DNA of 64,000 nt from a virus, in IMG/VR virus record IMGVR_UViG_3300036830_000184, positions 1 through 64,000 of that record. The stretch is one strand, 5' to 3'. The position numbers and the translations under genes were made by a program. The notes beneath the pieces were generated by a model, which made no database searches, was not told the DNA's origin, and saw only the letters and a list, made by a program, of their open reading frames with translations. Positions 1-64,000 of the stretch are shown one piece after another (the first letter of the stretch is position 1; every line of letters begins with the position of its first letter).

Positions 1-1
1 G

Positions 2-220
2 GGTCAGGCGGAGGGGATCAACAAGGCGATCAGCGGTGGGATCGGGCCGCTGATCGGGCAGAACAACGGCGGCATCGGGGGTCCAAACAGTCCGATCGGG
101 CAGTTGGGCGGGTGGCTATCGGGTCTGTTCTCCGGCAGCGGCGGTTCGTCCTATACCCCGCTCGCGGCGGCGCAAAACCCTGATTATAGCGGCGCGTATC
201 CGGCCGGTGGGCTCACATGA
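2..220 (+). CDS. C-terminal fragment of a Gly-rich protein (partial)
   Basis: The window opens inside this frame; 72 residues are visible before the TGA. They are rich in Gly, Ser and Asn with no recognisable domain. The stop overlaps the next start codon as ATGA, so it is the upstream member of the ejection-protein operon. Its place ahead of a transglycosylase protein and a polyvalent protein suggests an internal virion protein, but that is inference from position only. Confidence 0.6.
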   Translation, partial: GQAEGINKAISGGIGPLIGQNNGGIGGPNSPIGQLGGWLSGLFSGSGGSSYTPLAAAQNPDYSGAYPAGGLT

Positions 221-2484
221 GTTATTCCGCTGCCCTGACGACGACACCGAACGATGTCAACTCGGGCGCATCGTCGCCGCTTGGGGCGTTGGCGCAGTGG
301 AACGAGGCGCAGAAGGGTGGTCTGCAAAATCAGCAACTCGGCCTCCAAAACCAGCAACTCGGTCTGATGCTCGGGCTGCGCGGACAGCTTGCGGGACTGG
401 TCGGTGTTGGTCCGAACGGACAGCCGTTGCCGCCTGGCCAAGCGCCGGGGGCGATGGGTGGTGGTGGTGCGCCGGGTGCCGATCCACTCGCATCGGCGGG
501 GATCACGCAGGTCAGCCCCTATGGCGTGACGACGCCGTTCGGTCCGCCGGCTCCGCGTGGCTTGGTCATCGGGGCGATTATGAGCAACGACCCGGCCAAG
601 TCGATGGCCGAGATATACAACATGGGTCGCCAGCGGGTGACGCAGATTATGACCGAGGCGGGGGACCCGAACGATCCGGACCCGGTCAAGGCGGCGCAGG
701 CCCGCGCGATGGTGAAAGCCGGAGCCGGGCAGCTTTACACCGAAGGATGGATCGAACCGCGCGCCTATCAGACGCTGATGTCCGATCCGAGCAAGGCCGG
801 TTCGTTCATCATGGGCACCGCGAGCCCGGATGCACATCTGTCGGCGGTGAAGGACGCCGGGCTGCATGGGATGACCTGGCAGGACGGCAAGATGGTCTAC
901 GACCCGAATGCCGCGGCCGGGCTTGCGACCACGGGCGCGCAGGTTGCCGGGGCCGAGGCGGGGGCGAGGCGGACCGTCGAAATCAACACCACGCTGACGA
1001 CCATTCCGCACCGCAACGCAGATGGGAGCTATTCCGAAGAACAGGTTCCCCTTTCCGATGCTCTTAGGCGGGCGAGGGGGGGCACGAGTGCCGCGACGGG
1101 TGGTGGTGGCCAGAACGCGGCAAGCGTCATCACCGGAGCCGATGGCCAACCATCAGCGGGTGTATCGCCGTATGCGAGTTGGACCCAACAGCGCGAGGGC
1201 GGCGCACCGGGCGTCACCAACGCGCGGTCGACCGCAACGGGGCCGCAGCAGTTCACCGAAGGAACGTGGCTCGAAACGTTCAAGGCTGCCGCGCCCAGCA
1301 TCGCAGAAGGCAAGTCCGATGCGCAGATCCTGGCGCTGCGCAACAACCCGCAATGGTCAGCGGCAATGACCGACTACCTTGGCGACAAGAACGCCGAGCA
1401 ACTGAAAAGCCTCGGCATCGAGCACACGATCGCGCCGAACGGTCAGCCCTACAACGCGGCGGTCGGCCTGGCCCACTTCTTCGGCGCGGCCGGCGCTGGC
1501 AAGATCCTGTCCGCTGATAGCGCGACGCCGATGACGACCCTATTCCCACCGGTGGACGGCAAAACCAATCCCGTCATCGAGGCGAACCCGAATGTCGCCG
1601 GAAAGACGGCGGGTGATGTGGTGCGGCCTTATGCCGACAAATTTGGTGTCCAACCCTACGTCTCGGGTGGTGCCGCACCGGCCGCGGCTGATGGTGGCGC
1701 GACCGGCTCGGGAGGGATCGTCGGGGCACCGAAGCCAACGGAGGGACAGAAGGCCGGGATTGAGATCGACAAGACGCAGGTTGAGAAGGATGCTGGAACC
1801 GTTGGCGACGCGCAGACGGCCGCCATGCGGGCGCAAGCCTCAACGCCGGTATTGCTGGATCTTCGCGCTAAGGCCGACAACATCGGCGCGGGTGCGTTCG
1901 GCGAGACGCGGGCCTCGCTGTTGAACATCTTGAAAACGTTCGGACCGGATTGGTCGCAGTCGCTGTTGAAGGCGACCGCCGGCCTCGACACCTCCAAGGT
2001 GGGCGACCAGCAGGAATTCATCAAACAGGCATTCGCCCAAGTCACGGCGGCGGAAAGCCAACTCGCCGGAGCCCGTGTCGGCGCGATGCTCACAAGCTAT
2101 TTCGCCAAGGCGATGCCCAACATTTCGATGCAGCCGGAAGCGATCAAGTCGATGGCGAACTTCTTGCTGACCGGAAACCAGATGATCCGCGACTACGCCC
2201 AAGACTCGGCGACCTATTACAATAGCTCGCGCGATCAGTGGCGCGGCAACCCCGTGAGCAGCCCCTATCAGCCGCTGACAAAGTTCGATCAAGGCTGGAC
2301 CGCGCCGGGCTCGATCCATGCACCGCAGGTCTATGAAGCGGCAGCGAACCTACTCAACGGCAAAGACTATGCCTCGATCATGCGAGGATTGACGCATGAA
2401 CAGAGCGTAGAGGTCTACAAGACGGCCCATCGTGCCGATCCGGGAGCCCGGTTTTCCACAAGTCAGATGATGCCGGCGCAGTAA
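217..2484 (+). CDS. Virion ejection protein with lytic transglycosylase domain
   Basis: 755 residues. The N-terminus carries a tandem heptad (LQNQQLG repeated) suggesting a helical segment. Around residues 305-460 is a lysozyme-like lytic transglycosylase domain: the putative catalytic Glu is E327 in QREGG, followed by the STATGPQQFTEGTW segment typical of phage soluble lytic transglycosylases. Such domains let ejected podoviral proteins cut peptidoglycan during DNA delivery. The C-terminal 250 residues are Ala-rich and helical without a recognised fold. It starts in an ATGA overlap with the previous gene and is followed one base later by the polyvalent protein gene, so the two are probably made and packaged together. 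Domain call is good; the virion location is inferred from family and position. Confidence 0.85.
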   Translation: MSYSAALTTTPNDVNSGASSPLGALAQWNEAQKGGLQNQQLGLQNQQLGLMLGLRGQLAGLVGVGPNGQPLPPGQAPGAMGGGGAPGADPLASAGITQVSPYGVTTPFGPPAPRGLVIGAIMSNDPAKSMAEIYNMGRQRVTQIMTEAGDPNDPDPVKAAQARAMVKAGAGQLYTEGWIEPRAYQTLMSDPSKAGSFIMGTASPDAHLSAVKDAGLHGMTWQDGKMVYDPNAAAGLATTGAQVAGAEAGARRTVEINTTLTTIPHRNADGSYSEEQVPLSDALRRARGGTSAATGGGGQNAASVITGADGQPSAGVSPYASWTQQREGGAPGVTNARSTATGPQQFTEGTWLETFKAAAPSIAEGKSDAQILALRNNPQWSAAMTDYLGDKNAEQLKSLGIEHTIAPNGQPYNAAVGLAHFFGAAGAGKILSADSATPMTTLFPPVDGKTNPVIEANPNVAGKTAGDVVRPYADKFGVQPYVSGGAAPAAADGGATGSGGIVGAPKPTEGQKAGIEIDKTQVEKDAGTVGDAQTAAMRAQASTPVLLDLRAKADNIGAGAFGETRASLLNILKTFGPDWSQSLLKATAGLDTSKVGDQQEFIKQAFAQVTAAESQLAGARVGAMLTSYFAKAMPNISMQPEAIKSMANFLLTGNQMIRDYAQDSATYYNSSRDQWRGNPVSSPYQPLTKFDQGWTAPGSIHAPQVYEAAANLLNGKDYASIMRGLTHEQSVEVYKTAHRADPGARFSTSQMMPAQ

Positions 2485-2485
2485 G

Positions 2486-5400
2486 ATGCCACCGCTCGAT
2501 AGCGCGTCCGCCGCGCCGCATGTAGACGCCGGTTTGGTTCAACTGCCGGACGGATCATGGGGCTTCCCGGAGACCGCGCAGCCGCCGCCGCATCAGACCG
2601 TTGATCTCGCCGGCAACCCAGTCAACCTGCCGGACAACCTGCCGGCGGTTAACCTGCCGCAGGTCGCGCCAGCCCAGACGCCCGCGCCGCAAGAGGCGGT
2701 GATCGACGTTGGCGGGGCGCGGCCGGTCTCCGCTGCGCACGCCGCCGTCGCTCCGCACGTGGCGGCTGGTTTGGTTCAAGCGCCAGACGGTTCGTGGGGC
2801 TTCCAGGATATACCGCAACAGCCGGCCGCGACGAACGCACCGAGCGAACCACCGTCGCCAACCCCGTCGCCGAGCACGCCGCCCGCGACGAGTGAACCAC
2901 CGGCGCCGCCGGGTGCGATCCCGAAGTCAGTCGAAAATCAGGAGTTGCGCGCGCAGCCTTGGTATCAGCACCTGACCGACACCATTGAGGGTATTCAGGG
3001 CTCGATCGGGCACGGCTTGTCCTTTGGCATGAATGAGATCGTCGCACCGATCCCGAACGCCATCGCCAGTTCGATCAAGAAAGGTATCCCCTTCAGCCAG
3101 GCGTATGACGAAGAGGTTGCCAAGCAGCGGCAGCAACGATTGAATTTCGAGGGCCAACACCCGGCCCTCGGAACGGCTCTTGAGGTCGCCGCCGGGATAC
3201 CTGGCGCGATGGCAATGGGACCGTTGTTCGACGCGGCGCCCGCTGCCGGTCAAGGCGCGGCCTATCTCGGCAACCTTGCGATCAAGAGCGCGCGGAACCT
3301 GGCGGCTGGTGCGGGCACAGGCGCGGCGACAAGTTTCACCAGCGCGGACGGCGATATTAGCCAGCGGCTAGAGGCGGCGAAGCAGGGTGCGGTGGTCGGC
3401 GCGGCGAGTGTGCCGGTGGGAGCGGTCGCGGGCGAAGCTCTCAAGACTGCCATCGCTCCTATCCACGCGGGCATTCAAAGCCTATCCCCAAGAGCGAATG
3501 CCGATCGGGCGGTTGGCAACATCCTGACCGAACAGAATACCGGCCTTCCGTTGGTGACCAACCCGTCGCCAATCCCTGGAATGCCGTTGAACGTCGCCCA
3601 GGCTGGCAATCCGGCGCTGGCGCCATTGGTCGATCGGCTCGGCAACAGTGCCGAGGGCATGGCCGCCCGCAAGGCGGAAGAGAGCGCGCAGAACCAAGCG
3701 ATGTTGGGCCATCTGCCTGGCAATTTTCGCGGCGGCGGTGCGCCCGAACCGCAAGCCGGCGCGGCCTCAGCGCGTGCGGCACAGAACATTCGCGAAGCCT
3801 CCGAGGTCATCGGCGGTCGTGAGCGCCAACTTTGGAACGTGCCTATTCTGACCCAGCCGAACATCACCACCGAGTCGATGAAGGCCGAGGTAAACGCGTG
3901 GGTGCGGCAACTTCGCGCTGGCCGACCGGGGCTCGGCGACGCTTACGATCGGTCAGAGTTGCCGGGGATCGTGAGCGATCTCAATGCCCGTCCGGACAGA
4001 GACGCGGCGAGTGAGTTGAACTCGCTTTCATCGCGGGCCAGGAAGATCGCACGTTCGCCGAATACGCCAGACCCGGTGCGGCTGGTGGCGGGCGAGTTGG
4101 CGACCGCGATCCAGGACGCGTTTTCGAACACGCGCGAAGTCGCCGGGCGGCCAGCTATTCCAGCCCACACCCGCATTCCGGTCTATCCCGAACCCGGCTG
4201 GTCGCACTATGACGCCAACGGCAATCTGCGGCCCTTGTTTAATCCCAACGATCCGACACGACCGGGGCGCTATCCGCCCGCGCTGGTGCGTGTGCCCGAG
4301 GTTCCGGCCGTGCCGCCGAACCCGGCATTGGTGAATGCGTTGCAGACGGCGCGGGATTTCACCCGGCGTGAGGCGACCGTCCTCGGACATGCCGACTTCG
4401 ACGCCATCCTGAAGCGCAACAACGCCGGCAACTACGTCAACGCCGAAGAGAATGGCTTAAATAAATTCTTCAACTTCAATCAGGGGAACATGCAGCCCGG
4501 TGAGATCCGGGATGTGCTCGGCTTCCTTGACGACATCGGGGCCGAGATGCGCCGGCTCGGCAATCAGAGTGTGGTCGGTGGTTTCAACGCCAACGATGTT
4601 GCCGCCGTCCGCAACCGCCTCGCCACGAACACGCGCGATTTTCTGATTGCGAAGATGTTGTCGGCGGTCCAGATGGATACGCTCGACCGCGCCGGTGATC
4701 AGATCATCGGCAACGCCAAGATCAGCGGATGGATACGCCGCAACGCCGGGATGTTGCGCGATACGGGCGTCTTCACCCAAGGCCAACTTGACGCGCTCGA
4801 CCGCGTTCGCCAGGCCGCCGAGATGATCCAGCAGGGTCAGAGTCAGGGTAAGGCGATCGGCAGCGACACATTCAGCCGCTTGTCGGGCACCCGGTTTATG
4901 GACGCGTTCCTGCCGCCAGGGGCCACCACCCGCGCCACTCTGGTGATCGGTTCATCGCTCGGCGGGATCACCGGCGCATTGACCGGGATACCGTTCGGCG
5001 CAGCGCTCGGCGGACTGGCGGCGGCGGGCACCGAGCGCAGCGGCGTTGGGTTGGTTCGGCTGTTGTATGGACCGTCGCAGAGGATCGCCAACGAGCGTTT
5101 GGCGCAGGTAATCCGCGATCCCATTCTGGCGCGCGAGCTAAGTCTGCGGGCGACGCCGCAGAACGCCAACCTGCTTTCGCCCTACACCCGACAGTTCCTC
5201 CGGTCGCTGCTTGCCACGGCACCGGTTGATCAAGGCGAGCGCATCCAGTCCGACGATAAGATCCGCGCCCAACAGCAGGCCCAACCCCAAGTGGCCGGTC
5301 CCGGTCAGGCCGGTCCGCCCCCTTTTCCGCCAGCGCCAGCACAGGCGCCGCCCCCTGACCATCGCACCGATGGCGGCAACCCTTGGGCTGGGGATGATCC

Positions 5401-6754
5401 GTTCGCCCGCGCGACACCGACCTTGGCCGATGCGTGGCAAAAGAACACACGGCTGTTGCAGGACTGGTCCGAAGCGGAAAAGCAGGACGGCATTCGCAAG
5501 GGTCTGATCGATCCGCAGACAGGGTGGCCGACCAAGCGCGCGATCATCGACGCGGTTCATCAGTATGGCAGTGCCCTACTCGGCTCAACCGAAGGGCCTG
5601 GCATCCGCGCCTTCCACGGCACGCCACACTCGTTCGACAAGTTCGACATTGGCAAGATCGGCTCCGGCGAGGGCGCGCAGGTCTACGGCCACGGGCTCTA
5701 CTTCGCCGAGCGCGAGGGGATTGCGAAGGACTACCGGGAGCGGTTGTCGAAGAGCAATCACAATCCGGATTACAGCGTCGCCTTGGACCGATACCACCAT
5801 GCGCTTGCCGAGGTGCATAAGCTGCACGATCAGATGGTCCAGGAAAGTCTTTCGCTTGGCGCCAAACTCGATCCTGGGTGGGGAGAGATCGGCGTTAAGC
5901 CGTTGCCGGAAGTCATCGCCAAACATCAAACGCGCTGGGACGAGCTAACAGCGACGGCGGATGGGGCAAAGGAGACGCTAGATCACACCTCGCCGTATAT
6001 CGATAACCCAGGTCATATGTATGAGGTGAAGATCAACGCTGACCCGGCACACATGCTGCACTGGGACAAGAAGCTGTCCGAGCAAACCCCGGAGGTGCAG
6101 CAGAAGCTACGCGATCTCGGGGTCAAAATGCCGTCCGATCTCTACAAGGTGCGACCAGTCGAAGGCGGTTGGGTGGTCGATAATGCCAAGCAGTCAGGAT
6201 CGACCTACATCAACGGGACTTGGCAGATCAGTTCGAAAGAGTCTGGCAAGCCGCGCGTTTTCCGCACCCAGGAAGCCGCTCAACAGGCGGCAGACGCGAC
6301 CGCAGAGATGGCGGGTCACAACCCCACCGGCGAGGCGCTTTATCAAAAACTGGGATACGGGGCCTTAAAGGAAGGCGGCATTCCAGGCGTCAGTTACCTC
6401 GACGCCGCGTCACGAGGGGGCTTCCAGAACGCCAGAAACCTCGCACGGAACACGGATGCGCTCGCGCAGGCGAACAAACAACTCGCCGAAGTCCAAGAGG
6501 AAATCACGCGGAACCGGGATAACCCCGGCCTCTTACCGCGCTTCTTTGAGCGTCGCGAGCAAGAGATCCTAGAATATAAAGACAGGATCAAGGCGCTGGA
6601 AAAGGAGCGTGACGATCTCCTGGAAGCCCAAAAGACGACCCACAACCACGTCGTGTTCGATGACGCGACGATCGAGATCATCCGCAAGTATGGCATCGCC
6701 GGGCTGATGGCGATGGGAACGGCAGCGGCGGCAACCCACCGTCAGGAGCAGTGA
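2486..6754 (+). CDS. Large polyvalent protein with ART-PolyVal ADP-ribosyltransferase domain
   Basis: 1422 residues, the largest protein here. The N-terminus has an imperfect repeat (AGLVQLPDGSWGF near residue 12 and AGLVQAPDGSWGF near residue 92), then Pro-rich linkers. A Gly/Ala-rich hydrophobic stretch at about 815-850 could insert in a membrane. Residues about 1040-1330 match the ART-PolyVal domain: RAFHGTPHSFDKFD with H1044, then GEGAQVYGHGLYFAE with Y1072. A coiled coil (about 1335-1400) and a short hydrophobic tail close the protein. Polyvalent proteins are injected with phage or plasmid DNA and act early in the new host; ADP-ribosylation of a host target is the family expectation. The start lies one base after the preceding stop. 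Confidence 0.85.
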   Translation: MPPLDSASAAPHVDAGLVQLPDGSWGFPETAQPPPHQTVDLAGNPVNLPDNLPAVNLPQVAPAQTPAPQEAVIDVGGARPVSAAHAAVAPHVAAGLVQAPDGSWGFQDIPQQPAATNAPSEPPSPTPSPSTPPATSEPPAPPGAIPKSVENQELRAQPWYQHLTDTIEGIQGSIGHGLSFGMNEIVAPIPNAIASSIKKGIPFSQAYDEEVAKQRQQRLNFEGQHPALGTALEVAAGIPGAMAMGPLFDAAPAAGQGAAYLGNLAIKSARNLAAGAGTGAATSFTSADGDISQRLEAAKQGAVVGAASVPVGAVAGEALKTAIAPIHAGIQSLSPRANADRAVGNILTEQNTGLPLVTNPSPIPGMPLNVAQAGNPALAPLVDRLGNSAEGMAARKAEESAQNQAMLGHLPGNFRGGGAPEPQAGAASARAAQNIREASEVIGGRERQLWNVPILTQPNITTESMKAEVNAWVRQLRAGRPGLGDAYDRSELPGIVSDLNARPDRDAASELNSLSSRARKIARSPNTPDPVRLVAGELATAIQDAFSNTREVAGRPAIPAHTRIPVYPEPGWSHYDANGNLRPLFNPNDPTRPGRYPPALVRVPEVPAVPPNPALVNALQTARDFTRREATVLGHADFDAILKRNNAGNYVNAEENGLNKFFNFNQGNMQPGEIRDVLGFLDDIGAEMRRLGNQSVVGGFNANDVAAVRNRLATNTRDFLIAKMLSAVQMDTLDRAGDQIIGNAKISGWIRRNAGMLRDTGVFTQGQLDALDRVRQAAEMIQQGQSQGKAIGSDTFSRLSGTRFMDAFLPPGATTRATLVIGSSLGGITGALTGIPFGAALGGLAAAGTERSGVGLVRLLYGPSQRIANERLAQVIRDPILARELSLRATPQNANLLSPYTRQFLRSLLATAPVDQGERIQSDDKIRAQQQAQPQVAGPGQAGPPPFPPAPAQAPPPDHRTDGGNPWAGDDPFARATPTLADAWQKNTRLLQDWSEAEKQDGIRKGLIDPQTGWPTKRAIIDAVHQYGSALLGSTEGPGIRAFHGTPHSFDKFDIGKIGSGEGAQVYGHGLYFAEREGIAKDYRERLSKSNHNPDYSVALDRYHHALAEVHKLHDQMVQESLSLGAKLDPGWGEIGVKPLPEVIAKHQTRWDELTATADGAKETLDHTSPYIDNPGHMYEVKINADPAHMLHWDKKLSEQTPEVQQKLRDLGVKMPSDLYKVRPVEGGWVVDNAKQSGSTYINGTWQISSKESGKPRVFRTQEAAQQAADATAEMAGHNPTGEALYQKLGYGALKEGGIPGVSYLDAASRGGFQNARNLARNTDALAQANKQLAEVQEEITRNRDNPGLLPRFFERREQEILEYKDRIKALEKERDDLLEAQKTTHNHVVFDDATIEIIRKYGIAGLMAMGTAAAATHRQEQ

Positions 6755-6756
6755 GC

Positions 6757-6954
6757 ATGAAGCGACGACCCGACGCTATCCCGCTCCCGCGAGCGCCCGT
6801 CTCGCCATTCGTGCAGAAGGCCGCCGCCGAGTGGGGTCCGCCCGACTTTGCCTATCACGCTCCGAATGACGAGAAAGCCTATACCCCGCACGAGCGTCCG
6901 CACGAGCGCGTGCTCGGTAAAGCCGCCCGCAATCTGATCGAGGAGCGGCGGTAA
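6757..6954 (+). CDS. Small basic protein of unknown function
   Basis: 65 residues, basic, beginning MKRRPDAIPL. The ATG has AGGAG eight bases upstream inside the end of the previous gene, which decides this start over an overlapping GTG six bases earlier. No domain is recognised. It is the last gene of the ejection operon; a 600-base non-coding array follows. Confidence 0.65.
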   Translation: MKRRPDAIPLPRAPVSPFVQKAAAEWGPPDFAYHAPNDEKAYTPHERPHERVLGKAARNLIEERR

Positions 6955-7558
6955 GCCGGCCCCGCCAGTCAGGACAAGCCGCCGCCGCCCTACCTCACCC
7001 GGCCTGCCGACCGGGCCTCGCCAGTCCATCCGCACGATCCCACACCTTGCAGAACCTGCCGGGCGTTGCCTCGCCAGTGTTCCTCGCCTCGATGGACCTG
7101 GCCTCGCCCGCCTTGCCTAACCGTGCCGCACCGCCCCTTGTGACGCCCAGCCTGCGGCGCGATGCCTTACCAAGGATAGCCGCGCCAGGAAAAACCTTGC
7201 CCGCGTTGCCGTGAAGAGCGGAGCCGCCCACCCGGACCTAACCCGCGTAGCCGTTCCAGACCTAACCTCGCCATGAAAAACCAAGCCTGCCGCGCCTCAA
7301 GCAACCTCGCCAGTGCCGCCTTGGGCTCCTTGCTTGGCCACTCGTGCGATGCCTGCCTCGCCGCGCCACGTGTTGCGTTGCCTGGACGGGCCTTAAACAC
7401 CGGGCCTCGCCTGCCTCACCACCCGGTGCCCAGACGCCCTCGCCACTCCTCGCCTGCCTCGCGAGGAAATCCACACGTTGCCGTCGTCGCCACGCCGCAC
7501 CTGCCTCGCAGCGCCCAACCCAGCGTGAGTCACCTGGACAACGTCGCCCTGCCTGCCA
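6955..7558 (-). repeat. Non-coding GGCAGGC-type array 1 (G-rich strand is minus)
   Basis: About 600 bases with no convincing gene. The plus strand is packed with short related words (CCTCGCC, CCTGCC, TTGCC, GCCTTGCC) at irregular spacing of roughly 8-25 bases. On the minus strand these read GGCGAGG, GGCAGG and GGCAA, the sense of the neighbouring minus-strand genes. An exact 12-mer GCCTCGCCTGCC at 7404 is the complement of GGCAGGCGAGGC, which occurs three times in the array near 10 kb. Open frames here exist only because GC-rich sequence has few stops. Confidence 0.6.
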
Positions 7559-8164
7559 CTACTCGCCCGCCCGAATGGGTGGGATATCAAGGCTCCGGCC
7601 CGGTGGGCGCTTCGGACCCTGCTTTCGGGGACCCGCACCGCCAGCGCCGCCACCGCTACGTGGACCCCGAGGCCGTTTGGGTGCTGCGCCCGGACCTGGC
7701 TGCGGTCCCGGTCCAACACCCGGACCCGGACCCGGTGGAACCGTGACCACACCGTCAACCGCCTGCCAGACAAACACCAGTTCCTCCAGGTGCTGGTATT
7801 TGAGCCGTATCCGCTCAAGATCGCGCAGGGCATCCATCAACGCGATCTTGCGCAGGTTCGGGATCTTCATCACGTCGGTGATCTGGCGGTAGCCGCCGCC
7901 ATCCACCCGATCAATCGAGAGGGAGATGACCTGCGGCGAGCCGTCCGCGTAAGTAATATGCAACGTAATCAACTGCCGTATTTGTTGCAGCCGCCACGAC
8001 TCTGCCGCCTGCCGGTTGTCCCATTCGAGGGCCGAATAGAGTGCGGATGCCTTATGCGCCCGTGCCCATTCGAGCGCTTCCCTTGGATACAAAATCTTGT
8101 CAGGCGACTGAGTTTGTAGCGCCAATAACTCTTCGCGGATCGTGTGTTGAAGCCTCGACGCCAC
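7559..8164 (-). CDS. Unknown protein with Pro/Gly-rich C-terminal tail
   Basis: 201 residues. Residues 1-140 look like an ordinary folded alpha/beta domain; the last 60 are a low-complexity PGPGPG-type tail rich in Pro, Gly and Arg that grades into the array downstream. Translation starts at GTG, supported by AGGGGA just upstream; no ATG fits. It sits between two stretches of array. The tail could be partly array sequence captured by the gene. Function unknown. Confidence 0.65.
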   Translation of the reverse strand: MASRLQHTIREELLALQTQSPDKILYPREALEWARAHKASALYSALEWDNRQAAESWRLQQIRQLITLHITYADGSPQVISLSIDRVDGGGYRQITDVMKIPNLRKIALMDALRDLERIRLKYQHLEELVFVWQAVDGVVTVPPGPGPGVGPGPQPGPGAAPKRPRGPRSGGGAGGAGPRKQGPKRPPGRSLDIPPIRAGE

Positions 8165-8495
8165 TTTGTTCCCCTTTGTTGCCTGCCACGCCCCACCGAA
8201 CCAGGTGATGCCCTGCCTACGTCACCCAACCTGCCATGCCATGCCGATCCGGGCCGGAAGCTGATTAGCCGCGCCAAAGAAAGCGCCACCTGCCCAGCCC
8301 CCCTTACGGAGCGTAGCCGTGATGAACCATGGTTCGCCCGCGCCGCCTCGATATGCCAGGACAGTCCTCGCCTACGTTGCCGTTGGGTGCCTGCCATGCC
8401 GCTCCAGGTTAGACGTTGCGACACCACGCCTGGCGTTGCCCGCCATGCCAGTATTTGCGGAGCGAGGAGACACCTCGCCACGCCTGCCAAAAGCC
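8165..8495 (-). repeat. Non-coding GGCAGGC-type array 2
   Basis: About 330 bases between two minus-strand genes, made of the same short words as the preceding array (CTGCCATGCC, GTTGCC, CCATGCC on plus). A 12-base palindrome GAACCATGGTTC begins near 8323. I see no gene or clear promoter. If the flanking genes are co-transcribed, the array lies inside their mRNA. Confidence 0.5.
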
Positions 8496-9434
8496 TCAGT
8501 ATTTGAGCACCTTGAACTCGCCCCAGCCGCAGCCGGCGCTCATCTTGCTATCGGGCCGGCCCTCGCCGACGCCAACCTGCTGGCCCGCTCGTGCCAATAA
8601 GTTAACGACATCGTTCGCCGAGAACTGGTCGCCGTCCCACTTCAGGATCAGTTGCGCTTGCCAGCCATCGGCGAACATCGGCCGGGCGCGCAGGTCAATG
8701 CCGCCGTTGGCGTTGCGGCCGGGGCGGATGTCGCAGCGCGGTTCGCCCTTGGTGATCCGGACCAGACCGGTGCCCTGTTCATCGAAGCCATCGGCCATGA
8801 CGAACAGCGACATTTTGGCGATTGTCATTTTGAAACCCACCGTGCGGCAAGCCGAAATCAGTGCGTTTCTGAAAGCAGACGCGGGAATGCCGTCCCAGCC
8901 TTCTATCGCTCGGTGTCTGGCGTTCTCATAGTTCTCGTCAAAGTCGCGGGCCTGGCGCGTCTTGCCCTTGCGGCTTTGGCTGCCGGCTTCCTGGGTTGCG
9001 CGGATGGTGTTCTGCACCTTCTGGCTGAACTTATGCAGCACCAAGGGGGTGGTTCCCTCGATCGTGACGCGGGCGAGCTCGAACTTCGGCGGTGAGATAG
9101 AGACGCGCGCTTGTGGCTTCGTTTTGTCGTCGGGATCGGTCAACCCAAGGTCGCGGAGATCGGACCGGATCTCGACCGGGGGCCGGCGCTGGCCGGGGAT
9201 CGGCGCTTTGACCCGCGCGATGATCTCTTGTTCATCCGGGGTAACCCGCCTCGCCGCCGGGCTACCGCGCCGCTTCGGCGGTAGATAGTCGGTATCGGGC
9301 TGCAAGGTCTCATCGACGGTGACGGCAACTACCTTCCGGGGCCGGCCGCGCTTCTTCGGCTGTTGGACCAATAGCGCGCCTTCGTCTGGGTGCTCGCCGC
9401 TTGAGTAAGAATTCCCACGTGATTTCACAGCCAT
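8496..9434 (-). CDS. Conserved phage protein with N-terminal AT-hook-like motif
   Basis: 312 residues from an ATG preceded by GGGGAG; a longer upstream frame exists but lacks a ribosome-binding site. Residues about 25-35 contain KKRGRPRKVV, an AT-hook-like minor-groove motif. The C-terminal 190 residues resemble a widespread uncharacterised phage family, with an IEGTTPLVLHKFS strand, a GIPASAFRNALISACR helix and a terminal GVGEGRP...GWGEFKV segment. That ending is loosely reminiscent of RAMP/Cas7-like folds, but I would not claim homology. Transcribed away from the small plus-strand gene at 9549 across a 114-base AT-richer gap. Confidence 0.7.
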   Translation of the reverse strand: MAVKSRGNSYSSGEHPDEGALLVQQPKKRGRPRKVVAVTVDETLQPDTDYLPPKRRGSPAARRVTPDEQEIIARVKAPIPGQRRPPVEIRSDLRDLGLTDPDDKTKPQARVSISPPKFELARVTIEGTTPLVLHKFSQKVQNTIRATQEAGSQSRKGKTRQARDFDENYENARHRAIEGWDGIPASAFRNALISACRTVGFKMTIAKMSLFVMADGFDEQGTGLVRITKGEPRCDIRPGRNANGGIDLRARPMFADGWQAQLILKWDGDQFSANDVVNLLARAGQQVGVGEGRPDSKMSAGCGWGEFKVLKY

Positions 9435-9548
9435 GGCCAGGTGCTCCCCTTGTTGCCATTTTTCGGTGCCAATCAAACCAATTTTGGTTGACGAAAAATA
9501 GCAAACCATGCTCACGTTTGGGCGGTCAAGCGAATATAGAAAATAGTC
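9435..9548. promoter_or_regulatory. Divergent regulatory region with inverted repeats
   Basis: AT-rich gap between divergent genes. It holds AACCAATTTTGGTT, a perfect dyad near 9476, overlapping TGGTTGACGAAAAA at 9483, after which AAACCA closes a second TGGT/ACCA dyad. A very similar element (TGGTTGACGAAAAA, then GACCATT) occurs at 26153 before another plus-strand gene. A shared operator or promoter element is the simplest reading; I cannot place a convincing -10 box. Confidence 0.4.
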
Positions 9549-9746
9549 ATGCAAATACGCAAAAGTGAGAATGTTGTTATTCGGCTGCACAAACACGAGT
9601 TGGATGTCGTTGTTTTGGCGGCGGCGAGTAAATTCCTATCGCCAACAGCGTGGGTGCGGCATCTGGTTTTGTCGGAGAGTTTCAAAGTGAAGGAGGAGCT
9701 AACGGAAAAGGCAAAACGGACTGACGGTGTCCCTTTGGCATCGTGA
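9549..9746 (+). CDS. Small ribbon-helix-helix-like DNA-binding protein
   Basis: 65 residues: a short beta-like VVIRLHKHE segment followed by two helices with the A...S...W.R pattern seen in ribbon-helix-helix proteins of the antitoxin/MobC type. Such proteins bind DNA as dimers and often repress their own promoter. Its divergent position over the dyads at 9470-9510 fits autoregulation. No toxin-like partner is adjacent. Family call is moderate. Confidence 0.6.
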   Translation: MQIRKSENVVIRLHKHELDVVVLAAASKFLSPTAWVRHLVLSESFKVKEELTEKAKRTDGVPLAS

Positions 9747-9940
9747 AGGCCCTCCATCGGCATGGCAGGTAGGGACCGGCACCGTTCGCAACGAGTGATC
9801 GGCATGGCAGGCTCGGTTCCGATTTCAACTCACGGCAGGGTTTGAGTGGGCACCGCAGGTCGGGCGCCGGAGGTTTGGCGCCGGAGGAAAGGTTCGGCGG
9901 GCTTGGGTGTCGAGGTCTGGCTTCGACGGCGCGATAGGCT

Positions 9941-10000
9941 TGGCGGGCTAGGCATGGCCAGGGCGACGAGGCGCGGTGACTTAGGTTTGGCGGGCGAGGC
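9941..10000 (+). repeat. 60-bp imperfect direct repeat, copy A
   Basis: Matches 10141-10200 at 51 of 60 positions by eye, without gaps. Core words shared are GGCGACGAGG, GCGGTGACT and GGCGAGGC. The copies are exactly 200 bases apart, not a multiple of three. Confidence 0.8.
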
Positions 10001-10140
10001 AATTCGTGGCCTGGGTCGGTCGTGCATCGATAGGTGAGGTGAGGCAGGTGAGGGCGGCGTCCAAGGTAGGGCGTGCGCGGTGAAGCAACGCAGGCGAGGG
10101 GCACCAAGGCATCGCTCGATGACGATGGCCCCCTATGGCA

Positions 10141-10200
10141 TGGCAGGCGAGGCATGGTCACGGCGACGAGGTGCGGTGACTCGGGTCTGGCAGGCGAGGC
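10141..10200 (+). repeat. 60-bp imperfect direct repeat, copy B
   Basis: Second copy of the segment at 9941. It begins and ends with the 12-mer GGCAGGCGAGGC, as if the array word bounds a larger duplicated unit. Confidence 0.8.
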
Positions 10201-10534
10201 GCACTTGGCAGCGATGGTCCGACATGACGGGGCCGGCGGGGCACAGTGGGGATCGACGGGGCAACGCACCGAGAGGCGCGGCAGGCGAGGCGGAACAAGG
10301 TCGATACTGGCTTCTATCGGCTTGACTCGGCAGGCTCCCAAGAACGCGGCGGTCGGAGACAACCGGCCCGTCATGGCAGGCTAGGATTGGCACGGCCCGG
10401 CAACGCCAAACTTGGCGAGGCGTCGGGCTTACGGTGGCGGGGGATCTTCGGGTCTCTCGCCTTTCCTTTGTCCCCGATGGTAATGTTGAGCCGCCGGCCA
10501 GCAGCCCGGTCCCCCAACCATCCGGGACTCTGCC

Positions 10535-11446
10535 ATGTCGATCGGCCAGCGTTACTACACACCCAACCCATTCGAGATCGACGCCAACGGCGTGCCACTC
10601 GCGTTTGCGCAGTTGTTCTTCTATGCAACCGGGACGAACACGCCGCAGGACACCTTCTCTGATGTCGGGTTGACGGTCGCCAACGCAAACCCGGTGCGTG
10701 CGGACGCCAACGGCCGGTTTGGCTCGATCTTTCTGGCCACAACCAACGGTTACGCGGTCTCATTGTGGACGGCGCCGACCACCGACAACCCCGGTGGGGT
10801 CCAGGTCTGGACGGAAGACCCGGTTGGCCCGGCGGCGGGTGGGGCGGTCAGCAATGTCGTCGGGATCATCGGCGAGATCCGCCAGTTCGCCGGCATCGCG
10901 GCCTCGATCCCGAGCGGCTGGTATCAGTGCTATGGCCAGGCGGTCAGCCGCACAACCTACGCGGCAGCCTTCGCGGCGCTCGGCACAACCTGGGGCGCTG
11001 GCGATAGCTCGACCACGTTCAACCTGCCCGATCTACGCGGCCGGGTGACCGCTGGCCTCGACAACATGGGCGGTTCGGCGGCCGATCGGATCACCGCTGG
11101 GGTGTCGGGGATCGCCGGCACCACGCTTGGCGGGTCCGGTGGCGATCAGGCGCAGCAAGAGCACACCCACACCATCAATGATGGTGGGCACACCCATGCG
11201 CTTACCGATCCGGGGCACGTTCATACCGTCAATGTTGCCACCGCGGTGACGGGCGGATCGGCCGCGGGCCTATCGGCGACCGATGCGGCACCGGCCGTGG
11301 TGCCGTTCGGGGTCAACACCGCGACGACCGGGATCACTATCGCCTCGGCGACGACCGGGATCACGAACAGCAACACCGGGGCCGGCGCGAGCCAGAACGT
11401 GCAGCCGACATCGATGGTCTACAGCATTATTTATCTAGGAGCGTAA
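10535..11446 (+). CDS. Tail fibre / phage tail-collar domain protein
   Basis: 303 residues. The first 110 residues form a beta-rich N-terminal domain of the sort that attaches fibres. From about residue 112 the Phage Tail Collar domain follows: IGEIRQFAG, PSGWYQCYGQAVSR, then FNLPDLRGRVTAG. It ends with a His-rich HTHTINDGGHTHALTDPGH region and a C-terminal YSIIYLGA typical of this family. Such proteins form the distal fibre or collar that contacts the host surface. The stop overlaps the next start (TAATG), so it heads a four-gene coupled operon. Confidence 0.85.
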   Translation: MSIGQRYYTPNPFEIDANGVPLAFAQLFFYATGTNTPQDTFSDVGLTVANANPVRADANGRFGSIFLATTNGYAVSLWTAPTTDNPGGVQVWTEDPVGPAAGGAVSNVVGIIGEIRQFAGIAASIPSGWYQCYGQAVSRTTYAAAFAALGTTWGAGDSSTTFNLPDLRGRVTAGLDNMGGSAADRITAGVSGIAGTTLGGSGGDQAQQEHTHTINDGGHTHALTDPGHVHTVNVATAVTGGSAAGLSATDAAPAVVPFGVNTATTGITIASATTGITNSNTGAGASQNVQPTSMVYSIIYLGA

Positions 11447-12219
11447 TGACAGCGCCGGTTGCTCCGTTCGGCGGATCTTCAAACCAGAAAGCCAACAGAG
11501 TGCCGGACCCTAACAATGCTTCTCGGTTCAGTTTGGCTGACCCGATGCGGATTTCGATGTGGACTGTCATCGGGTCGGTGTTCGCCTCGGTGCTGACCGC
11601 CGGCATCCTCGGTGGGGCCAGCGGCATCCTCCAGGTCCCGAACCTGATCAATCAGGTGGCGCTTTTGACCGCGTCGCGCGAGCTTGAGAACCACTCCCTG
11701 TCCGCGCTATCGGAGCGCACCCGCAGCGCCGAACTGACGTTGGAAGGATTACAGCGGCAGGTGAACGATATCGCCGCGCGGCAAAATCAGTTCACCGTCC
11801 GGCTGGAAAAGATGGACAGCGAGGAGCGCACCCTCGATGTGGCCACCCAACGCGAGATTTCTGAGTTGGAAGGCCGCAGCAAGGACCGGAGCACCCAGGC
11901 GATCGGGCTGGCCACCAACGCCTCGACGGCGATCAGTGATCTAAATGAACGCCTGAAATCCACGGCCGATGGTCTAAATACCCTGCGCGCCGTCGTTTAT
12001 GACCTGTCCATGCGATCAGGTATGCGACAAAACCAATCCCAGCAAGGCTCTCAACAGCAATCAGCACCCAGGTCATTTGGCTCCCCTTATGATCGCCAGC
12101 ACGACGGCGGTCCCTTCAGCAAGAAGCGCCTAGAGGAAGATGCAGCCGGCCCCGGCGTTGCGACAGCCGCAAGGGCTTCACTTAAAAGCGAGAAGCACGT
12201 TATGGTTGTTTCCCAATGA
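11446..12219 (+). CDS. Membrane-anchored coiled-coil protein, possibly lysis-related
   Basis: 257 residues. A short N-terminal tail is followed by one hydrophobic helix at about 36-62, then a long heptad-like coiled coil (about 70-185) and a polar Gln/Ser-rich tail. That is the architecture of an inner-membrane protein with a periplasmic rod, as in spanin-type lysis proteins, and it is immediately followed by a putative holin. It could equally be a structural fibre chaperone. The topology is visible; the role is inferred from neighbours. Confidence 0.6.
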   Translation: MTAPVAPFGGSSNQKANRVPDPNNASRFSLADPMRISMWTVIGSVFASVLTAGILGGASGILQVPNLINQVALLTASRELENHSLSALSERTRSAELTLEGLQRQVNDIAARQNQFTVRLEKMDSEERTLDVATQREISELEGRSKDRSTQAIGLATNASTAISDLNERLKSTADGLNTLRAVVYDLSMRSGMRQNQSQQGSQQQSAPRSFGSPYDRQHDGGPFSKKRLEEDAAGPGVATAARASLKSEKHVMVVSQ

Positions 12220-12644
12220 TGGAATTTCTTCAAGCGGTTGTCCCGACCGTGCTGACAATCGCCGGTGCGGTGGCCAGCGGCACGATCGCGGTGTTTGTGC
12301 CCAAGCTGGTGGGCGCGCTCGCGGCCCACACGGGCATCACCCTGACCGAAAATCAGCGGCAGACGGTGTTGGATGCGGTGCAGACGGCGGCCGGCGTGTT
12401 GGAAACCCACCTCGATAACAGCATGATCCGGCGCGAGCACATCAATGCGACCGGTGCGGTTGTGCGCGAGCAAGCCGGCGCGGTGCTGGCGGCGGTGCCC
12501 GACTCGGCAAAGGCTTTCGGCCTGAATGTGCCGGACATCGCGCGAATGATCGTCGGCAAGGTCGACACGGCCAATCACCCGCCGCTGCTTGCGCCCTCGG
12601 TGGTGACGCCGATCCCCCCTTCATTGCCGAAGGTGCCCACATGA
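12216..12644 (+). CDS. Putative holin (LLH / phage_holin_6_1-like)
   Basis: 142 residues with one hydrophobic segment at about 5-35, then an amphipathic helical domain (NQRQTVLDAVQTAAGVLE) and a Pro-rich tail. The single-span N-terminus plus Ala-rich helical C-terminus matches the LLH holin family, which forms inner-membrane lesions that free endolysin. It overlaps both neighbours by ATGA. The muramidase is not adjacent but lies at 56867 on the other strand. Confidence 0.55.
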   Translation: MMEFLQAVVPTVLTIAGAVASGTIAVFVPKLVGALAAHTGITLTENQRQTVLDAVQTAAGVLETHLDNSMIRREHINATGAVVREQAGAVLAAVPDSAKAFGLNVPDIARMIVGKVDTANHPPLLAPSVVTPIPPSLPKVPT

Positions 12645-12817
12645 GGCTGATTATTCTGGTCATCCTGTTGGTGATCGTCTTCGGCGGGGTCGGGGGTTAC
12701 TACGGTCCGGGGTGGTTCGGGGGTGGCCCCGGCTGGCGGCCGGTCTATGGCGGCGGCGGCCTCGGATTGCTCGTCCTGATCCTGCTGATCCTGTGGCTGG
12801 CCGGGGTGCTGCGCTAG
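12641..12817 (+). CDS. DUF3309-like small membrane peptide
   Basis: 58 residues. Two hydrophobic helices (residues 3-19 and 41-57) flank a Gly/Trp/Tyr-rich loop, the pattern of the DUF3309 family: a hydrophobic start, a central GYYGPGWFGGG-like stretch and a closing GLGLLVLILLILWL. Start overlaps the holin stop (ATGA). Function of the family is unknown; the setting suggests an accessory role in lysis or the envelope. The last bases overlap the convergent 62-residue gene. Confidence 0.65.
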   Translation: MRLIILVILLVIVFGGVGGYYGPGWFGGGPGWRPVYGGGGLGLLVLILLILWLAGVLR

Positions 12818-13002
12818 GGCTTATTGAGACGCGGCCAGGGCCGGCTCAATACCTTTTCCATGGCTTCCCGTTCGAGCGGACATTGCTGGTCGTAGACGCG
12901 CCACGCTTGGATGTTCCGCTCGCCGATCGCCCGGATCTTGCGTTGTTTCCGGGCGACCATCCGCTCTAGGGCCTCACCGCCCCAAGCGTCCTCATCCGCC
13001 AT
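12814..13002 (-). CDS. Small charged protein at the end of the recombination operon
   Basis: 62 residues, rich in Arg, Lys and Glu, mostly helical. The ATG overlaps the end of the RecT-family gene by 11 bases, so translation is probably coupled. No family is recognised. It ends four bases into the convergent DUF3309-like gene, leaving no room for a terminator between the operons. Confidence 0.55.
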   Translation of the reverse strand: MADEDAWGGEALERMVARKQRKIRAIGERNIQAWRVYDQQCPLEREAMEKVLSRPWPRLNKP

Positions 13003-14875
13003 CGGCCGGGGGCTGCGCGGGTGGGGCCGTGTCGAGGGTCTTGAACCGAGCGCGCGCCGCCTTCTGCACCGCCTCGCAGAGTTCCGGCGCGGCGATCTTC
13101 AGGGTCGCCAAGTGGCGCACGACCGATTGGTTCTTCTCCAGGGCCGCCAGGGCAACGGCCGTTTTGCAGGCGGCGATGTCACGCATCAGCCCGTCGTGGA
13201 TTTCTTGCGGTGTTGGCATGGGCTTTTTGGTCAGGGCCTGTTGCTTGGCCTCCAGCAAAGTCTTGGCGGCGAGACGGTATTTCGGCGGGAAGTCGCGATA
13301 GATCGGCTCGTTGAGTTCGATCAGCCGGTTGAACTCATCCGGCGTGGCCACGGTGACCAGCACCTGACCGAAGCGTTCGTTCCAAGCGTCCCATCCGGCC
13401 TTGTTCGTGGTGGCCGGCGGAGCGAGTTGCAGCGGATCGGCCTCGGCGGCATCCGGTTGCGACTCGGGTTCGGGCTCGGGCTCGGGCGGCAGCCGTTCGT
13501 CAGTCGGTGGTTCCTGGATCGGCGGCCGCGGCGCCATGATCAGCATCGCCTCATGGCTGATACGGCCGGCAGCTTGGGCGTCCTCAATGTTAGCCTGGCG
13601 GATCAGTTCCACGTCGCCGGGGAAGCAGCTTGAGAGCGCCCGCATGAAGGCCCGCGCGTATTCGACGGGGTCGGTGTAACGCTCGCCGGTAAAGCCATCG
13701 CCCTCGATCGGTGAGCCGTCTGGGTCCACCAACCATGCCGAGAAAGCCGGAGGCTGACCGATCTGCACCTCGGGTTGGCTCGGCTCCGGGGGCTCGGGCG
13801 GCGGTGGTGACGCGGCAGCCGGCGGCGGCACGTCGGTTTTCGGCTTAGTGACGGCGGCGCGCGGCGGTTTCACGACAACCGGCTCCGGTTTCACCTCTTC
13901 TCCCGGCGGCGTCTCCGGGTCGTTGGCCACCGAGCGCAGCCCGAAGGTCGCCGTCGTGTCGGTCTCGTCCTCGACCAGCGGGCCGTTCTCTTGGTAGCCG
14001 CCATCGGCAATGGAGGCGTCGCCGTCGATCACCGAACCGAAATCGATGGTGCCGCGATCCTGCGACTCATCGAGCGCCAGCACGCCGGCCAGTTCGACCG
14101 ACTTCGGCAGCCACGCCGCCAAGGAACGGAACACGGTTTTGCCGCCCATCTTGCGTTCGTATTTGACCCACGGCGCCTCGGTCCAGGTCCCTGGCAACTT
14201 CCACCCGTTCTTCTCGGCCGCCTCTTTGGCCGCGAGCGCCGAGCGGAAGCCCTGACTGCCGTTGCGGATCTTGAGCACGTCAGCCCACGGCATGACATGG
14301 AACGCCTGACCGGACCTTAGCGACGCGTGGGCATAAGCGAACATCGGCATTTCTTCGTCCGGCCGTGCCCGCTCGGGCCGATGGCTCAACACCGCGTTGG
14401 TGCCGTATTCAAACTTGAAGCGGCCGTTGTCGTATTCGTCTCTGTAGGCCACGTCGGCGTGGACGCTGGTCACCTGGCCCGAGCGATAGCTGAGATCGAG
14501 CAAGCCCGGATACCCGAAGATCAACTGCACCTCGTAGCCGATCAACTCCCGCTCGCGCTTCTGCTTGTTCCATTTGTATTTGCCGAAGGGGATCAGGAAC
14601 GCGTGCTGCAATGGGGTGTTCGGTTCGAGGCCCACCTCGGAACAGGTGAGCATGGCACCGAGCACCGAGCGCATTGAGCATTGCAGCAGAAGCGGGGCTT
14701 TGGAGGTTGCCTGCACAAAAGTGCGGAGCATCCGCTGCGGCTTCACGTGGCTCGGGGCCGATGCCTTGATCCGCTCCATCAACTCGGCGGACTGGAAAGC
14801 CTCACCCAGGTTGCGGCAATCCTTCAGGGTCTTGAATTCCGCCCGGCTCGGTGCGGTTAGCTGTTGGCCGCTCAT
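12992..14875 (-). CDS. recT: RecT-family single-strand annealing protein with long C-terminal extension
   Basis: 627 residues, about twice the usual RecT length. Residues 1-285 are RecT-like: a helical N-terminus, SVLGAMLTCSEVGLEPNT, PLQHAFLIPFG, then QLIFGYPGLLDLSYRSG and a C-terminal KSVELAGVL helix. RecT anneals single strands, normally after a partner exonuclease. Residues about 290-480 are Pro-rich and disordered; the last 110 are helical and unrecognised. A DnaQ-fold exonuclease gene overlaps its start by 74 bases, and six coupled genes lead into it from 17454. The extension could recruit a partner. Confidence 0.85.
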   Translation of the reverse strand: MSGQQLTAPSRAEFKTLKDCRNLGEAFQSAELMERIKASAPSHVKPQRMLRTFVQATSKAPLLLQCSMRSVLGAMLTCSEVGLEPNTPLQHAFLIPFGKYKWNKQKRERELIGYEVQLIFGYPGLLDLSYRSGQVTSVHADVAYRDEYDNGRFKFEYGTNAVLSHRPERARPDEEMPMFAYAHASLRSGQAFHVMPWADVLKIRNGSQGFRSALAAKEAAEKNGWKLPGTWTEAPWVKYERKMGGKTVFRSLAAWLPKSVELAGVLALDESQDRGTIDFGSVIDGDASIADGGYQENGPLVEDETDTTATFGLRSVANDPETPPGEEVKPEPVVVKPPRAAVTKPKTDVPPPAAASPPPPEPPEPSQPEVQIGQPPAFSAWLVDPDGSPIEGDGFTGERYTDPVEYARAFMRALSSCFPGDVELIRQANIEDAQAAGRISHEAMLIMAPRPPIQEPPTDERLPPEPEPEPESQPDAAEADPLQLAPPATTNKAGWDAWNERFGQVLVTVATPDEFNRLIELNEPIYRDFPPKYRLAAKTLLEAKQQALTKKPMPTPQEIHDGLMRDIAACKTAVALAALEKNQSVVRHLATLKIAAPELCEAVQKAARARFKTLDTAPPAQPPADGG

Positions 14876-15485
14876 TCGGCGTGTGTCCTTTTGTCAAATC
14901 CTGAATGTGCCAATGCAGACGCAAGGTCATCTCCAGGTCGGTGGTGGCGTTGTGGGCATCGGTTACGCGCTCTCCAAGAAGGGTGCGCACAGCCTGCGTC
15001 AGGGTCGGTGACTTGAAGGTGTTGTTGCCGGCAGCCATCATCGCGCTGCTCGGGGGTAGTTTGCAGCGCGGGGTCGCGGCCTGCATCACATCGACAATGG
15101 GCTTCCGTTCCAAGGCTTCGATCTGGCGCCGGCTCGCGCCGTCACGCAGTAGGGCAATCCGCATAATACGCTGATCGAATAACGGCACATAGCCTAGGAT
15201 GACCGATGCACGTGCCCAAGCGTCCATATAAGTCCTGGTGACGATTGACTCTTTCACGCCCAGCCGCACCGCTTCCTCTTGGGTGATGCCGTGGATCGCT
15301 ATCGCGGCGGGGGGAATGATCCAGCCATCCGGGCGGACCACGAGGTCCCAGGCTGCAATTGCTTGGCGGGTGTTGGGATCAACGAGCTTGGCCGCGAACT
15401 GCACGATATGCGGTTGGCCCGGATCGTCACTCGGGGTTTTCCATAGGACTAAGCCGGTTGTCTCCAAGTCCATTGCCAGGATCAT
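14802..15485 (-). CDS. DnaQ-fold 3'-5' exonuclease
   Basis: 227 residues. The first catalytic motif is MDLETTG at the very N-terminus (D6 and E8), with a later DAHNATTDLEMT segment matching the third exonuclease motif with its acidic metal ligands. The fold degrades DNA or RNA from the 3' end using two metals. The start overlaps the upstream stop as ATGA and the gene runs 74 bases into the RecT-family gene, which supports an exonuclease-annealing pair, although RecT more often pairs with a 5'-3' enzyme. Confidence 0.85.
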   Translation of the reverse strand: MILAMDLETTGLVLWKTPSDDPGQPHIVQFAAKLVDPNTRQAIAAWDLVVRPDGWIIPPAAIAIHGITQEEAVRLGVKESIVTRTYMDAWARASVILGYVPLFDQRIMRIALLRDGASRRQIEALERKPIVDVMQAATPRCKLPPSSAMMAAGNNTFKSPTLTQAVRTLLGERVTDAHNATTDLEMTLRLHWHIQDLTKGHTPNERPTANRTEPGGIQDPEGLPQPG

Positions 15486-16282
15486 TTGCGCACCGTCAGA
15501 TCGTCTACGTCGCGGATGGTCACGCCGTCGATGATGGGGATTGCATCGCCCGGCTTGCCGATGGCGGCCCGGATCAGCGCGTCCGAGGGCACGCAATAGG
15601 CGCGCGGCACCAAGGCCGGTTGGGTGATCTCAAAGAGCCGCCGCTGATTGAGGCTGGATGTTCCGAAGTCGCTCCCGTGGGCGCGGGTGCGCGTGGCCGG
15701 TTTGGCGTCGGCGACGGCGCGCGCCTTCTCCGCTTCCTCGGCTGCGGCTGTGGCGTCCTTATAAGAGACGGTTCCCGATCCTTGGTCGGCGAGGTGTTCG
15801 GCTTGGCGCGCGAGTTCCGCCAGACGGGCGGCCTCGGCTTCGTCGGCCTGTTGCTTGGCGAGGTTCTTCGCGGCCTTGTAGGTCACCACGGCCTGAAGGA
15901 TTTGTTCCGCCAGCGTGAACGGGGGTTTCCGGTCGCGCAGAGATCGGATCGTCAGATCGGGGCCGATGGTCCCATAGGTGGCATCGATCGCGCGCCCGGC
16001 GGCCAGCACCGGCGCCTTGAGCGACACGCGGGACGTTTCGACGCTGCCGTTGGTCGAAAGGAACCTTTGCAGGACAGCCAGGATCTCCGCCGCGGTGCCG
16101 TCCTGTTCATCGGTGGTGATGGTCGGATGGGCTTGCAGGAAGCGCAGGCAACTCGCGGTCAGCACCGCCGCGCGAGCCCTCAGCGGCTCGGCCGCTACGT
16201 CGAGGATGGCTTGGACCGTTTCAAGCGACAGCAGGTCACTCAGCGTCGGGAGATTATGGCCACGGGACGGAGGATCACTCAT
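15482..16282 (-). CDS. Conserved phage protein with coiled coil, recombination operon
   Basis: 266 residues from an ATG that overlaps the preceding stop (TGATG). The middle (about 125-185) is a charged Ala/Glu coiled coil. The C-terminal 70 residues (RLFEITQPALVPRAYCVPSD, then a GVTIRDVDDLTVR strand) match a family often found beside RecT, Erf or single-strand-binding genes in phages. Biochemical role not known to me. Confidence 0.65.
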   Translation of the reverse strand: MSDPPSRGHNLPTLSDLLSLETVQAILDVAAEPLRARAAVLTASCLRFLQAHPTITTDEQDGTAAEILAVLQRFLSTNGSVETSRVSLKAPVLAAGRAIDATYGTIGPDLTIRSLRDRKPPFTLAEQILQAVVTYKAAKNLAKQQADEAEAARLAELARQAEHLADQGSGTVSYKDATAAAEEAEKARAVADAKPATRTRAHGSDFGTSSLNQRRLFEITQPALVPRAYCVPSDALIRAAIGKPGDAIPIIDGVTIRDVDDLTVRK

Positions 16283-16497
16283 CAATTATTCCCATAGGGA
16301 TAGATCGCGTTCGCCACCAACTTGGCCGCCTGGCGGGTGCGAAGCGGCATGTGGCAGCAGGCGCACTCGATCGTTCGAGCGCCATCTGGTGCGACGATGG
16401 TCCAGCCGCCCTCGCGCCATACGACGCGCAGACCATCGGTGCGCTCGCTACTGTTGTTCCAGCCGGCGATGTCGGCGAACAGGGACTGGCCGGTCAT
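16282..16497 (-). CDS. Small protein with Cys-rich motif
   Basis: 71 residues. The ATG overlaps the previous stop (TGATG), which sets the start despite a longer open frame. Contains ECACCHMPLRT, a compact Cys/His group that might bind a metal, followed by a helix. No family recognised. Confidence 0.55.
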   Translation of the reverse strand: MTGQSLFADIAGWNNSSERTDGLRVVWREGGWTIVAPDGARTIECACCHMPLRTRQAAKLVANAIYPYGNN

Positions 16498-16973
16498 CAC
16501 GGCAGGTCTGGATGATAGCCGCCCGCTTGGCCTTCGAGGTTTCTCAGCAAATCGCCCCATGTCGCCAACACCTTTTGGGTGCCATCGCCGGAATAGAAGG
16601 TCACCGCCGGCTCGGCGTGGCGGCGACGGACCCAGTCCAAACCTTCCTCAACCGTCAACCAAATGATCTCCGCCGCTAACTCCGCCACTCCGCGGCGCGG
16701 CGGCAGAGTTCCGAGGATCGCATTTGGATCGTTGTTGTCCCGCCCGGTCACGATCCCGTCGCTGAAGAACGGCTGGCGGTCCGGCTCACTCTTCAGCCGG
16801 AAGGCGCGGTCGGCTTTGCGCAGCATCCCGTCGTCGCTGAGATAGAGCGCATCGCCATCGGGATAGATCTTCCCGAGCGTCATGCTGCCGCCGAGCTTCT
16901 TGCCCATGTCGGAATATTCATAGGTCCATGGGGTGATGGTGCGACGCATCGCGTCGATGAAGAAACCCTTCAT
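16497..16973 (-). CDS. DUF3846-like protein
   Basis: 158 residues. The N-terminal half resembles DUF3846: MKGFFIDAMRRTIT, then a GDALYLSDDGMLR strand-turn-helix and a DGIVTGRDNNDPN segment. DUF3846 proteins are common in phages and plasmids and lack a known activity. The C-terminal half is helical with a WVRRRHAEPAV segment. First of the tightly coupled stretch leading to the RecT gene. Confidence 0.6.
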   Translation of the reverse strand: MKGFFIDAMRRTITPWTYEYSDMGKKLGGSMTLGKIYPDGDALYLSDDGMLRKADRAFRLKSEPDRQPFFSDGIVTGRDNNDPNAILGTLPPRRGVAELAAEIIWLTVEEGLDWVRRRHAEPAVTFYSGDGTQKVLATWGDLLRNLEGQAGGYHPDLP

Positions 16974-17100
16974 GTCAGCGCTCGGGGACGGCCCGAAGAA
17001 CCGCCCCCTTGTCGCTGTTCATGCGATGCGGCGCCGATGGCACCCTGCCATGCAGCGCCTAACCACGCCATCAATACCCTATCGCTCATGGGACCAAACC
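16974..17100 (-). repeat. Short stretch of GGCAGGC-type array
   Basis: 127 bases between two minus-strand genes. Plus-strand words include CACCCTGCCATGC and CCACGCCATC, of the same type as the large arrays. No gene and no clear terminator seen. Confidence 0.4.
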
Positions 17101-17454
17101 TCAAAATGGAATATGATTATCCAGATCCAACGCCCGCCTGGGATTGGCCGCCGCATGGTTGGGGCTGTAGATCATCGCCCACCGCCGCTGCCCCACCCGG
17201 AACTTGACTTCGCTCTCTGTGGCAAACCGACCGTAGTGATGCAGGGTCGTCAACTTCTCCAAGATCCACGGATTGGCCGAGGGACCGTCCCAGTCGCCGT
17301 CGATCATCGCCGACCATTGACCTTCAGCAAATCGGATCTCGCCGCCGACATAAGGTCCGCCCTTGACCAGCCGCAGCACATAAAATCCTGGCACGGGCTC
17401 ATCGCTTCGCCTTGTTGCAAAAGGCTTGGGAAAATGCGAAATCAACGTGTTCAT
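17101..17454 (-). CDS. Unknown protein leading the recombination operon
   Basis: 117 residues from an ATG preceded by AGAGGGG; the frame is open further upstream but that stretch lies in the divergent promoter. The core (PGFYVLRLVKGGPYVGGEI, then WSAMIDGDWDG) looks beta-rich and resembles small phage proteins of unknown function. It is transcribed divergently from the YdaS-like repressor gene 65 bases away. Confidence 0.6.
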   Translation of the reverse strand: MNTLISHFPKPFATRRSDEPVPGFYVLRLVKGGPYVGGEIRFAEGQWSAMIDGDWDGPSANPWILEKLTTLHHYGRFATESEVKFRVGQRRWAMIYSPNHAAANPRRALDLDNHIPF

Positions 17455-17519
17455 TTTGTTTTCCCCTCTCCGAAATTCATATAGGTCAGTCGTCACGTCA
17501 ACAGGGAAAACACGGTTTA
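17455..17519. promoter_or_regulatory. Divergent promoter/operator between recombination operon and YdaS-like gene
   Basis: 65 AT-richer bases. On the minus strand TTGACG is followed 12 bases later by TATATGAATT, too close for a standard pair of boxes; on plus, AGGGAAAA serves as the ribosome-binding site of the repressor. An operator for the repressor at 17520 is likely here by analogy with other YdaS/Cro-type loci. Confidence 0.4.
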
Positions 17520-17783
17520 ATGGCCACTGGAATTGAAAAGGCCGTGGCAATCGCGGGGTCTCAATCGGCGCTCGCCCGGCTTCTGCTGGTCGCCCAAGCG
17601 CGTGTCAGCGATTGGGTCACCCTAGGATATGTCCCGGCCTCACGTGGACGTGCCGAGATGGTCGCGCAGGCCACCGGCGTTTCTCTCAAAAGTCTCCTGC
17701 GCAAAACCAAGAGAAGAAAGCGCCGTCGCTATGTTGGAAGAAAACGGGAGTGCCGAGATGTCGGGATCGAATGTGGTCTCTGA
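17520..17783 (+). CDS. YdaS/Cro-like helix-turn-helix repressor
   Basis: 87 residues. Residues 8-60 carry a helix-turn-helix of YdaS type: AIAGSQSALARLL, then ARVSDWVTLG and the closing RAEMVAQATGVSLKSLL. The tail is very basic (KTKRRKRRRY). Proteins of this family repress divergent operons in lambdoid prophages. It is the first gene opposite the recombination operon, and the next gene starts inside its last 26 bases. Confidence 0.75.
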   Translation: MATGIEKAVAIAGSQSALARLLLVAQARVSDWVTLGYVPASRGRAEMVAQATGVSLKSLLRKTKRRKRRRYVGRKRECRDVGIECGL

Positions 17784-18384
17784 AATTATTGCTGAAGCCT
17801 TAGTGGCTTACACCGCTGACAAGGGCGCGCACGATCGCACCGGGATGCAGATCGCGCGGAACCAAGCCAAGTATGGCCGGCTTGGTGTGTCGGCCGAGAT
17901 GATCCGCCTGCTGCACAAAGAGAGTCGGCTGACCGAGGAAGAGCGGCAACAGAAGTATGCCAACGAACTGCGTTACCGCAAAGCGGTCTCGCTCTGGGAT
18001 GCCGAGTCCGAGGATGACTTTGCGATGGCGATGGAGGCGGCCTCGCAGACCCAGGCGGCCCACGGGCACGTGACCGACTTGCTGGCAGCGGCCCGCTCCT
18101 ACAATGACGGGTTTAACTCCGCGGCCCATGGCCGGGCGGACGAAGCGGCCAACCCCCATACCGCCGGCACGTTGCAGCACGCGCAGTGGGCCAAGGGCTG
18201 CAAGGATGGGATCAAGCACCTGAAGGAATTCGGTGAGGAACCGACCGCCGAGGGCGAGAAGCGGGGTCGCGGTCGCCCGCGCAAGGTTGTCGTGACCGAG
18301 CCCACACCCGAGCAAGAGGAAGAGGCTCAAGCTGGGGCCGAACCGGCCGGCGGAGGATTTGGCTTCCCGAGCATCCCGCACTGA
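17758..18384 (+). CDS. RMF-like (ribosome modulation factor fold) protein with AT-hook-like tail
   Basis: 208 residues from an ATG with GGGAG seven bases upstream; upstream in-frame ATGs lack a site. The segment SYNDGFNSAAHGRADEAANP...QWAKGCKDGIKHL (about 115-165) resembles the Rmf/CrpP fold, small domains that bind ribosomes or other targets. The N-terminus is helical. Near residue 180 is GRGRPRKVVV, an AT-hook-like motif almost identical to the one in the 8496-9434 protein. The C-terminus is acidic and Pro-rich. Cellular target unknown. Confidence 0.65.
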   Translation: MSGSNVVSEIIAEALVAYTADKGAHDRTGMQIARNQAKYGRLGVSAEMIRLLHKESRLTEEERQQKYANELRYRKAVSLWDAESEDDFAMAMEAASQTQAAHGHVTDLLAAARSYNDGFNSAAHGRADEAANPHTAGTLQHAQWAKGCKDGIKHLKEFGEEPTAEGEKRGRGRPRKVVVTEPTPEQEEEAQAGAEPAGGGFGFPSIPH

Positions 18385-18914
18385 TGGCGTGGATTGCGGG
18401 CGAGGTGATCCGGATTGAAATCCCCGGATCACCCAAGGCGGTCCCGCGACAGCGGCATAGGATCGTCACGCCCAAAAATAAGCCCGCGTTCGTCCACAAC
18501 TATCAGGTCTCGGACTCACGGAACGAGGCTGCCGTGATCAGAGACTTTGCGCAGCAGGCGATGAACAAGCAGCCGCCGATCGAGGGGCCGGTGGAACTGC
18601 GCTTTGTCTGCTACATGCCGGTGCCACCGGGGTGGTCGATGAAGAAGCAGCGGGCTGCGCTCGCGGATCAGATCCGGCCGCACGGGCGCCCTGACGTGGA
18701 CAACCTGTTGCGCCGGGTGGACTCATTCAAAAAGGTGATTTGGCGGGATGACTCGCAGATCACGGATGCTGCGGTGTGGAAGCGCTACAGCGACCGGCCG
18801 CGGGTGGTGGTCGAAATCAGGCCGCTGGTATTTCAGCAGGCGCAACCGGCGGCAAAGTCCAGGGTCGCCAATAGAGGTAACGCTCATCCCCCATCCACGG
18901 CTCTAGCTTCCTAG
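18384..18914 (+). CDS. rusA: RusA-family Holliday-junction resolvase
   Basis: 176 residues. The RusA active-site block is clear: GRPDVDNLLRRVDSF followed by IWRDDSQITDAAVWKRY, containing the conserved Asp residues, then the RVVVEI closing strand. RusA cuts four-way junctions during recombination and before packaging. Start overlaps the previous stop (TGATG). The last 26 residues extend past the usual RusA end into the convergent gene and may be dispensable. Confidence 0.9.
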   Translation: MAWIAGEVIRIEIPGSPKAVPRQRHRIVTPKNKPAFVHNYQVSDSRNEAAVIRDFAQQAMNKQPPIEGPVELRFVCYMPVPPGWSMKKQRAALADQIRPHGRPDVDNLLRRVDSFKKVIWRDDSQITDAAVWKRYSDRPRVVVEIRPLVFQQAQPAAKSRVANRGNAHPPSTALAS

Positions 18915-19107
18915 GGTCCAGCACGATCGAGACCAACCACTCGTCGGCCATCACCTGGACGCGGTCATAGTGATAGGGCGACGGGGCGGTTGGATTGGCT
19001 TCCTCCATTGGATACCACGGGAGCCATCCGTCTGGTGCGGCGGTGATGTCGTTGGCGATCCACCAAGCGCCGCACCGTTGAGCCAGACGGACGAAGATCA
19101 TCGTCAT
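18817..19107 (-). CDS. Unknown Trp-rich protein overlapping the rusA tail
   Basis: 96 residues with nine or more tryptophans, beginning MTMIFVRLAQRCGAWW. Start chosen because ATG overlaps the upstream stop (ATGA). The last 98 bases overlap the 3' end of the convergent resolvase gene. It closes the minus-strand regulatory operon. Family not recognised. Confidence 0.5.
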   Translation of the reverse strand: MTMIFVRLAQRCGAWWIANDITAAPDGWLPWYPMEEANPTAPSPYHYDRVQVMADEWLVSIVLDPRKLEPWMGDERYLYWRPWTLPPVAPAEIPAA

Positions 19108-19268
19108 AACGACAGGCACCGACGCGCAATCTCGGCGTTGATCCGGGCCAGCTTGATCCGCAAGGCGGCTTGCTGGTCGGGCAGGAGAAAGTCGAGATCA
19201 AGGTCGATGGTGATCCACTTTCGCCGATCGCGCAGCACCAGCATGATAATCGCCATATCTTCGGTCAT
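19104..19268 (-). CDS. Small acidic-then-basic peptide of the regulatory operon
   Basis: 54 residues, beginning MTEDMAIIMLVLRDRRKW and ending with a basic helix. The start lies ten bases after the HTH gene stop. A longer frame reads through that gene and is unlikely. No homology recognised. Confidence 0.5.
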   Translation of the reverse strand: MTEDMAIIMLVLRDRRKWITIDLDLDFLLPDQQAALRIKLARINAEIARRCLSL

Positions 19269-19278
19269 GTGGGCATCG

Positions 19279-19593
19279 TCACACCGGCCAGCCGTTGCGA
19301 TCGGTCGGCGGCTTGTAGGGCGGAGCGGTCGCGCGCTCGGCGCGGGCCAGGGCAATCTCACGATCCAACTCAGCGCGGGCGCGGGCTCGGGCGCGGTCCC
19401 ATGCGTCCGCCGCCATGGCTGGTCCTACGGTCCGGGCGCGCTCGGCTTTGGCCATGCGGGGAAATGAAATCTTCTGTTGGGTGGCGTGGTAATCGAGGAT
19501 GTGCAGCTTCACGCCCAGTCGGTCGGCGGTCGCCTTGCGCGAGAAGCCACGGTTGGCGAAGTCCCGCATCCGCTCAACATCCTCGGGTGTCAT
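19279..19593 (-). CDS. Helix-turn-helix protein downstream of the GcrA homologue
   Basis: 104 residues. Residues 5-35 form a plausible helix-turn-helix (RDFANRGFSRKATADRLG then VKLHILDYHATQ), of the type that recognises DNA in recombinase-like domains. The rest is a long Arg/Ala helix and a Pro-rich tail. The ATG overlaps the GcrA-homologue stop (ATGA), so the two are made together. Confidence 0.6.
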   Translation of the reverse strand: MTPEDVERMRDFANRGFSRKATADRLGVKLHILDYHATQQKISFPRMAKAERARTVGPAMAADAWDRARARARAELDREIALARAERATAPPYKPPTDRNGWPV

Positions 19594-20252
19594 GCGGCCA
19601 CTCGCCGACCGGCCTTCATGTGTTCCTCGCAGTAGGGCTCGCCGGGCTGGGTGGCGTGGTCACAATAATGGAAACTCGGGGTGCGCGGGGTGCCGCATGG
19701 CCAACAGCATTCCGTCACGCGGCCTCGGTGGGTGGGGATCGGTGTCGATTTGGGGGGCGCTGGCGCGACGATCTTGGGTTTGGGCGCGCGTTTGATCACG
19801 ACGCGAGGCAATGGCGGAAGGGGCGCCTCGGGTTTGACCGCCTTCGGGCGTGGTGTCACGGCGCGGACGCGTTTGGGGGCACCTTCAGGGTCGGGGTAAA
19901 GCGGACTAGGGCGGCGATCAAGGTCCAGGCGCGATGCCTTGCCGACGATGGCATTCTTTGAAAGATGGAGTTCCCGGCCGATCGCGGCCGTGGATTTGCC
20001 GGCGGCCCAACCGCTGCGCAGGATCGCGATCGTCTCCTCGTTCCAGGGGCTCGCTGGTTTCCTACGGCCAAGGCGCGGAAGGCCATAGCGGTGGCGGATG
20101 CGGTAGATGACCCGTTGGTCGCAGTCTAGGGCGATGCAGATCTGATCAACCGTTTTGCCCTCGGCAATAAGGGCCAGCATGTCGTCATCCGAGAAGCCGC
20201 GTTTCGCCGCGCAGATCGCCCGCAGTTTTGCTATCCCAGTTTCGGTATTCAT
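19590..20252 (-). CDS. gcrA-like: GcrA-family cell-cycle regulator with extra N-terminal HTH
   Basis: 220 residues. Residues 70-115 are the GcrA DNA-binding domain (WNEETIAILRSGWAAGKS, IGRELHLSKNAIVGK); residues about 181-214 are the GcrA C-terminal sigma-binding type domain (CCWPCGTP...FHYCDH, GEPYCEEH). In Caulobacter-type bacteria GcrA binds promoters methylated by CcrM and works with sigma-70. Here an additional helix-turn-helix (about 20-58) precedes it, with a Pro-rich linker between the domains. The gene overlaps its upstream neighbour by 68 bases. The family is essentially alphaproteobacterial, which points to the host. Confidence 0.85.
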   Translation of the reverse strand: MNTETGIAKLRAICAAKRGFSDDDMLALIAEGKTVDQICIALDCDQRVIYRIRHRYGLPRLGRRKPASPWNEETIAILRSGWAAGKSTAAIGRELHLSKNAIVGKASRLDLDRRPSPLYPDPEGAPKRVRAVTPRPKAVKPEAPLPPLPRVVIKRAPKPKIVAPAPPKSTPIPTHRGRVTECCWPCGTPRTPSFHYCDHATQPGEPYCEEHMKAGRRVAA

Positions 20253-20919
20253 CGGTCTCTCCCTCTGCGCCCTCGGGGATTAAAGACAGGTTGTGGGGCG
20301 CGAATTTCGTGATCAGGCCACGGAGGGTGCGTAGCGCGGCGATGATCTGTTGCGGTGTGGGGTGGGCCTGGGTGCCGTCATTGTAGGAGCCGTAACAGGA
20401 TCGGATGGCCCGGCGCACCGTCTCCGGGTCGGACCATTCGGCGGCGCGGTCGCTAGAGTCGGAGGCCCAACCGAGGCGCACCGCCATTTCAGCGGCGCGA
20501 ATGTCCGTCTTGAGCAAGTGGGCAAAGGCCGCGGGGTGATAGCGCCGAACCAGCGTCAAGGTGGCCGCGGCCCCTCGATCGGTGGGCTCAACGCGCAGCC
20601 AGCGGGCGATCCAGTTGCGGCCGTCGATATCCACCGGCGCGGTGGCGGCGGCCTCGGGCAGTGCATCGGACTCGGGGAGGTGCTGTTGACGCCAGCGGTT
20701 GAGGCGTTGGCGGATGTCGGCTTCCCGGAACCACTCCAGGTCGATCAGAACGTAGTTCGCGCTCTCTTCGTTGAAGGCGGCGAGCGGATAGGATTGGGAG
20801 AGGCTTGGCGCCATGATCTGCGTCTTGGCGTCGGCCTCGTCGGCGGAGTCATTGTTCGGCAGCCGGGACATGATCCATAGCAGCCAGGTCCGAACCTCTT
20901 TGGGGGTTGCGCGTCTCAC
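20185..20919 (-). CDS. Unknown helical protein upstream of the GcrA homologue
   Basis: 244 residues starting at GTG (no ATG fits the spacing after the upstream gene). Predominantly helical with Trp/Arg-rich motifs such as WFREADIRQRLNRW. The C-terminal 22 residues overlap the GcrA-homologue start. No domain recognised; membership in the regulatory operon is the only functional hint. Confidence 0.6.
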   Translation of the reverse strand: MRRATPKEVRTWLLWIMSRLPNNDSADEADAKTQIMAPSLSQSYPLAAFNEESANYVLIDLEWFREADIRQRLNRWRQQHLPESDALPEAAATAPVDIDGRNWIARWLRVEPTDRGAAATLTLVRRYHPAAFAHLLKTDIRAAEMAVRLGWASDSSDRAAEWSDPETVRRAIRSCYGSYNDGTQAHPTPQQIIAALRTLRGLITKFAPHNLSLIPEGAEGETDEYRNWDSKTAGDLRGETRLLG

Positions 20920-20934
20920 GTTGGCCGGTCCAGA

Positions 20935-21444
20935 TCAGTCGTCACCACCACCGACATAACCGAGGAGCGGTAAGCCTGGGTCCCGTGAAGCCACCACGCC
21001 GTCCAAGATGATCGGTCCCCGGCCGGCTTCTTCGGCTTCGCGCATGAGGAGTTCGAGCGCACCATTTCTAAATGTCTCCCGTGGTTTCTGGCGGTCGGCA
21101 TAAGTGCCTTCCAGCAGGCGCACGAAAGATTTGGGTTGAAGCAGAAAATCGAAATCCGCCCGCCATCCCCGTGCGCCGCAGCAGAATGACGAATTACCCA
21201 CAGCCGCGACGGCTTCCAAGACGCCATCCAGGCCCACTTCGCGGATACGGGTGGCCAAGTGGGCGCTCCTGGCGATGGTCATCATCCGGATGCTCGGAAG
21301 ACCGGCCTGTTTGGCCATGGTGTTCCAGGCGTCGGCGATTTGCCGCTCGACGGCATTCATCCGAATGTGATTAAATAATTTTGTGACACGGTTCATTTCT
21401 CCAAGTACGTCAATATTTGGAGAAACACACTTGTCATCAGCCAT
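20935..21444 (-). CDS. Unknown protein, first of the GcrA operon
   Basis: 169 residues if begun at the outermost ATG; a second in-frame ATG at 21396 has GGAG only two bases away. Between the two candidate starts lies the inverted repeat TTTCTCCAA/TTGGAGAAA, which would be an operator if the inner start is used. The protein has a QIADAWNTMAKQAGLPSI helical N-terminus and FDFLLQPKSFVRLLEG, reminiscent of phage replication-region proteins, without a firm match. Confidence 0.5.
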   Translation of the reverse strand: MADDKCVSPNIDVLGEMNRVTKLFNHIRMNAVERQIADAWNTMAKQAGLPSIRMMTIARSAHLATRIREVGLDGVLEAVAAVGNSSFCCGARGWRADFDFLLQPKSFVRLLEGTYADRQKPRETFRNGALELLMREAEEAGRGPIILDGVVASRDPGLPLLGYVGGGDD

Positions 21445-21531
21445 TTAGGCGGGATATGCACGCCTAAGCGGACGCTAAATGCGGTCTCCTGGGTCGCGGT
21501 TAGTAAGCCCGTGAACAGCCAACAACTTGTT

Positions 21532-21565
21532 ACCGAGGAGATGGCCTTGCACGCCCCTCCTCGGT
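21532..21565. terminator. Candidate bidirectional terminator hairpin
   Basis: Nine perfect base pairs, ACCGAGGAG at 21532-21540 with CTCCTCGGT at 21557-21565, enclosing a 16-base loop. Plus-strand sequence after it is pyrimidine-rich (CCTCTTCTTT). It lies just past the stop of the minus-strand gene at 21585, so it may end that transcript. The gap from 21445 holds nothing else I can name. Confidence 0.45.
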
Positions 21566-21584
21566 CCTCTTCTTTACAGCGAGG

Positions 21585-21857
21585 TTACTCCCCACCCAAG
21601 AGGCTAATCGTCAGCCGTGGGATCGGGAGATCGAATGCCTGGAAGTAGGCCAAGGTCATCGGGTCATAGAAGGCCGCACGCTCACGCAGCTTCTTCTCAC
21701 CGCCTTGGGTCTCGATCATCACCGCGGTATCACGGCGTCCGAGTCGGGCTTTGTAGACGATGACCGAAATGTCCCGGACCCGCTCTTGATCGATCGGGGG
21801 GAACAGGTCGGCCGCCTTCGTTCCCCTGACAGGGCCTCGCGATTTTGCTTTTGCCAT
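21585..21857 (-). CDS. Unknown 90-residue protein
   Basis: Basic N-terminus (MAKAKSRGPVRGTK) followed by a mixed alpha/beta domain ending PRLTISLLGGE. No family recognised. It stands alone on the minus strand, divergent from the small plus-strand gene at 22022 across a 164-base gap with an AT-rich core near 21900 that could hold promoters. Confidence 0.55.
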   Translation of the reverse strand: MAKAKSRGPVRGTKAADLFPPIDQERVRDISVIVYKARLGRRDTAVMIETQGGEKKLRERAAFYDPMTLAYFQAFDLPIPRLTISLLGGE

Positions 21858-22021
21858 AAGCAGGACTCGTAAATCCAGGGACCGAAACCGTCAATGGAAA
21901 ATCCGATACTTTTATTGTGATTTGTTGGCCTCGTTGGCGGCGTTGATGATTGCCAAAGGCTCACTCTTGGGTCGCGACGCGCGGTAACGCTGGGCCAGTC
22001 AGGCAGGCGGGGGCACTCATT

Positions 22022-22234
22022 ATGGCTGATCTATTTGCCGGCGAGCCGGTGCCGCTTGGTGAGCAAATCCGCGAAATCGAACGTGAGCTTGAGACCCGCC
22101 GGGCGGTCTATCCGCGTTGGGTCCAGGCCGGGCGGCTATCCTTTGATGTGGCCAAACGGCGGGTGCTGATCATGGAGGCGGTTCTGGCCGAGTTGAAGGG
22201 CAGGCAGGGCGGGGCGGATCACGGGGCGGTTTGA
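22022..22234 (+). CDS. Conserved small phage protein
   Basis: 70 residues. The pattern EIERELETRRAVYPRWVQAGRL...AKRRVLIMEAVLAEL is common in phages of Gram-negative bacteria; its function is not known. Almost entirely helical. The start is preceded by a G-rich run acting as ribosome-binding site. The 1.4 kb array begins directly after its stop and would form its 3' untranslated region. Confidence 0.7.
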   Translation: MADLFAGEPVPLGEQIREIERELETRRAVYPRWVQAGRLSFDVAKRRVLIMEAVLAELKGRQGGADHGAV

Positions 22235-22640
22235 TCCCGGCACGGCTGCGCAGGCAGTCCAACATCCAGGCGGGAATACCCGCCGTCACGGCTGGTTTGA
22301 GGTGGATGGCGACCCGCGGCAACGCAAGGCCAGGGGTGGCGCTGCCGGTGTGGTCTATCTGTTAGTGGCTAGGCGCGATGGGCATGGCAGGTCACGCAGG
22401 GCAGGTGTGTTCCGGATTGGTCTTCGCTTTGCAACGCCAGGCTGATCGGGGCAACGCAGGCTGCCCGAGGCGAGGTTGAGCGAGGCACCGAGCGCCAGGC
22501 AGGTAAGGTGGGCGAGGCACCGCGCTGCGCATCGAGGTAAATCCTTGCGTGGCAGGCTATTCGAGGCACGTGCGGCTACGCCATCCGAGGCGTCGCTAGG
22601 TTAAGCGAGGCGGGTTTGGTTGGTGGGGCGGGGCTTCTCT

Positions 22641-22724
22641 GGGTTCGCTCGGCGGGTGCGGCGAGGATATCAGGGCTGCGTTGGGTTCGCTTGGCGGGTT
22701 TGGTGAGGATGACGGGGCTGCGTT
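22641..22724 (+). repeat. 42-bp imperfect tandem duplication
   Basis: Two adjacent units, 22641-22682 and 22683-22724, each beginning GGGTTCGCT and ending with GGGGCTGCGTT or the like. Differences are mostly transitions. The unit is longer than the ordinary array words. Confidence 0.75.
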
Positions 22725-23280
22725 GGCGGGGTAGCGATGGCCGGCATTGCTCGGAAAGTCATCGCACCGCTTATCTGGGCGTCGCAGGCTGGGTCGCTTT
22801 AGGCGCGAAGAGCTAGGGACGGCTAGGCACGGCAGGCGTGGATAGGCGTGATTGGCTTGGCAACGGAGGCAAGGCAGGCGTGGAACGGTTGGCTCTTCGT
22901 GGTTCCGGACGTGAGGTGTTTCATTTCGCGGTGAGGCAGGCTGATCGGACCGGGGCATCGTAGGCGTGGCGGGTGACGTTGACCGTCGCGAGTTTGGGCG
23001 ACGCATGGTGAGGCCGGGCAGGTCGGGTGTCGCGACCTTGCGATGGAAAGGACTGGTTTGGCAGGTCCGGCAACGTTGGCAACGCCTCGTAGGCTAGGCA
23101 GGTTCGGTTGGTGGCGTGGGCAACGCAGCGACCGTAGGTTATGGCGGGCGAGGCAGGGTGTCGCTTCTCCTGTCCAGGCCGGAAAGGCAGGCTAGGCATG
23201 GCCGAATTTGGCCGGGCTTCACTGGGTTTGGCTGGGCCGGCAACGTTGGCGTCTCAACGCTGGGTCAGGCATGGCTCGCA

Positions 23281-23340
23281 GGCTAATCGGCACTTCGGTG
23301 CCCAATACCCACGAGGGATCAACCCTCGGTCACGGCAGGC
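23281..23340 (+). ncRNA. Structured element copy 1: UUCG hairpin plus second hairpin
   Basis: Hairpin one is GGCAC-TTCG-GTGCC (23289-23302), a canonical cUUCGg tetraloop. Hairpin two is CGAGGG, five-base loop, CCCTCG (23312-23328). Compared with the second copy, the outermost pair of hairpin two changes C-G to T-A, a compensatory change that argues for an RNA structure. Confidence 0.6.
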
Positions 23341-23469
23341 ACGGCCACGCGACTCCGCTTCTGGCCAGTCAAGGTGAGGCAGGCGTGGTTTGGATGGCAG
23401 CGCCACGCTCCGCAAGGAACGGCAGGCAGGGCATCGCAACGCGCTTCGGGGTAAGGATCTGGCCAGGCA

Positions 23470-23529
23470 GGCAATCGGCACTTCGGTGCCCAACACCCAT
23501 GAGGGGATCAACCCTCAGTCACGGCAGGC
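23470..23529 (+). ncRNA. Structured element copy 2
   Basis: Same order as copy 1, 189 bases away. The UUCG hairpin is unchanged (23477-23490); hairpin two is TGAGGG, six-base loop, CCCTCA (23500-23517). Flanks AATCGG and TCACGGCAGGC are also conserved. Confidence 0.6.
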
Positions 23530-23678
23530 AAGGCGTGGCAGGGGCGGCGACGCGTTTCGCGGCCTGAACTGGCCCGGCTAGGGGCTGACAGGGGAGAGTC
23601 CGGGGTCCAACTCGGACCCTCCCCATCCCGCCTATAATTTTGTGCGGCCTTCACCGCAGTTAACGATTGCGGCTCGGC

Positions 23679-25919
23679 TCACGGCAACAATGCGGTGTCG
23701 GCTCTGACCTTCGCCAAGGCCGTCACGGCGCCCGTCAGCACGCCATTGATAGCATCGATCTCGGCCTGAACCGAAGCCACGGTCACGCCGGTCGGGGGTG
23801 GCGGAGGCGGCGGAGGTGGCGTGACGCCGATCGGGTTGGCCGCAGCGGTGGCCGAGATCAGCCCGGCAATCAGTTGGCCGTAGGGTGTGATCTGGCCGGC
23901 ATCGGTGACCATCTGGTCGCCTTGCTCGTCCGGATTGAAGGCCCACGCGCAATAGGACATGCCGGAGGCGCCCACCACCTGGCAAACTTGCGTCCCGTTG
24001 GCATCGACCGCACCGCCGGTTGTGGAGTTGCCGAACTCGCCGATCACCACGGGCACCAGACCATCCAGCGAGGTGATCGATTGCGCGCCGGCCACACCGG
24101 AGGCACCGCCGACCGAGCCTTGCAGGCCAGCCTTGATCGTCGGGATATCGGTGGAGAAGTTGGTTACCCACCCATAGTAGTGAAGGTCCCAACAAATGTT
24201 ATACATGGTTGCATAGAGCGCGGGCGTCATCGGCCCTTTGCCGTCGTAACCCGTCGCCTGGCTGCCCACGAGGCCCGGATTGCCGCCGGAGGGTTCCTCC
24301 ATGAACACCAGCGCAAAGCTGCCGGCGCCCCGGATGGCGTCATAGATCGCCTTTTCCTGCGTCGCGATGCCGGCCAGATTGTTGCCGTTGCCGGGCTCGT
24401 TGAAGGTGCCGAAGGCCACGTAGGGGTTGGCCTTGTAGGCCGCCGCCATGGCCGCATACCACTTGACCTCGGCGGCAAGCTGGCTCCCGGTGAGCGGCGG
24501 CGCGCTGATCCCGGTGTGATCCTCGAAGATCATCAGGGTCTGTTGCGCGGTCGCCCATTGGATGAAGGCGGCGTAGGTCGACGGGTCAGAATAGGCCCGA
24601 TTGGCAATCCGCAGGATGCGTGTGCCGGGGAACATCGTGCCGGTCTTGGCGCTGACCGTGTCCATCTGGTCTTGGTTGAGGTTGAAGCCGCCGGCCGCGA
24701 GGACCGACCCATCCGGGCGCAGGATCTTGGCACCGGAGACCTTGAAGAAGCCGGCTGGCGTCGGGTTGGTGCCGGGTGGGGGCGGGGGCGGCGTCACGCC
24801 ACCGGGGAGTGGGCTCGTCGTGGTGGCACCGGACCAGCTTGACCCGAGCCACGAATACCAACTCCCGGCCGTGTTCTGTTGCCAGATGACGCCCTTCTCC
24901 AGGGCCATGAGGGTGACGTTTTTGGTCGTCGTGTCGTTGACGTTGTTGCGCGCGATGGTGCCGGCCGGGGTGATCGTCCAGACATTGCCGGTGGCGTCGG
25001 TGATCGAGCCGGTGCCGGGGGTGATGCGGGTGTCGTCGGGCGAGGGTGTGATGGTCACGGGTGGGGTGACTCCTGTTCCAGATGCGGTCTGCGCCGCCGC
25101 CCAATCCCAGATCGGCTTGCCGGCGGGGAGCGGGCAGTAACTGTCCCAGACATCATGGCCCTTGTTCGGATCGAACAGTAGCCGGAAGGCGGAGGTGCCC
25201 GCCTGCGCACCGGCTGGCCCGCTGACCGTGGGGGCGCCGTTGGCGAAGTGCGCCCACACGGCCAGGTCCCAATTCGGCGGACTGGTGGTGTCACCGGCGC
25301 CATGCACGGCAAAGATCGGCACGCCGGTGATGGTCTCGAACTGCGCCGCGGTCGGCCCCACGCCGTAGCCGTTGCGCTCGATCACGCCGGCCATGGGAAT
25401 GAAGGCGCAGAAGGTCCGGCTGCGGGTGCCGTTTTTGGTGTTGTGATCCAGCGCCTGCGCCCATGAGCCGATGCCGCCGAGCGAGGCCCCGCCGACCACG
25501 AGGGCATCCGGGTCGGCCCCGAGATTGGTCACGGCATACTGCGCACAGAGCGCGACCGAGTCCTCGTTGGCGTCGTCGTTGGGCGGGGTCCAGCCGCCGA
25601 AGTTCTGCTCCACGTCGCTGCCGGTGGTCTGATCGCAGGCCGGAACCAAGATCAACCAGGGGTAGGCGCCCATGAAGGCGGAGTTGTTGAACCACGCATC
25701 GGCCTGGCAGGCTTGGGGTAGCGCGTCATCACCATTATACGCCCGGTTGCCTTCTTCGTCCTCATGCTCCCAGACGAGGCAGCGATACTTGCCACCTGCA
25801 ACCCATCCCGGAGGAGCCAGCACGTAGAAGATCATCTTCTGCCCGGACGGCAGGGTGGGACCCGTCGGGAGTTGGAAGCGGGTCCACTTGCCCGGAACGA
25901 GTGAGGTGGGATTGGTCAT
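23679..25919 (-). CDS. Bifunctional esterase / GH5-like glycoside hydrolase
   Basis: 746 residues from an ATG with GGGGAG ten bases upstream. Residues about 1-285 are an alpha/beta-hydrolase of the PHB-depolymerase/feruloyl-esterase type: nucleophile S146 in GGASLGG, with D210 (HGAGD) and H255 (KGHDVWD) as likely partners. A small Trp-rich module (about 305-365; GNVWTIT, SWYSWLGSSW) resembles a carbohydrate-binding unit. After a poly-Pro linker, residues about 395-670 form a GH5-like cellulase domain with acid/base E508 (FNEP) and nucleophile E628 (GEFG). No signal peptide. A virion-borne or lysis-released polysaccharide depolymerase is likely. Confidence 0.8.
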   Translation of the reverse strand: MTNPTSLVPGKWTRFQLPTGPTLPSGQKMIFYVLAPPGWVAGGKYRCLVWEHEDEEGNRAYNGDDALPQACQADAWFNNSAFMGAYPWLILVPACDQTTGSDVEQNFGGWTPPNDDANEDSVALCAQYAVTNLGADPDALVVGGASLGGIGSWAQALDHNTKNGTRSRTFCAFIPMAGVIERNGYGVGPTAAQFETITGVPIFAVHGAGDTTSPPNWDLAVWAHFANGAPTVSGPAGAQAGTSAFRLLFDPNKGHDVWDSYCPLPAGKPIWDWAAAQTASGTGVTPPVTITPSPDDTRITPGTGSITDATGNVWTITPAGTIARNNVNDTTTKNVTLMALEKGVIWQQNTAGSWYSWLGSSWSGATTTSPLPGGVTPPPPPPGTNPTPAGFFKVSGAKILRPDGSVLAAGGFNLNQDQMDTVSAKTGTMFPGTRILRIANRAYSDPSTYAAFIQWATAQQTLMIFEDHTGISAPPLTGSQLAAEVKWYAAMAAAYKANPYVAFGTFNEPGNGNNLAGIATQEKAIYDAIRGAGSFALVFMEEPSGGNPGLVGSQATGYDGKGPMTPALYATMYNICWDLHYYGWVTNFSTDIPTIKAGLQGSVGGASGVAGAQSITSLDGLVPVVIGEFGNSTTGGAVDANGTQVCQVVGASGMSYCAWAFNPDEQGDQMVTDAGQITPYGQLIAGLISATAAANPIGVTPPPPPPPPPTGVTVASVQAEIDAINGVLTGAVTALAKVRADTALLP

Positions 25920-26219
25920 AAAGCGCACGCTCCCCGAAAAGTGAGGCGCATAGCGCAAAGCCAGGACAACCGCCAGTGAAAGGGTGGGAAAGTTACGCTA
26001 CCGCCGCCGAAGAGGCCAAATTCACTCAGGCATGGGAGAGGACTCGGCCTTGCCTTCGGCGGCGACAGGTGCCCACCATCAGGAGCGGGGTGATCGGACC
26101 GTGAAATCCGATAACCAAGCCATCGTTTCGACTGCACCGAAAGAGGCTTAATGGTTGACGAAAAACGTATAGACCATTCTGAAGTCCCGCAAGTCCCCGC
26201 GAAGTCACGGGTGGTTTAG
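25920..26219. promoter_or_regulatory. Intergenic region with long hairpin and shared TTGACG element
   Basis: 300 bases between divergent genes. A strong hairpin spans 26003-26063: GCCGCCGAAG pairs with CTTCGGCGGC, continued by AGGCC/GGCCT with a three-base bulge. At 26153 TGGTTGACGAAAAA and GACCATT form the dyad also seen at 9483. A 39-codon frame (26031-26150, beginning MGEDSALPS) lies across the hairpin; I do not count it as a gene. Confidence 0.4.
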
Positions 26220-26702
26220 ATGACGCGGATGAACTGGAAAGCGTCCGGCGAACGCCTCGCGGCACGACGAGCCGCCGTCACCGAAGCATCCAAGAACCGG
26301 GTTGAGTCAATCGTCCGCGCCGCTGAACGTAAGTTGGCACCGGAATTGGGCGACCTGACACAACCGAAGAAGGTGCGGAAGCCGAGGAAGCCGAGGAAGC
26401 CGACGAAGCCTCGCGTGCCACAGAAACAGCGGGAAGTCAGGAAGTATGAGGCGTGGGTGCAAAGCCTTCGGGATAGGGATGCACGTTCTAAAAACCCGAT
26501 AGTCAATATCGCCACAGCCAGCATTTCGGTGCCAGAGGCGACGCCGGCGAACGAAGCTGGGCGAGCCTATGCGCAATATCGAGCCGAGATGGAGCGTCAA
26601 GGACGCGAGCCGGTGCCATCCGGCGCCTGGATTTGCAAATGGTGGCAGAGACAAGAACGTCGGAAGCAAAGAAAACAATCAGCCATGGAGGGCCAAAAAT
26701 AG
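26220..26702 (+). CDS. Lys/Arg/Pro-rich protein of unknown function
   Basis: 160 residues, strongly basic. The centre (about 45-70) is a repeat of KPRKP-type units that could bind nucleic acid. The C-terminus has a GAWICKWWQRQERRKQ segment. An alternative ATG lies three codons downstream; neither has a good ribosome-binding site. Stands alone after the 26153 dyad and ahead of the structured non-coding segment. Confidence 0.5.
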   Translation: MTRMNWKASGERLAARRAAVTEASKNRVESIVRAAERKLAPELGDLTQPKKVRKPRKPRKPTKPRVPQKQREVRKYEAWVQSLRDRDARSKNPIVNIATASISVPEATPANEAGRAYAQYRAEMERQGREPVPSGAWICKWWQRQERRKQRKQSAMEGQK

Positions 26703-27030
26703 GCTGCCCTTCGTCGCGCCATCAGACATTGGTCTGAGATGCCCCCAAGATTGCCGCACCCGCGGAACACAGGACCGCACCGGCACCGGAGTAGCGACTT
26801 AGAGGAAACAGTGCCGCCCCCCGCGTAGCAGGGTAGCGCCCGGCTTGATCGGGCTCCCTCGCTCTTACGTCAAGCGCCACTGACCACCCGGATCACCATC
26901 CTGCCCCTCGCGCGGGTGCCTAAGACGGCCACTGCAATTCGAGGAAGGGACCTAGACCGGGCGGAGCTATGTCTCCATGGAGGCTACCATCGAGCAACCT
27001 CTCACTCTCATAAGCAAATCATCCTATAAA
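26703..27030. other. Non-coding stretch, no gene seen
   Basis: 330 bases without a convincing frame. It contains modest GC hairpins (GCCCG/CGGGC near 26848) and the palindrome CTCCATGGAG at 26973. I see no tRNA. It may be the 5' part of the structured element that follows, or the leader of the next operon. Confidence 0.35.
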
Positions 27031-27210
27031 GAGTCCCGCGTAGCGGTCCGTATCGCGGGTGCAGCGGAGCGCAGCGATCAGGTTGGGAGCGGTTAGCGGC
27101 CCCCGCTGATAGGACTGTGGCACCGGGGATCTTGATATCCCCGGATCGGAAGCGGGACGTGCTTACCTCTCAAGGGCACCAGTTCGCTACGCGAGCCTGG
27201 AGCCCGAGCA
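27031..27210 (+). ncRNA. Candidate structured RNA (unknown class)
   Basis: A TATAAA box at 27025 is followed by a run of hairpins: CCCGCG/CGCGGG (27035-27059), AGCGG/CCGCT near 27088-27107, CCGGGGAT/ATCCCCGG with a six-base loop (27123-27144), and CCAG-TTCGC-TAC-GCGAG-C-CTGG (27179-27200). GTGCTT near 27159 and GAGCAC near 27206 could close the last one. The density of GC stems in a 180-base gene-free stretch suggests a functional RNA or a structured mRNA leader. I cannot assign it to a known class. Confidence 0.4.
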
Positions 27211-27233
27211 CTCACATGGTTTGTGAAGCTAAT

Positions 27234-27359
27234 ATGATCACAAGGAAAAAACCGCATGGAGACCGGGCACCGACCGATCAGGTGAGAGTCTACGCGCACG
27301 TGAGTCTTATCTTAACAAGAGATAACGCGACTCGTCGTTGGGAAATCGAATTGCATTAA
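27234..27359 (+). CDS. Possible 41-residue basic peptide
   Basis: A frame beginning MITRKKPHGDRAPTDQ and ending RRWEIELH follows the hairpin run. Its composition is plausible for a gene, but the ribosome-binding site is weak (GTGAAG). It could be a leader peptide of the operon starting at 27386, or chance. Confidence 0.3.
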   Translation: MITRKKPHGDRAPTDQVRVYAHVSLILTRDNATRRWEIELH

Positions 27360-27385
27360 ACGTATCTGATTTTGGAGTTTGCAAA

Positions 27386-27616
27386 ATGGCGCAGCGCCTT
27401 CAATGCAGGTCGCTGACCGGCTGGGTTTATTACCTCGCGGTGGGCGCGATCATCGCCATCGAGCCGGCGCTCTGGCCCAAGCATCATTGTTATGTCAGCC
27501 TCAGCCTGCCCCGGAGCGCGGTATCGCGGGTTTTGGTCTGCGAGGGGACAGCGACGATCACCGCGCGCTATTACGATCTGGTCCCGGTTTGCGACTTACC
27601 GAGGCGCCCATGGTGA
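27386..27616 (+). CDS. Small membrane protein
   Basis: 76 residues from an ATG with GGAG eight bases upstream. One hydrophobic span (YYLAVGAIIAIEPALW, about 14-30), then a short Cys-containing soluble part. It heads a plus-strand run of small genes with overlapping ends; the next gene begins seven bases before its stop. Function unknown. Confidence 0.6.
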   Translation: MAQRLQCRSLTGWVYYLAVGAIIAIEPALWPKHHCYVSLSLPRSAVSRVLVCEGTATITARYYDLVPVCDLPRRPW

Positions 27617-27804
27617 GCATGTTTCTGTTGCGGCTGCTGCCGATCGAGTGGGCGCACACGCTGGCGATCTGGTCGATCCGGACGGGGTTTTACCGCGTCG
27701 GCCTCTGGGTTGATTGGCTCGCCGTGCGGGTGGTGGTTGGTCTGCTGTTGGCCTACGCCAAGCCGGGGATGTGGCTGAAGGCAAAATGGCGGGGAGGGCG
27801 ATAG
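27610..27804 (+). CDS. Small membrane protein, second of pair
   Basis: 64 residues, two hydrophobic segments (about 3-20 and 33-50) and a basic C-terminus (WLKAKWRGGR). The overlap with the preceding membrane protein suggests they act together. A second ATG lies three codons in. No family recognised. Confidence 0.55.
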   Translation: MVSMFLLRLLPIEWAHTLAIWSIRTGFYRVGLWVDWLAVRVVVGLLLAYAKPGMWLKAKWRGGR

Positions 27805-27805
27805 G

Positions 27806-28078
27806 ATGGTGAACTTTCGGGATCGCGTGTTCTGCGCCTCGCCGGGGTGCCAGAACCGGTGCGGGCGGCAACTGACGCCGGAGATACAGGCCGCGGCCGA
27901 GCGGTGGTGGGGCGGTCCGGGCGCACCGATCGCCTACGGCTACTTCTGCGGGCGTGAGCCGGCCCCGACGAGTTTCACCTGCCCGCGATGTCAGCGTGTC
28001 TCGCACCATCCGAAGGATGTCGAACACCGCTTCTGCGTCATATGCGGGTTTGCCGACGATCCGAGCCCCTACCTATGA
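27806..28078 (+). CDS. Zinc-ribbon protein
   Basis: 90 residues. Cysteines occur in pairs: C10/C15/C19 near the N-terminus, C48, then CPRC and HRFCVICG at the C-terminus, spaced like two small zinc ribbons. The C-terminal ribbon is of a type frequent in small phage proteins. Likely a nucleic-acid or protein adaptor. The stop overlaps the next start (ATGA). Confidence 0.65.
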   Translation: MVNFRDRVFCASPGCQNRCGRQLTPEIQAAAERWWGGPGAPIAYGYFCGREPAPTSFTCPRCQRVSHHPKDVEHRFCVICGFADDPSPYL

Positions 28079-28473
28079 CCCTCGAACGGCTTTACCAGAA
28101 GATCCCCACGTTCACGTGCCGGCCCGGCTGCGGCGATTGCTGCGGCATCGTGCCGTTTTCGCCCGAGGAGTTCGCCCGTGTGCGCGATCGGCTGCCGGTC
28201 GGCTCCGAGGTGCTAGAGGCCGATGGCAACTCCTACCCGGTCCGGTCCGGCTCGGCGACTTGCGCGTTCTTCGACCGCGGCTGCACGGTCTACGCGGATC
28301 GCCCGTTCATGTGCCGGCTGTTCGGGACGGCGCGGGATGCTCGGCTGAAATGCCCGCATGGTTGCCAGCCGCAAAAGATCCTGACCAAGGAGAAGGCGCG
28401 GGCGCTCACCGACAGCTACCGCCGGCAGACAGACGAGAAAGCGCCTATCAATTCTATTTTGAAAACCGTATAG
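28075..28473 (+). CDS. YkgJ-family cysteine-cluster protein (copy 1)
   Basis: 132 residues. Cys pattern typical of YkgJ: FTCRPGCGDCCGIVPF, later ATCAFFDRGCTVYADRP and FMCRLFG. Such proteins are thought to chelate zinc or iron; their physiological task is unclear. A second member of the family is at 34276 on the minus strand. Start set by the ATGA overlap with the zinc-ribbon gene. Confidence 0.75.
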   Translation: MTLERLYQKIPTFTCRPGCGDCCGIVPFSPEEFARVRDRLPVGSEVLEADGNSYPVRSGSATCAFFDRGCTVYADRPFMCRLFGTARDARLKCPHGCQPQKILTKEKARALTDSYRRQTDEKAPINSILKTV

Positions 28474-28502
28474 TCTTTATCTCGCTGGAAGGAGCAATCC
28501 AC

Positions 28503-28757
28503 GTGAACTGTCCATGGTGCGACAACAATTTTCACTTCGCGCTCGGCGACGACGGCGGCCGGGTCAAGCTCAAGGCGGGCGATATCGTGATCTGCGCAGC
28601 CTGCACCCAGCTAGGCCAACTTTGCCTCACCCATGGCATCGTGCGGTTCAGCGACGCGGCCCTTCATACGCTGGAACAACTCGACCCGGACTACGCGATG
28701 GACCTGATCGAGGCCCAGGCGGTGTTGCGCCAGATCGATCGCCGCCAGGCGGTGTGA
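28503..28757 (+). CDS. Small zinc-ribbon protein
   Basis: 84 residues starting at GTG, which has AGGAG eight bases upstream. CPWCDN at the N-terminus and ICAACTQLGQLC further on give two Cys pairs for one zinc ribbon; the rest is helical. Third Cys-rich small protein in a row. Role unknown. Confidence 0.65.
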   Translation: MNCPWCDNNFHFALGDDGGRVKLKAGDIVICAACTQLGQLCLTHGIVRFSDAALHTLEQLDPDYAMDLIEAQAVLRQIDRRQAV

Positions 28758-28954
28758 TGGGCTGGCTCGATTGGCTGCGGCGTCCGTTGACGCCAACGGA
28801 GATCGCCAAGCAGCGCATCCGCAAGGTCAACCGCGTGCTGGAACTGTCCGAAGACGGTCTGTTGAAGCCGGATCAGTTTGAGGCCCACATGACCGCGATC
28901 AACGCTTGGACCGAGCGCCAGCACGCGCGGATCAAAGCCGCCCCGCGTTCGTGA
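28757..28954 (+). CDS. Small helical protein
   Basis: 65 residues, amphipathic and basic (GWLDWLRRPLTPTEIAKQRI). Start overlaps the previous stop (TGATG). The Trp-rich N-terminus could associate with a membrane. No family recognised. Confidence 0.55.
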   Translation: MGWLDWLRRPLTPTEIAKQRIRKVNRVLELSEDGLLKPDQFEAHMTAINAWTERQHARIKAAPRS

Positions 28955-28981
28955 CGGCCCTGCGTTAAAATTGAGGGGAAA

Positions 28982-29473
28982 ATGCAGAGAAAACGACCGA
29001 GCATCATCGCCACGCGTCCCGCTGGTCCCGACCACGCCGTCTTGGCAATCGAGGGTGGCATTGACCACCGCTACCGTCGCCAGCCGTGCGCGGATTGCCC
29101 CTGGCGCCGAGACCGCGTCGGTGAGTTTCCGGCCGAGGCGTTCCGCCAATCGGCGGTAACCGGCATCGACCCATCGTCTTTGCCATGGAAGAAAGATCCA
29201 GGTTTGGCGCAGCGGCTGTTGGCGGGGGCCGATCACACGTTCGCTTGTCACGAAAGCGGCCCCGTGCGGCCAGCGGTCTGCGCCGGCTACATCCTGCGCG
29301 GCGATCAGGCCCTGGCGTGGCGGGTGGCGTTCTCGCGCGGCCAGTTCGACCCCAAAGATGTCCATGACGGCGGTCTGGCGCTGTTTGAGAATTATCGCGC
29401 CATGGCTGAGGCCAACGGCGTCGCGCCGGACGATCCGGCCTTGGTGGGGTGCGCGCCGATGCCGACCCGTTGA
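28982..29473 (+). CDS. DUF6283-like cysteine protein
   Basis: 163 residues. PCADCPWRRDRVGEFPAEAF near residue 35, FACHESG near 88 and VCAGYI near 99 reproduce the Cys/His pattern of the DUF6283 phage family, probably a metal-binding fold. It lies just upstream of, and overlaps by 25 bases, the methyltransferase gene. Function unknown. Confidence 0.65.
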   Translation: MQRKRPSIIATRPAGPDHAVLAIEGGIDHRYRRQPCADCPWRRDRVGEFPAEAFRQSAVTGIDPSSLPWKKDPGLAQRLLAGADHTFACHESGPVRPAVCAGYILRGDQALAWRVAFSRGQFDPKDVHDGGLALFENYRAMAEANGVAPDDPALVGCAPMPTR

Positions 29474-30480
29474 CGATCCGGATCGTCCGCGGCGACTGCC
29501 GGGATGTGCTCAAACAATTGGAGGCCGGTTCGGTGCAGTGTTGTGTGACCTCGCCGCCGTATTTTGGCTTGCGTGATTACGGAACCGGCACATGGAGCGG
29601 CGGCGATCCCGCGTGTGATCATCGACAGGGGCGACCGGGGGCTGGCCGCGCTGATGGTGTGGTCGATGATCGGGCACAAAGAAACCGCGATGGTGTCGGA
29701 GCCATGGGCGGCGATTGCCGTAAGTGTGGTGCGGTCAGGATTGATCAACAGATCGGCCTCGAAGCCTCGCCGGACGCCTATGTCGCCGAGATGGTCGCGG
29801 TGTTCCGCGAGGTTTGGCGGGTGCTGCGCGACGATGGGACGGTTTGGCTGAACCTCGGGGATAGCTACGCCAACGATACCAAGTGGGGCGGTAGCAGCGG
29901 CGGTAAGCACGTCGCTGCGCTACATGGCGATACCGGCGTGGGGCGGGGAAAACAGGCGACGGGGCTTAAGTCGAAGGATCTGATGATGATCCCCGCCCGC
30001 GTCGCCCTGGCACTCCAGGCAGACGGCTGGTATTTGCGGTCCGATGTGATCTGGCACAAACCCAACCCGATGCCCGAGCCGGTCACCGACCGGCCTACGT
30101 CCTCGCACGAACACATTTTCCTGCTAACCAAGCAGCCAGCCTATTTCTATGACGCTGATGCGGTCAAAGAGCCGGCCGATCCCTTCAACGGATCTCTGAC
30201 CCGCAACCTCCGCAACGTGTGGACCATCGCGATTGCGCCTTATCCGGAAGCCCACTTCGCGACCTTCCCGCCGGACCTCGCCGAACGCTGCATCAAGGCC
30301 GGGAGCAAGACGGGAGATACTATCCTCGACCCATTCTTTGGCGCTGGCACCACCGGGCTCGTCGCCGACCGCCTAGGCCGCCACGCCATCGGGATCGATC
30401 TCAATGGTCAGTATGTGGCCATGAGCGAAAACCGCATCCGCCGCGACAGTCCACTCTTTGCCGAGGTGATCTCAACATGA
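29449..30480 (+). CDS. DNA methyltransferase, beta-class N4/N6 type
   Basis: 343 residues starting at GTG. The catalytic motif TSPPYFGLRDYG comes first (about residue 33) and the SAM-binding motif DPFFGAGTTGLVA last (about 300), the order of beta-class amino-methyltransferases. TSPPY rather than DPPY is commoner in N4-cytosine enzymes, but N6-adenine enzymes of this subfamily exist. A CDH...CRKCG insertion may be a zinc ribbon. No restriction partner is adjacent, so self-protection or epigenetic control is likely. It may interact functionally with the GcrA homologue. Confidence 0.85.
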   Translation: MRADADPLTIRIVRGDCRDVLKQLEAGSVQCCVTSPPYFGLRDYGTGTWSGGDPACDHRQGRPGAGRADGVVDDRAQRNRDGVGAMGGDCRKCGAVRIDQQIGLEASPDAYVAEMVAVFREVWRVLRDDGTVWLNLGDSYANDTKWGGSSGGKHVAALHGDTGVGRGKQATGLKSKDLMMIPARVALALQADGWYLRSDVIWHKPNPMPEPVTDRPTSSHEHIFLLTKQPAYFYDADAVKEPADPFNGSLTRNLRNVWTIAIAPYPEAHFATFPPDLAERCIKAGSKTGDTILDPFFGAGTTGLVADRLGRHAIGIDLNGQYVAMSENRIRRDSPLFAEVIST

Positions 30481-30710
30481 CCGAGGAACACCGCGCCGTC
30501 GTGATCCGGGGAAACCTCACCGGCCCCGAGCTTATGGAACTGATCCGGCTGATCCGGACCATGCACGATCGCCGACCGGCTGAGGCTGAATTCGAGGTGC
30601 TGGTCGTTGATGCTGACGCCACAATTCACGAGTCCGAAAAGCTGATGCGGGACGCGCTTCCCGGTATGGCCTTCCGCGTTTATCGGGATAAGCCCACCTC
30701 TACTCATTGA
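30477..30710 (+). CDS. Unknown small protein coupled to the methyltransferase
   Basis: 77 residues, alpha/beta pattern (AVVIRGNLTGPELMELIRL, then FEVLVVDAD). Start overlaps the methyltransferase stop (ATGA). No family recognised. Confidence 0.55.
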   Translation: MTEEHRAVVIRGNLTGPELMELIRLIRTMHDRRPAEAEFEVLVVDADATIHESEKLMRDALPGMAFRVYRDKPTSTH

Positions 30711-30717
30711 GCGGTCC

Positions 30718-30879
30718 ATGTCCGATAAACTGTTCGGGGTTGCGGTGATCCTCGCGTCGCCGCTGATCTTGCTTTGTCTCGTCGTGGGGTTAGGCGTCAC
30801 TCTCGCGTGCGGCTGGAAAAAACGGAGACACGACCTTGCACAAAAATGCCCGCTTCGCGCTCGACCATCCGGTCTATGA
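30718..30879 (+). CDS. Small single-span membrane peptide
   Basis: 53 residues: one hydrophobic span (VAVILASPLILLCLVVGLGV, about 8-27) followed by a basic tail. Its 3' end overlaps the start of the next, interrupted gene in another frame by 44 bases. Function unknown. Confidence 0.5.
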   Translation: MSDKLFGVAVILASPLILLCLVVGLGVTLACGWKKRRHDLAQKCPLRARPSGL

Positions 30880-31258
30880 TCCGACAACGGAGATCCGACC
30901 CGGTCACTTCTGGGTCGCCGACCGTGATGTGAGCGCCGGGTTGACGGTCAACATCGGCCAAGAGTGAGCCGTCTATGCCGGCGGCCGCCCGCTCTGGCAC
31001 CTCTCGCTGAGTTTCCACAAGCGCGGTAAAGGCCCGGTATCGGTGCTCCGTTGGAGCCCCACGCGATGGCGCAAGATGGAGGCGATCCGCGACCGGATCT
31101 TGTTCGGCCTCGGCAGTGCCGAGCCGGTGATCGCGGCAGAGGGTGAGGAGTTGGCGTTGCTCACGCGCTCGATGCAGTGGCGCAAACCGCTCTCGATCGC
31201 GGAGATCGGCCAGATGGGCATGACGGACGCCGTGCGCCAGCGGCCCGGCCGGCCGTGA
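30836..31258 (+). pseudogene. Phage protein frame interrupted by an in-frame TGA
   Basis: A TTG start with GGAG eight bases upstream opens a frame of 43 codons ending ...TVNIGQE, then TGA (30965-30967), then 96 further codons continuing in the same frame: AVYAGGRPLWHLSLSFHKRG to the final QRPGRP. The two parts read as one protein if TGA is replaced by Trp (TGG). Either a nonsense mutation or sequencing error has split the gene, or the stop is read through. Ordinary use of TGA as the stop of many neighbouring genes excludes a changed genetic code. Confidence 0.6.
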
Positions 31259-31291
31259 GACTGACGCCCGAAGGCGCCAGTCCCGGTCTCA
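31256..31291. terminator. Hairpin between convergent genes
   Basis: GACTG-A-CGCC, CGAA loop, GGCG-C-CAGTC, with TGAGAC and GTCTCA as possible outer pairing. It overlaps the stops of the interrupted gene and of the convergent protease gene, a good place for a bidirectional terminator. No T-tract is visible on either strand. Confidence 0.45.
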
Positions 31292-32440
31292 ATTACAGGC
31301 TGATTTGACCACGCCACAGAGCGAGTTGAGCACTGCGACCATCGAGCTATTGAACTGGCTCGCGCCCAGGTAGCCGCTGGTGCCCGCCGGTCCGTAGGAC
31401 GTGACCGCAACCACCGTCTCCGTCCCCAAGGTCCAGTTGTCCGGGCCGGTGTTCTTCGGCGCGGTGCCGAAGTCGATCAGCCACGGCCCACCGGACGCCC
31501 CGCCGGATGCCGCCGAGCCATACTCATAGGTATTGTTTCCGCCATTCACCGAGTTACCGGCGTCGGTGCGGATCATAACCGAGCAATTGTCGAGGTTGCA
31601 CGGGTAGCCGAGCATGGTGATGTGCTGGCCCGCCAGCGCGTTGGTCCGCCAGCCATACCAGCCGATCACGTCGCCGATCCGCCGGCCGCCTTGCTCGTTC
31701 ATCGCGAACATGCCGACATCTTGGGCGTTGGGCACGGTGTCGTTGCCGTTCCACCATTCACCGGTCGTGTCGACCCAGCTAGGCGCCCATTTGCCGTAGG
31801 GGGCGCTGCCGTTGTTGGTCGCCGGCACGAACAGGAAATTGGTAAAATAGTGCGGCGGGGTGTTGCCCGCCTTCGGCGCCGCAACGCAGTGGCCCGCCAC
31901 GATCACGATGCCGGGGCGGATCGTTGAGCCCGAGCACACGAAGTCGCCCGCGCCCTGCTCGGTGAAGAACAGTTGCCCGGCCGCCCGCTGCGGATAGGCC
32001 ACCTGTTCGCCCACCGGCTGCACCTCGGACGTGGTGAACGGGAAGCCGAATTTGGAATTGGCGTCCGGGGATTGCGGCTCGCTGTCCTCGGGCGCCATGT
32101 CGTCGACCGCCGCCGCTGATAGGGCCGGATGGATGCGGACAGAAAAGTCAGCGGCCTCGCTGTCCGCGATAGTAGGGGGGCTGCCGGGCTGCCCTTCCTG
32201 TGACTGGCCGGTCTGTGGTGCAACCCGTGGCATCCCAGCGTTGGGCGTCACGGCCGAGCTATTGCGTTGGGGCATTGGGCGCGGCCGCGCTTTCATCATC
32301 CGTTGCGGCGTCCAGTAGTTGCCCGTTGTGCCGGCCTCGGTGCCGTTGATATGCCCCGGTGGAGCGGCCTCTTGGGCAAGCGCGGTGCCTGCCAGCAGCG
32401 CAAGCATGGCCGCCCCGGCGAACGTGGGTAAGGATCTCAT
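31289..32440 (-). CDS. Secreted trypsin-like serine protease
   Basis: 383 residues. A clean signal peptide (MRSLPTF then a hydrophobic core to TALAQ, cut near residue 22) and a disordered Pro/Ser-rich propeptide precede a chymotrypsin-fold domain from about 140. The triad is visible: H184 in VAGHCV, D241 in AQDVGMF, S316 in GGASGGPW. Cysteines near the His and Ser motifs could form disulfides. Closest in style to glutamyl/V8-like and bacterial trypsin-like enzymes. It would act in the periplasm or outside the cell. Stands alone in reverse orientation, as expected of a moron gene. Confidence 0.85.
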   Translation of the reverse strand: MRSLPTFAGAAMLALLAGTALAQEAAPPGHINGTEAGTTGNYWTPQRMMKARPRPMPQRNSSAVTPNAGMPRVAPQTGQSQEGQPGSPPTIADSEAADFSVRIHPALSAAAVDDMAPEDSEPQSPDANSKFGFPFTTSEVQPVGEQVAYPQRAAGQLFFTEQGAGDFVCSGSTIRPGIVIVAGHCVAAPKAGNTPPHYFTNFLFVPATNNGSAPYGKWAPSWVDTTGEWWNGNDTVPNAQDVGMFAMNEQGGRRIGDVIGWYGWRTNALAGQHITMLGYPCNLDNCSVMIRTDAGNSVNGGNNTYEYGSAASGGASGGPWLIDFGTAPKNTGPDNWTLGTETVVAVTSYGPAGTSGYLGASQFNSSMVAVLNSLCGVVKSACN

Positions 32441-32579
32441 GGCGTGGTGTTCCCCTTCGGTGTTTTATATGGAGTGTGAGGGTCGACGCGGCGGACCGCG
32501 CCGGAGGCACGCTGCCACAAACCGCCCCGAAGTGAAATATCGTTAATCACATTTGGGAAATATTTTACGGAGGCTGATA
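32441..32579. promoter_or_regulatory. Divergent gap upstream of protease and zinc-binding protein genes
   Basis: 139 bases. The right part is AT-rich (AATATCGTTAATCACATTTGGGAAATATTTT) and is the likely promoter zone for the plus-strand gene; GGAGG at 32569 is its ribosome-binding site. No sharp -35/-10 pair is recognisable. Confidence 0.3.
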
Positions 32580-32993
32580 ATGCAGGAGATGCCGAAGCCG
32601 CAGGCGATCGAACTCATCGCTGCGCAGGCCGCTGAGGCTGGCGCGGGGATCGGGATCTATCTGGTCTTGCCGCACGAAGCGCCCGAACTGAAGGCCGCCG
32701 CCGACAAGGGAGATCCGGGGAGCGTGGCGACATTGCAGATGGTAACCGATATGGTTGTGGCGATCACCTCCAAAGCCACAACGGCCGAGCCAGCCAAGTG
32801 CGCCGGCTGCGACGAGCCGATGCTCGATCGCGACTTCGCGGTCTGCGTCGTTCATGCGTCGGTGCCCCAACCGCAGGCCGTGCTCGTGTTCGGATTATGC
32901 GCGGAATGCACCGATGCCGACGATCAGCAAGAACGGCTTTTGCGGCACTTGCGGCACTATTGGCCAAATTTACACAACCACACCATCCACTAG
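32580..32993 (+). CDS. Putative metal-binding protein of unknown function
   Basis: 137 residues from an ATG with GGAGG six bases upstream. The N-terminal half is helical (a Gln/Ala/Glu helix and GIYLVLPHEAPELKAA). The C-terminal half holds CAGCDEPM and CAEC, the two halves of a possible zinc site. No family recognised. Confidence 0.6.
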   Translation: MQEMPKPQAIELIAAQAAEAGAGIGIYLVLPHEAPELKAAADKGDPGSVATLQMVTDMVVAITSKATTAEPAKCAGCDEPMLDRDFAVCVVHASVPQPQAVLVFGLCAECTDADDQQERLLRHLRHYWPNLHNHTIH

Positions 32994-33037
32994 GACGCTT
33001 TGCCCACCCGGCACAAACTGCTAGGACGCTCGCCGCA

Positions 33038-33436
33038 ATGGCAGCACCGATCCAGCCGTTCAATTGGCACCGCTTGCTTCCCCAGGCTTGCGACCCGCGC
33101 ATCAGCCAATTGCTGGCCGGGCAGCAAGCAATCATCGCCCTGCTTCAGACGATTTTGAAGGAACTCCAAATGTCCCAGACCATCACACAACAGATGGACG
33201 CCGCGATCACCCAGTTAGAGGCCGACGTGACGGCACAAAAAGGCGTTGTGGCGAGCAATACCGCGCTCCTTGAAGGCTTCGCCGCCGCCCTCCAGACCGC
33301 AATCAATAACAGCCTCAACTCGGGCGCTACGGACGCCGAACTCGCCTCGGTGATCGCCCTGCACACCTCGGTTGCCGCCAACACGGATGGACTGGTCGCC
33401 GCCGCCGTCGCCAATCCGCTACCCCCGACCCCGTAG
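33038..33436 (+). CDS. Coiled-coil phage protein with strong internal start
   Basis: 132 residues if begun at the first ATG. At 33170, in frame, a second ATG has the far better ribosome-binding site GAAGGAA; the 88-residue product (MSQTITQQMDAAITQLEADV onward) resembles small helical proteins common in alphaproteobacterial phages. The upstream 44 residues (FNWHRLLPQACDPRISQLL) also look coding. Both forms may be made. Confidence 0.55.
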   Translation: MAAPIQPFNWHRLLPQACDPRISQLLAGQQAIIALLQTILKELQMSQTITQQMDAAITQLEADVTAQKGVVASNTALLEGFAAALQTAINNSLNSGATDAELASVIALHTSVAANTDGLVAAAVANPLPPTP

Positions 33437-33600
33437 GTCGCGCCTTGCCGCAAAAGATGGGCGGCCCAGGACGCGGAGCCTATCCGCAGCGCGCGCCGCG
33501 TCGTCGTGGGGTCGCACCGGGCAATTCCCACGGTGCGCCGCCGTTTCTATCCCTGGCGCCGGTATTGAACGAAGCGCGGGACGCAACAGGAGATTGGCAA

Positions 33601-34092
33601 ATGGCTGATTGGCAATATCTCTCGCCCGAGCAAGTCGAGCACCTAGAGTCGCTGGTCAAGCGAAGCTGCTTCTCGTGGGTCTCCGTCTATGAGCGGTTCG
33701 GTTCCAGCATGGGCGAAATGAACGCCGTGCGGGCCGGCAAGCGCCCGTTCGCGTGGGGAACCTGGATACCGCACCTCGAAGCGCTGGTCGAAGCCGTGGA
33801 AGCCGTGCCGATCCCGCCCAGGCCCGCCTATGTGCCCGAAGGGGAGCCGAAGCCTATGCCGTCACCGGACTCGATGATCAACGTCGAAGTGCTGGCCGCC
33901 ACCATCGGCCGCTTGTTCTTGGAGTCGGAGAGCTTCAGCGCCGGGGAGCGCGAAATCACCCAGGACGCCTACGGCCGCCTTGCCGAAGCCCTCGGCATCG
34001 AAGCGAATGTCGCCAACGCGGCGCGATCGATGCGAACGACCGCACAAACAAGCCGGGCAATCGCCGCCACCCTGCATAACGCCGAAGGCTAG
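33601..34092 (+). CDS. Unknown protein, possible N-terminal DNA-binding segment
   Basis: 163 residues from an ATG with AGGAG eleven bases upstream. Residues 8-55 (PEQVEHLESLVKRS...WVSVYERFGSSMGEMNAVRAGK) could form a helix-turn-helix; the C-terminal 60 residues are a helical bundle. Its stop overlaps the end of the small convergent gene at 34089. Confidence 0.5.
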   Translation: MADWQYLSPEQVEHLESLVKRSCFSWVSVYERFGSSMGEMNAVRAGKRPFAWGTWIPHLEALVEAVEAVPIPPRPAYVPEGEPKPMPSPDSMINVEVLAATIGRLFLESESFSAGEREITQDAYGRLAEALGIEANVANAARSMRTTAQTSRAIAATLHNAEG

Positions 34093-34253
34093 CGGACCGA
34101 CTCACGTCCCTCGGACTGCGGGAGCGCAACAACGGCAGCGTCCCACTTGTATGCGATCTCAGCCTCCGCCCGGCACCAGCCGCACGGCTCCGGACAGGGG
34201 CTGCGGTGCATCTGCCGGCAGATCCCGAGCGCGACCGTGATCAGGTCAGTCAT
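34089..34253 (-). CDS. Small Cys-rich protein
   Basis: 54 residues. The ATG has a very good ribosome-binding site (AAAGGAG, eight bases). Contains CRQMHRSPCPEPCGWC, four Cys in 16 residues, suggesting a metal knuckle. Last gene of the long minus-strand accessory operon. Confidence 0.6.
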   Translation of the reverse strand: MTDLITVALGICRQMHRSPCPEPCGWCRAEAEIAYKWDAAVVALPQSEGRESVR

Positions 34254-34275
34254 ATTTCAAGCTCCTTTAGGAGTT

Positions 34276-34836
34276 CTATCCACTCGCAACCTCGTGCCAG
34301 ACGCCATCGCTTGCCAGACAAGGCGCAAACAGCACCAGCGCGCGGACGGAGTCGAAGCGCACTAAGGCCGCTACCGCGTGCGCCTCAGCCATCCGGACAA
34401 GGTAGGCGCGCAAGGCCGGGTCCCGGTGTGCGTTCGGCCGGTGCGGGTCGACCCAGATCTGAATGACCGAAAGATGGGTTATCGCCCCGGTCGCGTTGTC
34501 CTTCATCGAGATCTCATCCGGGTTAGGATCGATCACATATCCACTCCGGTCCGGCCGCGATAGATCAGCGGTGTCCGGATCGATCAGCCACCGGCAAGAG
34601 AACAGCCGGCACACCTCCGGCCGGTTGGCGTAGATGGTGCAGCCACGGGCATAGGATTGATGCCGGCACTTCTGCCCCGCCTTCTTGTGCAGTTGCGGGA
34701 CCGGCAGCACCCGGCAGCAGAGTTGGCACGAGCCGCACTTGCGCGAGCCCGCCCCGTCAAAGGTCACCTCGATCCCGCCAGCGATCTGCGTTAACCGCAT
34801 TTTCGACGTGTCGGGGATCAGTTCGGACAGGTCCAT
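34276..34836 (-). CDS. YkgJ-family cysteine-cluster protein (copy 2)
   Basis: 186 residues. KCGSCQLCCRVLPVP, QKCRHQ, GCTIYANRP and VCRLFSC give the YkgJ Cys cluster, followed by a C-terminal extension of about 85 residues. Longer than the copy at 28075 and only distantly similar outside the Cys motifs. The start (MDLSEL) is chosen for the upstream GAGAG; a longer frame runs into the neighbouring gene. Confidence 0.75.
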   Translation of the reverse strand: MDLSELIPDTSKMRLTQIAGGIEVTFDGAGSRKCGSCQLCCRVLPVPQLHKKAGQKCRHQSYARGCTIYANRPEVCRLFSCRWLIDPDTADLSRPDRSGYVIDPNPDEISMKDNATGAITHLSVIQIWVDPHRPNAHRDPALRAYLVRMAEAHAVAALVRFDSVRALVLFAPCLASDGVWHEVASG

Positions 34837-35174
34837 TTGTCGATCTCTCTTCTTGGGCAACCGGGCGCCCCTTTCGCAAGGATTTTGGCGCAAACCGCCG
34901 CCATCGCCTGCGCCCTGGCGTTATGCTGCACATTCAGCCGGGCAAGCCACCAGATCGCAGCCGGCACAGACAGACAGAGCGTCGATTGCTTCCCGCCCTT
35001 GGTGGCCAGCACCAGATAGAGCGAGCCGCCGCGAATAAGGGGGTCGCGCTTGATCCGCGCGAGTTGCGGGCGAAGCGGGATCTGAAGCCGCTCGCAGGTC
35101 GCCTTGACGGGCAAATAAATAACCCCGTCCCGCTCGAAAAAGAAACCCGATGGATCGGGCGCGACCTCGCTCAA
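34818..35174 (-). CDS. P22 antirepressor N-terminal (P22_AR_N)-like protein
   Basis: 118 residues from a TTG that overlaps the upstream stop (TTGA). The sequence FERDGVIYLPVKATCERLQI...LARIKRDPLI...KQSTLCLSVPAAIWWLARL follows the P22_AR_N pattern found in Ant-type antirepressors. The usual C-terminal partner domain is missing. Antirepressors bind phage repressors; here the target could be the YdaS-like protein. An in-frame upstream ATG exists, but that stretch overlaps the membrane-peptide gene. Confidence 0.65.
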   Translation of the reverse strand: MSEVAPDPSGFFFERDGVIYLPVKATCERLQIPLRPQLARIKRDPLIRGGSLYLVLATKGGKQSTLCLSVPAAIWWLARLNVQHNARAQAMAAVCAKILAKGAPGCPRREIDKWTCPN

Positions 35175-35290
35175 TCCGGCATCCGCCCGATCTGGCGCAG
35201 CGAACAGATCACCAGCCACACGACCGCCAACTCCGCGACGCCCCCGACTCCGGCGATCGTCAGAGCGATGACCAGACCCAAGGTCGCCAT
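35171..35290 (-). CDS. 39-residue membrane peptide
   Basis: Almost wholly hydrophobic: MATLGLVIALTIAGVGGVAE then LAVVWLVICSL and a short basic end. Start and stop both overlap neighbours (TGATG and TTGA), which strongly suggests translation. Function unknown. Confidence 0.55.
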   Translation of the reverse strand: MATLGLVIALTIAGVGGVAELAVVWLVICSLRQIGRMPD

Positions 35291-35577
35291 CAGGACATTC
35301 CGAAGATGTATTCGATGGACGAGTGTCGGACATAATAAACCGGTTGCCCCAAATATCGGCCTTTGTGGTAGCTCACATGCCAATCACGCTTCATGGGCAT
35401 ATATCCAGGCCGCGACCGCTTGCCGTCCCAGTCATAGGACGGGAACGCCTCGGCAAGCGCCTTGAGCCCGATCTTGCGTCGCGCCGTGCGGTAGGAGATC
35501 GACCGCGAGTTATCGACCAGATCGCGGATCGGCTCGTAAGTAGAGTTTATGCAGGTCGTAATAAATTGCATGGCCAT
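35290..35577 (-). CDS. Unknown basic protein
   Basis: 95 residues, rich in Tyr and Arg (SRPGYMPMKRDWHVSYHKGRY). The segment STYEPIRDLVDNSRSISYRT could be a DNA-binding helix pair, but no family is recognised. Coupled to its downstream neighbour by TGATG. Confidence 0.55.
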   Translation of the reverse strand: MAMQFITTCINSTYEPIRDLVDNSRSISYRTARRKIGLKALAEAFPSYDWDGKRSRPGYMPMKRDWHVSYHKGRYLGQPVYYVRHSSIEYIFGMS

Positions 35578-35580
35578 GGC

Positions 35581-36168
35581 TCAATCTGCCGCCTCGGCGA
35601 GATCGTCATCGAGATCGTCATCGATGCCCCACGGCGGAGCGTCGCCCCGTAGCTTCGCGGCATAGGCCGCGCGCCCATGCGCCCGGTGATAGTCAGCCGC
35701 CGACACGCGCGGATAGTCGGGATGCACCTCGATACCGTCCGGCAGCACGCCGCCCGGCCAATACCTTGCCGCCGGGAACCGGCCAAGCCGTGTGCCGCGA
35801 GCGCTTGGCAGGATGCGCGCGGGGAGCGTTACGATCAGGGTTTCACCGATCGGTGCAGCGCACGCCCAGCCTTGGCCATAGACAGCCATGATTGCCGCTT
35901 TGGCGAGCGCATGGGCTTCCCAGAACTCCGGTGCCGTCATCACGCGAGTCTTCGCCGCCTTGCGCGCAGGCCGCTTCGCCGACACCACCGCCGGCACCTG
36001 TCCGGCCGCCAGCGCGTCCCGGATCGCCGTCGTCATCGCCCGATAGCGCCCGGCTCGTTGGTGCGCGGTCACCACCGCGAACGCATCCGGCGCGGTCAGC
36101 ACCCGACCGTCCGCATCGGCCGCCCAACTATCAAGCAGGATCAGAACTTTGGAAATCGTCATCGACAT
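35581..36168 (-). CDS. Unknown protein with leader cassette
   Basis: 195 residues from an ATG preceded by TTGGAGTTTGATCCA, the recurrent leader of this operon. N-terminal helices, a basic middle (AKRPARKAAKTR), then an alpha/beta part and a very acidic tail (DDDLDDDLAEA). No domain recognised. Confidence 0.55.
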   Translation of the reverse strand: MSMTISKVLILLDSWAADADGRVLTAPDAFAVVTAHQRAGRYRAMTTAIRDALAAGQVPAVVSAKRPARKAAKTRVMTAPEFWEAHALAKAAIMAVYGQGWACAAPIGETLIVTLPARILPSARGTRLGRFPAARYWPGGVLPDGIEVHPDYPRVSAADYHRAHGRAAYAAKLRGDAPPWGIDDDLDDDLAEAAD

Positions 36169-36183
36169 TGGATCAAACTCCAA
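36169..36183 (-). promoter_or_regulatory. Leader cassette TTGGAGTTTGATCCA
   Basis: GGAG, short spacer, GATCC, then ATG. The same arrangement precedes starts at 37218, 38204, 38594, 38895 and 39499. Confidence 0.6.
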
Positions 36184-36202
36184 GGGGTTAAGGGTCTCAG
36201 AC

Positions 36203-36421
36203 TTAGCGACCGCCGTTCACGTATAGCTTCAGCGTCAACAGCGCCTTGAGCACGTCGTTTGCCGCGGCGATCTGATTGCGAATGTTGGCTTCATGCCATT
36301 TGTTGCACCGCCGCACTTCGATTTTCAGCCGTTCGATCTCACCGCCATAGTAGGCAAGATCCGCTTCGACGCGCGTATCTGGGATTGGCGAAAAAGCCAT
36401 CAGCCGGATTTCGTCTGCCAC
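36203..36421 (-). CDS. Small helical protein
   Basis: 72 residues from a GTG with GGAG eight bases upstream. A coiled-coil-like stretch (ADLAYYGGEIERLKIEV) is followed by another helix. Upstream frame extension lacks a site and runs into the AT-rich promoter zone. Function unknown. Confidence 0.5.
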   Translation of the reverse strand: MADEIRLMAFSPIPDTRVEADLAYYGGEIERLKIEVRRCNKWHEANIRNQIAAANDVLKALLTLKLYVNGGR

Positions 36422-36481
36422 TTGTGGCGCTCCGTGGTATCCGGCGGATAATTCCGAACCGGCCGAAAAATAGTTGCACAA

Positions 36482-36514
36482 AAACTATTTATTGTATTGT
36501 CACAAAATCGCGCT
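36482..36514 (-). promoter_or_regulatory. AT-rich promoter candidate
   Basis: On the minus strand TTTTGTGACAATACAATAAA precedes the gene at 36421. TACAAT is a good -10-like box. A -35 box would fall inside the 3' end of the helix-turn-helix gene. Suggests a separate transcript for the genes from 36421 downward. Confidence 0.4.
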
Positions 36515-36775
36515 CTAGCTCGCGATTTCCTCCGCCCGCATATCCTCGGTGCGCCATTTTTCCGGCAGTTGGTGGGCAGTGTGGAATTCCGCCAGTATCC
36601 GCAGCCACGCCCCCACATAGCGCGGCACCTCACGCACGCCAGACGCCCAGCGCGCCGACACGCGTGTGTCGATCCCCAACATCCAGGCGATATCGCTCAC
36701 CCGCCAGCCAATCGCTTTGATGCACTCGCGGAACTCATCGGGGTGCATGATCGGGATCGCGTCGCGCTCGGTCAT
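36515..36775 (-). CDS. Helix-turn-helix protein
   Basis: 86 residues. FRECIKAIGWRVSDIAWMLG then IDTRVSARWASGVREVPRYV fits an XRE-like helix-turn-helix of the kind seen in many phage accessory genes (residues about 15-60). Likely a DNA-binding regulator acting on the adjacent AT-rich site. Confidence 0.65.
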   Translation of the reverse strand: MTERDAIPIMHPDEFRECIKAIGWRVSDIAWMLGIDTRVSARWASGVREVPRYVGAWLRILAEFHTAHQLPEKWRTEDMRAEEIAS

Positions 36776-36801
36776 CTACCGGATCTCCTATTTAGGCCGC
36801 G

Positions 36802-37218
36802 TCACCACGGCGCCTTTTTGTAGGCTTCAAGCCCCTCGATGACCTCGAACGCTAACACGTGCAGCGCTTCGTCCATCGCCACCGACAGCGGCAGGTCGCC
36901 GTTCTCGCCTTCGTCGCACTGGTAAGACAGAACGCGCAGCGCTTTCCAGCAGACTACTAGGTCGTCATGCGAGAGAGGCCGCCAGTCCGTGAAGTCGAAC
37001 GCCAGCGACGCCGCCGATGCCGCCGGCTCGTTGGGGTAGCGGCTCGCGTAGGCCGCCGCGTTCAGTTTGAAGAGCGCGCGCCCGATGTCGCGCCCCGCGT
37101 AGGTCTCTTCGGTCCAGAACGGTCCAAACCGGGTGATCAGGTTTCGACCGCCCCGCTTGTAGAGGATCGCGCGAATAGCCTTCGTCATGGTCTCAGTGTC
37201 AACGATCGAACAGGACAT
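36802..37218 (-). CDS. Unknown protein with leader cassette
   Basis: 138 residues, preceded by CCTGGAGCTAGATCC. Beta-rich start (TRFGPFWTEETYAGRDIGRAL), then helices (DEALHVLAFEVIEGL). No family recognised. Confidence 0.5.
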   Translation of the reverse strand: MSCSIVDTETMTKAIRAILYKRGGRNLITRFGPFWTEETYAGRDIGRALFKLNAAAYASRYPNEPAASAASLAFDFTDWRPLSHDDLVVCWKALRVLSYQCDEGENGDLPLSVAMDEALHVLAFEVIEGLEAYKKAPW

Positions 37219-37233
37219 GGATCTAGCTCCAGG
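37219..37233 (-). promoter_or_regulatory. Leader cassette CCTGGAGCTAGATCC
   Basis: Second example of the GGAG-spacer-GATCC leader, directly against the ATG. Confidence 0.6.
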
Positions 37234-37275
37234 GATTGGCCGGCTGGATCGCCGGAACCAAGGGTTAATTTGGCC

Positions 37276-37575
37276 TTATTCCCGAGAATATTCTAGGAAC
37301 TCTTGCGCGATGGCCATTGACCATTCCGCAAATCCATCCGGTTTGCGCTCGCGCGGATTGGCCATCACGACATAGGCCGTGCAGGATTGTCCGGTCTCTT
37401 GCACCAGCCGGCGGATCGCCGTTTCCAGGTCCACAAACGACCGCGCCTCAACCTCGTGAACGCCATCCGGCACGTCCCGCACGATAACCGCGCGATGGCC
37501 GCCCCCAAACCGGCGGATGGCCGGCGTGAGGGTGACCAGATATCGCCGCACGGGCGGAAGCGTCGGAGCGCGCAT
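37276..37575 (-). CDS. Unknown protein
   Basis: 99 residues; start overlaps the upstream stop (TAATG). The N-terminus is basic and beta-like (RRYLVTLTPAIRRFGGGHR), the C-terminus acidic and helical. It lacks the leader cassette, relying on coupling instead. Confidence 0.5.
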   Translation of the reverse strand: MRAPTLPPVRRYLVTLTPAIRRFGGGHRAVIVRDVPDGVHEVEARSFVDLETAIRRLVQETGQSCTAYVVMANPRERKPDGFAEWSMAIAQEFLEYSRE

Positions 37576-38204
37576 TAGGGCTCTTCGCCGGTCAGCGCAT
37601 AGAGCGGCGCAAGCAGGCCAAGCAGGTAGTTATAGTCATCCCCATCGGGTGCCTTGGCGTCTTCGCCGCTGGTATCGCCGTGCGGATCATTCAGATTGCC
37701 GTTGTGCGCCCGAACGTCCGCCAGCACGCCGCGCAAGGTCGTCAGTAGCGCCCGGCTCTTGAGCAATTCGCCTACCATCAGCCGAAGTTCGTCGGCCCAG
37801 ACGGTCCAGTTGGCGAAGCCCTCGCGTCCTTCCAGACCAGCAATCAGGTTCTCTAGGCGGCCCTCAGAGACGATAGCCGAGACGCGTTCGGGCGGCACCT
37901 CAGCCTCTTTAATGATCGCCACAGGCGCAGCCAGATGATTGTCATAGACTTTGATCTGATCCACCCGGCAGTCGAAATAGGCAATGGCATCATATCCCGG
38001 TCGCGCCGTGATCTGGCCATTCACCGCGCCGTCCGGGTCGATTGCGACCTCCAGCATCCACCCGGATGTGTCGGTGCCCGGCACAGAGTCCAGGAACAGA
38101 CTCAAATCATAACCCGACTGGCCCGTCACCAGACTGAGACGAGCAACGCGCGAACCTCCGCCAGCCTTGGGCACGAATGGCCCAATCTCCGATACTTCGT
38201 TCAT
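37575..38204 (-). CDS. Unknown protein with leader cassette
   Basis: 209 residues from ATG after CCTGGAGTGTGATCCAA; an in-frame GTG three codons earlier is ignored because the cassette sits over it. Mixed alpha/beta with an acidic Asp/Gly-rich loop near 175-190. No family recognised. Confidence 0.55.
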   Translation of the reverse strand: MNEVSEIGPFVPKAGGGSRVARLSLVTGQSGYDLSLFLDSVPGTDTSGWMLEVAIDPDGAVNGQITARPGYDAIAYFDCRVDQIKVYDNHLAAPVAIIKEAEVPPERVSAIVSEGRLENLIAGLEGREGFANWTVWADELRLMVGELLKSRALLTTLRGVLADVRAHNGNLNDPHGDTSGEDAKAPDGDDYNYLLGLLAPLYALTGEEP

Positions 38205-38221
38205 TTGGATCACACTCCAGG
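38205..38221 (-). promoter_or_regulatory. Leader cassette CCTGGAGTGTGATCCAA
   Basis: Third example of the cassette; spacing from GGAG to ATG is ten bases. Confidence 0.6.
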
Positions 38222-38252
38222 TTTGAGGCCGGCACGATCGCCGGCCCGCATG

Positions 38253-38720
38253 TCAGTGCAAGTCTGCCGCAAAGCCCAAGCGGGTTAATGCGGAAATTAT
38301 GGGCTCGTTAAGCATCCCATCGATCCCGATGAAATATTCCCGCTCTCGGTGCCATTCCACACACGTCCGCAATGTGGCGATGAAATCAGCCTCATCCGCG
38401 CACTTCGTGTGGACGATATCACCCTCGCAGTAGGAGAATAGTTCTAAGGTTAACGGATTGACCCAGTTCCCATAGTAAGACGCGTCTTGCCGCGTATCGA
38501 GTTGCGCCCAGCCATCGGCCGGAAGGCATTTACGGAAATCGTATTTGTATCGATCGCTATAGGGCAGATCGCTGCCTCGGGTGATTGTCGCCATTGGATT
38601 AGACTCCAGGTAATCGCGGTAGCATGTCGCAGTCAGAGTAAACCCGTCGAGCTCCCCCTTGATCGACTCACCGTCGCACACGTAGGCGTCAAAAGCCTTG
38701 GTAAAGACCGGTTCAGACAT
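38253..38720 (-). CDS. Unknown protein with internal cassette start at 38594
   Basis: 155 residues from the first ATG, which overlaps the upstream stop. Inside the frame at 38595-38610 lies the leader cassette CCTGGAGTCTAATCCA followed by ATG, so a 113-residue shorter form (MATITRGSDLPYSD onward) is the more likely main product. The 42 residues before it (MSEPVFTKAFDAYVCDG start) may be a fused separate gene. No domain recognised. Confidence 0.5.
   Translation of the reverse strand: MSEPVFTKAFDAYVCDGESIKGELDGFTLTATCYRDYLESNPMATITRGSDLPYSDRYKYDFRKCLPADGWAQLDTRQDASYYGNWVNPLTLELFSYCEGDIVHTKCADEADFIATLRTCVEWHREREYFIGIDGMLNEPIISALTRLGFAADLH
38595..38610 (-). promoter_or_regulatory. Leader cassette CCTGGAGTCTAATCCA, internal
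   Basis: Fourth example of the cassette, embedded in an open frame and translated as LESNP if read through. Confidence 0.5.
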
Positions 38721-38895
38721 CGGAACCATCCCGCTTGGATGTGACGCTAACCACCGTCTGGCCCATTAAGCGATTATACGCTTGTGGCAGATCCCGCATG
38801 AGCGCGTAACGCGTCTCCACGGGCATGTTGTAGAGAAACCAAGTAAGCGTGACCTCTTTGTCCCACGTGGTTGCTGAGTGAAAATTAAACGACAT
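38713..38895 (-). CDS. Small unknown protein with leader cassette
   Basis: 60 residues, preceded by CCCGGAGGATAGATCCG. Contains TWFLYNMPVETRYALMRDLP, which looks like a conserved helical core. No family recognised. Confidence 0.55.
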   Translation of the reverse strand: MSFNFHSATTWDKEVTLTWFLYNMPVETRYALMRDLPQAYNRLMGQTVVSVTSKRDGSDV

Positions 38896-38912
38896 CGGAT
38901 CTATCCTCCGGG
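38896..38912 (-). promoter_or_regulatory. Leader cassette CCCGGAGGATAGATCCG
   Basis: Fifth example of the cassette. Confidence 0.55.
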
Positions 38913-38977
38913 TTAATCGCCACCATGGCGATTGCTAGAGTCCCATGGTTCCGCGCGCCACGGGACTAGGGCAATCC

Positions 38978-39499
38978 TCAGGCGCTTGTCTGGTCCGTGA
39001 TCGCCGCGACAGGCGCCGTCTCGCGACACAAGCGCCACCGAGATTGCGAGACGCAGCTATAAATCCCGAATTCGGCAATCTGTTTATCTTTCCGCCACGC
39101 GCGCAAATAGAGCACGTCATGGTGAAAGCCGGCGTCCTTCAAGTCGCCAGTGGTCCGGGCATCAGGACGGAATACAAACATGATCGTATCGTCCACCCGC
39201 AGTATCGAAAGCATAGACGCAACCTCGGTGCATTGCTCCCGGTAGGGATAGACGACCGCGCGGCACTCGTAAGTAAATTCCCTCCGGTCATATTCCTTTT
39301 GGACCGTCACGGGTGCCGGCAAGGTCCGCCTCGCCTCGGTTGGGAAAGGATTGGACTCGCTCGCCTCGGGGGCTCGCTTAACAAGGTCGACTTGTCCGAA
39401 TTCCGGCGTGTCTTGGGTTAGTCCGACCCACAAAAAGTCGCACGCTTTGAGCGCAGCAATGTCAATCTTGGTTAGAGCGTAAGGCACTGCGTAAGCCAT
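38978..39499 (-). CDS. Unknown protein with leader cassette
   Basis: 173 residues from an ATG preceded by TTGGGAGTTGATCCA; a much longer frame upstream overlaps other genes and is rejected. The region VASMLSILRVDDTIMFVFRP followed by a DLKDAGFHHDVLYL segment resembles the C-terminal part of the 38253-38720 protein, suggesting distant paralogy. Function unknown. Confidence 0.55.
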   Translation of the reverse strand: MAYAVPYALTKIDIAALKACDFLWVGLTQDTPEFGQVDLVKRAPEASESNPFPTEARRTLPAPVTVQKEYDRREFTYECRAVVYPYREQCTEVASMLSILRVDDTIMFVFRPDARTTGDLKDAGFHHDVLYLRAWRKDKQIAEFGIYSCVSQSRWRLCRETAPVAAITDQTSA

Positions 39500-39514
39500 T
39501 GGATCAACTCCCAA
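39500..39514 (-). promoter_or_regulatory. Leader cassette TTGGGAGTTGATCCA
   Basis: Sixth example of the cassette. Confidence 0.6.
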
Positions 39515-39543
39515 TTCTGTCCGGACTATTCCGATACCAGTTA

Positions 39544-39633
39544 CTAAAACGCGACCGCGATATTGCTCACCATGAGCAGCGCAATCCAGAAACCAAACTG
39601 AAACCAGCAGTCGCGCATTTCTTCTGAACTCAT
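39544..39633 (-). CDS. 29-residue membrane peptide
   Basis: Short polar start (MSSEEMRDCW) and one hydrophobic span ending SNIAVAF. Start overlaps the previous stop (ATGA). Small size lowers confidence, but coupling and composition favour translation. Confidence 0.4.
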   Translation of the reverse strand: MSSEEMRDCWFQFGFWIALLMVSNIAVAF

Positions 39634-40073
39634 CGCTGCGCGCTCCCCATTGGGCGCCACTTGCGCGCGTCAACCAAACTCCGCCGATAGGCTTGCTTGT
39701 TGTGGGCATACAAGCCGGCGTCCGCCTCGCGTTGACCAGCCAGGACATAGACCTCGCGAACAAACATCGCGTGCGCCAGATGCCCGGCGTAGATGCCTCG
39801 GTCGTACGCGCGCAAGTCGAATGGACCACCTAGGCTTTCCAGCGTTGCGCGCCGCGTCTCGCCTTGGCGGATGACTGCCGGCAAGCCCGTGACAGGATCA
39901 AGCCGGGCGCTATCCTCGACCATCCAAGCCAGCGCATCAAACCGCGTGTGGACAGGATAGAGCGCATAGCGTCGACCCGGCCCAAAGCGTTCAACGCCCG
40001 CGGCAAGATCACCCGCACGCGTTGGATCATTCGCGAGCAAGTGGTCCGAAGGATTGAAGAAACAAGGTCTCAT
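39630..40073 (-). CDS. Unknown protein
   Basis: 147 residues with a Tyr/Arg-rich alpha/beta pattern (GRRYALYPVHTRFDALAWMV). Both ends overlap neighbours (ATGA). No family recognised. Confidence 0.55.
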   Translation of the reverse strand: MRPCFFNPSDHLLANDPTRAGDLAAGVERFGPGRRYALYPVHTRFDALAWMVEDSARLDPVTGLPAVIRQGETRRATLESLGGPFDLRAYDRGIYAGHLAHAMFVREVYVLAGQREADAGLYAHNKQAYRRSLVDARKWRPMGSAQR

Positions 40074-40396
40074 CGCCGCACGCCCAACAAGCGCGCGATC
40101 CGCACACGCGATCCACCCGATAGAGACGGAGGGAAATGGATCGAGCGGGACTCTTGATCACCCGTGCGGAATTCGCGCCCATTAGAGACGGTCACCCATC
40201 GCGCGGATGACAGACAAGAGTCGTTCGGCTCGATCGCTTGAACGCCATCGACTTCATACGTCCGGGTGCTACGAACCTCTTTCACCGCATCGCGCAAGGT
40301 CACATCGCGACAGACAAAGCCGGTCTCTTCCGCCTCGCCATACGCGGCCGACTCATCGGTCACAATCTCATAGGTCACTGCGAATAAAAGAGTCAT
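40070..40396 (-). CDS. Unknown phage protein
   Basis: 108 residues. TYEIVTDESAAYGEAEETGF followed by SLREA-like helix (TLRDAVKEV) resembles a small family common in phages of Rhizobiales and relatives. Both ends coupled to neighbours by ATGA. Confidence 0.55.
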   Translation of the reverse strand: MTLLFAVTYEIVTDESAAYGEAEETGFVCRDVTLRDAVKEVRSTRTYEVDGVQAIEPNDSCLSSARWVTVSNGREFRTGDQESRSIHFPPSLSGGSRVRIARLLGVRR

Positions 40397-40683
40397 GACT
40401 CGATTACCGCGCGACCAGCCGGCGTCAGATGCCAGTGCGAGATATAATGGTGAACGGTATTGCCCCGCTGCGCTGTCATGTCGTGACTACCGCCGCACCG
40501 GGCTAGCAAGCCCATCACCGAGAGGCGCATACAGCGGCTGCGCTCTAGCGAGCCATGGGCGATGCGTCCACCGTCCGGACCACGCCCAGACATAACCTCG
40601 CAAGACTTGCGACCATGCCGCGCAGCAACGAGCATAATCTCGGTCTGCCAAGGCGTAAGATCACTCGCTCGTATCTGTTTCAT
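40393..40683 (-). CDS. Possible winged-helix protein, first of the accessory operon
   Basis: 96 residues. Helices around TPWQTEIMLVAARHG and RSRCMRLSVMGLLARCG followed by HHYISHWHLTPAGRAVIES, an ending typical of winged-helix domains in phage genes. First gene on the minus strand below the divergent AT-rich gap at 40684. Confidence 0.5.
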   Translation of the reverse strand: MKQIRASDLTPWQTEIMLVAARHGRKSCEVMSGRGPDGGRIAHGSLERSRCMRLSVMGLLARCGGSHDMTAQRGNTVHHYISHWHLTPAGRAVIES

Positions 40684-40878
40684 ATCGCGGGATAACTCCC
40701 CAATCGGTCCGGCCCAGCGCCGAGACCCATGGCAACCATATCAACACACAAGCCCAACGCATTAAATAAAAAAGTGATATCGAAAATAATAATGTGATGA
40801 TGCTATTTTCCAGCAATAAGACCATCTTGCTCATGCCGGATGGCGATCAAGCCAACGAGCAACAAGGAACCTATCCTA
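40684..40878. promoter_or_regulatory. Divergent AT-rich promoter region
   Basis: 195 bases between the accessory operon and the DUF932 gene. The core (AAATAAAAAAGTGATATCGA, then AAAATAATAATGTG, 40763-40800) is the most AT-rich stretch in the window, with GTGATATCGA and GTGATGATG as related words. Promoters for both directions should lie here. Confidence 0.45.
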
Positions 40879-41964
40879 ATGGAACTTACGCAAGCGTCCC
40901 GCCAGTGGGCAAGCCGTCCGAATGATGAGCGTTTCGTCTCGCTAGACGACATGCTCTCGCATTTCCGCGCAGTGCGTGGCCAGTCACGTGAAGTCGTCGC
41001 ACCGTCCAAGCGCCTGCAAGTTATCCCGCAGGATGACCATCGCGGTCTCATGCTCACCGGACCCAATGGTCACCCATACGCCCCTACAAACTGGTCATTT
41101 GGCCAACTCGCCGCACTGGCGGAGGCACCCGCAGGATATCTCCGCAAACTGCCGGCGGAACTAGCGGCCGATTGTATCAACGTCGGCTTGCAAGTTCTCC
41201 GCCAACAAGAGGATATCGGCTGTCTGCTCTATCGTGGCGATGGCACACCAGAGCTTCGCGCCGCGACCGGTCCAAAATATGGGCGGATCTGGAATTCGGA
41301 CGTGGTCAGCGGCTTAGTCGACCGTTTCGGCGATGGCATCCATGGTCAGTTCCGCGTGCCGGGCGAATTCGGCAAAGCTGTCACGGTCGACAAGAGCAAC
41401 ACGACCCTTTACGCGTCCGACCGGGATATGTTCGTATTTCTGGCGGACGAAGAGCGACGCATCAGCATACCAAACCGGCGCCATGGCGAGCCCGGAGAAC
41501 TGGCGAGAGGCTTTTTCGTCTGGAACTCCGAAGTAGGGTCATCGACTTTCGGCATCGCGACATTTCTCTTCGACTATGTCTGTATGAACCGGATTGTGTG
41601 GGGAGCAACAGACTTCCAAGAACTCAAGATCCGCCACACCGGAGGCGCACCGGACCGGTTTTTCCGTGAAGTCGCTCCCGCCCTACAGACCTATGCCAAC
41701 TCATCAACAACAGGCGTCCAAGCGGCAATCGAGGATGCCCGCAAGGTTAACCTCGGTGATGACCTAGACGCCTTTCTCGCCACCCGGTTCAACAAGAGCC
41801 AGATCTCCAGCATGAAGGCCGCACACCTGCTAGAAGAGGAGCGGCCAATAGAGACACGCTGGGACGTGGTGGTCGCCGCGACCGCAGTAGCCAGAGGCAT
41901 CGAACACCAAGACGCCCGCGTTGACCTTGAACGCGCAGCCGGCAAACTACTGACCATCGCCTAA
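40879..41964 (+). CDS. DUF932 phage/plasmid protein
   Basis: 361 residues. Start MELTQASRQWASRPNDERFV with AGGAA nine bases upstream is characteristic of the DUF932 (TIGR03299-like) family and is preferred over an ATG 13 codons earlier. Conserved blocks follow: NWSFGQLAALAEAPAGYLRKL, NSEVGSSTFGIATFLF and NRIVWGA. Members are abundant on phages and plasmids; no activity is established. Single gene with its own terminator. Confidence 0.8.
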   Translation: MELTQASRQWASRPNDERFVSLDDMLSHFRAVRGQSREVVAPSKRLQVIPQDDHRGLMLTGPNGHPYAPTNWSFGQLAALAEAPAGYLRKLPAELAADCINVGLQVLRQQEDIGCLLYRGDGTPELRAATGPKYGRIWNSDVVSGLVDRFGDGIHGQFRVPGEFGKAVTVDKSNTTLYASDRDMFVFLADEERRISIPNRRHGEPGELARGFFVWNSEVGSSTFGIATFLFDYVCMNRIVWGATDFQELKIRHTGGAPDRFFREVAPALQTYANSSTTGVQAAIEDARKVNLGDDLDAFLATRFNKSQISSMKAAHLLEEERPIETRWDVVVAATAVARGIEHQDARVDLERAAGKLLTIA

Positions 41965-41985
41965 ACATCCCTCTCCCAACTAACC

Positions 41986-42024
41986 AAGCCCGGATTAGCT
42001 CCCCCAAGAGCGTCCGGGCTTTTT
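41986..42024 (+). terminator. Intrinsic terminator
   Basis: AAGCCCGGA (41986-41994) and TCCGGGCTT (42013-42021) form a nine-pair stem followed by TTTT. The clearest terminator in the window; it ends the DUF932 transcript. Confidence 0.85.
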
Positions 42025-42057
42025 GCTGTCAACCGTTCCGTGATATGCGCCAAGACC

Positions 42058-42531
42058 ATGTCCGACGCCCAACTCATCGTTAATTCCAACCTGCTCCGCC
42101 AACATAAATCCGCCGCGACCGAGGCAGATCCTGACCACGGTCTAACCAACCGACAGTGGAAATTCGTCCAACACTACGTAAGCCTGCCAAATGGCACACA
42201 AGCCGCGATCGATGCAGGCTATTCCGTTAAATCGGCCGCAGAACAAGCATCGCTACTTCTGAGCAATGCTAAGATTAAAAGCGCAATTGATCGGCAATTG
42301 GCTGTAGCGGCCGAACGCTGTGCAGTGACGACCGACTCCGTCCTTCGCGGTCTCGTGCGAGAGTCCACCTATGCAGGTCCGGGTGCCAGCCATGCGGCGA
42401 GGGTTAGAGCGCTGGAACTATTGGGGAAAACCCTGTCAATGTTCACCGACCAGACCGCCATCATTGGCCCAGATGGGCGCCCGGTGGACCGCTTCGCACC
42501 CGTGTTTCTTCAGGTCATCCGCAATGGCTGA
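42058..42531 (+). CDS. terS: Terminase small subunit (Terminase_2-like)
   Basis: 157 residues. LTNRQWKFVQHYVSLPNGTQ followed by AAIDAGYS and AEQASLLLSNAKIKSAI matches the helix-turn-helix N-terminal domain of Terminase_2 small subunits; the C-terminal helices would oligomerise. It binds the packaging site and loads the large subunit. A GTG six codons upstream is a possible alternative start. The large subunit is 4.4 kb downstream, an unusual separation filled by an antisense HNH gene, an array and eight small genes. Confidence 0.8.
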   Translation: MSDAQLIVNSNLLRQHKSAATEADPDHGLTNRQWKFVQHYVSLPNGTQAAIDAGYSVKSAAEQASLLLSNAKIKSAIDRQLAVAAERCAVTTDSVLRGLVRESTYAGPGASHAARVRALELLGKTLSMFTDQTAIIGPDGRPVDRFAPVFLQVIRNG

Positions 42532-42868
42532 TAAATCTATCGGCCTCTCGATCAAATGAAGGTTTGACGATGCACTGCGCCAGTGTTGCCACCACGGACG
42601 CGTGTGTGATGCACCGTCGCCACACATAGCCGCGCTTTCTGCCCCCCCACCCCCCAAGTTTGTCCTGGGCGAGGACTGGGACGGGTCCCCCCCTTCCCAC
42701 ACGACAATCTGAGATTTGGGAGACCGTCCTGTAGCCTCCCTTCCTCACAATTTTTTGAGGTTTGCAGAGGCTGCGCGTTTGCCCGAAAAAAATCTGAGTT
42801 GCTGGGCTGCCGGTTTTTTTTTGCGTTCGGTGTGAGAGATCGTCTCCCAGAAAATTTGGGAGTGAGGA
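42532..42868. other. Gene-free stretch with homopolymer runs and hairpins
   Basis: 337 bases. Contains C-runs (CCCCCCCACCCCCC near 42642, CCCCCCC near 42686), an A-run and T-runs near 42790-42825. AGCCTC/GAGGCT enclosing CCTCA/TGAGG (about 42735-42775) and CTCCCA/TGGGAG (about 42846-42862) form hairpins. It is 3' of both the terminase small subunit and the convergent HNH gene. A packaging-site role is possible but unproved. Confidence 0.35.
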
Positions 42869-43207
42869 TCAGCAGGCTTGTTGGGTTGGTTTGAAGAGTG
42901 CTGCTCGCTGTCGCTCGAACAGATAGGTGGCTTTGACGAGGTGGGTGAGTTCGGCGAGCGAGAAGTCTCGGTATGCTGGGGCTTTGGCGAGGGTATGGAT
43001 GAGTTCGTGGTGAATTCGGCAGATGAGAGCGAGATCGGTTGGGAGTTCGTTCCCGAGGTTGGCGTAGGACAGATGATGCAGATGCAAACCGGACATGGGC
43101 CATCTGGGTCGCCACCCGCAGACCCAGCAGATCGGTGAGATGGCGACGTAGTGGGCTTTTTTTTCTGCCCACGCAGGGCTGTTGAGGTAGGCATGATAGT
43201 CAAACAT
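42869..43207 (-). CDS. HNH endonuclease
   Basis: 112 residues. CWVCG near residue 28, then LHLHHLSYANLGNE and LICRIHHELIH: a treble-clef HNH domain with zinc Cys and the catalytic His. HNH genes beside terminase small subunits are common and some take part in packaging; others are homing nucleases. The antisense orientation favours an inserted element. No partner identified. Confidence 0.85.
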   Translation of the reverse strand: MFDYHAYLNSPAWAEKKAHYVAISPICWVCGWRPRWPMSGLHLHHLSYANLGNELPTDLALICRIHHELIHTLAKAPAYRDFSLAELTHLVKATYLFERQRAALFKPTQQAC

Positions 43208-43667
43208 GGTTTGACCGGCTCGGTGGTTTTGGTCTAGGTGCGGACGGCGGTTCGGGGCACTCTACTTCTGTAGAGGACAGAGTCTGTATCTCGCGTGCGC
43301 GCGTGCGGGGGAGCGTTTCCGCTGGTAAATCGCATAGGGTATCGGGTTTGTTGGGAGTGAGTGGTTGATGGCCCATTGTGTGAGCCACCGACCTTCCAAG
43401 CGGGGCGTTGCCCACGCTTCCCAGCCCAGCCTTGATGAGCGTAGCCTGCCATGAGTGCCGTTCGTCCTCGCGACGGCCGGCGGGTTTGATCCTAAGATTA
43501 GGAACCTCCGGGTCAAGCAGGTGGGCCGATGATCACTTGCGGGAATATCACTCACGTGTGAGAGAGGAGTTCCCTAGACACTCGTCTAGGGCTTGGACGT
43601 TTCCTCCCCGACTTGGGCGTCGGCGCCCTTTGGTTCCGGCGCTCCTTCTTTTTTCTGGGCGTTGGCC
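43208..43667. other. Gene-free stretch with hairpins and some array words
   Basis: 460 bases. Array-type words (GGCGTTGCCC, CAGCCTTGATG, TAGCCTGCCATG) occupy about 43380-43460, C-rich on plus. Perfect hairpins are CTCTAC-TTCT-GTAGAG near 43260, TCCTA-AGAT-TAGGA near 43492, and CCCTAGAC-ACTC-GTCTAGGG at 43572-43591. The last lies about 75 bases before the next plus-strand gene and may be an operator or leader structure. Confidence 0.4.
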
Positions 43668-43982
43668 ATGAACGATATAAATCTAGGCGGGCTGCGGGCA
43701 ATTCAGATACCTGCGAGCGGTGGGCAGCGGACCGAGCGGTGCGACACCTGCTATTGGTCCGAGCGTGTCGGCAATGGGTTGGAGTGCCATGGCGAGCCGC
43801 CGACGTTGAACTTGATTGCGGAGTTAGCGCCGCCGCAGCCTGGGCAGGTGCTGCTTCCTGGGCAGAAGCAGAACCAAATTCTGCGGCCGATTTGTATTTG
43901 GCCGTTGGTTCCGCCGCACGGGTTTTGCCGTCATTGGGAATTGCGGGCTGAGGTGCCGATTGGTCCGGTGCCGGTGGGGTAG
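43668..43982 (+). CDS. Cys-motif phage protein
   Basis: 104 residues. RCDTCYWSER, then LECHGEPP, WPLVPP and FCRHWE reproduce a four-Cys pattern (CxxC...C.GEPP...C.W) of a small family frequent in phages, probably zinc or iron-sulfur binding. No experimental role known to me. The array that follows is C-rich on this strand. Confidence 0.65.
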   Translation: MNDINLGGLRAIQIPASGGQRTERCDTCYWSERVGNGLECHGEPPTLNLIAELAPPQPGQVLLPGQKQNQILRPICIWPLVPPHGFCRHWELRAEVPIGPVPVG

Positions 43983-44784
43983 CTGGCGAGGGGCGCGTCC
44001 TCGCCTAGCCAACCAAGAGCCGCCTGCGTTGCCGTTCCTGGCGAAGAGACACCAAACCAGTCCGTGCCTGCGTTGCAACGCCCGGCCTAGTTCCGCCACC
44101 CCGAGCCAGTCCACGCCTGCCAAGAGATACCTCGCCAGTCGACCCAACCTTAATCGGCCTGCCGAGCGACGCCCTGCCAATCTTACGTTGCCCTACCTGC
44201 CGAGCGGCGCCCCACCCCGCCGGGCCATTTCAACCTTGGTCTGCCTAGCCTGCCGCGCGAGCCGGACCTAGCCGAGAGTATCCGAGCCAACCTTGCCTGC
44301 CGAGCCCTAGTCAACCTAACGCGCCATCGACCCCGAACCTAACCTGCCGGGCCAAGATCCACCCATCACGCCGGGCCATCGTGGCCATCGTGGCCAAACC
44401 TGCCACCGCCGCCACTCCCCGCCACTCTCACGATACGAGTCGGGCCATCCAGGCGAAGCCTGCCCAATCATGCCGCACCGACCCAAATGCGCGATGCTCT
44501 ACGTCGCCACGCCTGCCGGGCCAGGATCTGCGGTGCCAAGCGGGTGTCACCTCACCATTCGACGCGACGCCTGCGGGACCGATCCGCGATCTGATTGGCC
44601 AGAACGATCCGCCCGCTCCCAGCCTGCCTCACCCTGATCGACGCGGCCTCGCGAAACCACCGAAACCGCCAATGCCAAACCTGCCGCGCGGTGGGCTGCG
44701 ACGCCCCTGAAGCGTTGCTGATCCTGCCTTTCCATGACGCCCGCCGTCTCGCGAGGGGAGGCGGTATCGAGTATAAGATGTCTT
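43983..44784 (-). repeat. Non-coding GGCAGGC-type array 5 (G-rich strand is minus)
   Basis: About 800 bases of CCTGCC, GTTGCC, GCCGAGC and CATGCCGC words with no credible gene. Unlike array 4, the G-rich strand is opposite to both flanking genes, but agrees with the HNH gene at 43207. Near the end, GTATAAGATG lies just before the next start and may be a -10 box. Confidence 0.6.
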
Positions 44785-44991
44785 ATGGCGGACCCAAATC
44801 ACAGCCTACTGATCGTTGTTCGAGGCAGCCGCCGCGAGGTGGTCACCCGTCCCGGTCATCTCGACATTAAGACCGCGATGGGATTGGCGGCCCGAGCCGG
44901 CGGCACGCTGCATGTGCTGCGCCACCACCGCACGCTGCCGGAGGCCGGTCAGGTCGAGGTTGTCCGCATCCAGGCGATTGAGACGGTATGA
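44785..44991 (+). CDS. Small unknown protein
   Basis: 68 residues, alpha/beta (SLLIVVRGSRREVVTRPGHL, then QVEVVRIQAIETV). Stop overlaps the next start (ATGA). First of eight small genes before the terminase large subunit. Confidence 0.55.
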   Translation: MADPNHSLLIVVRGSRREVVTRPGHLDIKTAMGLAARAGGTLHVLRHHRTLPEAGQVEVVRIQAIETV

Positions 44992-45233
44992 AGCAGCAGC
45001 CGAAGCCCAAGGTTCGTAAGACCATGGAGGCTTTGGCTGTTCTGGCGGATGCGCGGTTCGCCGGTCATGTGCAGATCCGCAAGGGGCCGGATGGCTGGAA
45101 CGTCTACTTTGCGGCACCGACCGCTTTGCAGAGTGATCGGGGCGACGCTCCGCTTGCGAGCTTCACGGCGGCGGCCAACCGGGCGATGGTCCGGGTGGGG
45201 CACGATCCGGTTGGGTCGGATGGGAAAAAGTAA
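44988..45233 (+). CDS. Small unknown protein
   Basis: 81 residues, basic N-terminus (MKQQPKPKVRKTME) and a mixed domain (VQIRKGPDGWNVYFAAP). Coupled to the previous gene. Confidence 0.55.
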   Translation: MKQQPKPKVRKTMEALAVLADARFAGHVQIRKGPDGWNVYFAAPTALQSDRGDAPLASFTAAANRAMVRVGHDPVGSDGKK

Positions 45234-45326
45234 CCCGGCGATCGGGTTATAGCGTCCGGCTTGGTTTCTCAGTAGTCTGCCCCCAGGCCGGAGCGGTCAA
45301 TTTTCCTTCTGCAAAAGAGGCGACCC

Positions 45327-45605
45327 ATGGAAAATTCTTCGCACGCGCCCGGCCATGAAATCGAGATGGGCAGCGACGGCGTCCGCCAGCGCAAGATGAT
45401 GGCTTCCGGCGATGGCCCGATGAGCGGCGGCAACTTCGGTGTTGGTTCGATCCCCGGCACCCGGACCGCCGGCCGCATGGGCGGGACTTGGTCTAAGACC
45501 AGCGATGGTGAGATGTGCAGCGACAAAGAGCGCTGCCGGCCGATCAAGTCTGGCGGCATGATGATGCACGCGCAGGCACACCCAGACCACGGGTCCATGC
45601 GCTAA
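45327..45605 (+). CDS. Small Gly/Met-rich phage protein
   Basis: 92 residues with AGAGG upstream. GSIPGTRTAGRMGG and SDKERCRPIKSGG occur in a group of small proteins found near phage terminase genes; function unknown. Rich in His and Met at the C-terminus. Confidence 0.6.
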   Translation: MENSSHAPGHEIEMGSDGVRQRKMMASGDGPMSGGNFGVGSIPGTRTAGRMGGTWSKTSDGEMCSDKERCRPIKSGGMMMHAQAHPDHGSMR

Positions 45606-45638
45606 CCGACTCCTTATACTCTATAGAGAGAGGCCCGC
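45606..45638 (+). promoter_or_regulatory. CTATAGAGAGAGG leader
   Basis: The motif CTATAGAGAGAGG (from about 45621) stands before the next gene and serves at least as ribosome-binding site. Nearly the same word occurs at about 55823 and 63140, each before a structural gene. It could also be a phage promoter core. Confidence 0.4.
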
Positions 45639-46064
45639 ATGGCCAAAGACACCGCCAAGGCCGCCGATCCGGCCCCGGAGGCCGCTCCCGTCATGCCAGA
45701 TATCGGCGTGGTGATTAAAAACCAAGACGATGGCACTGCGACGCTTCACGGCATCGAACAGGACGGCTCGCAGCATCAGATCGTCTTGCCGGCGAACCAC
45801 GGCGCGTTGCTGTCCTTCAAGGCCATCCTCAAAGATTGGATGACGCGGCTGGGTGAGCGGGCGATCTCGTGGGACAAGATTGCGCCTGCGGACGCCGCGG
45901 CACCCGGACAGGTGGTCGAACCGGCAAACCCCGAACCGCCCGCGACGCTGACCCCGGCCCCGTTGCCCTCGCCGCCGACCGCCCCGATCGGTGACAGCCC
46001 GCAACCGGGCGATAGCGGCTCCCAGTCTGGACCGGCTGGCCGTGGCGGCAAAGGAGAAGCGTGA
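45639..46064 (+). CDS. Unknown protein with Pro-rich tail
   Basis: 141 residues. A short compact domain (IGVVIKNQDDGTATLHGIEQ to WMTRLGERAI) is followed by a disordered Pro/Ala/Gly tail. Stop overlaps the next start (TGATG). Possibly a virion or assembly protein given its position. Confidence 0.55.
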   Translation: MAKDTAKAADPAPEAAPVMPDIGVVIKNQDDGTATLHGIEQDGSQHQIVLPANHGALLSFKAILKDWMTRLGERAISWDKIAPADAAAPGQVVEPANPEPPATLTPAPLPSPPTAPIGDSPQPGDSGSQSGPAGRGGKGEA

Positions 46065-46297
46065 TGGCGTCTAAGCACCCCGGCGATGACGGCGATTGGT
46101 GCCAGGGCTCGGCCTCGCGGCCGCGGATGACGATCAACGAGCGCATCTGCACCTTGGTGAACGTCGTCGGCCCAGCCACGATCGCGGCGATGCGGGCGGA
46201 AGACGAGTTCCTGGCCTCGGTGCCGAACACCCCACCCGACACCAAGCGCTACACCGACCGGCGGAAGATCCCCGGCCGCGAGCGGATGATGCCGTAG
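46064..46297 (+). CDS. Small unknown protein
   Basis: 77 residues. Helical centre (MTINERICTLVNVVGPATIA) and a basic end. No family recognised. Coupled start. Confidence 0.5.
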   Translation: MASKHPGDDGDWCQGSASRPRMTINERICTLVNVVGPATIAAMRAEDEFLASVPNTPPDTKRYTDRRKIPGRERMMP

Positions 46298-46315
46298 TAT
46301 AAGAGGAGTGGTCTG

Positions 46316-46507
46316 ATGGCTGACCAAGACGATCCGAGCACCTTCGCCTACGTCCCGCCAGGCGCCAGCCAAGCCTTCGGGCAGAAGCCGGTCCGCCGTC
46401 TATCCCCGATGTTCAGCCCGGATATGCGCGCGACCATCCGCGACAAGGCGCTGGAACAGGGCGGCGGCGCGATCGACCCTATGGCCGGCAGCAAGCCAGG
46501 CTCCTGA
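46316..46507 (+). CDS. Small unknown protein
   Basis: 63 residues with AAGAGGAG nine bases upstream; the preceding TATAAG gives a possible -10 box. Pro-rich start and a central helix (FSPDMRATIRDKALEQ). Conserved-looking but unrecognised. Confidence 0.5.
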   Translation: MADQDDPSTFAYVPPGASQAFGQKPVRRLSPMFSPDMRATIRDKALEQGGGAIDPMAGSKPGS

Positions 46508-46510
46508 ATT

Positions 46511-46651
46511 GTGGCCGTGATCACCACCGGAAGCGTTCCGAAGGCTATTGGCGGAGTCGCAATGGCTAAAACGGGCAAAAAGCGGCCAAAAACGGGCAAA
46601 AAGGCTGCTAAGGCTGCAAAAAAGGAAGCTAAACCGGGTTTTCGGACGTAA
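46511..46651 (+). CDS. Lys-rich peptide with capsid-like N-terminus
   Basis: 46 residues from a GTG: the first 13 (VAVITTGSVPKAI) closely match the start of the major capsid protein (MAVITTGSHPKAL). The rest is a Lys/Ala-rich histone-like tail (KKAAKAAKKEAKPG). An in-frame ATG at 46562 has a better ribosome-binding site (GGAG, five bases) and would give only the 29-residue basic tail. A DNA-binding role for the tail is likely by composition. Confidence 0.5.
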   Translation: MAVITTGSVPKAIGGVAMAKTGKKRPKTGKKAAKAAKKEAKPGFRT

Positions 46652-46668
46652 TCGGGGGTCGATAGGCC

Positions 46669-46902
46669 ATGGCACGGCTGACAATGGCGCAAAGAAAGGC
46701 CATTCCGAGTAAAGATTTCGCCCGACCAGGCAAAGGAAAGGGTCCGAGCGGCAAAGGTGCCGGCTCCTATCCGGTGGAAGACAAGAAGCACGCCCGGATC
46801 GCGCTCTCGCTGGTCTCCCAGCACGGCGATGCCGAGGAAAAGGCCGAGGTTCGGGCCAAGGTGCGGTCGAAGTTTCCAGGGATCGGCAAAAAGAAGAAGT
46901 GA
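46669..46902 (+). CDS. Conserved small basic phage protein
   Basis: 77 residues. PSKDFARPGKGKGPSGKGAG and HARIALSLVSQHG then VRSKFPGIGKKKK follow a pattern found in many phages and prophages; its role is unknown. Strongly basic, so DNA binding is plausible. Confidence 0.65.
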   Translation: MARLTMAQRKAIPSKDFARPGKGKGPSGKGAGSYPVEDKKHARIALSLVSQHGDAEEKAEVRAKVRSKFPGIGKKKK

Positions 46903-46977
46903 GACCCCGCCGTTCGCCTCCCGGCGGTCGGCCCAGCCATGATAGCAACCCTCGGTATTTGCGTGTAGGGCTGACAC

Positions 46978-48465
46978 ATGGCGATGGTCTACAGTTGCAG
47001 CGGAATGCCGACAATCGAGGCGTTCTTTAACAGCGACGCATTTTTTCGCGGGTTGATGGGTCCGTTTGGCTCGGGCAAGTCGTCGGCCTGCTGCGTGGAG
47101 ATCGGTCAGCGCGGTATCCAGCAGAAGCAATTAGTCGATGGCGTTCGCCGGACGCGATGGGCGGTGATCAGAAACACCTATCAGCAGTTGTCCGACACCA
47201 CGATCAGGACATTCCTTCAGTGGTTCCCGCCCTACCAGTTCGGCGATTGGACGCCTTCCAAGCACCTCTACACCATCCGAGCGCTCCGGGCTGAGGGAGA
47301 CACGTGCGGCGCGGAAATCGAGGTGCTATTTCGCGCGCTCGATCGGCCGGACCAGTTGGGCAACCTGTTGTCGCTGGACCTGACCGGCGCTTGGGTGAAC
47401 GAGGGGCGCGAGATCGAGTGGACCATCTTCCAGGCGCTTGAAGGCCGTGTTGGCCGCTATCCCCGCCAGCAAGATGGCGGTCCTACATGGTCAGGAATTT
47501 TTACCGACACCAACGCGCCCGATGTGGACTCGGAATGGTTTAAGTTTTTCGAGGAGACCGATCACTCCGAGCGCGTGGCGCTTTTGGCCGAGGTGATCCC
47601 CGGCATGACGGTCGAAAACTACCGCCAGTTGTTCAAGCAGCCATCCGGCCGCTCGCCGCAGGCCGAGAACCTATCGAACCTGCCGCTTGGCTACTATCAG
47701 CGGCTGGCGATCGGGAAGGACCCAGAATGGGTCAAGGTTTATATCGATGGTGAATATGGCTTCGTCATCGAAGGTAAGCCGGTCTGGCCGGGCTACAACG
47801 ACACCATCCATTGCCCCGCCGACAAGAAGATGTGGCCCCGGCCGATCGAGGGCTTACCGATCCTTCGCGGCTGGGACTTTGGGCTGACCCCGGCGGTTAC
47901 CTTCAGCCAGATCACCCCGCGTGGCCAATGGGCGATCTTTGACGAGATGGCGGCGACCTCGATGGGCGCGGACCGCTTTTCAGATGAGGTGCTGGATCAC
48001 TCGGCCCGGCAGTATCCGCGGTTCGAGTTCGAGGATGTCGGCGATCCGGCCGGCGCGCAGCGGGCACAGAGCGACGAGAAGACCTGCTTTCAGATCCTGC
48101 ACGCCAAGGGGATCGGTATCGAGCCCGCGTTGCAGACTTTGGAGATCCGTATCGAGAGCGTGGCGCGACCGCTGCGCACCTTGGTGGACGGAGGCTACCC
48201 GCAATTCACCCTGCACCCTCGCTGCAAGATGCTGCGCCGGGCGATGATGGGTGGCTATCACTTCCGGCGGATGCGGATCTCCGGCGAGCGCTATAGCGAA
48301 AATCCCGAGAAGAACCACTATTCCCATATCGCCGATGCGCTCGGCTACTCGGGCACCCGGCTGTTCGGGTCAGGGCTGCGCACAGCGGTTGCCCCGCGCC
48401 GTGGTCGCTATGATGATGACGACGCTATCATGGACAGAAGCCGGAGCCGGGTGACCGGATACTGA
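46978..48465 (+). CDS. terL: Terminase large subunit
   Basis: 495 residues. ATPase domain: Walker A GPFGSGKS (residues 28-35), an NLLSLDLTGAWVNEGREI segment with the Walker B acidic residues. Nuclease domain: GWDFGLTPAV near residue 300 provides the first metal-binding Asp of the RNase H-like fold, with further acidic residues in EDVGDPAG and near the C-terminal HIADALGY. It cuts concatemers and pumps DNA through the portal. Length is usual for the family. Confidence 0.95.
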   Translation: MAMVYSCSGMPTIEAFFNSDAFFRGLMGPFGSGKSSACCVEIGQRGIQQKQLVDGVRRTRWAVIRNTYQQLSDTTIRTFLQWFPPYQFGDWTPSKHLYTIRALRAEGDTCGAEIEVLFRALDRPDQLGNLLSLDLTGAWVNEGREIEWTIFQALEGRVGRYPRQQDGGPTWSGIFTDTNAPDVDSEWFKFFEETDHSERVALLAEVIPGMTVENYRQLFKQPSGRSPQAENLSNLPLGYYQRLAIGKDPEWVKVYIDGEYGFVIEGKPVWPGYNDTIHCPADKKMWPRPIEGLPILRGWDFGLTPAVTFSQITPRGQWAIFDEMAATSMGADRFSDEVLDHSARQYPRFEFEDVGDPAGAQRAQSDEKTCFQILHAKGIGIEPALQTLEIRIESVARPLRTLVDGGYPQFTLHPRCKMLRRAMMGGYHFRRMRISGERYSENPEKNHYSHIADALGYSGTRLFGSGLRTAVAPRRGRYDDDDAIMDRSRSRVTGY

Positions 48466-48475
48466 GGGTGAGCCC

Positions 48476-48853
48476 ATGGGGGTCGATCAACGCGCACTGA
48501 ACAACGTCTATGCCGGAGCGATTTTCACCAGTTCCCGAGAGGCAGATCTGGACGCGTTCGACATGCTGCCGCCCGCCCTGCGTTGGGTGGTGAACGAGAA
48601 CGCGACCAAACTGGCGGCCTATACCGTGCTCCGGCACGCGCACAATCTGGTCGCCGCGGGCATACCGCCGGCCAACGCGATCTCGGCGACGATCCGAGAA
48701 ATCCTAAAATTGGAAGCCGGCGAGATCAGCGTCTTTGCGGGTCGCTATAAGGGCCAGTTCGGCCAAGAGCTTCCCCATGCTGCGGCGCGGGCCTCGGTGC
48801 AGCGCTATGGCGCTTCGCGGCGCGGGGGGAGTAGGTTGCCGCGCAGGTCGTAG
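48476..48853 (+). CDS. Small helical phage protein between terminase and portal
   Basis: 125 residues with GAGGGTG upstream. DAFDMLPPALRWVVNENATKL and a helical C-terminus resemble a small family encoded next to terminase genes, function unknown. The C-terminal 20 residues are Arg/Ser-rich. Confidence 0.6.
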   Translation: MGVDQRALNNVYAGAIFTSSREADLDAFDMLPPALRWVVNENATKLAAYTVLRHAHNLVAAGIPPANAISATIREILKLEAGEISVFAGRYKGQFGQELPHAAARASVQRYGASRRGGSRLPRRS

Positions 48854-48884
48854 TGGCCACGGTTTTTCCTCAAAGGGAAGTGGC

Positions 48885-51146
48885 ATGAGCACGACTTTGA
48901 ACGGTGCGGCGCCACCGCCGACCGCGCCCGGAACTCCGCTTGCCGCGCTTGCTGCGCTGGGGCCGCCCGCTGCTGGGTCTGACGACGATCGCGGTCCCAT
49001 CGATGCGGACGAAACGGCCGCCAGCGTCGAGGAAAAGCCGGGTCTCAAGCATGAGAAGCAACTCACGAACTGGGCCAAGATGGCCAACATCGCCGACGAT
49101 CTCGATAGCGGCGAGATCTCGACCTTGGCCGGCATCGTCAAGCGCGAATACGATATCGATGAGAACAGCCGACTCGACTACCTCGAAAAATACAAAAAGT
49201 GGCTCGACTTCGCCATGCAGGTTGTCGAGGAGAAGACCTATCCGTGGCCACGGGCCTCGAATGTCGTCTATCCGCTCCTGACCTCGGCCGCGATCCAGTT
49301 CGCCGCCCGCGCCTATCCGTCTATCGTGCGTGATAGCGGCGTCGTCAAAGGCCAGGTCGTGGGCGACGACAAGGGCGAACCGACGCCAGATCCCTCGACC
49401 GGCGGCCAACTGATGATAGACGGTCAGCCCCAATGGGTCTCCGCGCCGGGGGCGAAGAAGCACCGCGCCGATCTGGTCGGCCGGCACATGAGTTGGCAAC
49501 TCCTGACCGAGCAAGAGGAGTGGGAGCCGCAAACCGACCGAATGCTGGTGGTGCTGCCGATCGTTGGCAGCATGTTCCGCAAGTCGATGTTCGATCCCAA
49601 CCTGCGGCGCAACGTCAGCGAGACCATCGACGCGACCCATCTCGTGGTCAACTATCACGCCCGCTCGTTCGAGACCGCGCCGCGCAAGACCGAGATCATC
49701 GAGCTCTACCCTTGGGAGATCGAGGAGCGCATCCGGTCGGAGATCTTTCTCGATGAGGACTACGGCACCGACCAATTGCAGAAGGACCAGACCGACCTCG
49801 ACAGCCCGGTCACCTTTCTCGAACAGCATCGCCGTTACGATCTAGACGGGGATGGTTACGCCGAGCCCTACATCGTCACCATCGCCAAAGACTCCGGACA
49901 CCTGGCGCGCATCCGTGCCGGTTATGAGATGGCGGGCGTCGAGTGGACCGACGATGGCCGGGTGCGGCGGATCGAACAGGTCGAATATTACACCAAGTAT
50001 GGGTTTATTCCGTCGCCGGGCTCGAACGTTTACGATCTCGGCTTCGGGCACCTGCTGTATCCGATCAACGAAGCGATCAATACCAGCCTCAATCAGATGT
50101 TCGACGCCGGCCACCTGCAAAATGTCGGCGGCGGCTTCATCGGCTCGGGGATCTCGCTCAACACCGGCGCGGTCCGCTTCCAGGTCGGCGAATACAAGCC
50201 GGTGAACACCATGGGCGGCACGCTGAAGGACAACATCTTTCCGCTGCCGTTCCCTGGCCCAAGTCAGGTGCTCTTCGCCTTGGTGCAATTCCTTGTCGAA
50301 GCCGGCAAGGAGATCGCCGCGGTCAAGGACATCATGGTCGGCGACATGCCGGGCGACAACACCTCGGGGATCACCACGCTGGCGGTGATCGAGCAGGGGC
50401 TGAAAGTCTACTCGGCCATCCACAAGCGCATCCATCGGTCGCTCGGCTACGAATTCCGGAAATTGTTCCGGCTCAACCGGCTCTATCTGCCGAAGGAAAG
50501 CGGCTGGCTCGACGGGGAACTCTGGCGGACCATCACGCGCCAAGACTACAGCATGGCCGGCGGGGTAACCCCGGTCAGTGATCCGCAGATGGTCACCGAC
50601 ATGCAGCGCATGGGCCGGGCGCAGTTCCTGCTTCAGTTCAAGGATGACCCATTATTCAACGGCAAAGAAATCCGGCTGCGGATGCTCGATGCCGCCAACA
50701 TCCCGGACCCCGAACTGCTGTTGGCCACGCAGCCGCCGCAAGATCCGAAGGTGGCGCTGAAGGGGCGCGAACTCGACATCCGCCAGGCGCGTGAGACCGC
50801 CGATCTGTTGCTGCGCCAGCATCACGACAAGGCGCTGATGGTCAAAGAGATCGCGCAAGCCGAACTGTTCCTTGCGCAGGCGCGGAAATTGGACAATGAC
50901 GCGCAACTTGGGTGGGTCGAACAACACCTAGAACGATTGAAGTTGCAGGTAGATGCCGCATTCGGACAAGCCGACGCCATGGGTGGACAAGGAGACGCCG
51001 ACCCCTCGACAACCGGAGGTGCCGGATCTGGTCCGGGAGCTAACCTCCCAGCAATTCCAGGCATGGCGGCACCACCCGGTAACCCTCATGCTGCTGCGGG
51101 ACTATCTGCCAGCATGGCGCCGGGCCAGGGGCCAACAGGCGCTTAA
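48885..51146 (+). CDS. Portal protein, P22-like size class
   Basis: 753 residues from ATG with AGGGAAG upstream. A disordered acidic N-terminus leads to WPRASNVVYPLLTSAAIQFAARAYP, then the crown/wing/stem pattern typical of large podoviral portals: DRMLVVLPIVGSMFRK, GYAEPYIVTIAKDSG, INTSLNQMFDAGHLQNVGGG and DIMVGDMPGDNTSG before a helical barrel. The Gly/Pro-rich C-terminus overlaps the next gene. Twelve copies would form the DNA entry ring. Confidence 0.9.
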   Translation: MSTTLNGAAPPPTAPGTPLAALAALGPPAAGSDDDRGPIDADETAASVEEKPGLKHEKQLTNWAKMANIADDLDSGEISTLAGIVKREYDIDENSRLDYLEKYKKWLDFAMQVVEEKTYPWPRASNVVYPLLTSAAIQFAARAYPSIVRDSGVVKGQVVGDDKGEPTPDPSTGGQLMIDGQPQWVSAPGAKKHRADLVGRHMSWQLLTEQEEWEPQTDRMLVVLPIVGSMFRKSMFDPNLRRNVSETIDATHLVVNYHARSFETAPRKTEIIELYPWEIEERIRSEIFLDEDYGTDQLQKDQTDLDSPVTFLEQHRRYDLDGDGYAEPYIVTIAKDSGHLARIRAGYEMAGVEWTDDGRVRRIEQVEYYTKYGFIPSPGSNVYDLGFGHLLYPINEAINTSLNQMFDAGHLQNVGGGFIGSGISLNTGAVRFQVGEYKPVNTMGGTLKDNIFPLPFPGPSQVLFALVQFLVEAGKEIAAVKDIMVGDMPGDNTSGITTLAVIEQGLKVYSAIHKRIHRSLGYEFRKLFRLNRLYLPKESGWLDGELWRTITRQDYSMAGGVTPVSDPQMVTDMQRMGRAQFLLQFKDDPLFNGKEIRLRMLDAANIPDPELLLATQPPQDPKVALKGRELDIRQARETADLLLRQHHDKALMVKEIAQAELFLAQARKLDNDAQLGWVEQHLERLKLQVDAAFGQADAMGGQGDADPSTTGGAGSGPGANLPAIPGMAAPPGNPHAAAGLSASMAPGQGPTGA

Positions 51147-51273
51147 TGCCTGGATCGACGGCGGCCTAACGCTCACGCTCGAACAAGTCGTGCGTGGGCA
51201 AATCATGGGTTGCCTGTTCTTGGAGAACTTGAGCTTGGAAGAAATCCAGCAATTCTATGGAGTTGAAACCTAG
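50953..51273 (+). CDS. Conserved small protein overlapping the portal gene
   Basis: 106 residues in a different frame from the portal, overlapping its last 194 bases. LVRELTSQQFQAWRHHPVTL then LLRDYLPAWRRA and LENLSLEEIQQFYG form a coherent helical domain like small proteins found after portal genes. The portal tail over the overlap is low-complexity, which explains how both frames are tolerated. Confidence 0.7.
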   Translation: MPHSDKPTPWVDKETPTPRQPEVPDLVRELTSQQFQAWRHHPVTLMLLRDYLPAWRRARGQQALNAWIDGGLTLTLEQVVRGQIMGCLFLENLSLEEIQQFYGVET

Positions 51274-51286
51274 GAAGGAAAAAGCC

Positions 51287-51721
51287 ATGGATCTCGCCGA
51301 CGCGGTCGCAGCCTTTGAGGCCGACTATACCGTCCATGATGCCATGGGGTTTCCGGTGGGTGACTATGACGGGCCGATGGACCTGGCGCGGGCTCCCACC
51401 GGCGAAAAATACATTTGCCTGACTTCGGGCGGAATAAAAAAGCCAGGGCAGCCCGTGGCTTCGTGGTTTGTTTTCGAGGAAGAAGCGGTTACGTGGTGGC
51501 TCGCCGAGGCGCGGCACTATCGGATCGAGGTGTCAGGCGCGCGGCATCTCTATTGGCGGCATCGGCCCTCTTTGGTGACAGCGAGTTTTGTCAACGTGCA
51601 GCAGGCGGCGGCGCTCCAGGATGATCGCTTGCGCGACAGCCTCTCAGTGGAATTGCGATATGTTTCGTCGTGGCTCGTATTGTCGGATAAAGACCCGGCC
51701 GGTAAGGAGACTGGCACATGA
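51287..51721 (+). CDS. Unknown phage protein
   Basis: 144 residues from an ATG with GGAAGGAA upstream; a longer frame begins inside the previous gene. Beta-rich middle (GEKYICLTSGGIKKPG, ASWFVFEEEAVTWWLA). Frequently seen family style in phage head modules but no function assigned. Confidence 0.6.
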   Translation: MDLADAVAAFEADYTVHDAMGFPVGDYDGPMDLARAPTGEKYICLTSGGIKKPGQPVASWFVFEEEAVTWWLAEARHYRIEVSGARHLYWRHRPSLVTASFVNVQQAAALQDDRLRDSLSVELRYVSSWLVLSDKDPAGKETGT

Positions 51722-52074
51722 GTATTGAAGAAACCGAACGGGCCAGCGTCACCGTCATCAAGCACCACGACCGCCGCGTCTCGCTCGCTTCGATTGAAAC
51801 TAAAATTGTCCAACGCTGGGATCGCACGCTCGACTCCATGTTGGATAGCTACCCCGCCAGTGCGCCGGACCCACGTCTCGCGCATGTCTCGGTCTGCACG
51901 CTGCTTCTCGACAACGGCTTTGTCGTCATCGGCATGTCGGCGCCGGTGACAGCGGAAAACTTCGACGCGGGACTCGGAAAGAAATTCGCTTACGAGGACG
52001 CGATCCGCAAGCTCTGGCCCATGGCAGGCTACGCCATGCGTGAGCGCATCTCGGCGGCAATTGGAGAAAGATGA
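51718..52074 (+). CDS. Gp49-family (Phage_gp49_66-like) protein
   Basis: 118 residues. SVCTLLLDNGFVVIGMSAPV, ENFDAGLGKKFAYEDAIRKLW and GYAMRERI match the Phage_gp49_66 family, known from head regions of many phages, function unknown. Start overlaps the previous stop (ATGA). Confidence 0.75.
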   Translation: MSIEETERASVTVIKHHDRRVSLASIETKIVQRWDRTLDSMLDSYPASAPDPRLAHVSVCTLLLDNGFVVIGMSAPVTAENFDAGLGKKFAYEDAIRKLWPMAGYAMRERISAAIGER

Positions 52075-52077
52075 CTG

Positions 52078-52521
52078 ATGGAAGATCGGACCTTTGTCAC
52101 CCGTCGTGGCGTCTATGAGCGTGCGCCGTGGGATGGGATCAATCATTCCGGGCTGCGCCCACTCTGCGACATGGTGTTGGTCCAGGTGGATGGCGGCGCC
52201 GAACGCACCTCGGGCGGCATCATGGTCGCCGATCAGACCAAGGAGACCACCTCGCTCGGATCGACCACCGGGGTATTGATCCAGTGCGGGCCACAAGCGT
52301 TCGCCTATGACGCCGATCGATTGGTGCGCTGGGAGGGCGACCGGCCCAAGCCCGGCGACCGGGTTTGGTTTCAGCGCTACGCCGGCCAAGAGCATTATGG
52401 CGTGGATGGCGAACTGTATCGCTTAATGCGGGACAGCGTCGTCGCCGCGGTAGAGGATCGTGAGATCGAGACCGCAAGCGAACCCACAACAAGGATCGTC
52501 CGGGCCGGAGGGAAAGCATAA
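52078..52521 (+). CDS. GroES-like co-chaperonin
   Basis: 147 residues. LRPLCDMVLVQVDGGAERTS then GGIMVADQTKE (the mobile-loop region), GVLIQCGPQAF, KPGDRVWFQRYAG and YRLMRDSVVAAVED follow the Cpn10 beta-barrel. It would cap host GroEL and adapt it for folding the capsid protein, as T4 gp31 does. N- and C-terminal extensions of about 25 residues each are phage-specific. No GroEL gene is present. Confidence 0.8.
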   Translation: MEDRTFVTRRGVYERAPWDGINHSGLRPLCDMVLVQVDGGAERTSGGIMVADQTKETTSLGSTTGVLIQCGPQAFAYDADRLVRWEGDRPKPGDRVWFQRYAGQEHYGVDGELYRLMRDSVVAAVEDREIETASEPTTRIVRAGGKA

Positions 52522-53484
52522 ATGTCGGGATCTGTCCTCGCTCGCCAAGAGGCCGAGCAAGAAACCGGGACCGAGAAGCCGGCCCCGCCCAGCCTGGACA
52601 TGAACGATGATGAGGTGAGCGGACTCGCGCGGCGCCTTGGCTGGAAACCACAAAACGAATATCGCGGACCACCGGATCGCTGGGTCGATGCCAGGGCGTT
52701 TGTCGAGACGGCGGACCGCAATCCAGCGGTCATGTGGTCGAACCTGCAAACCCTCGATAAGCGACACGCCACCCTTGAGCGCGAGGCCCGCGAGACCAAA
52801 ACCAAACTCGAACAGGCGGTAACCCTGATCTCGGATTTGACCGAGCAAAGCCGCACGATCGGCCAGCGGGCCTACGATCGCGCCCGCCGCGATCTGATCG
52901 CCGAGCGTGAAGCGGCAGTGGAAGCCGGCGACAAGGTTGCCTTCGCCAAGGTCGACGGCGAACTGGCCGATCTGGAAAAGAGCAAGCCGCAGCCGAAGGC
53001 TGCCGCGACCTCACCTCCGCAGAACAACCAACCGCCGCCGCCACCGCAGGAAGTGCAAGACTGGGGCAGGCAAAATCCGTGGTTCTATTCCGACCTCGAA
53101 TTGCAGGGCGAGGCCAACGCGCTGCACATGACGCTCCTCAACAGCCGGCCCGATCTCTCCGTGGCTGATAACCTGGCCACCGTCTCCCGCACGATCAAAG
53201 CGCTGCACCCTGAAAAATTCCCAAATCGAGCAGCCGCCACGCCACCGAAACAAGCGAACGGTCACGACGACGGCGAGGACCCGCCGGTCGGCGAGCGGCC
53301 CAGCGCGGTGTCACGCGCCACACCCGGCCGGCCCAAGCGCGATTTCAACTCGGTGCCACGCGAGAGCAAGGCGCAGTTCAATCGCTATAAAGAAATGATC
53401 GGGCGCAAGGACGGCGCAAAACCGTTGACAGAAGCTGAGTGGGCGGCGAATTATTGGGATCAGTTTCCTGAGGACGGCACTTAA
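52522..53484 (+). CDS. Scaffolding-type protein
   Basis: 320 residues. Long charged coiled coil (about 75-155), a Pro/Gln-rich linker near 165-180 and a basic C-terminus (PGRPKRDFNSVPRESKAQF). Composition and position between the co-chaperonin and the capsid genes fit an internal scaffold. It directly abuts the upstream stop. Sequence alone does not prove the role. Confidence 0.65.
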   Translation: MSGSVLARQEAEQETGTEKPAPPSLDMNDDEVSGLARRLGWKPQNEYRGPPDRWVDARAFVETADRNPAVMWSNLQTLDKRHATLEREARETKTKLEQAVTLISDLTEQSRTIGQRAYDRARRDLIAEREAAVEAGDKVAFAKVDGELADLEKSKPQPKAAATSPPQNNQPPPPPQEVQDWGRQNPWFYSDLELQGEANALHMTLLNSRPDLSVADNLATVSRTIKALHPEKFPNRAAATPPKQANGHDDGEDPPVGERPSAVSRATPGRPKRDFNSVPRESKAQFNRYKEMIGRKDGAKPLTEAEWAANYWDQFPEDGT

Positions 53485-54083
53485 TGTCTTTGCGCGAGAT
53501 GCTTGCGGCCGAGAGCGCAGACGATAGGCGGTCCGCCATCGCGGCCAAAGAGGGTGCCTCGCTCACCGGCCTCAGTGGTCACCACGCCGGTATGGACGAA
53601 CCGATCTTCGGCAAGCGGATCGATCCGACCGTCACGCGCGGTGCGGACCCTGCGGAAGATCCAGCGCCCGCCATCGCCAATGCGCGCTCGCGGGTTTCTG
53701 CCGCTTCCCGCCAGCGTATTCCGTTTGGCGCGGCTGAACTGCGGTTGGCCTATCCGGCGCGCGATGGCTTCCGGCGGTATTGGTTCAACGATGTGCCGGG
53801 CCGGCTGTTCCGCGCCAAGCAGGCCGGATATAGCCACGTCATCGATCCGGCCACCGGTGAAAATGTCCAGCTTGTGACGGGACGCCAGGCAGGCGGCCAA
53901 GAACTCCGCTCCTACTTGCTGGAAATTCCAGAACAGTGGTATTACGAAGATATGGGCGTCCAGCAAGACGCTTTAGAGCAACGCCTGTCCGACATTCGGA
54001 CCGGGCGTGGCGGGCCAGGGGCGGAAGACAACCGCTATGTCCCGCAGCGCGGTATCTACTTCGGGAAGCAGCGCACAGCATAG
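53484..54083 (+). CDS. Conserved head-region phage protein
   Basis: 199 residues. LRLAYPARDGFRRYWFNDVP followed by RAKQAGYSHV and SYLLEIPEQWYYEDMGVQQ form a pattern widespread in podovirus and siphovirus head modules; its exact job is unknown to me. Start overlaps the scaffold stop (TAATG). Confidence 0.65.
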   Translation: MSLREMLAAESADDRRSAIAAKEGASLTGLSGHHAGMDEPIFGKRIDPTVTRGADPAEDPAPAIANARSRVSAASRQRIPFGAAELRLAYPARDGFRRYWFNDVPGRLFRAKQAGYSHVIDPATGENVQLVTGRQAGGQELRSYLLEIPEQWYYEDMGVQQDALEQRLSDIRTGRGGPGAEDNRYVPQRGIYFGKQRTA

Positions 54084-54228
54084 CGCGTCTCCCTCTCTCA
54101 CCGGGCCTCCGCCAGTAGCCGGAACCCCGCGGGCAAGCAGCCCTTCCGATCAGCACATAGGCTATCTCCGTCGTGCGCCCATTCCGGTCGTGCGGCTGCA
54201 ATGAACCTTGCCTCTGCTGGGGGTCTTG
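54084..54228. other. Short gap, no gene seen
   Basis: 145 bases between head genes. GC-rich with a pyrimidine run at the left; GGGGGT before the next ATG acts as ribosome-binding site. Nothing else recognised. Confidence 0.3.
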
Positions 54229-54825
54229 ATGGCCAACGCGAACACACCCTTCGGGCTTCAGCCTTACGCCTACTCGTGGGGTGCGCCCTATAACGGCGCC
54301 GTCCGGACCTATTATGTCCCCGTGGGCAATGGGACCGCGCTCTACCTCGGCGATCCGGTCGTCATCATCACGGCCAATTCCGATGGTAATGGTGTCCAGA
54401 CCTGCGAAATCGCGACCGCCGGAACGAGCAATGTCATCACCGGCGTCTTCATGGGCATCTCCAACAATGCCGGGCAGACGACGATCCCGCTGTTGCAGAG
54501 CCAGACGCCTTACCTGGCCGCCTCGCAGGCCGCCTACATCTACGTCGCCGACGACCCCAATCTTCTGTTTAAGATCCAGGAAGACTCGGTGGGCGGCGCG
54601 CTGGTCTCCGGCGCCTCCGGACGCAACGCCAGCTTGGTCGCGGGCTCCGGCTCGACGGTCACCGGCCTCTCGGGGTGGCAGCTTGATAGCTCGACCATCA
54701 ACACCACCGCGCTTCAAATGCGCATCGTCCAGCTACTTCAGGAAGCGGACAACGCGGTCGGCGTGAACGCCAAATGGCTCGTCAAAGCCAACCTGAGTTC
54801 CTGGAACACGACGACCGGCATCTAA
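54229..54825 (+). CDS. Virion structural protein
   Basis: 198 residues from MANANTPFGLQPYAYSWGAP, a start shared with a widespread phage structural family. YVADDPNLLFKIQEDSVGGAL, GSTVTGLSGWQLDSS and NAKWLVKANLSSW are its other conserved blocks. Beta-rich; probably a head decoration or head-associated protein. The HNH nuclease on the opposite strand ends inside its last four bases. Confidence 0.75.
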   Translation: MANANTPFGLQPYAYSWGAPYNGAVRTYYVPVGNGTALYLGDPVVIITANSDGNGVQTCEIATAGTSNVITGVFMGISNNAGQTTIPLLQSQTPYLAASQAAYIYVADDPNLLFKIQEDSVGGALVSGASGRNASLVAGSGSTVTGLSGWQLDSSTINTTALQMRIVQLLQEADNAVGVNAKWLVKANLSSWNTTTGI

Positions 54826-55703
54826 CGAGAACCAATATGCTCGCCGGCTCTCCTTGCGTCTTCGGTCTGCAACCATTCAACCGGGTCCCGGTCGGACTTG
54901 GACTGGTTGCAGGGGCGGCACAGCAGTTGGATGTTCGTGATCCAATTCGTGCCATTCCGCGCCAACGGCATGATGTGGTCTTCGTGGTAGCCACCGCACA
55001 GCGAGGTGCCACACCACGGGGCCGCGCAGCCATGGTCTTGCTTGATCAGCAGATCGGCAACCTCGGCTGCCGTGTGCGAGCCTTCGGAGCCAGCCTCGCG
55101 GGCGCGGCGGTTGGCCTCGTGTTGGCGAAGGAGCGGGCGGTTCGCTTTGCTCCAAACCTTCATCTTCGCGGCGATGGTGACCTTGTTGGCGGCGCGATGC
55201 CGCCTCGTCCGAGCGCTAACCGCAGCCGCGTTCTCGGTCTGATAGGTCTTTACCTTGGCGATCACCTCGGTTTGGTGGCGCAGGTAGGACGCAGCCTTCT
55301 GGGCTTTGACCGCGCCACCTCGGGTTTGGCGGACGATCGCCCGCGCCTCCCGGTGGCAGGTGAGGCACTCCTTACCGTTGGTCCTACGTTTGGACAGGTG
55401 ACCATTCACGCACCGGATGCCGGTGAAATAGTGGGGCAACCCGAGAGCCTTCGCATCTCGGCGCGAGACGATCTTGTCGGTCTCCTCGGGGATCGGCGCG
55501 TTGGCCAGGCGCTCAATGCGGGCTGGATCTCTGGCGCGATGGTTCGCCGTGTTTTCGCGGGCGCACGAGAGGCAAGCACCTCGGAGCGTCCATTTGGCGA
55601 CGTGCCCACGTATGCACGGAATGCCCGTGAAGAAGTGCTTGAGGCCAGCGGCCTTAGCATCCACACGGGAAATGATCGCCGGCATCTCGCTCGGTCTGGT
55701 CAT
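54822..55703 (-). CDS. HNH endonuclease inserted between structural genes
   Basis: 293 residues, antisense to the head operon. Two N-terminal repeats (SRVDAKAAGLKHFFTGIPC and SRRDAKALGLPHYFTGIRC), each followed by GH and CLxC, form zinc-binding DNA-recognition modules. A basic linker follows, then the HNH domain at about 235-280: CAAPWCGTSLCGG, YHEDHIMPLARNG, IQLLCRPCNQSK. This architecture and the location against the capsid gene are typical of free-standing homing endonucleases. Confidence 0.9.
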   Translation of the reverse strand: MTRPSEMPAIISRVDAKAAGLKHFFTGIPCIRGHVAKWTLRGACLSCARENTANHRARDPARIERLANAPIPEETDKIVSRRDAKALGLPHYFTGIRCVNGHLSKRRTNGKECLTCHREARAIVRQTRGGAVKAQKAASYLRHQTEVIAKVKTYQTENAAAVSARTRRHRAANKVTIAAKMKVWSKANRPLLRQHEANRRAREAGSEGSHTAAEVADLLIKQDHGCAAPWCGTSLCGGYHEDHIMPLARNGTNWITNIQLLCRPCNQSKSDRDPVEWLQTEDARRAGEHIGSR

Positions 55704-55841
55704 CACCTGAAGTCCTATCCGGTTCGATCACGCACAGTAACGCGGCCACCGAACGGTTCTCCAATCAGATTTTGTTCAACGATCAATGCCGGGCGGCCAG
55801 TGGCTTCGCCAAGTATTGCTTCACTATAGGAGAAGTATAAA
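55704..55841 (+). promoter_or_regulatory. Leader of the major capsid gene
   Basis: 138 bases between the antisense HNH gene and the capsid gene. At 55821 CACTATAGGAGAAGTATAAA directly precedes the ATG: a strong ribosome-binding site and the word CTATAG-GAGA shared with 45621 and 63140. A capsid-specific promoter here would bypass the HNH insertion. Confidence 0.45.
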
Positions 55842-56750
55842 ATGGCCGTTATTACCACGGGGTCACATCCTAAGGCACTTTGGCCGGGTATTCGCGCGTG
55901 GTGGGGCAGAAGTTACGATGAACACGTGCCAGAATACCCGGATCTATTCGAGACGGATACTTCGGACAAGGCTTACGAAGAGGAAGTCGAAATCACCGGG
56001 TTCGGCCTGGCGCCGGTCAAGCCGCAGGGGTCGCAGATTTTCTACGACACCGAAGTGCAAGGCCCGGTCAGCCGCTACACGCACGTGGCGTATGCCCTCG
56101 GGTATATCGTTACCTACGAAGAATTAAGAGACGATCTCTATGAGGTGGTCTCCAAGCGACGTGCCCAGCAGTTGGCGTTCTCGATGCGCCAGACCAAGGA
56201 AAACGTCCTGGCGGCGATCTACAACCAGGGCTTCAATAGCTCCTTCCCCGGCGCCGATGGCGTGGCCCTGTTCTCGGCCTCGCATCCGACCCTCTCCGGC
56301 AACCAGTCGAACTTGCTGACCGTGGCTGCGGATTTGTCGGAAATCGCGGTCGAAGACCTCTGCATTCAAATAATGCAAACCACAAACAACCGTGGCATGA
56401 AGATCAGCGCGCTGCCACAGTCGCTTCATCTGCCGCCGCAGCAGTGGTTCGAGGGTAATCGCATCCTTCATTCTGTGTTGCAGAGTGATACCGCGAACAA
56501 CAACATTAACGTGTTGCGCGCCACTGGTGCCTTCCCCAAGGGTATCAAAGTCAACCATTACTTCTCGTCAGGGACGGCGTGGTTCATTCGGACCAACATC
56601 CCGCGTTCGATCCAGTATTTCGAGCGCGATCGGATCAGTTTTGATCAGGATAACGACTTCGATACTAAGAACGCCAAGGCGGCTTGCTATGAGCGGTATT
56701 CCGCTTACTGGTCGGATTGGCGCGGAGCCTACGGGACGCCTGGGGTTTAA
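55842..56750 (+). CDS. Major capsid protein
   Basis: 302 residues. N-terminus MAVITTGSHPKALWPGIRAW, then a DTSDKAYEEEVEITGFG arm, a helix-rich centre (RRAQQLAFSMRQTKENVLAA) and late beta segments (KVNHYFSSGTAWFIRTNIP). The layout fits the Mu gpT-like/HK97-fold capsid class. Strong ribosome-binding site and position after co-chaperonin and scaffold agree. Its first 13 residues recur in the Lys-rich peptide at 46511. Confidence 0.85.
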   Translation: MAVITTGSHPKALWPGIRAWWGRSYDEHVPEYPDLFETDTSDKAYEEEVEITGFGLAPVKPQGSQIFYDTEVQGPVSRYTHVAYALGYIVTYEELRDDLYEVVSKRRAQQLAFSMRQTKENVLAAIYNQGFNSSFPGADGVALFSASHPTLSGNQSNLLTVAADLSEIAVEDLCIQIMQTTNNRGMKISALPQSLHLPPQQWFEGNRILHSVLQSDTANNNINVLRATGAFPKGIKVNHYFSSGTAWFIRTNIPRSIQYFERDRISFDQDNDFDTKNAKAACYERYSAYWSDWRGAYGTPGV

Positions 56751-56770
56751 CTCCGGCTGTATTGAAAAAG

Positions 56771-56797
56771 GGGCGGTGGGAGTGATCCCAGCCGCCC
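56771..56797 (+). terminator. Hairpin after the capsid gene
   Basis: GGGCGG/CCGCCC and GGGA/TCCC stems separated by a small internal loop, GTGA apical loop, followed by TTCCCCTT rather than a clean T-run. Candidate terminator or processing site 20 bases after the capsid stop. The rest of the gap to 56866 contains array-type words (CGTGCCACGCCATGCCGCC). Confidence 0.5.
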
Positions 56798-56866
56798 TTC
56801 CCCTTGCGTCTCCCGGCCAGACCTCTCGTCGCCTAGCCGTGCCACGCCATGCCGCCAGCAGTCTGC

Positions 56867-57346
56867 TTAGGCTTCCTCGGTGGCGTCAACCGCCGGTGCC
56901 ACGCCATACTGCATGATGTTCATGCACCGGCCGGCGCGGGCTGGGGTCTCCTTGAACCATAGCGAGGCCCGCCCGGCAGCCGCGGCGGCGATGTAGTCTT
57001 TGCGCTCGATGGCGGCGATCATGTCGTGGAAATCGAGCAGCCCCTGCAAACCGAGTTGGTGGCGCATGTTGACGACAGCGCGCTGGCGGATGTCATCCAG
57101 GCCGACGAACCACGGTCGCGGCGATAGCTCGCGCTCGTAGCGGTTTAGGTCATTGTCAGCGAGCGCGTAGCTTTCCGCCGAGGACAGCCCGCCGGGCCAA
57201 TCCAGCCGCCGGCCGATGCCGATGGTGGGGTAGCCGATCAGGGTTGAGCCTTTGGTGATCGGCTTGCCGGTCGCGTCGTCATAGACCTGCGGCTCTAGCT
57301 TCTCGTCCCGGACAAGCTCGCGCGTCATAGCTTCGCGGTCGAACAT
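56867..57346 (-). CDS. T4-type lysozyme (GH24) endolysin
   Basis: 159 residues. Alignment by eye to T4 lysozyme places the triad at E15 (VRDEKLEP), D23 (VYDDATG) and T41 (PTIGIGRRLD). The rest follows the GH24 pattern (NMRHQLGLQGLLDFHDMIAA). It cleaves peptidoglycan after holin lesions form. No signal or membrane anchor is present, so it depends on a holin. Antisense within the structural operon and far from the putative holin; flanked on both sides by array-type sequence. Confidence 0.85.
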   Translation of the reverse strand: MFDREAMTRELVRDEKLEPQVYDDATGKPITKGSTLIGYPTIGIGRRLDWPGGLSSAESYALADNDLNRYERELSPRPWFVGLDDIRQRAVVNMRHQLGLQGLLDFHDMIAAIERKDYIAAAAAGRASLWFKETPARAGRCMNIMQYGVAPAVDATEEA

Positions 57347-57718
57347 CTCGGCTCCTGCAAGGTGGCCGGATAATCCTGCGCCACCTTGCCGAGTCGCACC
57401 GAGCCAGTGACTCGGAGCCTAGAGATGCTACGCGTTGCCCGCCGAGCGATGCGGCTCGTTGAGGCACGAAGCACACCTTGCCTAGCCTGCCCTGCCTTAG
57501 CCGGCCCTGCCGGACCCACCTGGAGCCGCCGGGATGTGCCTGCCCTACCAGTCGTACGGAGCCGTGAAGTGCTCCGATGCGCGTTACCTGCCGCGCACAG
57601 CAGTGCCGAGTGATGCGAAGGTCCGCCGACGAAGCGATCCTTGCCTGCCATGCCATTGTCCCGCCGATAGGGACGGTCTAAAGCCTATGGCCGCCCACCA
57701 ATCGGGGAAAATCAATTT
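57347..57718 (-). repeat. Non-coding GGCAGGC-type array 6 (G-rich strand is minus)
   Basis: About 370 bases upstream of the lysozyme gene, with plus-strand words CCTTGCCTAGCCTGCC, CTGCCTTAGCC and TTGCCTGCCATGCC. One hairpin, CCGAGTC/GACTCGG with a 13-base loop, lies near 57387. The AT-rich end (57705-57740) precedes the next plus-strand gene. Confidence 0.55.
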
Positions 57719-58090
57719 ATGTATATTGTGCGCGTTATATTCCGAACCGGCACGGTATTGGACTTCAATTTCAGCGACTTTGGCGTTGCCCAACGGACGA
57801 TCGACGCGATCACCGAGCGGCGTTGCGAGGGCAGCGACGTGAAGATCATGGACGAAGGCGGACGCGACTATCGCTTCTCCGGCGCTGATCTTCTGTCCGA
57901 AGGCTTGATCGACATCGCCCGAGAGACCGCCGCCGTGGTGCGACTCGGTATCCTGATCAATCAGGCCGGCGCGGAGACCAAGATGCGCGAGGGCGTTATG
58001 GACGAGCCGGCACTGCCACCCCCGAACGCACTCGGGTCACTGTTGCCCGACGAAGGCCGCACCAAGCGAGTGCCGCGCTTCTCCGCATAA
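57719..58090 (+). CDS. Unknown protein
   Basis: 123 residues with GGGGAAAA upstream. A compact alpha/beta N-terminal domain (MYIVRVIFRTGTVLDFNFS, DVKIMDEGGRDYRFSG) is followed by a helix and a Pro-rich end. Possibly a virion protein because of its place; no family recognised. Confidence 0.5.
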   Translation: MYIVRVIFRTGTVLDFNFSDFGVAQRTIDAITERRCEGSDVKIMDEGGRDYRFSGADLLSEGLIDIARETAAVVRLGILINQAGAETKMREGVMDEPALPPPNALGSLLPDEGRTKRVPRFSA

Positions 58091-58179
58091 GCTGCGGTTG
58101 CACAACAGCCCCTGCCTGCATATTCTGCGCCCGACCGCGCGAGCAGCCGGCGTCTCCCATTCTATGGAGTGCCCTGCAT

Positions 58180-59097
58180 ATGGCCGCTGGTCAAATCGTT
58201 TACACGCCGCAGCATGTTATTCTGCCGCAAGGGGCGCCGGGCGATGCGCAGGGGCCGGACATCGCCCCCAACAGCGCGATCATGGGGTTTGCCGTTGCTG
58301 ACCCACGGCCGCCGTATGCTCCCAATGACACCCACGGCGCGATCAAGGCGTGGTTTGCCAACACGTCCTGCAAGGTCGTCGGTCAGGCTCCGGCGACCGC
58401 AGCGACCGCCAACATGGCCGCACTCCAAGTTGCCGCCAGCGGCACACCGTTCACCTTGGTCAGTTCGACCGGAGCCGGGATCACCCTGCTGGCGACCGCG
58501 TTCCTGGCTTTGGGCAGCGGCAACACCATACCAGTCGGGTCGCTCGCGATCGATGGCAACCCGATTTACACCACGTTTGGCCAAGGCTTCCATAGCGGCT
58601 TCTACGCGCCGAGCGGTGGCCTGGCGCGGGCCGTGTCGGTCACCGCCGCATCCAGCGCGACGGGTGGCGTGGTCACCATCCGAGGGGCGGACTATTACGG
58701 CTATCCGATGGCGGAAGAGATCACCGCCGTGGCCGCTTCAACGGTGAATGGCCTCAAAGCGTTCAAGTGGGTGTTCTCGGCGACGCCGGGCTTCACGGAT
58801 GGCACCCACAACTATTCGATCGGCACTGCCGATGTTTATGGGCTCAACCTGCGGGCCGACAATTTCGCCGACATCGTCTCGTTCTTCGATGACGTGGTGC
58901 TGGCAAAGGCTGCTTTCACCGCCGCCGTATCCACCACCGCAACGGCCACCACGGGCGATGTGCGCGGCACCCTCAGCACCGGCGTAACCGCCAATGGCAC
59001 CAAGGTGCTGGCGGCCTTTGTGCGGCCCACCCTGACGATGATGGCCAACGCCTCGCTTTCGGTCGGGATGTTCGGCGTCGCCCAGTTCAACGAGTAA
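58180..59097 (+). CDS. Beta-rich virion structural protein
   Basis: 305 residues, rich in Ala, Thr, Gly and Val with alternating beta pattern. GGVVTIRGADYYGYPMAEEI and the final TMMANASLSVGMFGVAQFNE suggest a tail or head-surface protein. No named family. First of seven contiguous late genes leading to the tail factors. Confidence 0.6.
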   Translation: MAAGQIVYTPQHVILPQGAPGDAQGPDIAPNSAIMGFAVADPRPPYAPNDTHGAIKAWFANTSCKVVGQAPATAATANMAALQVAASGTPFTLVSSTGAGITLLATAFLALGSGNTIPVGSLAIDGNPIYTTFGQGFHSGFYAPSGGLARAVSVTAASSATGGVVTIRGADYYGYPMAEEITAVAASTVNGLKAFKWVFSATPGFTDGTHNYSIGTADVYGLNLRADNFADIVSFFDDVVLAKAAFTAAVSTTATATTGDVRGTLSTGVTANGTKVLAAFVRPTLTMMANASLSVGMFGVAQFNE

Positions 59098-59106
59098 GGC
59101 GCACCC

Positions 59107-59571
59107 ATGGCCGGCGATGTCGTCACCAGCACGTTGCTCGAAAACGGTCCGAGTCGTTGGGCCTACTGCTTCACGGGCTATTCCGATGGCACCGGTGAGA
59201 GCGGGGTCGTAAAGGTCGACGCCTCATCGGACGGCGATCTTGGCGTGGTGGTCCAGGGCCAGACCTTCTATCCAGGGGTCCATCTGGTCGTGACGGGCTT
59301 GTGGTATTGCGTCTCGAACATGGTCTTGGAGATGCTTTGGCAAGCTGACTCCAGCACCGACTTTCTGGTGTTGCAGGGCTTCGGCCGAATGGACTTTCGC
59401 GACAGCAAGGGCGGCATCCAGGGGCTGATCAACCCCGCCGCGACGGGTGCGACCGGGTCGATCCTGTTTACGACCACGTTCGCGGGTCCTGGGGCCGTGG
59501 GACCGCCGGTTACTCAGCCTGGCTCCTACTCGATCATCATGCAGGGCCTGAAGGGCATTCCCCAATCGTGA
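59107..59571 (+). CDS. Virion structural protein
   Basis: 154 residues, beta-rich (GPSRWAYCFTGYSDGTGESG, VVVQGQTFYPGVHLVVTGLW). Size and context resemble small beta-sandwich proteins found between capsid and tail-completion genes. Function unassigned. Confidence 0.6.
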   Translation: MAGDVVTSTLLENGPSRWAYCFTGYSDGTGESGVVKVDASSDGDLGVVVQGQTFYPGVHLVVTGLWYCVSNMVLEMLWQADSSTDFLVLQGFGRMDFRDSKGGIQGLINPAATGATGSILFTTTFAGPGAVGPPVTQPGSYSIIMQGLKGIPQS

Positions 59572-59580
59572 GGGAGCCCG

Positions 59581-60132
59581 ATGGCAGATGACCGGCACTA
59601 CGTAGGCGGTCAGTGGTATTTCATTGACGATAGGTCGGGCTTTAAGGTTAGGTCATCCAAGGCCCGGCTGCGCTGGGATGGGGTAATGACCAGCGGGTCG
59701 CACTGGGACCCGCGCCAGCCGCAAGACATGGTTCAAGGTGTGCGCGACGAACAAGCGCCGCCATGGACCCGCGACCGCCAGCGCAATCAGTTCACCGTCG
59801 TGGCCTCTTACGTGACCGCCTTCTCAGGCGCCGGCAGTCTGTCCATGGAGATCCAGGACAGCCAGGGCTTCAGCCTCGGCGACATCTGCCAAGTGCCTTT
59901 GGACAATACCGGCAACATCTTCCAGTTCCGGATTTCCGCCATTTCCGGAAATGTCATTTCGTGGGCCTCTCCGGGATTGCCGGGCACGGTCGGCGGCAGC
60001 TTCGGCGATCCCCTGGAAAACCAAGTGTTCGACATCACAGCCTCGCAGCCTGCCAATGTCAGCGATCTGGTCAATCAGGACGGCACAGTGATCACCGATA
60101 GCACCGGGACGCCGGTGTTGGTCCAGACCTGA
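59581..60132 (+). CDS. Structural protein with degenerate zinc-ribbon N-terminus
   Basis: 183 residues. The first 65 (QWYFIDDRSGFKVRSSKARL, then a WDPRQPQDMVQG segment) follow a well-known phage zinc-ribbon protein pattern, but the expected cysteine pairs are replaced by Asp, Ser and His. The remainder is beta-rich (GFSLGDICQVPLDNTGNIFQ). Start preceded by GAGGGAG. Confidence 0.6.
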   Translation: MADDRHYVGGQWYFIDDRSGFKVRSSKARLRWDGVMTSGSHWDPRQPQDMVQGVRDEQAPPWTRDRQRNQFTVVASYVTAFSGAGSLSMEIQDSQGFSLGDICQVPLDNTGNIFQFRISAISGNVISWASPGLPGTVGGSFGDPLENQVFDITASQPANVSDLVNQDGTVITDSTGTPVLVQT

Positions 60133-61076
60133 TGGCCAGCACGTATATCACCGACTACCTCGAACGCGGCCTGGCGGCGGCTCGTCCGGCCACGCCACCG
60201 GTCGGGACCGCCTTGGCGCTGTATGAGGCAACCGACACCGGCGCGTTGTCGATGTGGGACGGCAGCCAGTGGCTCAACGTGGTGGTGTCGATCACCGCCG
60301 GCACCGGATTGAGCGGCGGCACGATCAACTCTGAAGGGACCATCGCGCTCGCGGCCATCGCCTCGCATGACGTGTTGGCCAATACCACCTCGGGCAGCGC
60401 CGCACCGACCGCGACGACGGTGACTGCTTTGCTCGATGCCGCCTTGGGCTCGACGCAGGGCGATGTGCTGTATCGCTCCGCGTCTGCCTGGACCGTGTTG
60501 GCTCCGGGCACTTCGGGACAGGTGCTGCAATCAGGCGGCGCGGCGGCGAACCCATCCTGGCACACGCCGGCCACCGGCAGCGTCACCGAGGTCGATACCG
60601 GGACCGGCCTCTCGGGCGGCCCGATCACCAGCAGCGGCACGATCAATGCCGATTGGGATGGTGGGGTTGTCACCGCGCTCGGGTCCGGGCTCTCATTGAG
60701 CGGCGGCACGCTCGATATCGAAGCCTCGGAGAAGATCCGCACCATCCCGTTCCCGATCATCGGCGTTCCGTCCGACGCGCAGCAGATGAACGTGACGCTC
60801 ACCCAAGGCGGCACCCTGTTGGCCAATGGCGGCACGGCTCAAGCCTACGTCCCAACCAACCCGACAGCGACCGAAACGCTCGAAATCAACACCGTCCATA
60901 ATGGCACCATCACCACCCAAGGGACGATCAGCATCAACACCAGCGGTGTGGTCACCTTCCCGACCTTCACGGCCGTGACGATGGCGGCCGGCGACACCAT
61001 CCAATTGCTCAACCAAGCCACGGCTGATGCCACCTTCGCGAACGCCTGTATCAGCCTGCAATATCAGGTGACGTGA
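60132..61076 (+). CDS. Fibre-like virion protein with repeats
   Basis: 314 residues of low-complexity beta repeats. GTGLSGGTINSEGTI recurs as GTGLSGGPITSSGTI, and QGDVLYRSASAWTVLAPGTS is a motif widespread in phage tail fibres. It could be a trimeric fibre or needle. Stop is two bases before the TTG of the next gene. Confidence 0.7.
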   Translation: MASTYITDYLERGLAAARPATPPVGTALALYEATDTGALSMWDGSQWLNVVVSITAGTGLSGGTINSEGTIALAAIASHDVLANTTSGSAAPTATTVTALLDAALGSTQGDVLYRSASAWTVLAPGTSGQVLQSGGAAANPSWHTPATGSVTEVDTGTGLSGGPITSSGTINADWDGGVVTALGSGLSLSGGTLDIEASEKIRTIPFPIIGVPSDAQQMNVTLTQGGTLLANGGTAQAYVPTNPTATETLEINTVHNGTITTQGTISINTSGVVTFPTFTAVTMAAGDTIQLLNQATADATFANACISLQYQVT

Positions 61077-61077
61077 C

Positions 61078-61986
61078 TTGGCACACCGCTATTGGCGGGT
61101 GTGGATCACCCAAAGCCAGACCAACGGCATCGCCTCGATCGCCGAAATCACCATGGCCGCGTCCTATGGCGGACCCAATCAGATCGGCTCGGGCACAGCT
61201 TCCGCATCCGGCGTCTACTCATCCCCGGCCAACGATCCCGGCAAAGCCTGTGACGGCGACACCGCGACCTGTTGGGCGGTTGTCCAGAATTGGGCATCCT
61301 CCGCGCCGTCATGGTGGGAATACGACTTCGGCTCGGGGAACGATGTCGGGGTCCTGGAACTGAAGATCACCGCCCAAAGCGGCAGCGCCGACTTCGCGCC
61401 CTACACCCTCACCCAATTCCTGCTGCAATATTCCGACGACGACGCCACCTGGATCACCGAGGCCGGCTTTACCAGCCAAACCGCCTGGACGGCCGGATCG
61501 CAGCAGACCTTTCAGGTGCCGGTGGCAGCAGTGGGCTCGGCGCACCGCTACTGGCGCTACGATATGTATTCGAACGCCGCCACCAATACCGCGGCGATCT
61601 CCGAAACCACGATGGCATCCACCAAGGGCGGCAGCAGTCTGTTCGGTGGTGGCACGCCCTACGCTTCCAGCGCGGCCAATCCCGCCGGCAATGCCTGTGA
61701 TGGCAATATCGCGACGTTCTGGGCAGCCAACAACGGCTTCTTCCCCGCGTGGTGGGCCTACGATTTCGGCTCCGGTGTGAAGGTGGTCGAAGCCACCATG
61801 GCTCTCAACACCGGCATCACCAACAACGGCCCGACGACCTTCTCGATCGACTACAGCGACGACAACGTTGCGTGGCTTCCGGCCGGCTCGTTCACCGCCT
61901 CGGCCTACGTCGGCACCGTCGTGCAGACCTTCGATCTATCGGTCCCGTCGACCGGGCAAAAATTCCTCTCCTGCGGGATGATCTGA
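61078..61986 (+). CDS. Virion protein with two discoidin-like carbohydrate-binding domains
   Basis: 302 residues from a TTG start immediately after the previous stop. Two tandem copies of a discoidin (F5/8 type C)-like fold: HRYWRVWITQSQTNG ... WWEYDFGSGNDV and HRYWRYDMYSNAAT ... WWAYDFGSGVKV. Such domains bind sugars, so this may be a receptor-binding or adhesion protein. Stop overlaps the next start (TGATG). Confidence 0.75.
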   Translation: MAHRYWRVWITQSQTNGIASIAEITMAASYGGPNQIGSGTASASGVYSSPANDPGKACDGDTATCWAVVQNWASSAPSWWEYDFGSGNDVGVLELKITAQSGSADFAPYTLTQFLLQYSDDDATWITEAGFTSQTAWTAGSQQTFQVPVAAVGSAHRYWRYDMYSNAATNTAAISETTMASTKGGSSLFGGGTPYASSAANPAGNACDGNIATFWAANNGFFPAWWAYDFGSGVKVVEATMALNTGITNNGPTTFSIDYSDDNVAWLPAGSFTASAYVGTVVQTFDLSVPSTGQKFLSCGMI

Positions 61987-62993
61987 TGGCAGTTTTAACT
62001 ACCAGCGGTAGCTACACCTTCAGCCAAAGCGCCGTGGAGATCATCACCGCCGCGCTGCGGATTTGCCAGGTTGTGAACGAGGAAGAAACCCCAACCGGGG
62101 CACAACTGACCAACGCGCTCGCCGCGCTCAATGCGATGACAAAGGGTTGGCAGGTCTCCGGCATCCACCTGTGGGCCGAGGAAGAGGCGATCCTGTTCCC
62201 GCAGCCGAACCAACCGCTCTATTATATCGGGAGCGGCAGCACCGACCACGCGACGCTTTATTCCTCGCTGGCGATGACCACCTTGGCGAGCACCGCGCTG
62301 GCCGCCGCGACCACGCTGGTTTTGGAGTCAGCCAGCGGCTTCGTGGTCGGCAACACTATCGGGGTCCAACTCGACTCCGGCAGCAACTTTTGGACAACCA
62401 TCACCACGGTGAGCGGAACCACGATCGGTCTTACCGCCCCCCTGCCCAGCCAGGCGACGGCGGGCACGACCCAGATGATCTTCAGCTATGACGTGCCATT
62501 GGTCCGGCCGCTCCGCGTCTATACGGGCCGGCGGTTTATCTACAACAGCAGGATCGAGAACCCGATGATCATGCTGTCCCGGACCGATTACCAGAACCTG
62601 CCGAACAAATTCAATCAGGGGACGATAACCCAATTCTTCTTCGACCCTCAGACGGGAACAAGCCAGGGCGCCTACACCGCCCCCCTCGCGCAGGCCAACC
62701 TCTGGCCCTCCCCGATCGACAACCAATCGGGCTTCCGGTTCACGGCCCAACGCCCGCTGCAAGACTTCGCAAACTTGGCCAACTTGCCGGACTTGCCGGT
62801 CGAATGGTCCGTCGCGTTGAAGTGGAACCTGGCCCAAGAGATCGGTCCGGAGCTATCGACGCCGATGGATCAGATGACCTTGATCGGGAAAATGGCGGGA
62901 ACTTGGTTCGAACGCATCCAGCAATGGGATCGGGAACCCGAGGCCGTGCTATTTGGGGTTGCACACGAGCCGGGCTACCACACCGGCGTGTAG
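61986..62993 (+). CDS. P22 gp4-like head-completion / tail accessory protein
   Basis: 335 residues. The N-terminal 75 (ITAALRICQVVNEEETPTGA, ALNAMTKGWQVSGIHLW, then NQPLYYIG) match the P22 gp4-like pattern, the first factor that binds the portal after packaging. A beta insertion (about 85-170) is phage-specific, and the C-terminus (VEWSVALKWNLAQEIGPEL) is typical. Followed by the gp10-like gene, as in P22-type tails. Confidence 0.8.
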   Translation: MAVLTTSGSYTFSQSAVEIITAALRICQVVNEEETPTGAQLTNALAALNAMTKGWQVSGIHLWAEEEAILFPQPNQPLYYIGSGSTDHATLYSSLAMTTLASTALAAATTLVLESASGFVVGNTIGVQLDSGSNFWTTITTVSGTTIGLTAPLPSQATAGTTQMIFSYDVPLVRPLRVYTGRRFIYNSRIENPMIMLSRTDYQNLPNKFNQGTITQFFFDPQTGTSQGAYTAPLAQANLWPSPIDNQSGFRFTAQRPLQDFANLANLPDLPVEWSVALKWNLAQEIGPELSTPMDQMTLIGKMAGTWFERIQQWDREPEAVLFGVAHEPGYHTGV

Positions 62994-63188
62994 TCGGCCT
63001 ATGGTTTGCTCGTCCTTTTAGGACATTGGCATGGTGTGGCAGGCTTGGCGGGGCGTCGCGCGGTTTCGCGAGGCCCGGTGGGGCTAGAACCACAAGGCGG
63101 CGGATCGGGCAACCCTTCCGCCGCATTGCCAGCCTAAGCTATAGAGAGAGCAGGCCCAGCAGCGCCCACACCCCAGGATGGCGGCGCT
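62994..63188 (+). repeat. Gap with short array stretch and CTATAGAGAGAG leader
   Basis: 195 bases. The left part holds array words on plus (GGCATGGTGTGGCAGGC, TTGGCGGGGCG, GCGAGGC). At about 63140 lies CTATAGAGAGAGCAGG, the third copy of a word also found before the genes at 45639 and 55842. It is about 40 bases before the next start, too far to be only a ribosome-binding site. Confidence 0.4.
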
Positions 63189-64000
63189 ATGGCAGAACTT
63201 CAATTCGCTGGTCAGGCATATCAAGCTCGCTCGACCCAGCTTATCGCCCAGCAGTGCATCAACGCCTTCGTTGAGACCTCGCCGAAAGAGGCGAAAAGCC
63301 AAGTTCCGATCTACGGCACGCCGGGCCTCTCGGTCTTTGCCAGGTGCGGCAAGGGTCCGGTCCAGGGCTTATGGATCATGGGGAGCCTGCTTTACGTCCT
63401 TTCGGGCGGCGCGCTCTACTCGGTCACCCCCACCGGCACGGCCACCCTGATCGGGCAGACCAACTTGGGCGGCGTGTGCGTCCTCGCCGACAACGGCCAG
63501 CAACTCGTCATGGTCGATGGCTTCGCGGGCTGGGTGTATCAGCCCGGTGGCCTCAACCAAGTCACCACGCAAACGGTCGCACCGGTCAACCAAGTGCAGA
63601 TGACCGTGGGCGGCACGATTACCAACGCCGACACCATCTCGATCACCGCGACCTCCGGGAGCATCAGCGGCAGCCCGCAGACCGTGACAGTCACCGTCAC
63701 CGGGGCAGACGACACCACCACCCTTGCCGCAGCGCTCGCCGCCGCGATCAACGCCAACACCCACATCATCGGCGTCGGCGTGAAAGCCACCTCGGCTCTT
63801 GCGGTAGTCACCCTGCAATGGCCCACCACCATCGGGATCGCGTGGCTCCCGGCGGTCTCCTCCGGGGCAAGCGAGTCGTTGACGGCCGGCGCGACCGGCT
63901 TGGGCGGCGGGACCGTGATCCCGGCCAACATCACCGGCACGATCACCTCCGGCGACACGCTGCAAATCCCGCTCGATAACGGGAGCACCTTCACCACCAC
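63189..64000 (+). CDS. P22 gp10-like tail accessory / DNA-stabilisation protein (partial)
   Basis: 270 codons to the window edge without a stop. CINAFVETSPKEAKSQVPIY then GTPGLSVFARCGKGPVQGLW, LLYVLSGGALYSVTPTG and VLADNGQQLVMVDG follow the P22 gp10 pattern, the beta-propeller-like factor that joins gp4 to the needle. A beta-rich insertion follows from about residue 130. The gene continues beyond the window. Confidence 0.8.
   Translation, partial: MAELQFAGQAYQARSTQLIAQQCINAFVETSPKEAKSQVPIYGTPGLSVFARCGKGPVQGLWIMGSLLYVLSGGALYSVTPTGTATLIGQTNLGGVCVLADNGQQLVMVDGFAGWVYQPGGLNQVTTQTVAPVNQVQMTVGGTITNADTISITATSGSISGSPQTVTVTVTGADDTTTLAAALAAAINANTHIIGVGVKATSALAVVTLQWPTTIGIAWLPAVSSGASESLTAGATGLGGGTVIPANITGTITSGDTLQIPLDNGSTFTT

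Follow-up and report, generated by a model that had tools for sequence, protein, structure and literature searches.

Repeat blocks dispersed through a phage genome are very probably guide-RNA arrays of a VIPR system

We found that a phage genome carries scattered blocks of short G-rich words which, in all likelihood, are arrays of guide RNAs (vrRNAs) belonging to a VIPR system that the phage encodes. The DNA that we analyzed, referred to here as the window, is a stretch of 64,000 nucleotides within a 71,876-base virus record (IMGVR_UViG_3300036830_000184) that encodes terminase, portal, and capsid genes. VIPR has been described in a 2026 preprint as a phage-encoded RAMP protein, Vipr (an ancestral RAMP of ~20 kDa), together with guide RNAs, the vrRNAs (PMC13142463). 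According to the account given there, a vrRNA consists of 9-16 YNNGG repeats, DNA is read as NN with a one-base skip, and competing phages are repressed (PMC13142463). Our literature search found no other paper that names VIPR. Thus, VIPR as a system is already known and its mechanism rests on one preprint; the grammar of the arrays described below and their tie to a Vipr-family protein are established in this analysis.

Array blocks and their grammar

The original prediction had listed at least six gene-free blocks built from the same short words. All six main blocks are present at the predicted positions, with edges refined by a log-odds scan (Table 1), and together they sum to ~4.1 kb. On the G-rich strand of the blocks, GGCAGG was observed 62 times versus an expectation of 1.3 based on the remainder of the window. 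A check set in advance was enrichment relative to shuffled sequence, and in every block the periodicity index exceeded that of each of 500 dinucleotide-preserving shuffles (z 6.6 to 12). The index was 0.09-0.13 in the blocks versus a maximum of 0.055 in 500-nt windows elsewhere in the record. When the log-odds model was trained on five blocks and tested on the sixth, the G-rich strand scored positive and the opposite strand strongly negative, so that only the G-rich strand was recognized, in agreement with the predicted strand polarity.

Table 1. Putative VIPR features of the window
Feature	Position	Strand	Remarks
Putative vrRNA array	6955..7557	-	3' of candidate vap gene; log-odds 302 bits, period index z 10.9
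Candidate vap (accessory) gene	7559..8164	-	201 aa; phrog_15946
Putative vrRNA array	8152..8488	-	Between vipr and candidate vap; log-odds 177 bits, z 7.0
vipr gene (putative)	8496..9596	-	366-aa ORF; residues ~165-366 RAMP-like Vipr domain, phrog_4652
Putative vrRNA array	9754..10425	+	Divergent from vipr; log-odds 317 bits, z 9.9
Intrinsic-terminator-like hairpin	10436..10471	+	3' end of 9754-10425 array; fold z -2.1
Putative remote vrRNA array, longest	22201..23599	+	Log-odds 700 bits, z 12.0
Possible single short guide	43380..43460	-	Period index z 5.2, log-odds just 12
Putative remote vrRNA array	43983..44746	-	Log-odds 374 bits, z 10.8
Putative remote vrRNA array, most degenerate block	57354..57700	-	Log-odds 174 bits, z 6.6
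Weak array-like patch	63028..63087	+	Log-odds 32 bits, z 2.6

The smaller patches that had been proposed gave mixed results: the one at 43380-43460 is periodic, the one at 62994-63100 is weak, and the one at 16974-17100 resembles chance. An extra small patch lies outside the window, at 69411-69552 of the record. The proposal that the G-rich strand is the sense strand of the neighboring genes holds at the vipr locus and is uncertain at the remote blocks because the gene calls used are crude.

The grammar of the blocks, present on one strand only, consists of pentamers GG[C/T]NN interrupted by tetramers GGCA. Autocorrelation of both identity and GG-GG pairs within the blocks peaks at 5, 9/10, 14, 19, 24, 28/29, and 33/34 nt. 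Consequently, the spacing is not irregular, as had been thought, but proceeds in steps of 4-5 nt with a mean of 4.75 nt; in relatives, a 5-nt step with 4-nt punctuation is plain. Within the window, the GG pair correlation is higher at 14 than at 15 nt and higher at 19 than at 20 nt, indicating that extra 4-nt steps are frequent. Simple tandem repeats and CRISPR were rejected, as the array regions contain only short internal duplications and no regular repeat-spacer family.

Apart from such short internal duplications, we found no alignable copies common to different blocks. The array at 9754-10425 contains a nearly duplicated 64-nt stretch (9937-10000 and 10137-10200) in which the unit borders are kept. 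By eye, some of the differences between the two copies are C/T swaps at Y positions, and such swaps would be silent in the VIPR code. The longest array has a strong hairpin at its end and carries two copies of a two-hairpin element, which was not found in other loci. A terminator consensus scan behind the terminator-like hairpin (Table 1) gave a number of matches that was not above that of shuffles.

The Vipr-family protein and its locus

Within the 366-aa ORF, the 200 residues at the C terminus fall in phrog_4652, a family annotated as 'unknown function'. A profile built from 46 relatives matched a single sequence in the PDB, 36pp, 'SUSP1 Vipr protein' (E 6.7e-9), and the same profile matched the SUSP1 gene product in the phage record with an E of 2e-13. 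An hhalign comparison with the SUSP1 family gave a probability of 97.7% over 62 C-terminal columns, including a glycine-rich loop; similarity in sequence to SUSP1 Vipr is confined to ~60 C-terminal residues. Judged by these profile matches, the C-terminal domain is a Vipr-family protein. The AF2 model of the domain (pLDDT 88) matched Csm3-type RAMPs with a Foldseek E of 2.6e-6 and a VIA-align Z of 10.8 over ~150 residues (Csm3/Cas7), and the domain is thus predicted to have a Csm3/Cas7-like RAMP fold. The N-terminal extension of the ORF includes an AT-hook-like KKRGRPRK, and the true start may differ from the ORF start. Exactly one Vipr-family gene copy is present in the whole record.

Clustered at 6955-10425 are the vipr gene, a candidate for the accessory gene, and three of the array blocks. 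In the phage record, vipr is flanked by long intergenic stretches that hold arrays, the layout expected of a VIPR locus. The 201-aa protein was also considered as the Vipr and was ruled out, as the RAMP-like domain resides in the 366-aa ORF. Its family, phrog_15946, is present at 145 of 196 array loci (described below), making it a candidate Vap. In its model, the N-terminal part is winged-helix-like, judging by weak fold matches, and is followed by a disordered basic tail.

The closest described counterpart with which we compared the locus is the VIPR of Escherichia phage SUSP1 (type II; PMC13142463; PDB 36pp), which, as presented in the preprint, is likewise phage-borne with a homologous RAMP protein of ~200 residues and GGY/NN repeats. 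In both, arrays surround vipr and a small second gene follows. The SUSP1 vrRNAs are visible in KT454805, and their grammar is that of the window arrays. In contrast to SUSP1, the window arrays are long, punctuated by GGCA, more degenerate, and partly far from vipr; its Vipr has an N-terminal extension, and for the second gene no relation to vap1 was detected, a profile of the candidate Vap having shown no similarity to it. We recognized no type II-like structured 3' tail on the window guides, the only such element being the two-hairpin element present twice in the longest block. The 'staggered arrays' of VIPR (PMC13142463, fig. S18) are possibly of the same long, many-guide kind, a likeness drawn from their mention in the preprint.

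With the RAMPs of CRISPR-Cas type III (Csm3/Cas7), the window shares the predicted protein fold noted above, but it has no repeat-spacer array, and its guide letters would be spaced dinucleotides. No other Cas protein was found among the proteins searched, which represent part of the record's genes. The window also differs from hammerhead-interspersed VIPR arrays, as there is no Rfam hammerhead match between guides. Rfam searches of the window, of its longest array with a lenient cutoff, and of ten array-rich loci detected no family at all, hammerheads included.

Arrays, Vipr, and decoded guides in other genomes

Searching IMG/VR with a 16-base word of the window yielded 77 stretches, most with arrays and many far cleaner, showing runs like GGCAT GGCGC GGCAC with an occasional tetramer GGCA. 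The array pattern is present in at least 120 IMG/VR stretches. A strict form of the pattern was found in 37 stretches among 84,980 prokaryote genomes, spread over many lineages and including isolates of Mycobacterium szulgai, Bradyrhizobium lablabi, and Aureimonas ureilytica; a few of the 37 are probably ordinary glycine-rich coding sequence. By blastn, the array DNA of the window had no match in the phage collection, as expected because the repeats are hypervariable.

For the association with Vipr, we used 196 fetched array-bearing stretches, viral or prokaryotic, whose arrays are usually cleaner than those of the window. The Vipr profile matched 152 of them, and Vipr was found in 33 of the 34 stretches in which the array lies >3.5 kb from both stretch ends. 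At all 152 loci with Vipr, the array closest to vipr shares its strand. In mycobacteriophage Donkeykong, an annotated protein, gp48, covers the array and adjoins gp49, a member of the Vipr family (E 6e-59); Gordonia phage Ecliptus (5e-46) and cyanophage Cy-LDV1 (1e-105) also encode members. As in the window, GGCA-punctuated arrays adjoin the Vipr-family gene in these three phages and in an M. szulgai prophage. Unlike those of the window, these arrays have clean pentamers with a mean period of 4.9 nt, and in Donkeykong, the one checked over its whole record, they occupy a single locus.

All 16 NN dinucleotides occur in the other arrays, where NN is hypervariable and GGY is constant. Their tetramers are mostly GGCA (1577/1763), and the gaps from one GGCA to the next are mostly 49, 54, 44, 59, 39, or 64 nt, which follow 4 + 5n for n = 7-12, unlike the mainly short gaps that randomly placed tetramers would yield. 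The GGCA tetramers most likely are borders between successive guides of ~7-12 units. In relatives there are mostly 7-12 pentamers between GGCA tetramers; the division of the window arrays into guides is ambiguous.

The tetramer-delimited guides of the M. szulgai prophage were decoded with a one-base skip. The first guide, which as matched ends at a GGCA tetramer, was compared with 148 Mycobacterium genomes, allowing ≤2 mismatches, and gave two best matches of 19/20 within large serine recombinases of two genomes; these are phage-integrase-type enzymes with Pfam Resolvase and Recombinase domains. Both matches begin on a codon boundary, and the bases passed over are in the wobble position. Comparing the two targets with each other shows three differences, every one at a skipped wobble base. 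Reading the pattern backwards, as a control for this guide, gave one match. The sole match of the next guide (21/24) lies in codon phase in an excisionase-like helix-turn-helix gene, and two further guides gave no convincing target. At the level of sequence, these matches provide modest but independent support for the published one-base-skip rule in this Vipr family.

Neither an 11-unit window guide nor two Donkeykong guides had an exact match in IMG/VR. A 9-unit window guide matched 9 contigs, representing 5 distinct sites, which we judged to be chance. Against related phages and other loci, the window's guides showed no excess over shuffled guides apart from the fetched matches of this 9-unit guide, and all clean guides searched against 2.1 Mb of fetched loci showed no excess at skips of 0, 1, or 2.

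Dispersal, degeneracy, and competing readings

What is unusual in the window is the presence of dispersed large blocks, a 4.75-nt period, and a degenerate consensus. Three large blocks, distributed over both strands, lie at distances of ~12, 34, and 48 kb from vipr. The array words of 17 other VIPR phage records (48-158 kb) are found in one locus of a few kb, rare single matches and a few unlisted positions aside. The period of 4.75 nt compares with 4.80-4.95 (peak 4.90) in 148 of 150 other array sets, and GGY is complete in 41-62% of window units versus a median of 85% in other arrays, contrasts that are exaggerated and partly the result of selection because the comparison arrays were chosen largely via pentamer patterns. 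Sampling Vipr relatives regardless of arrays gave 3 loci, 2 of them with arrays of period 4.90-4.95.

Within the window, GGY completeness is 54-62% in the blocks beside vipr and 41-49% in the remote blocks. This low completeness of the remote blocks, taken together with the confinement of arrays to one locus in the 17 other records, is what would be seen if the VIPR genes are active while the three remote blocks, the most degenerate one included, are decaying relics that guide nothing. We consider this a credible minority reading. Decay fits less well with the strong period of the remote blocks (z 6.6-12) and with the retention of the pyrimidine in 82-86% of their units (82-88% over the window as a whole); moreover, the arrays beside vipr have the same 4.75-nt period and are nearly as degenerate. 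Somewhat doubtful, in our view, is that the window represents a VIPR variant with another reading step, in which a 4-nt step at about every third or fourth unit (mean 4.75 nt) would have targets read as dinucleotides plus single bases, and arrays spread over 50 kb on both strands would serve one Vipr in trans.

With GG recurring at 5-nt intervals on one strand, R-loops or two-tetrad quadruplexes could form. It is nevertheless quite improbable that the blocks are G-rich structure-forming DNA or arrays bound by proteins as DNA (centromere-like, packaging, or nucleoid sites) with Vipr as a mere neighbor, given the hypervariable NN beside a constant GGY, the location of the arrays on the strand of the RAMP protein gene in 152/152 loci, and a grammar that is that of vrRNAs reported as experimentally shown (PMC13142463). 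Among the roles originally suggested, the evidence supports a family of non-coding RNAs. Arrays of binding sites for a phage protein were half right, at the level of RNA, because a phage protein binds vrRNA-type RNAs. No support was found for recombination tracts or REP-like selfish sequence: apart from short internal duplications there are no alignable shared copies, and a single protein gene accompanies the arrays at 33 of the 34 loci that could be tested. Finally, low-complexity or misread protein-coding sequence can practically be discounted: open frames of 60-230 aa do run across the blocks, and the annotated protein gp48 of Donkeykong covers an array of this kind, but the mixed 5-nt and 4-nt steps keep shifting the frame, the period is fivefold rather than threefold, and unrelated phages share the grammar but not the NN letters.

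A pre-set check on conserved position found no arrays within 10 kb of the portal gene at 74 portal-related loci, and Vipr is present in just 1 of 32 records of portal relatives, pointing to accessory cargo. Thus, the VIPR system here has the look of an accessory module acquired by transfer. One portal relative (G175) has an array and no detectable Vipr of the window's family.

Returning to the guide-RNA reading, we infer that the G-rich strand of each block would be transcribed into RNA, which would be divided into guides at the GGCA tetramers, and that the remote arrays would feed the single Vipr in trans. Vipr (RAMP) subunits would grip the GGY triplets and leave the intervening NN pairs free; these may then match double-stranded DNA as NNxNNx..., skipping one base per step, usually the codon wobble base. 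The complex of Vipr with this phage's guides would repress genes of competing phages or prophages.

This work links a non-coding oddity, noticed blind, to an RNA-guided system for which a single preprint is the source. Members of the window's Vipr family are found in phages, in prophages, and in metagenome bins from a wide range of assigned bacterial lineages, and likely functions can be proposed for two unknown families, phrog_4652 as Vipr and phrog_15946 as candidate Vap. Some annotated phage 'genes' are guide arrays. The GGCA punctuation hints at the way in which long arrays split into guides, and the decoded integrase-type and excisionase-like targets fit the one-base-skip rule on data chosen for this analysis. 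Scattered arrays with a 4.75-nt step offer a natural setting in which to test the flexibility of the reading code.

Arrays and Vipr genes in other phages

An array that is clean and punctuated was observed in the portal-related phage record G175. Despite its presence, no Vipr of the window's family was detected in that record, and the array may be an orphan or belong with another type of Vipr. A second portal-related phage record, G182, carries genes for Vipr and a candidate Vap, the small accessory protein. The array scanner recognised no array at this locus; GGCA and GGY words are scattered downstream of the two genes, a stretch that is perhaps a very degenerate array.

In mycobacteriophage Donkeykong, the Vipr-family protein is gp49. 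A GGCNN array underlies gp48, annotated as a hypothetical protein, which is probably a guide array rather than a gene.

Features of the compared loci and the window
Feature	Sequence	Position
G175 array	L333	8119-8506 (-)
G182 locus with Vipr and candidate Vap genes	L334	2000-3313
Donkeykong gp48 array	L231	4561-4947 (NC_051648.1 36870-37256)
Copies of 14-nt repeat	L031	about 7020-7520
1422-aa protein	window	2486-6754
Vipr ORF	window	8496-9596
759-aa protein	window	23679-25958
Two-hairpin element, copy 1	window	23283-23345
Two-hairpin element, copy 2	window	23471-23535

Vipr and other genes of the window

At its N-terminal end the Vipr ORF is extended; the extension, part of which is matched by some relatives, contains an AT-hook-like motif, KKRGRPRK. 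The 1422-aa protein gave a sub-threshold match to ART-PolyVal, an ADP-ribosyltransferase domain that occurs in polyvalent proteins. The phage-borne 759-aa protein has a domain of glycosyl hydrolase family 5 (cellulase), and its gene is convergent with the window's longest array.

Repeated elements within arrays

Inside this longest array, an element with a UUCG hairpin and a second hairpin (GAGGG/CCCTC) occurs twice in nearly the same sequence, and the copies lie 188 nt apart; no other fetched locus was found to have the element. The array of the fetched stretch L031 contains about a dozen near-exact copies of a 14-nt sequence (GGCACGGCTAGGCA), indicating that short tandem duplication is another way in which arrays can grow.
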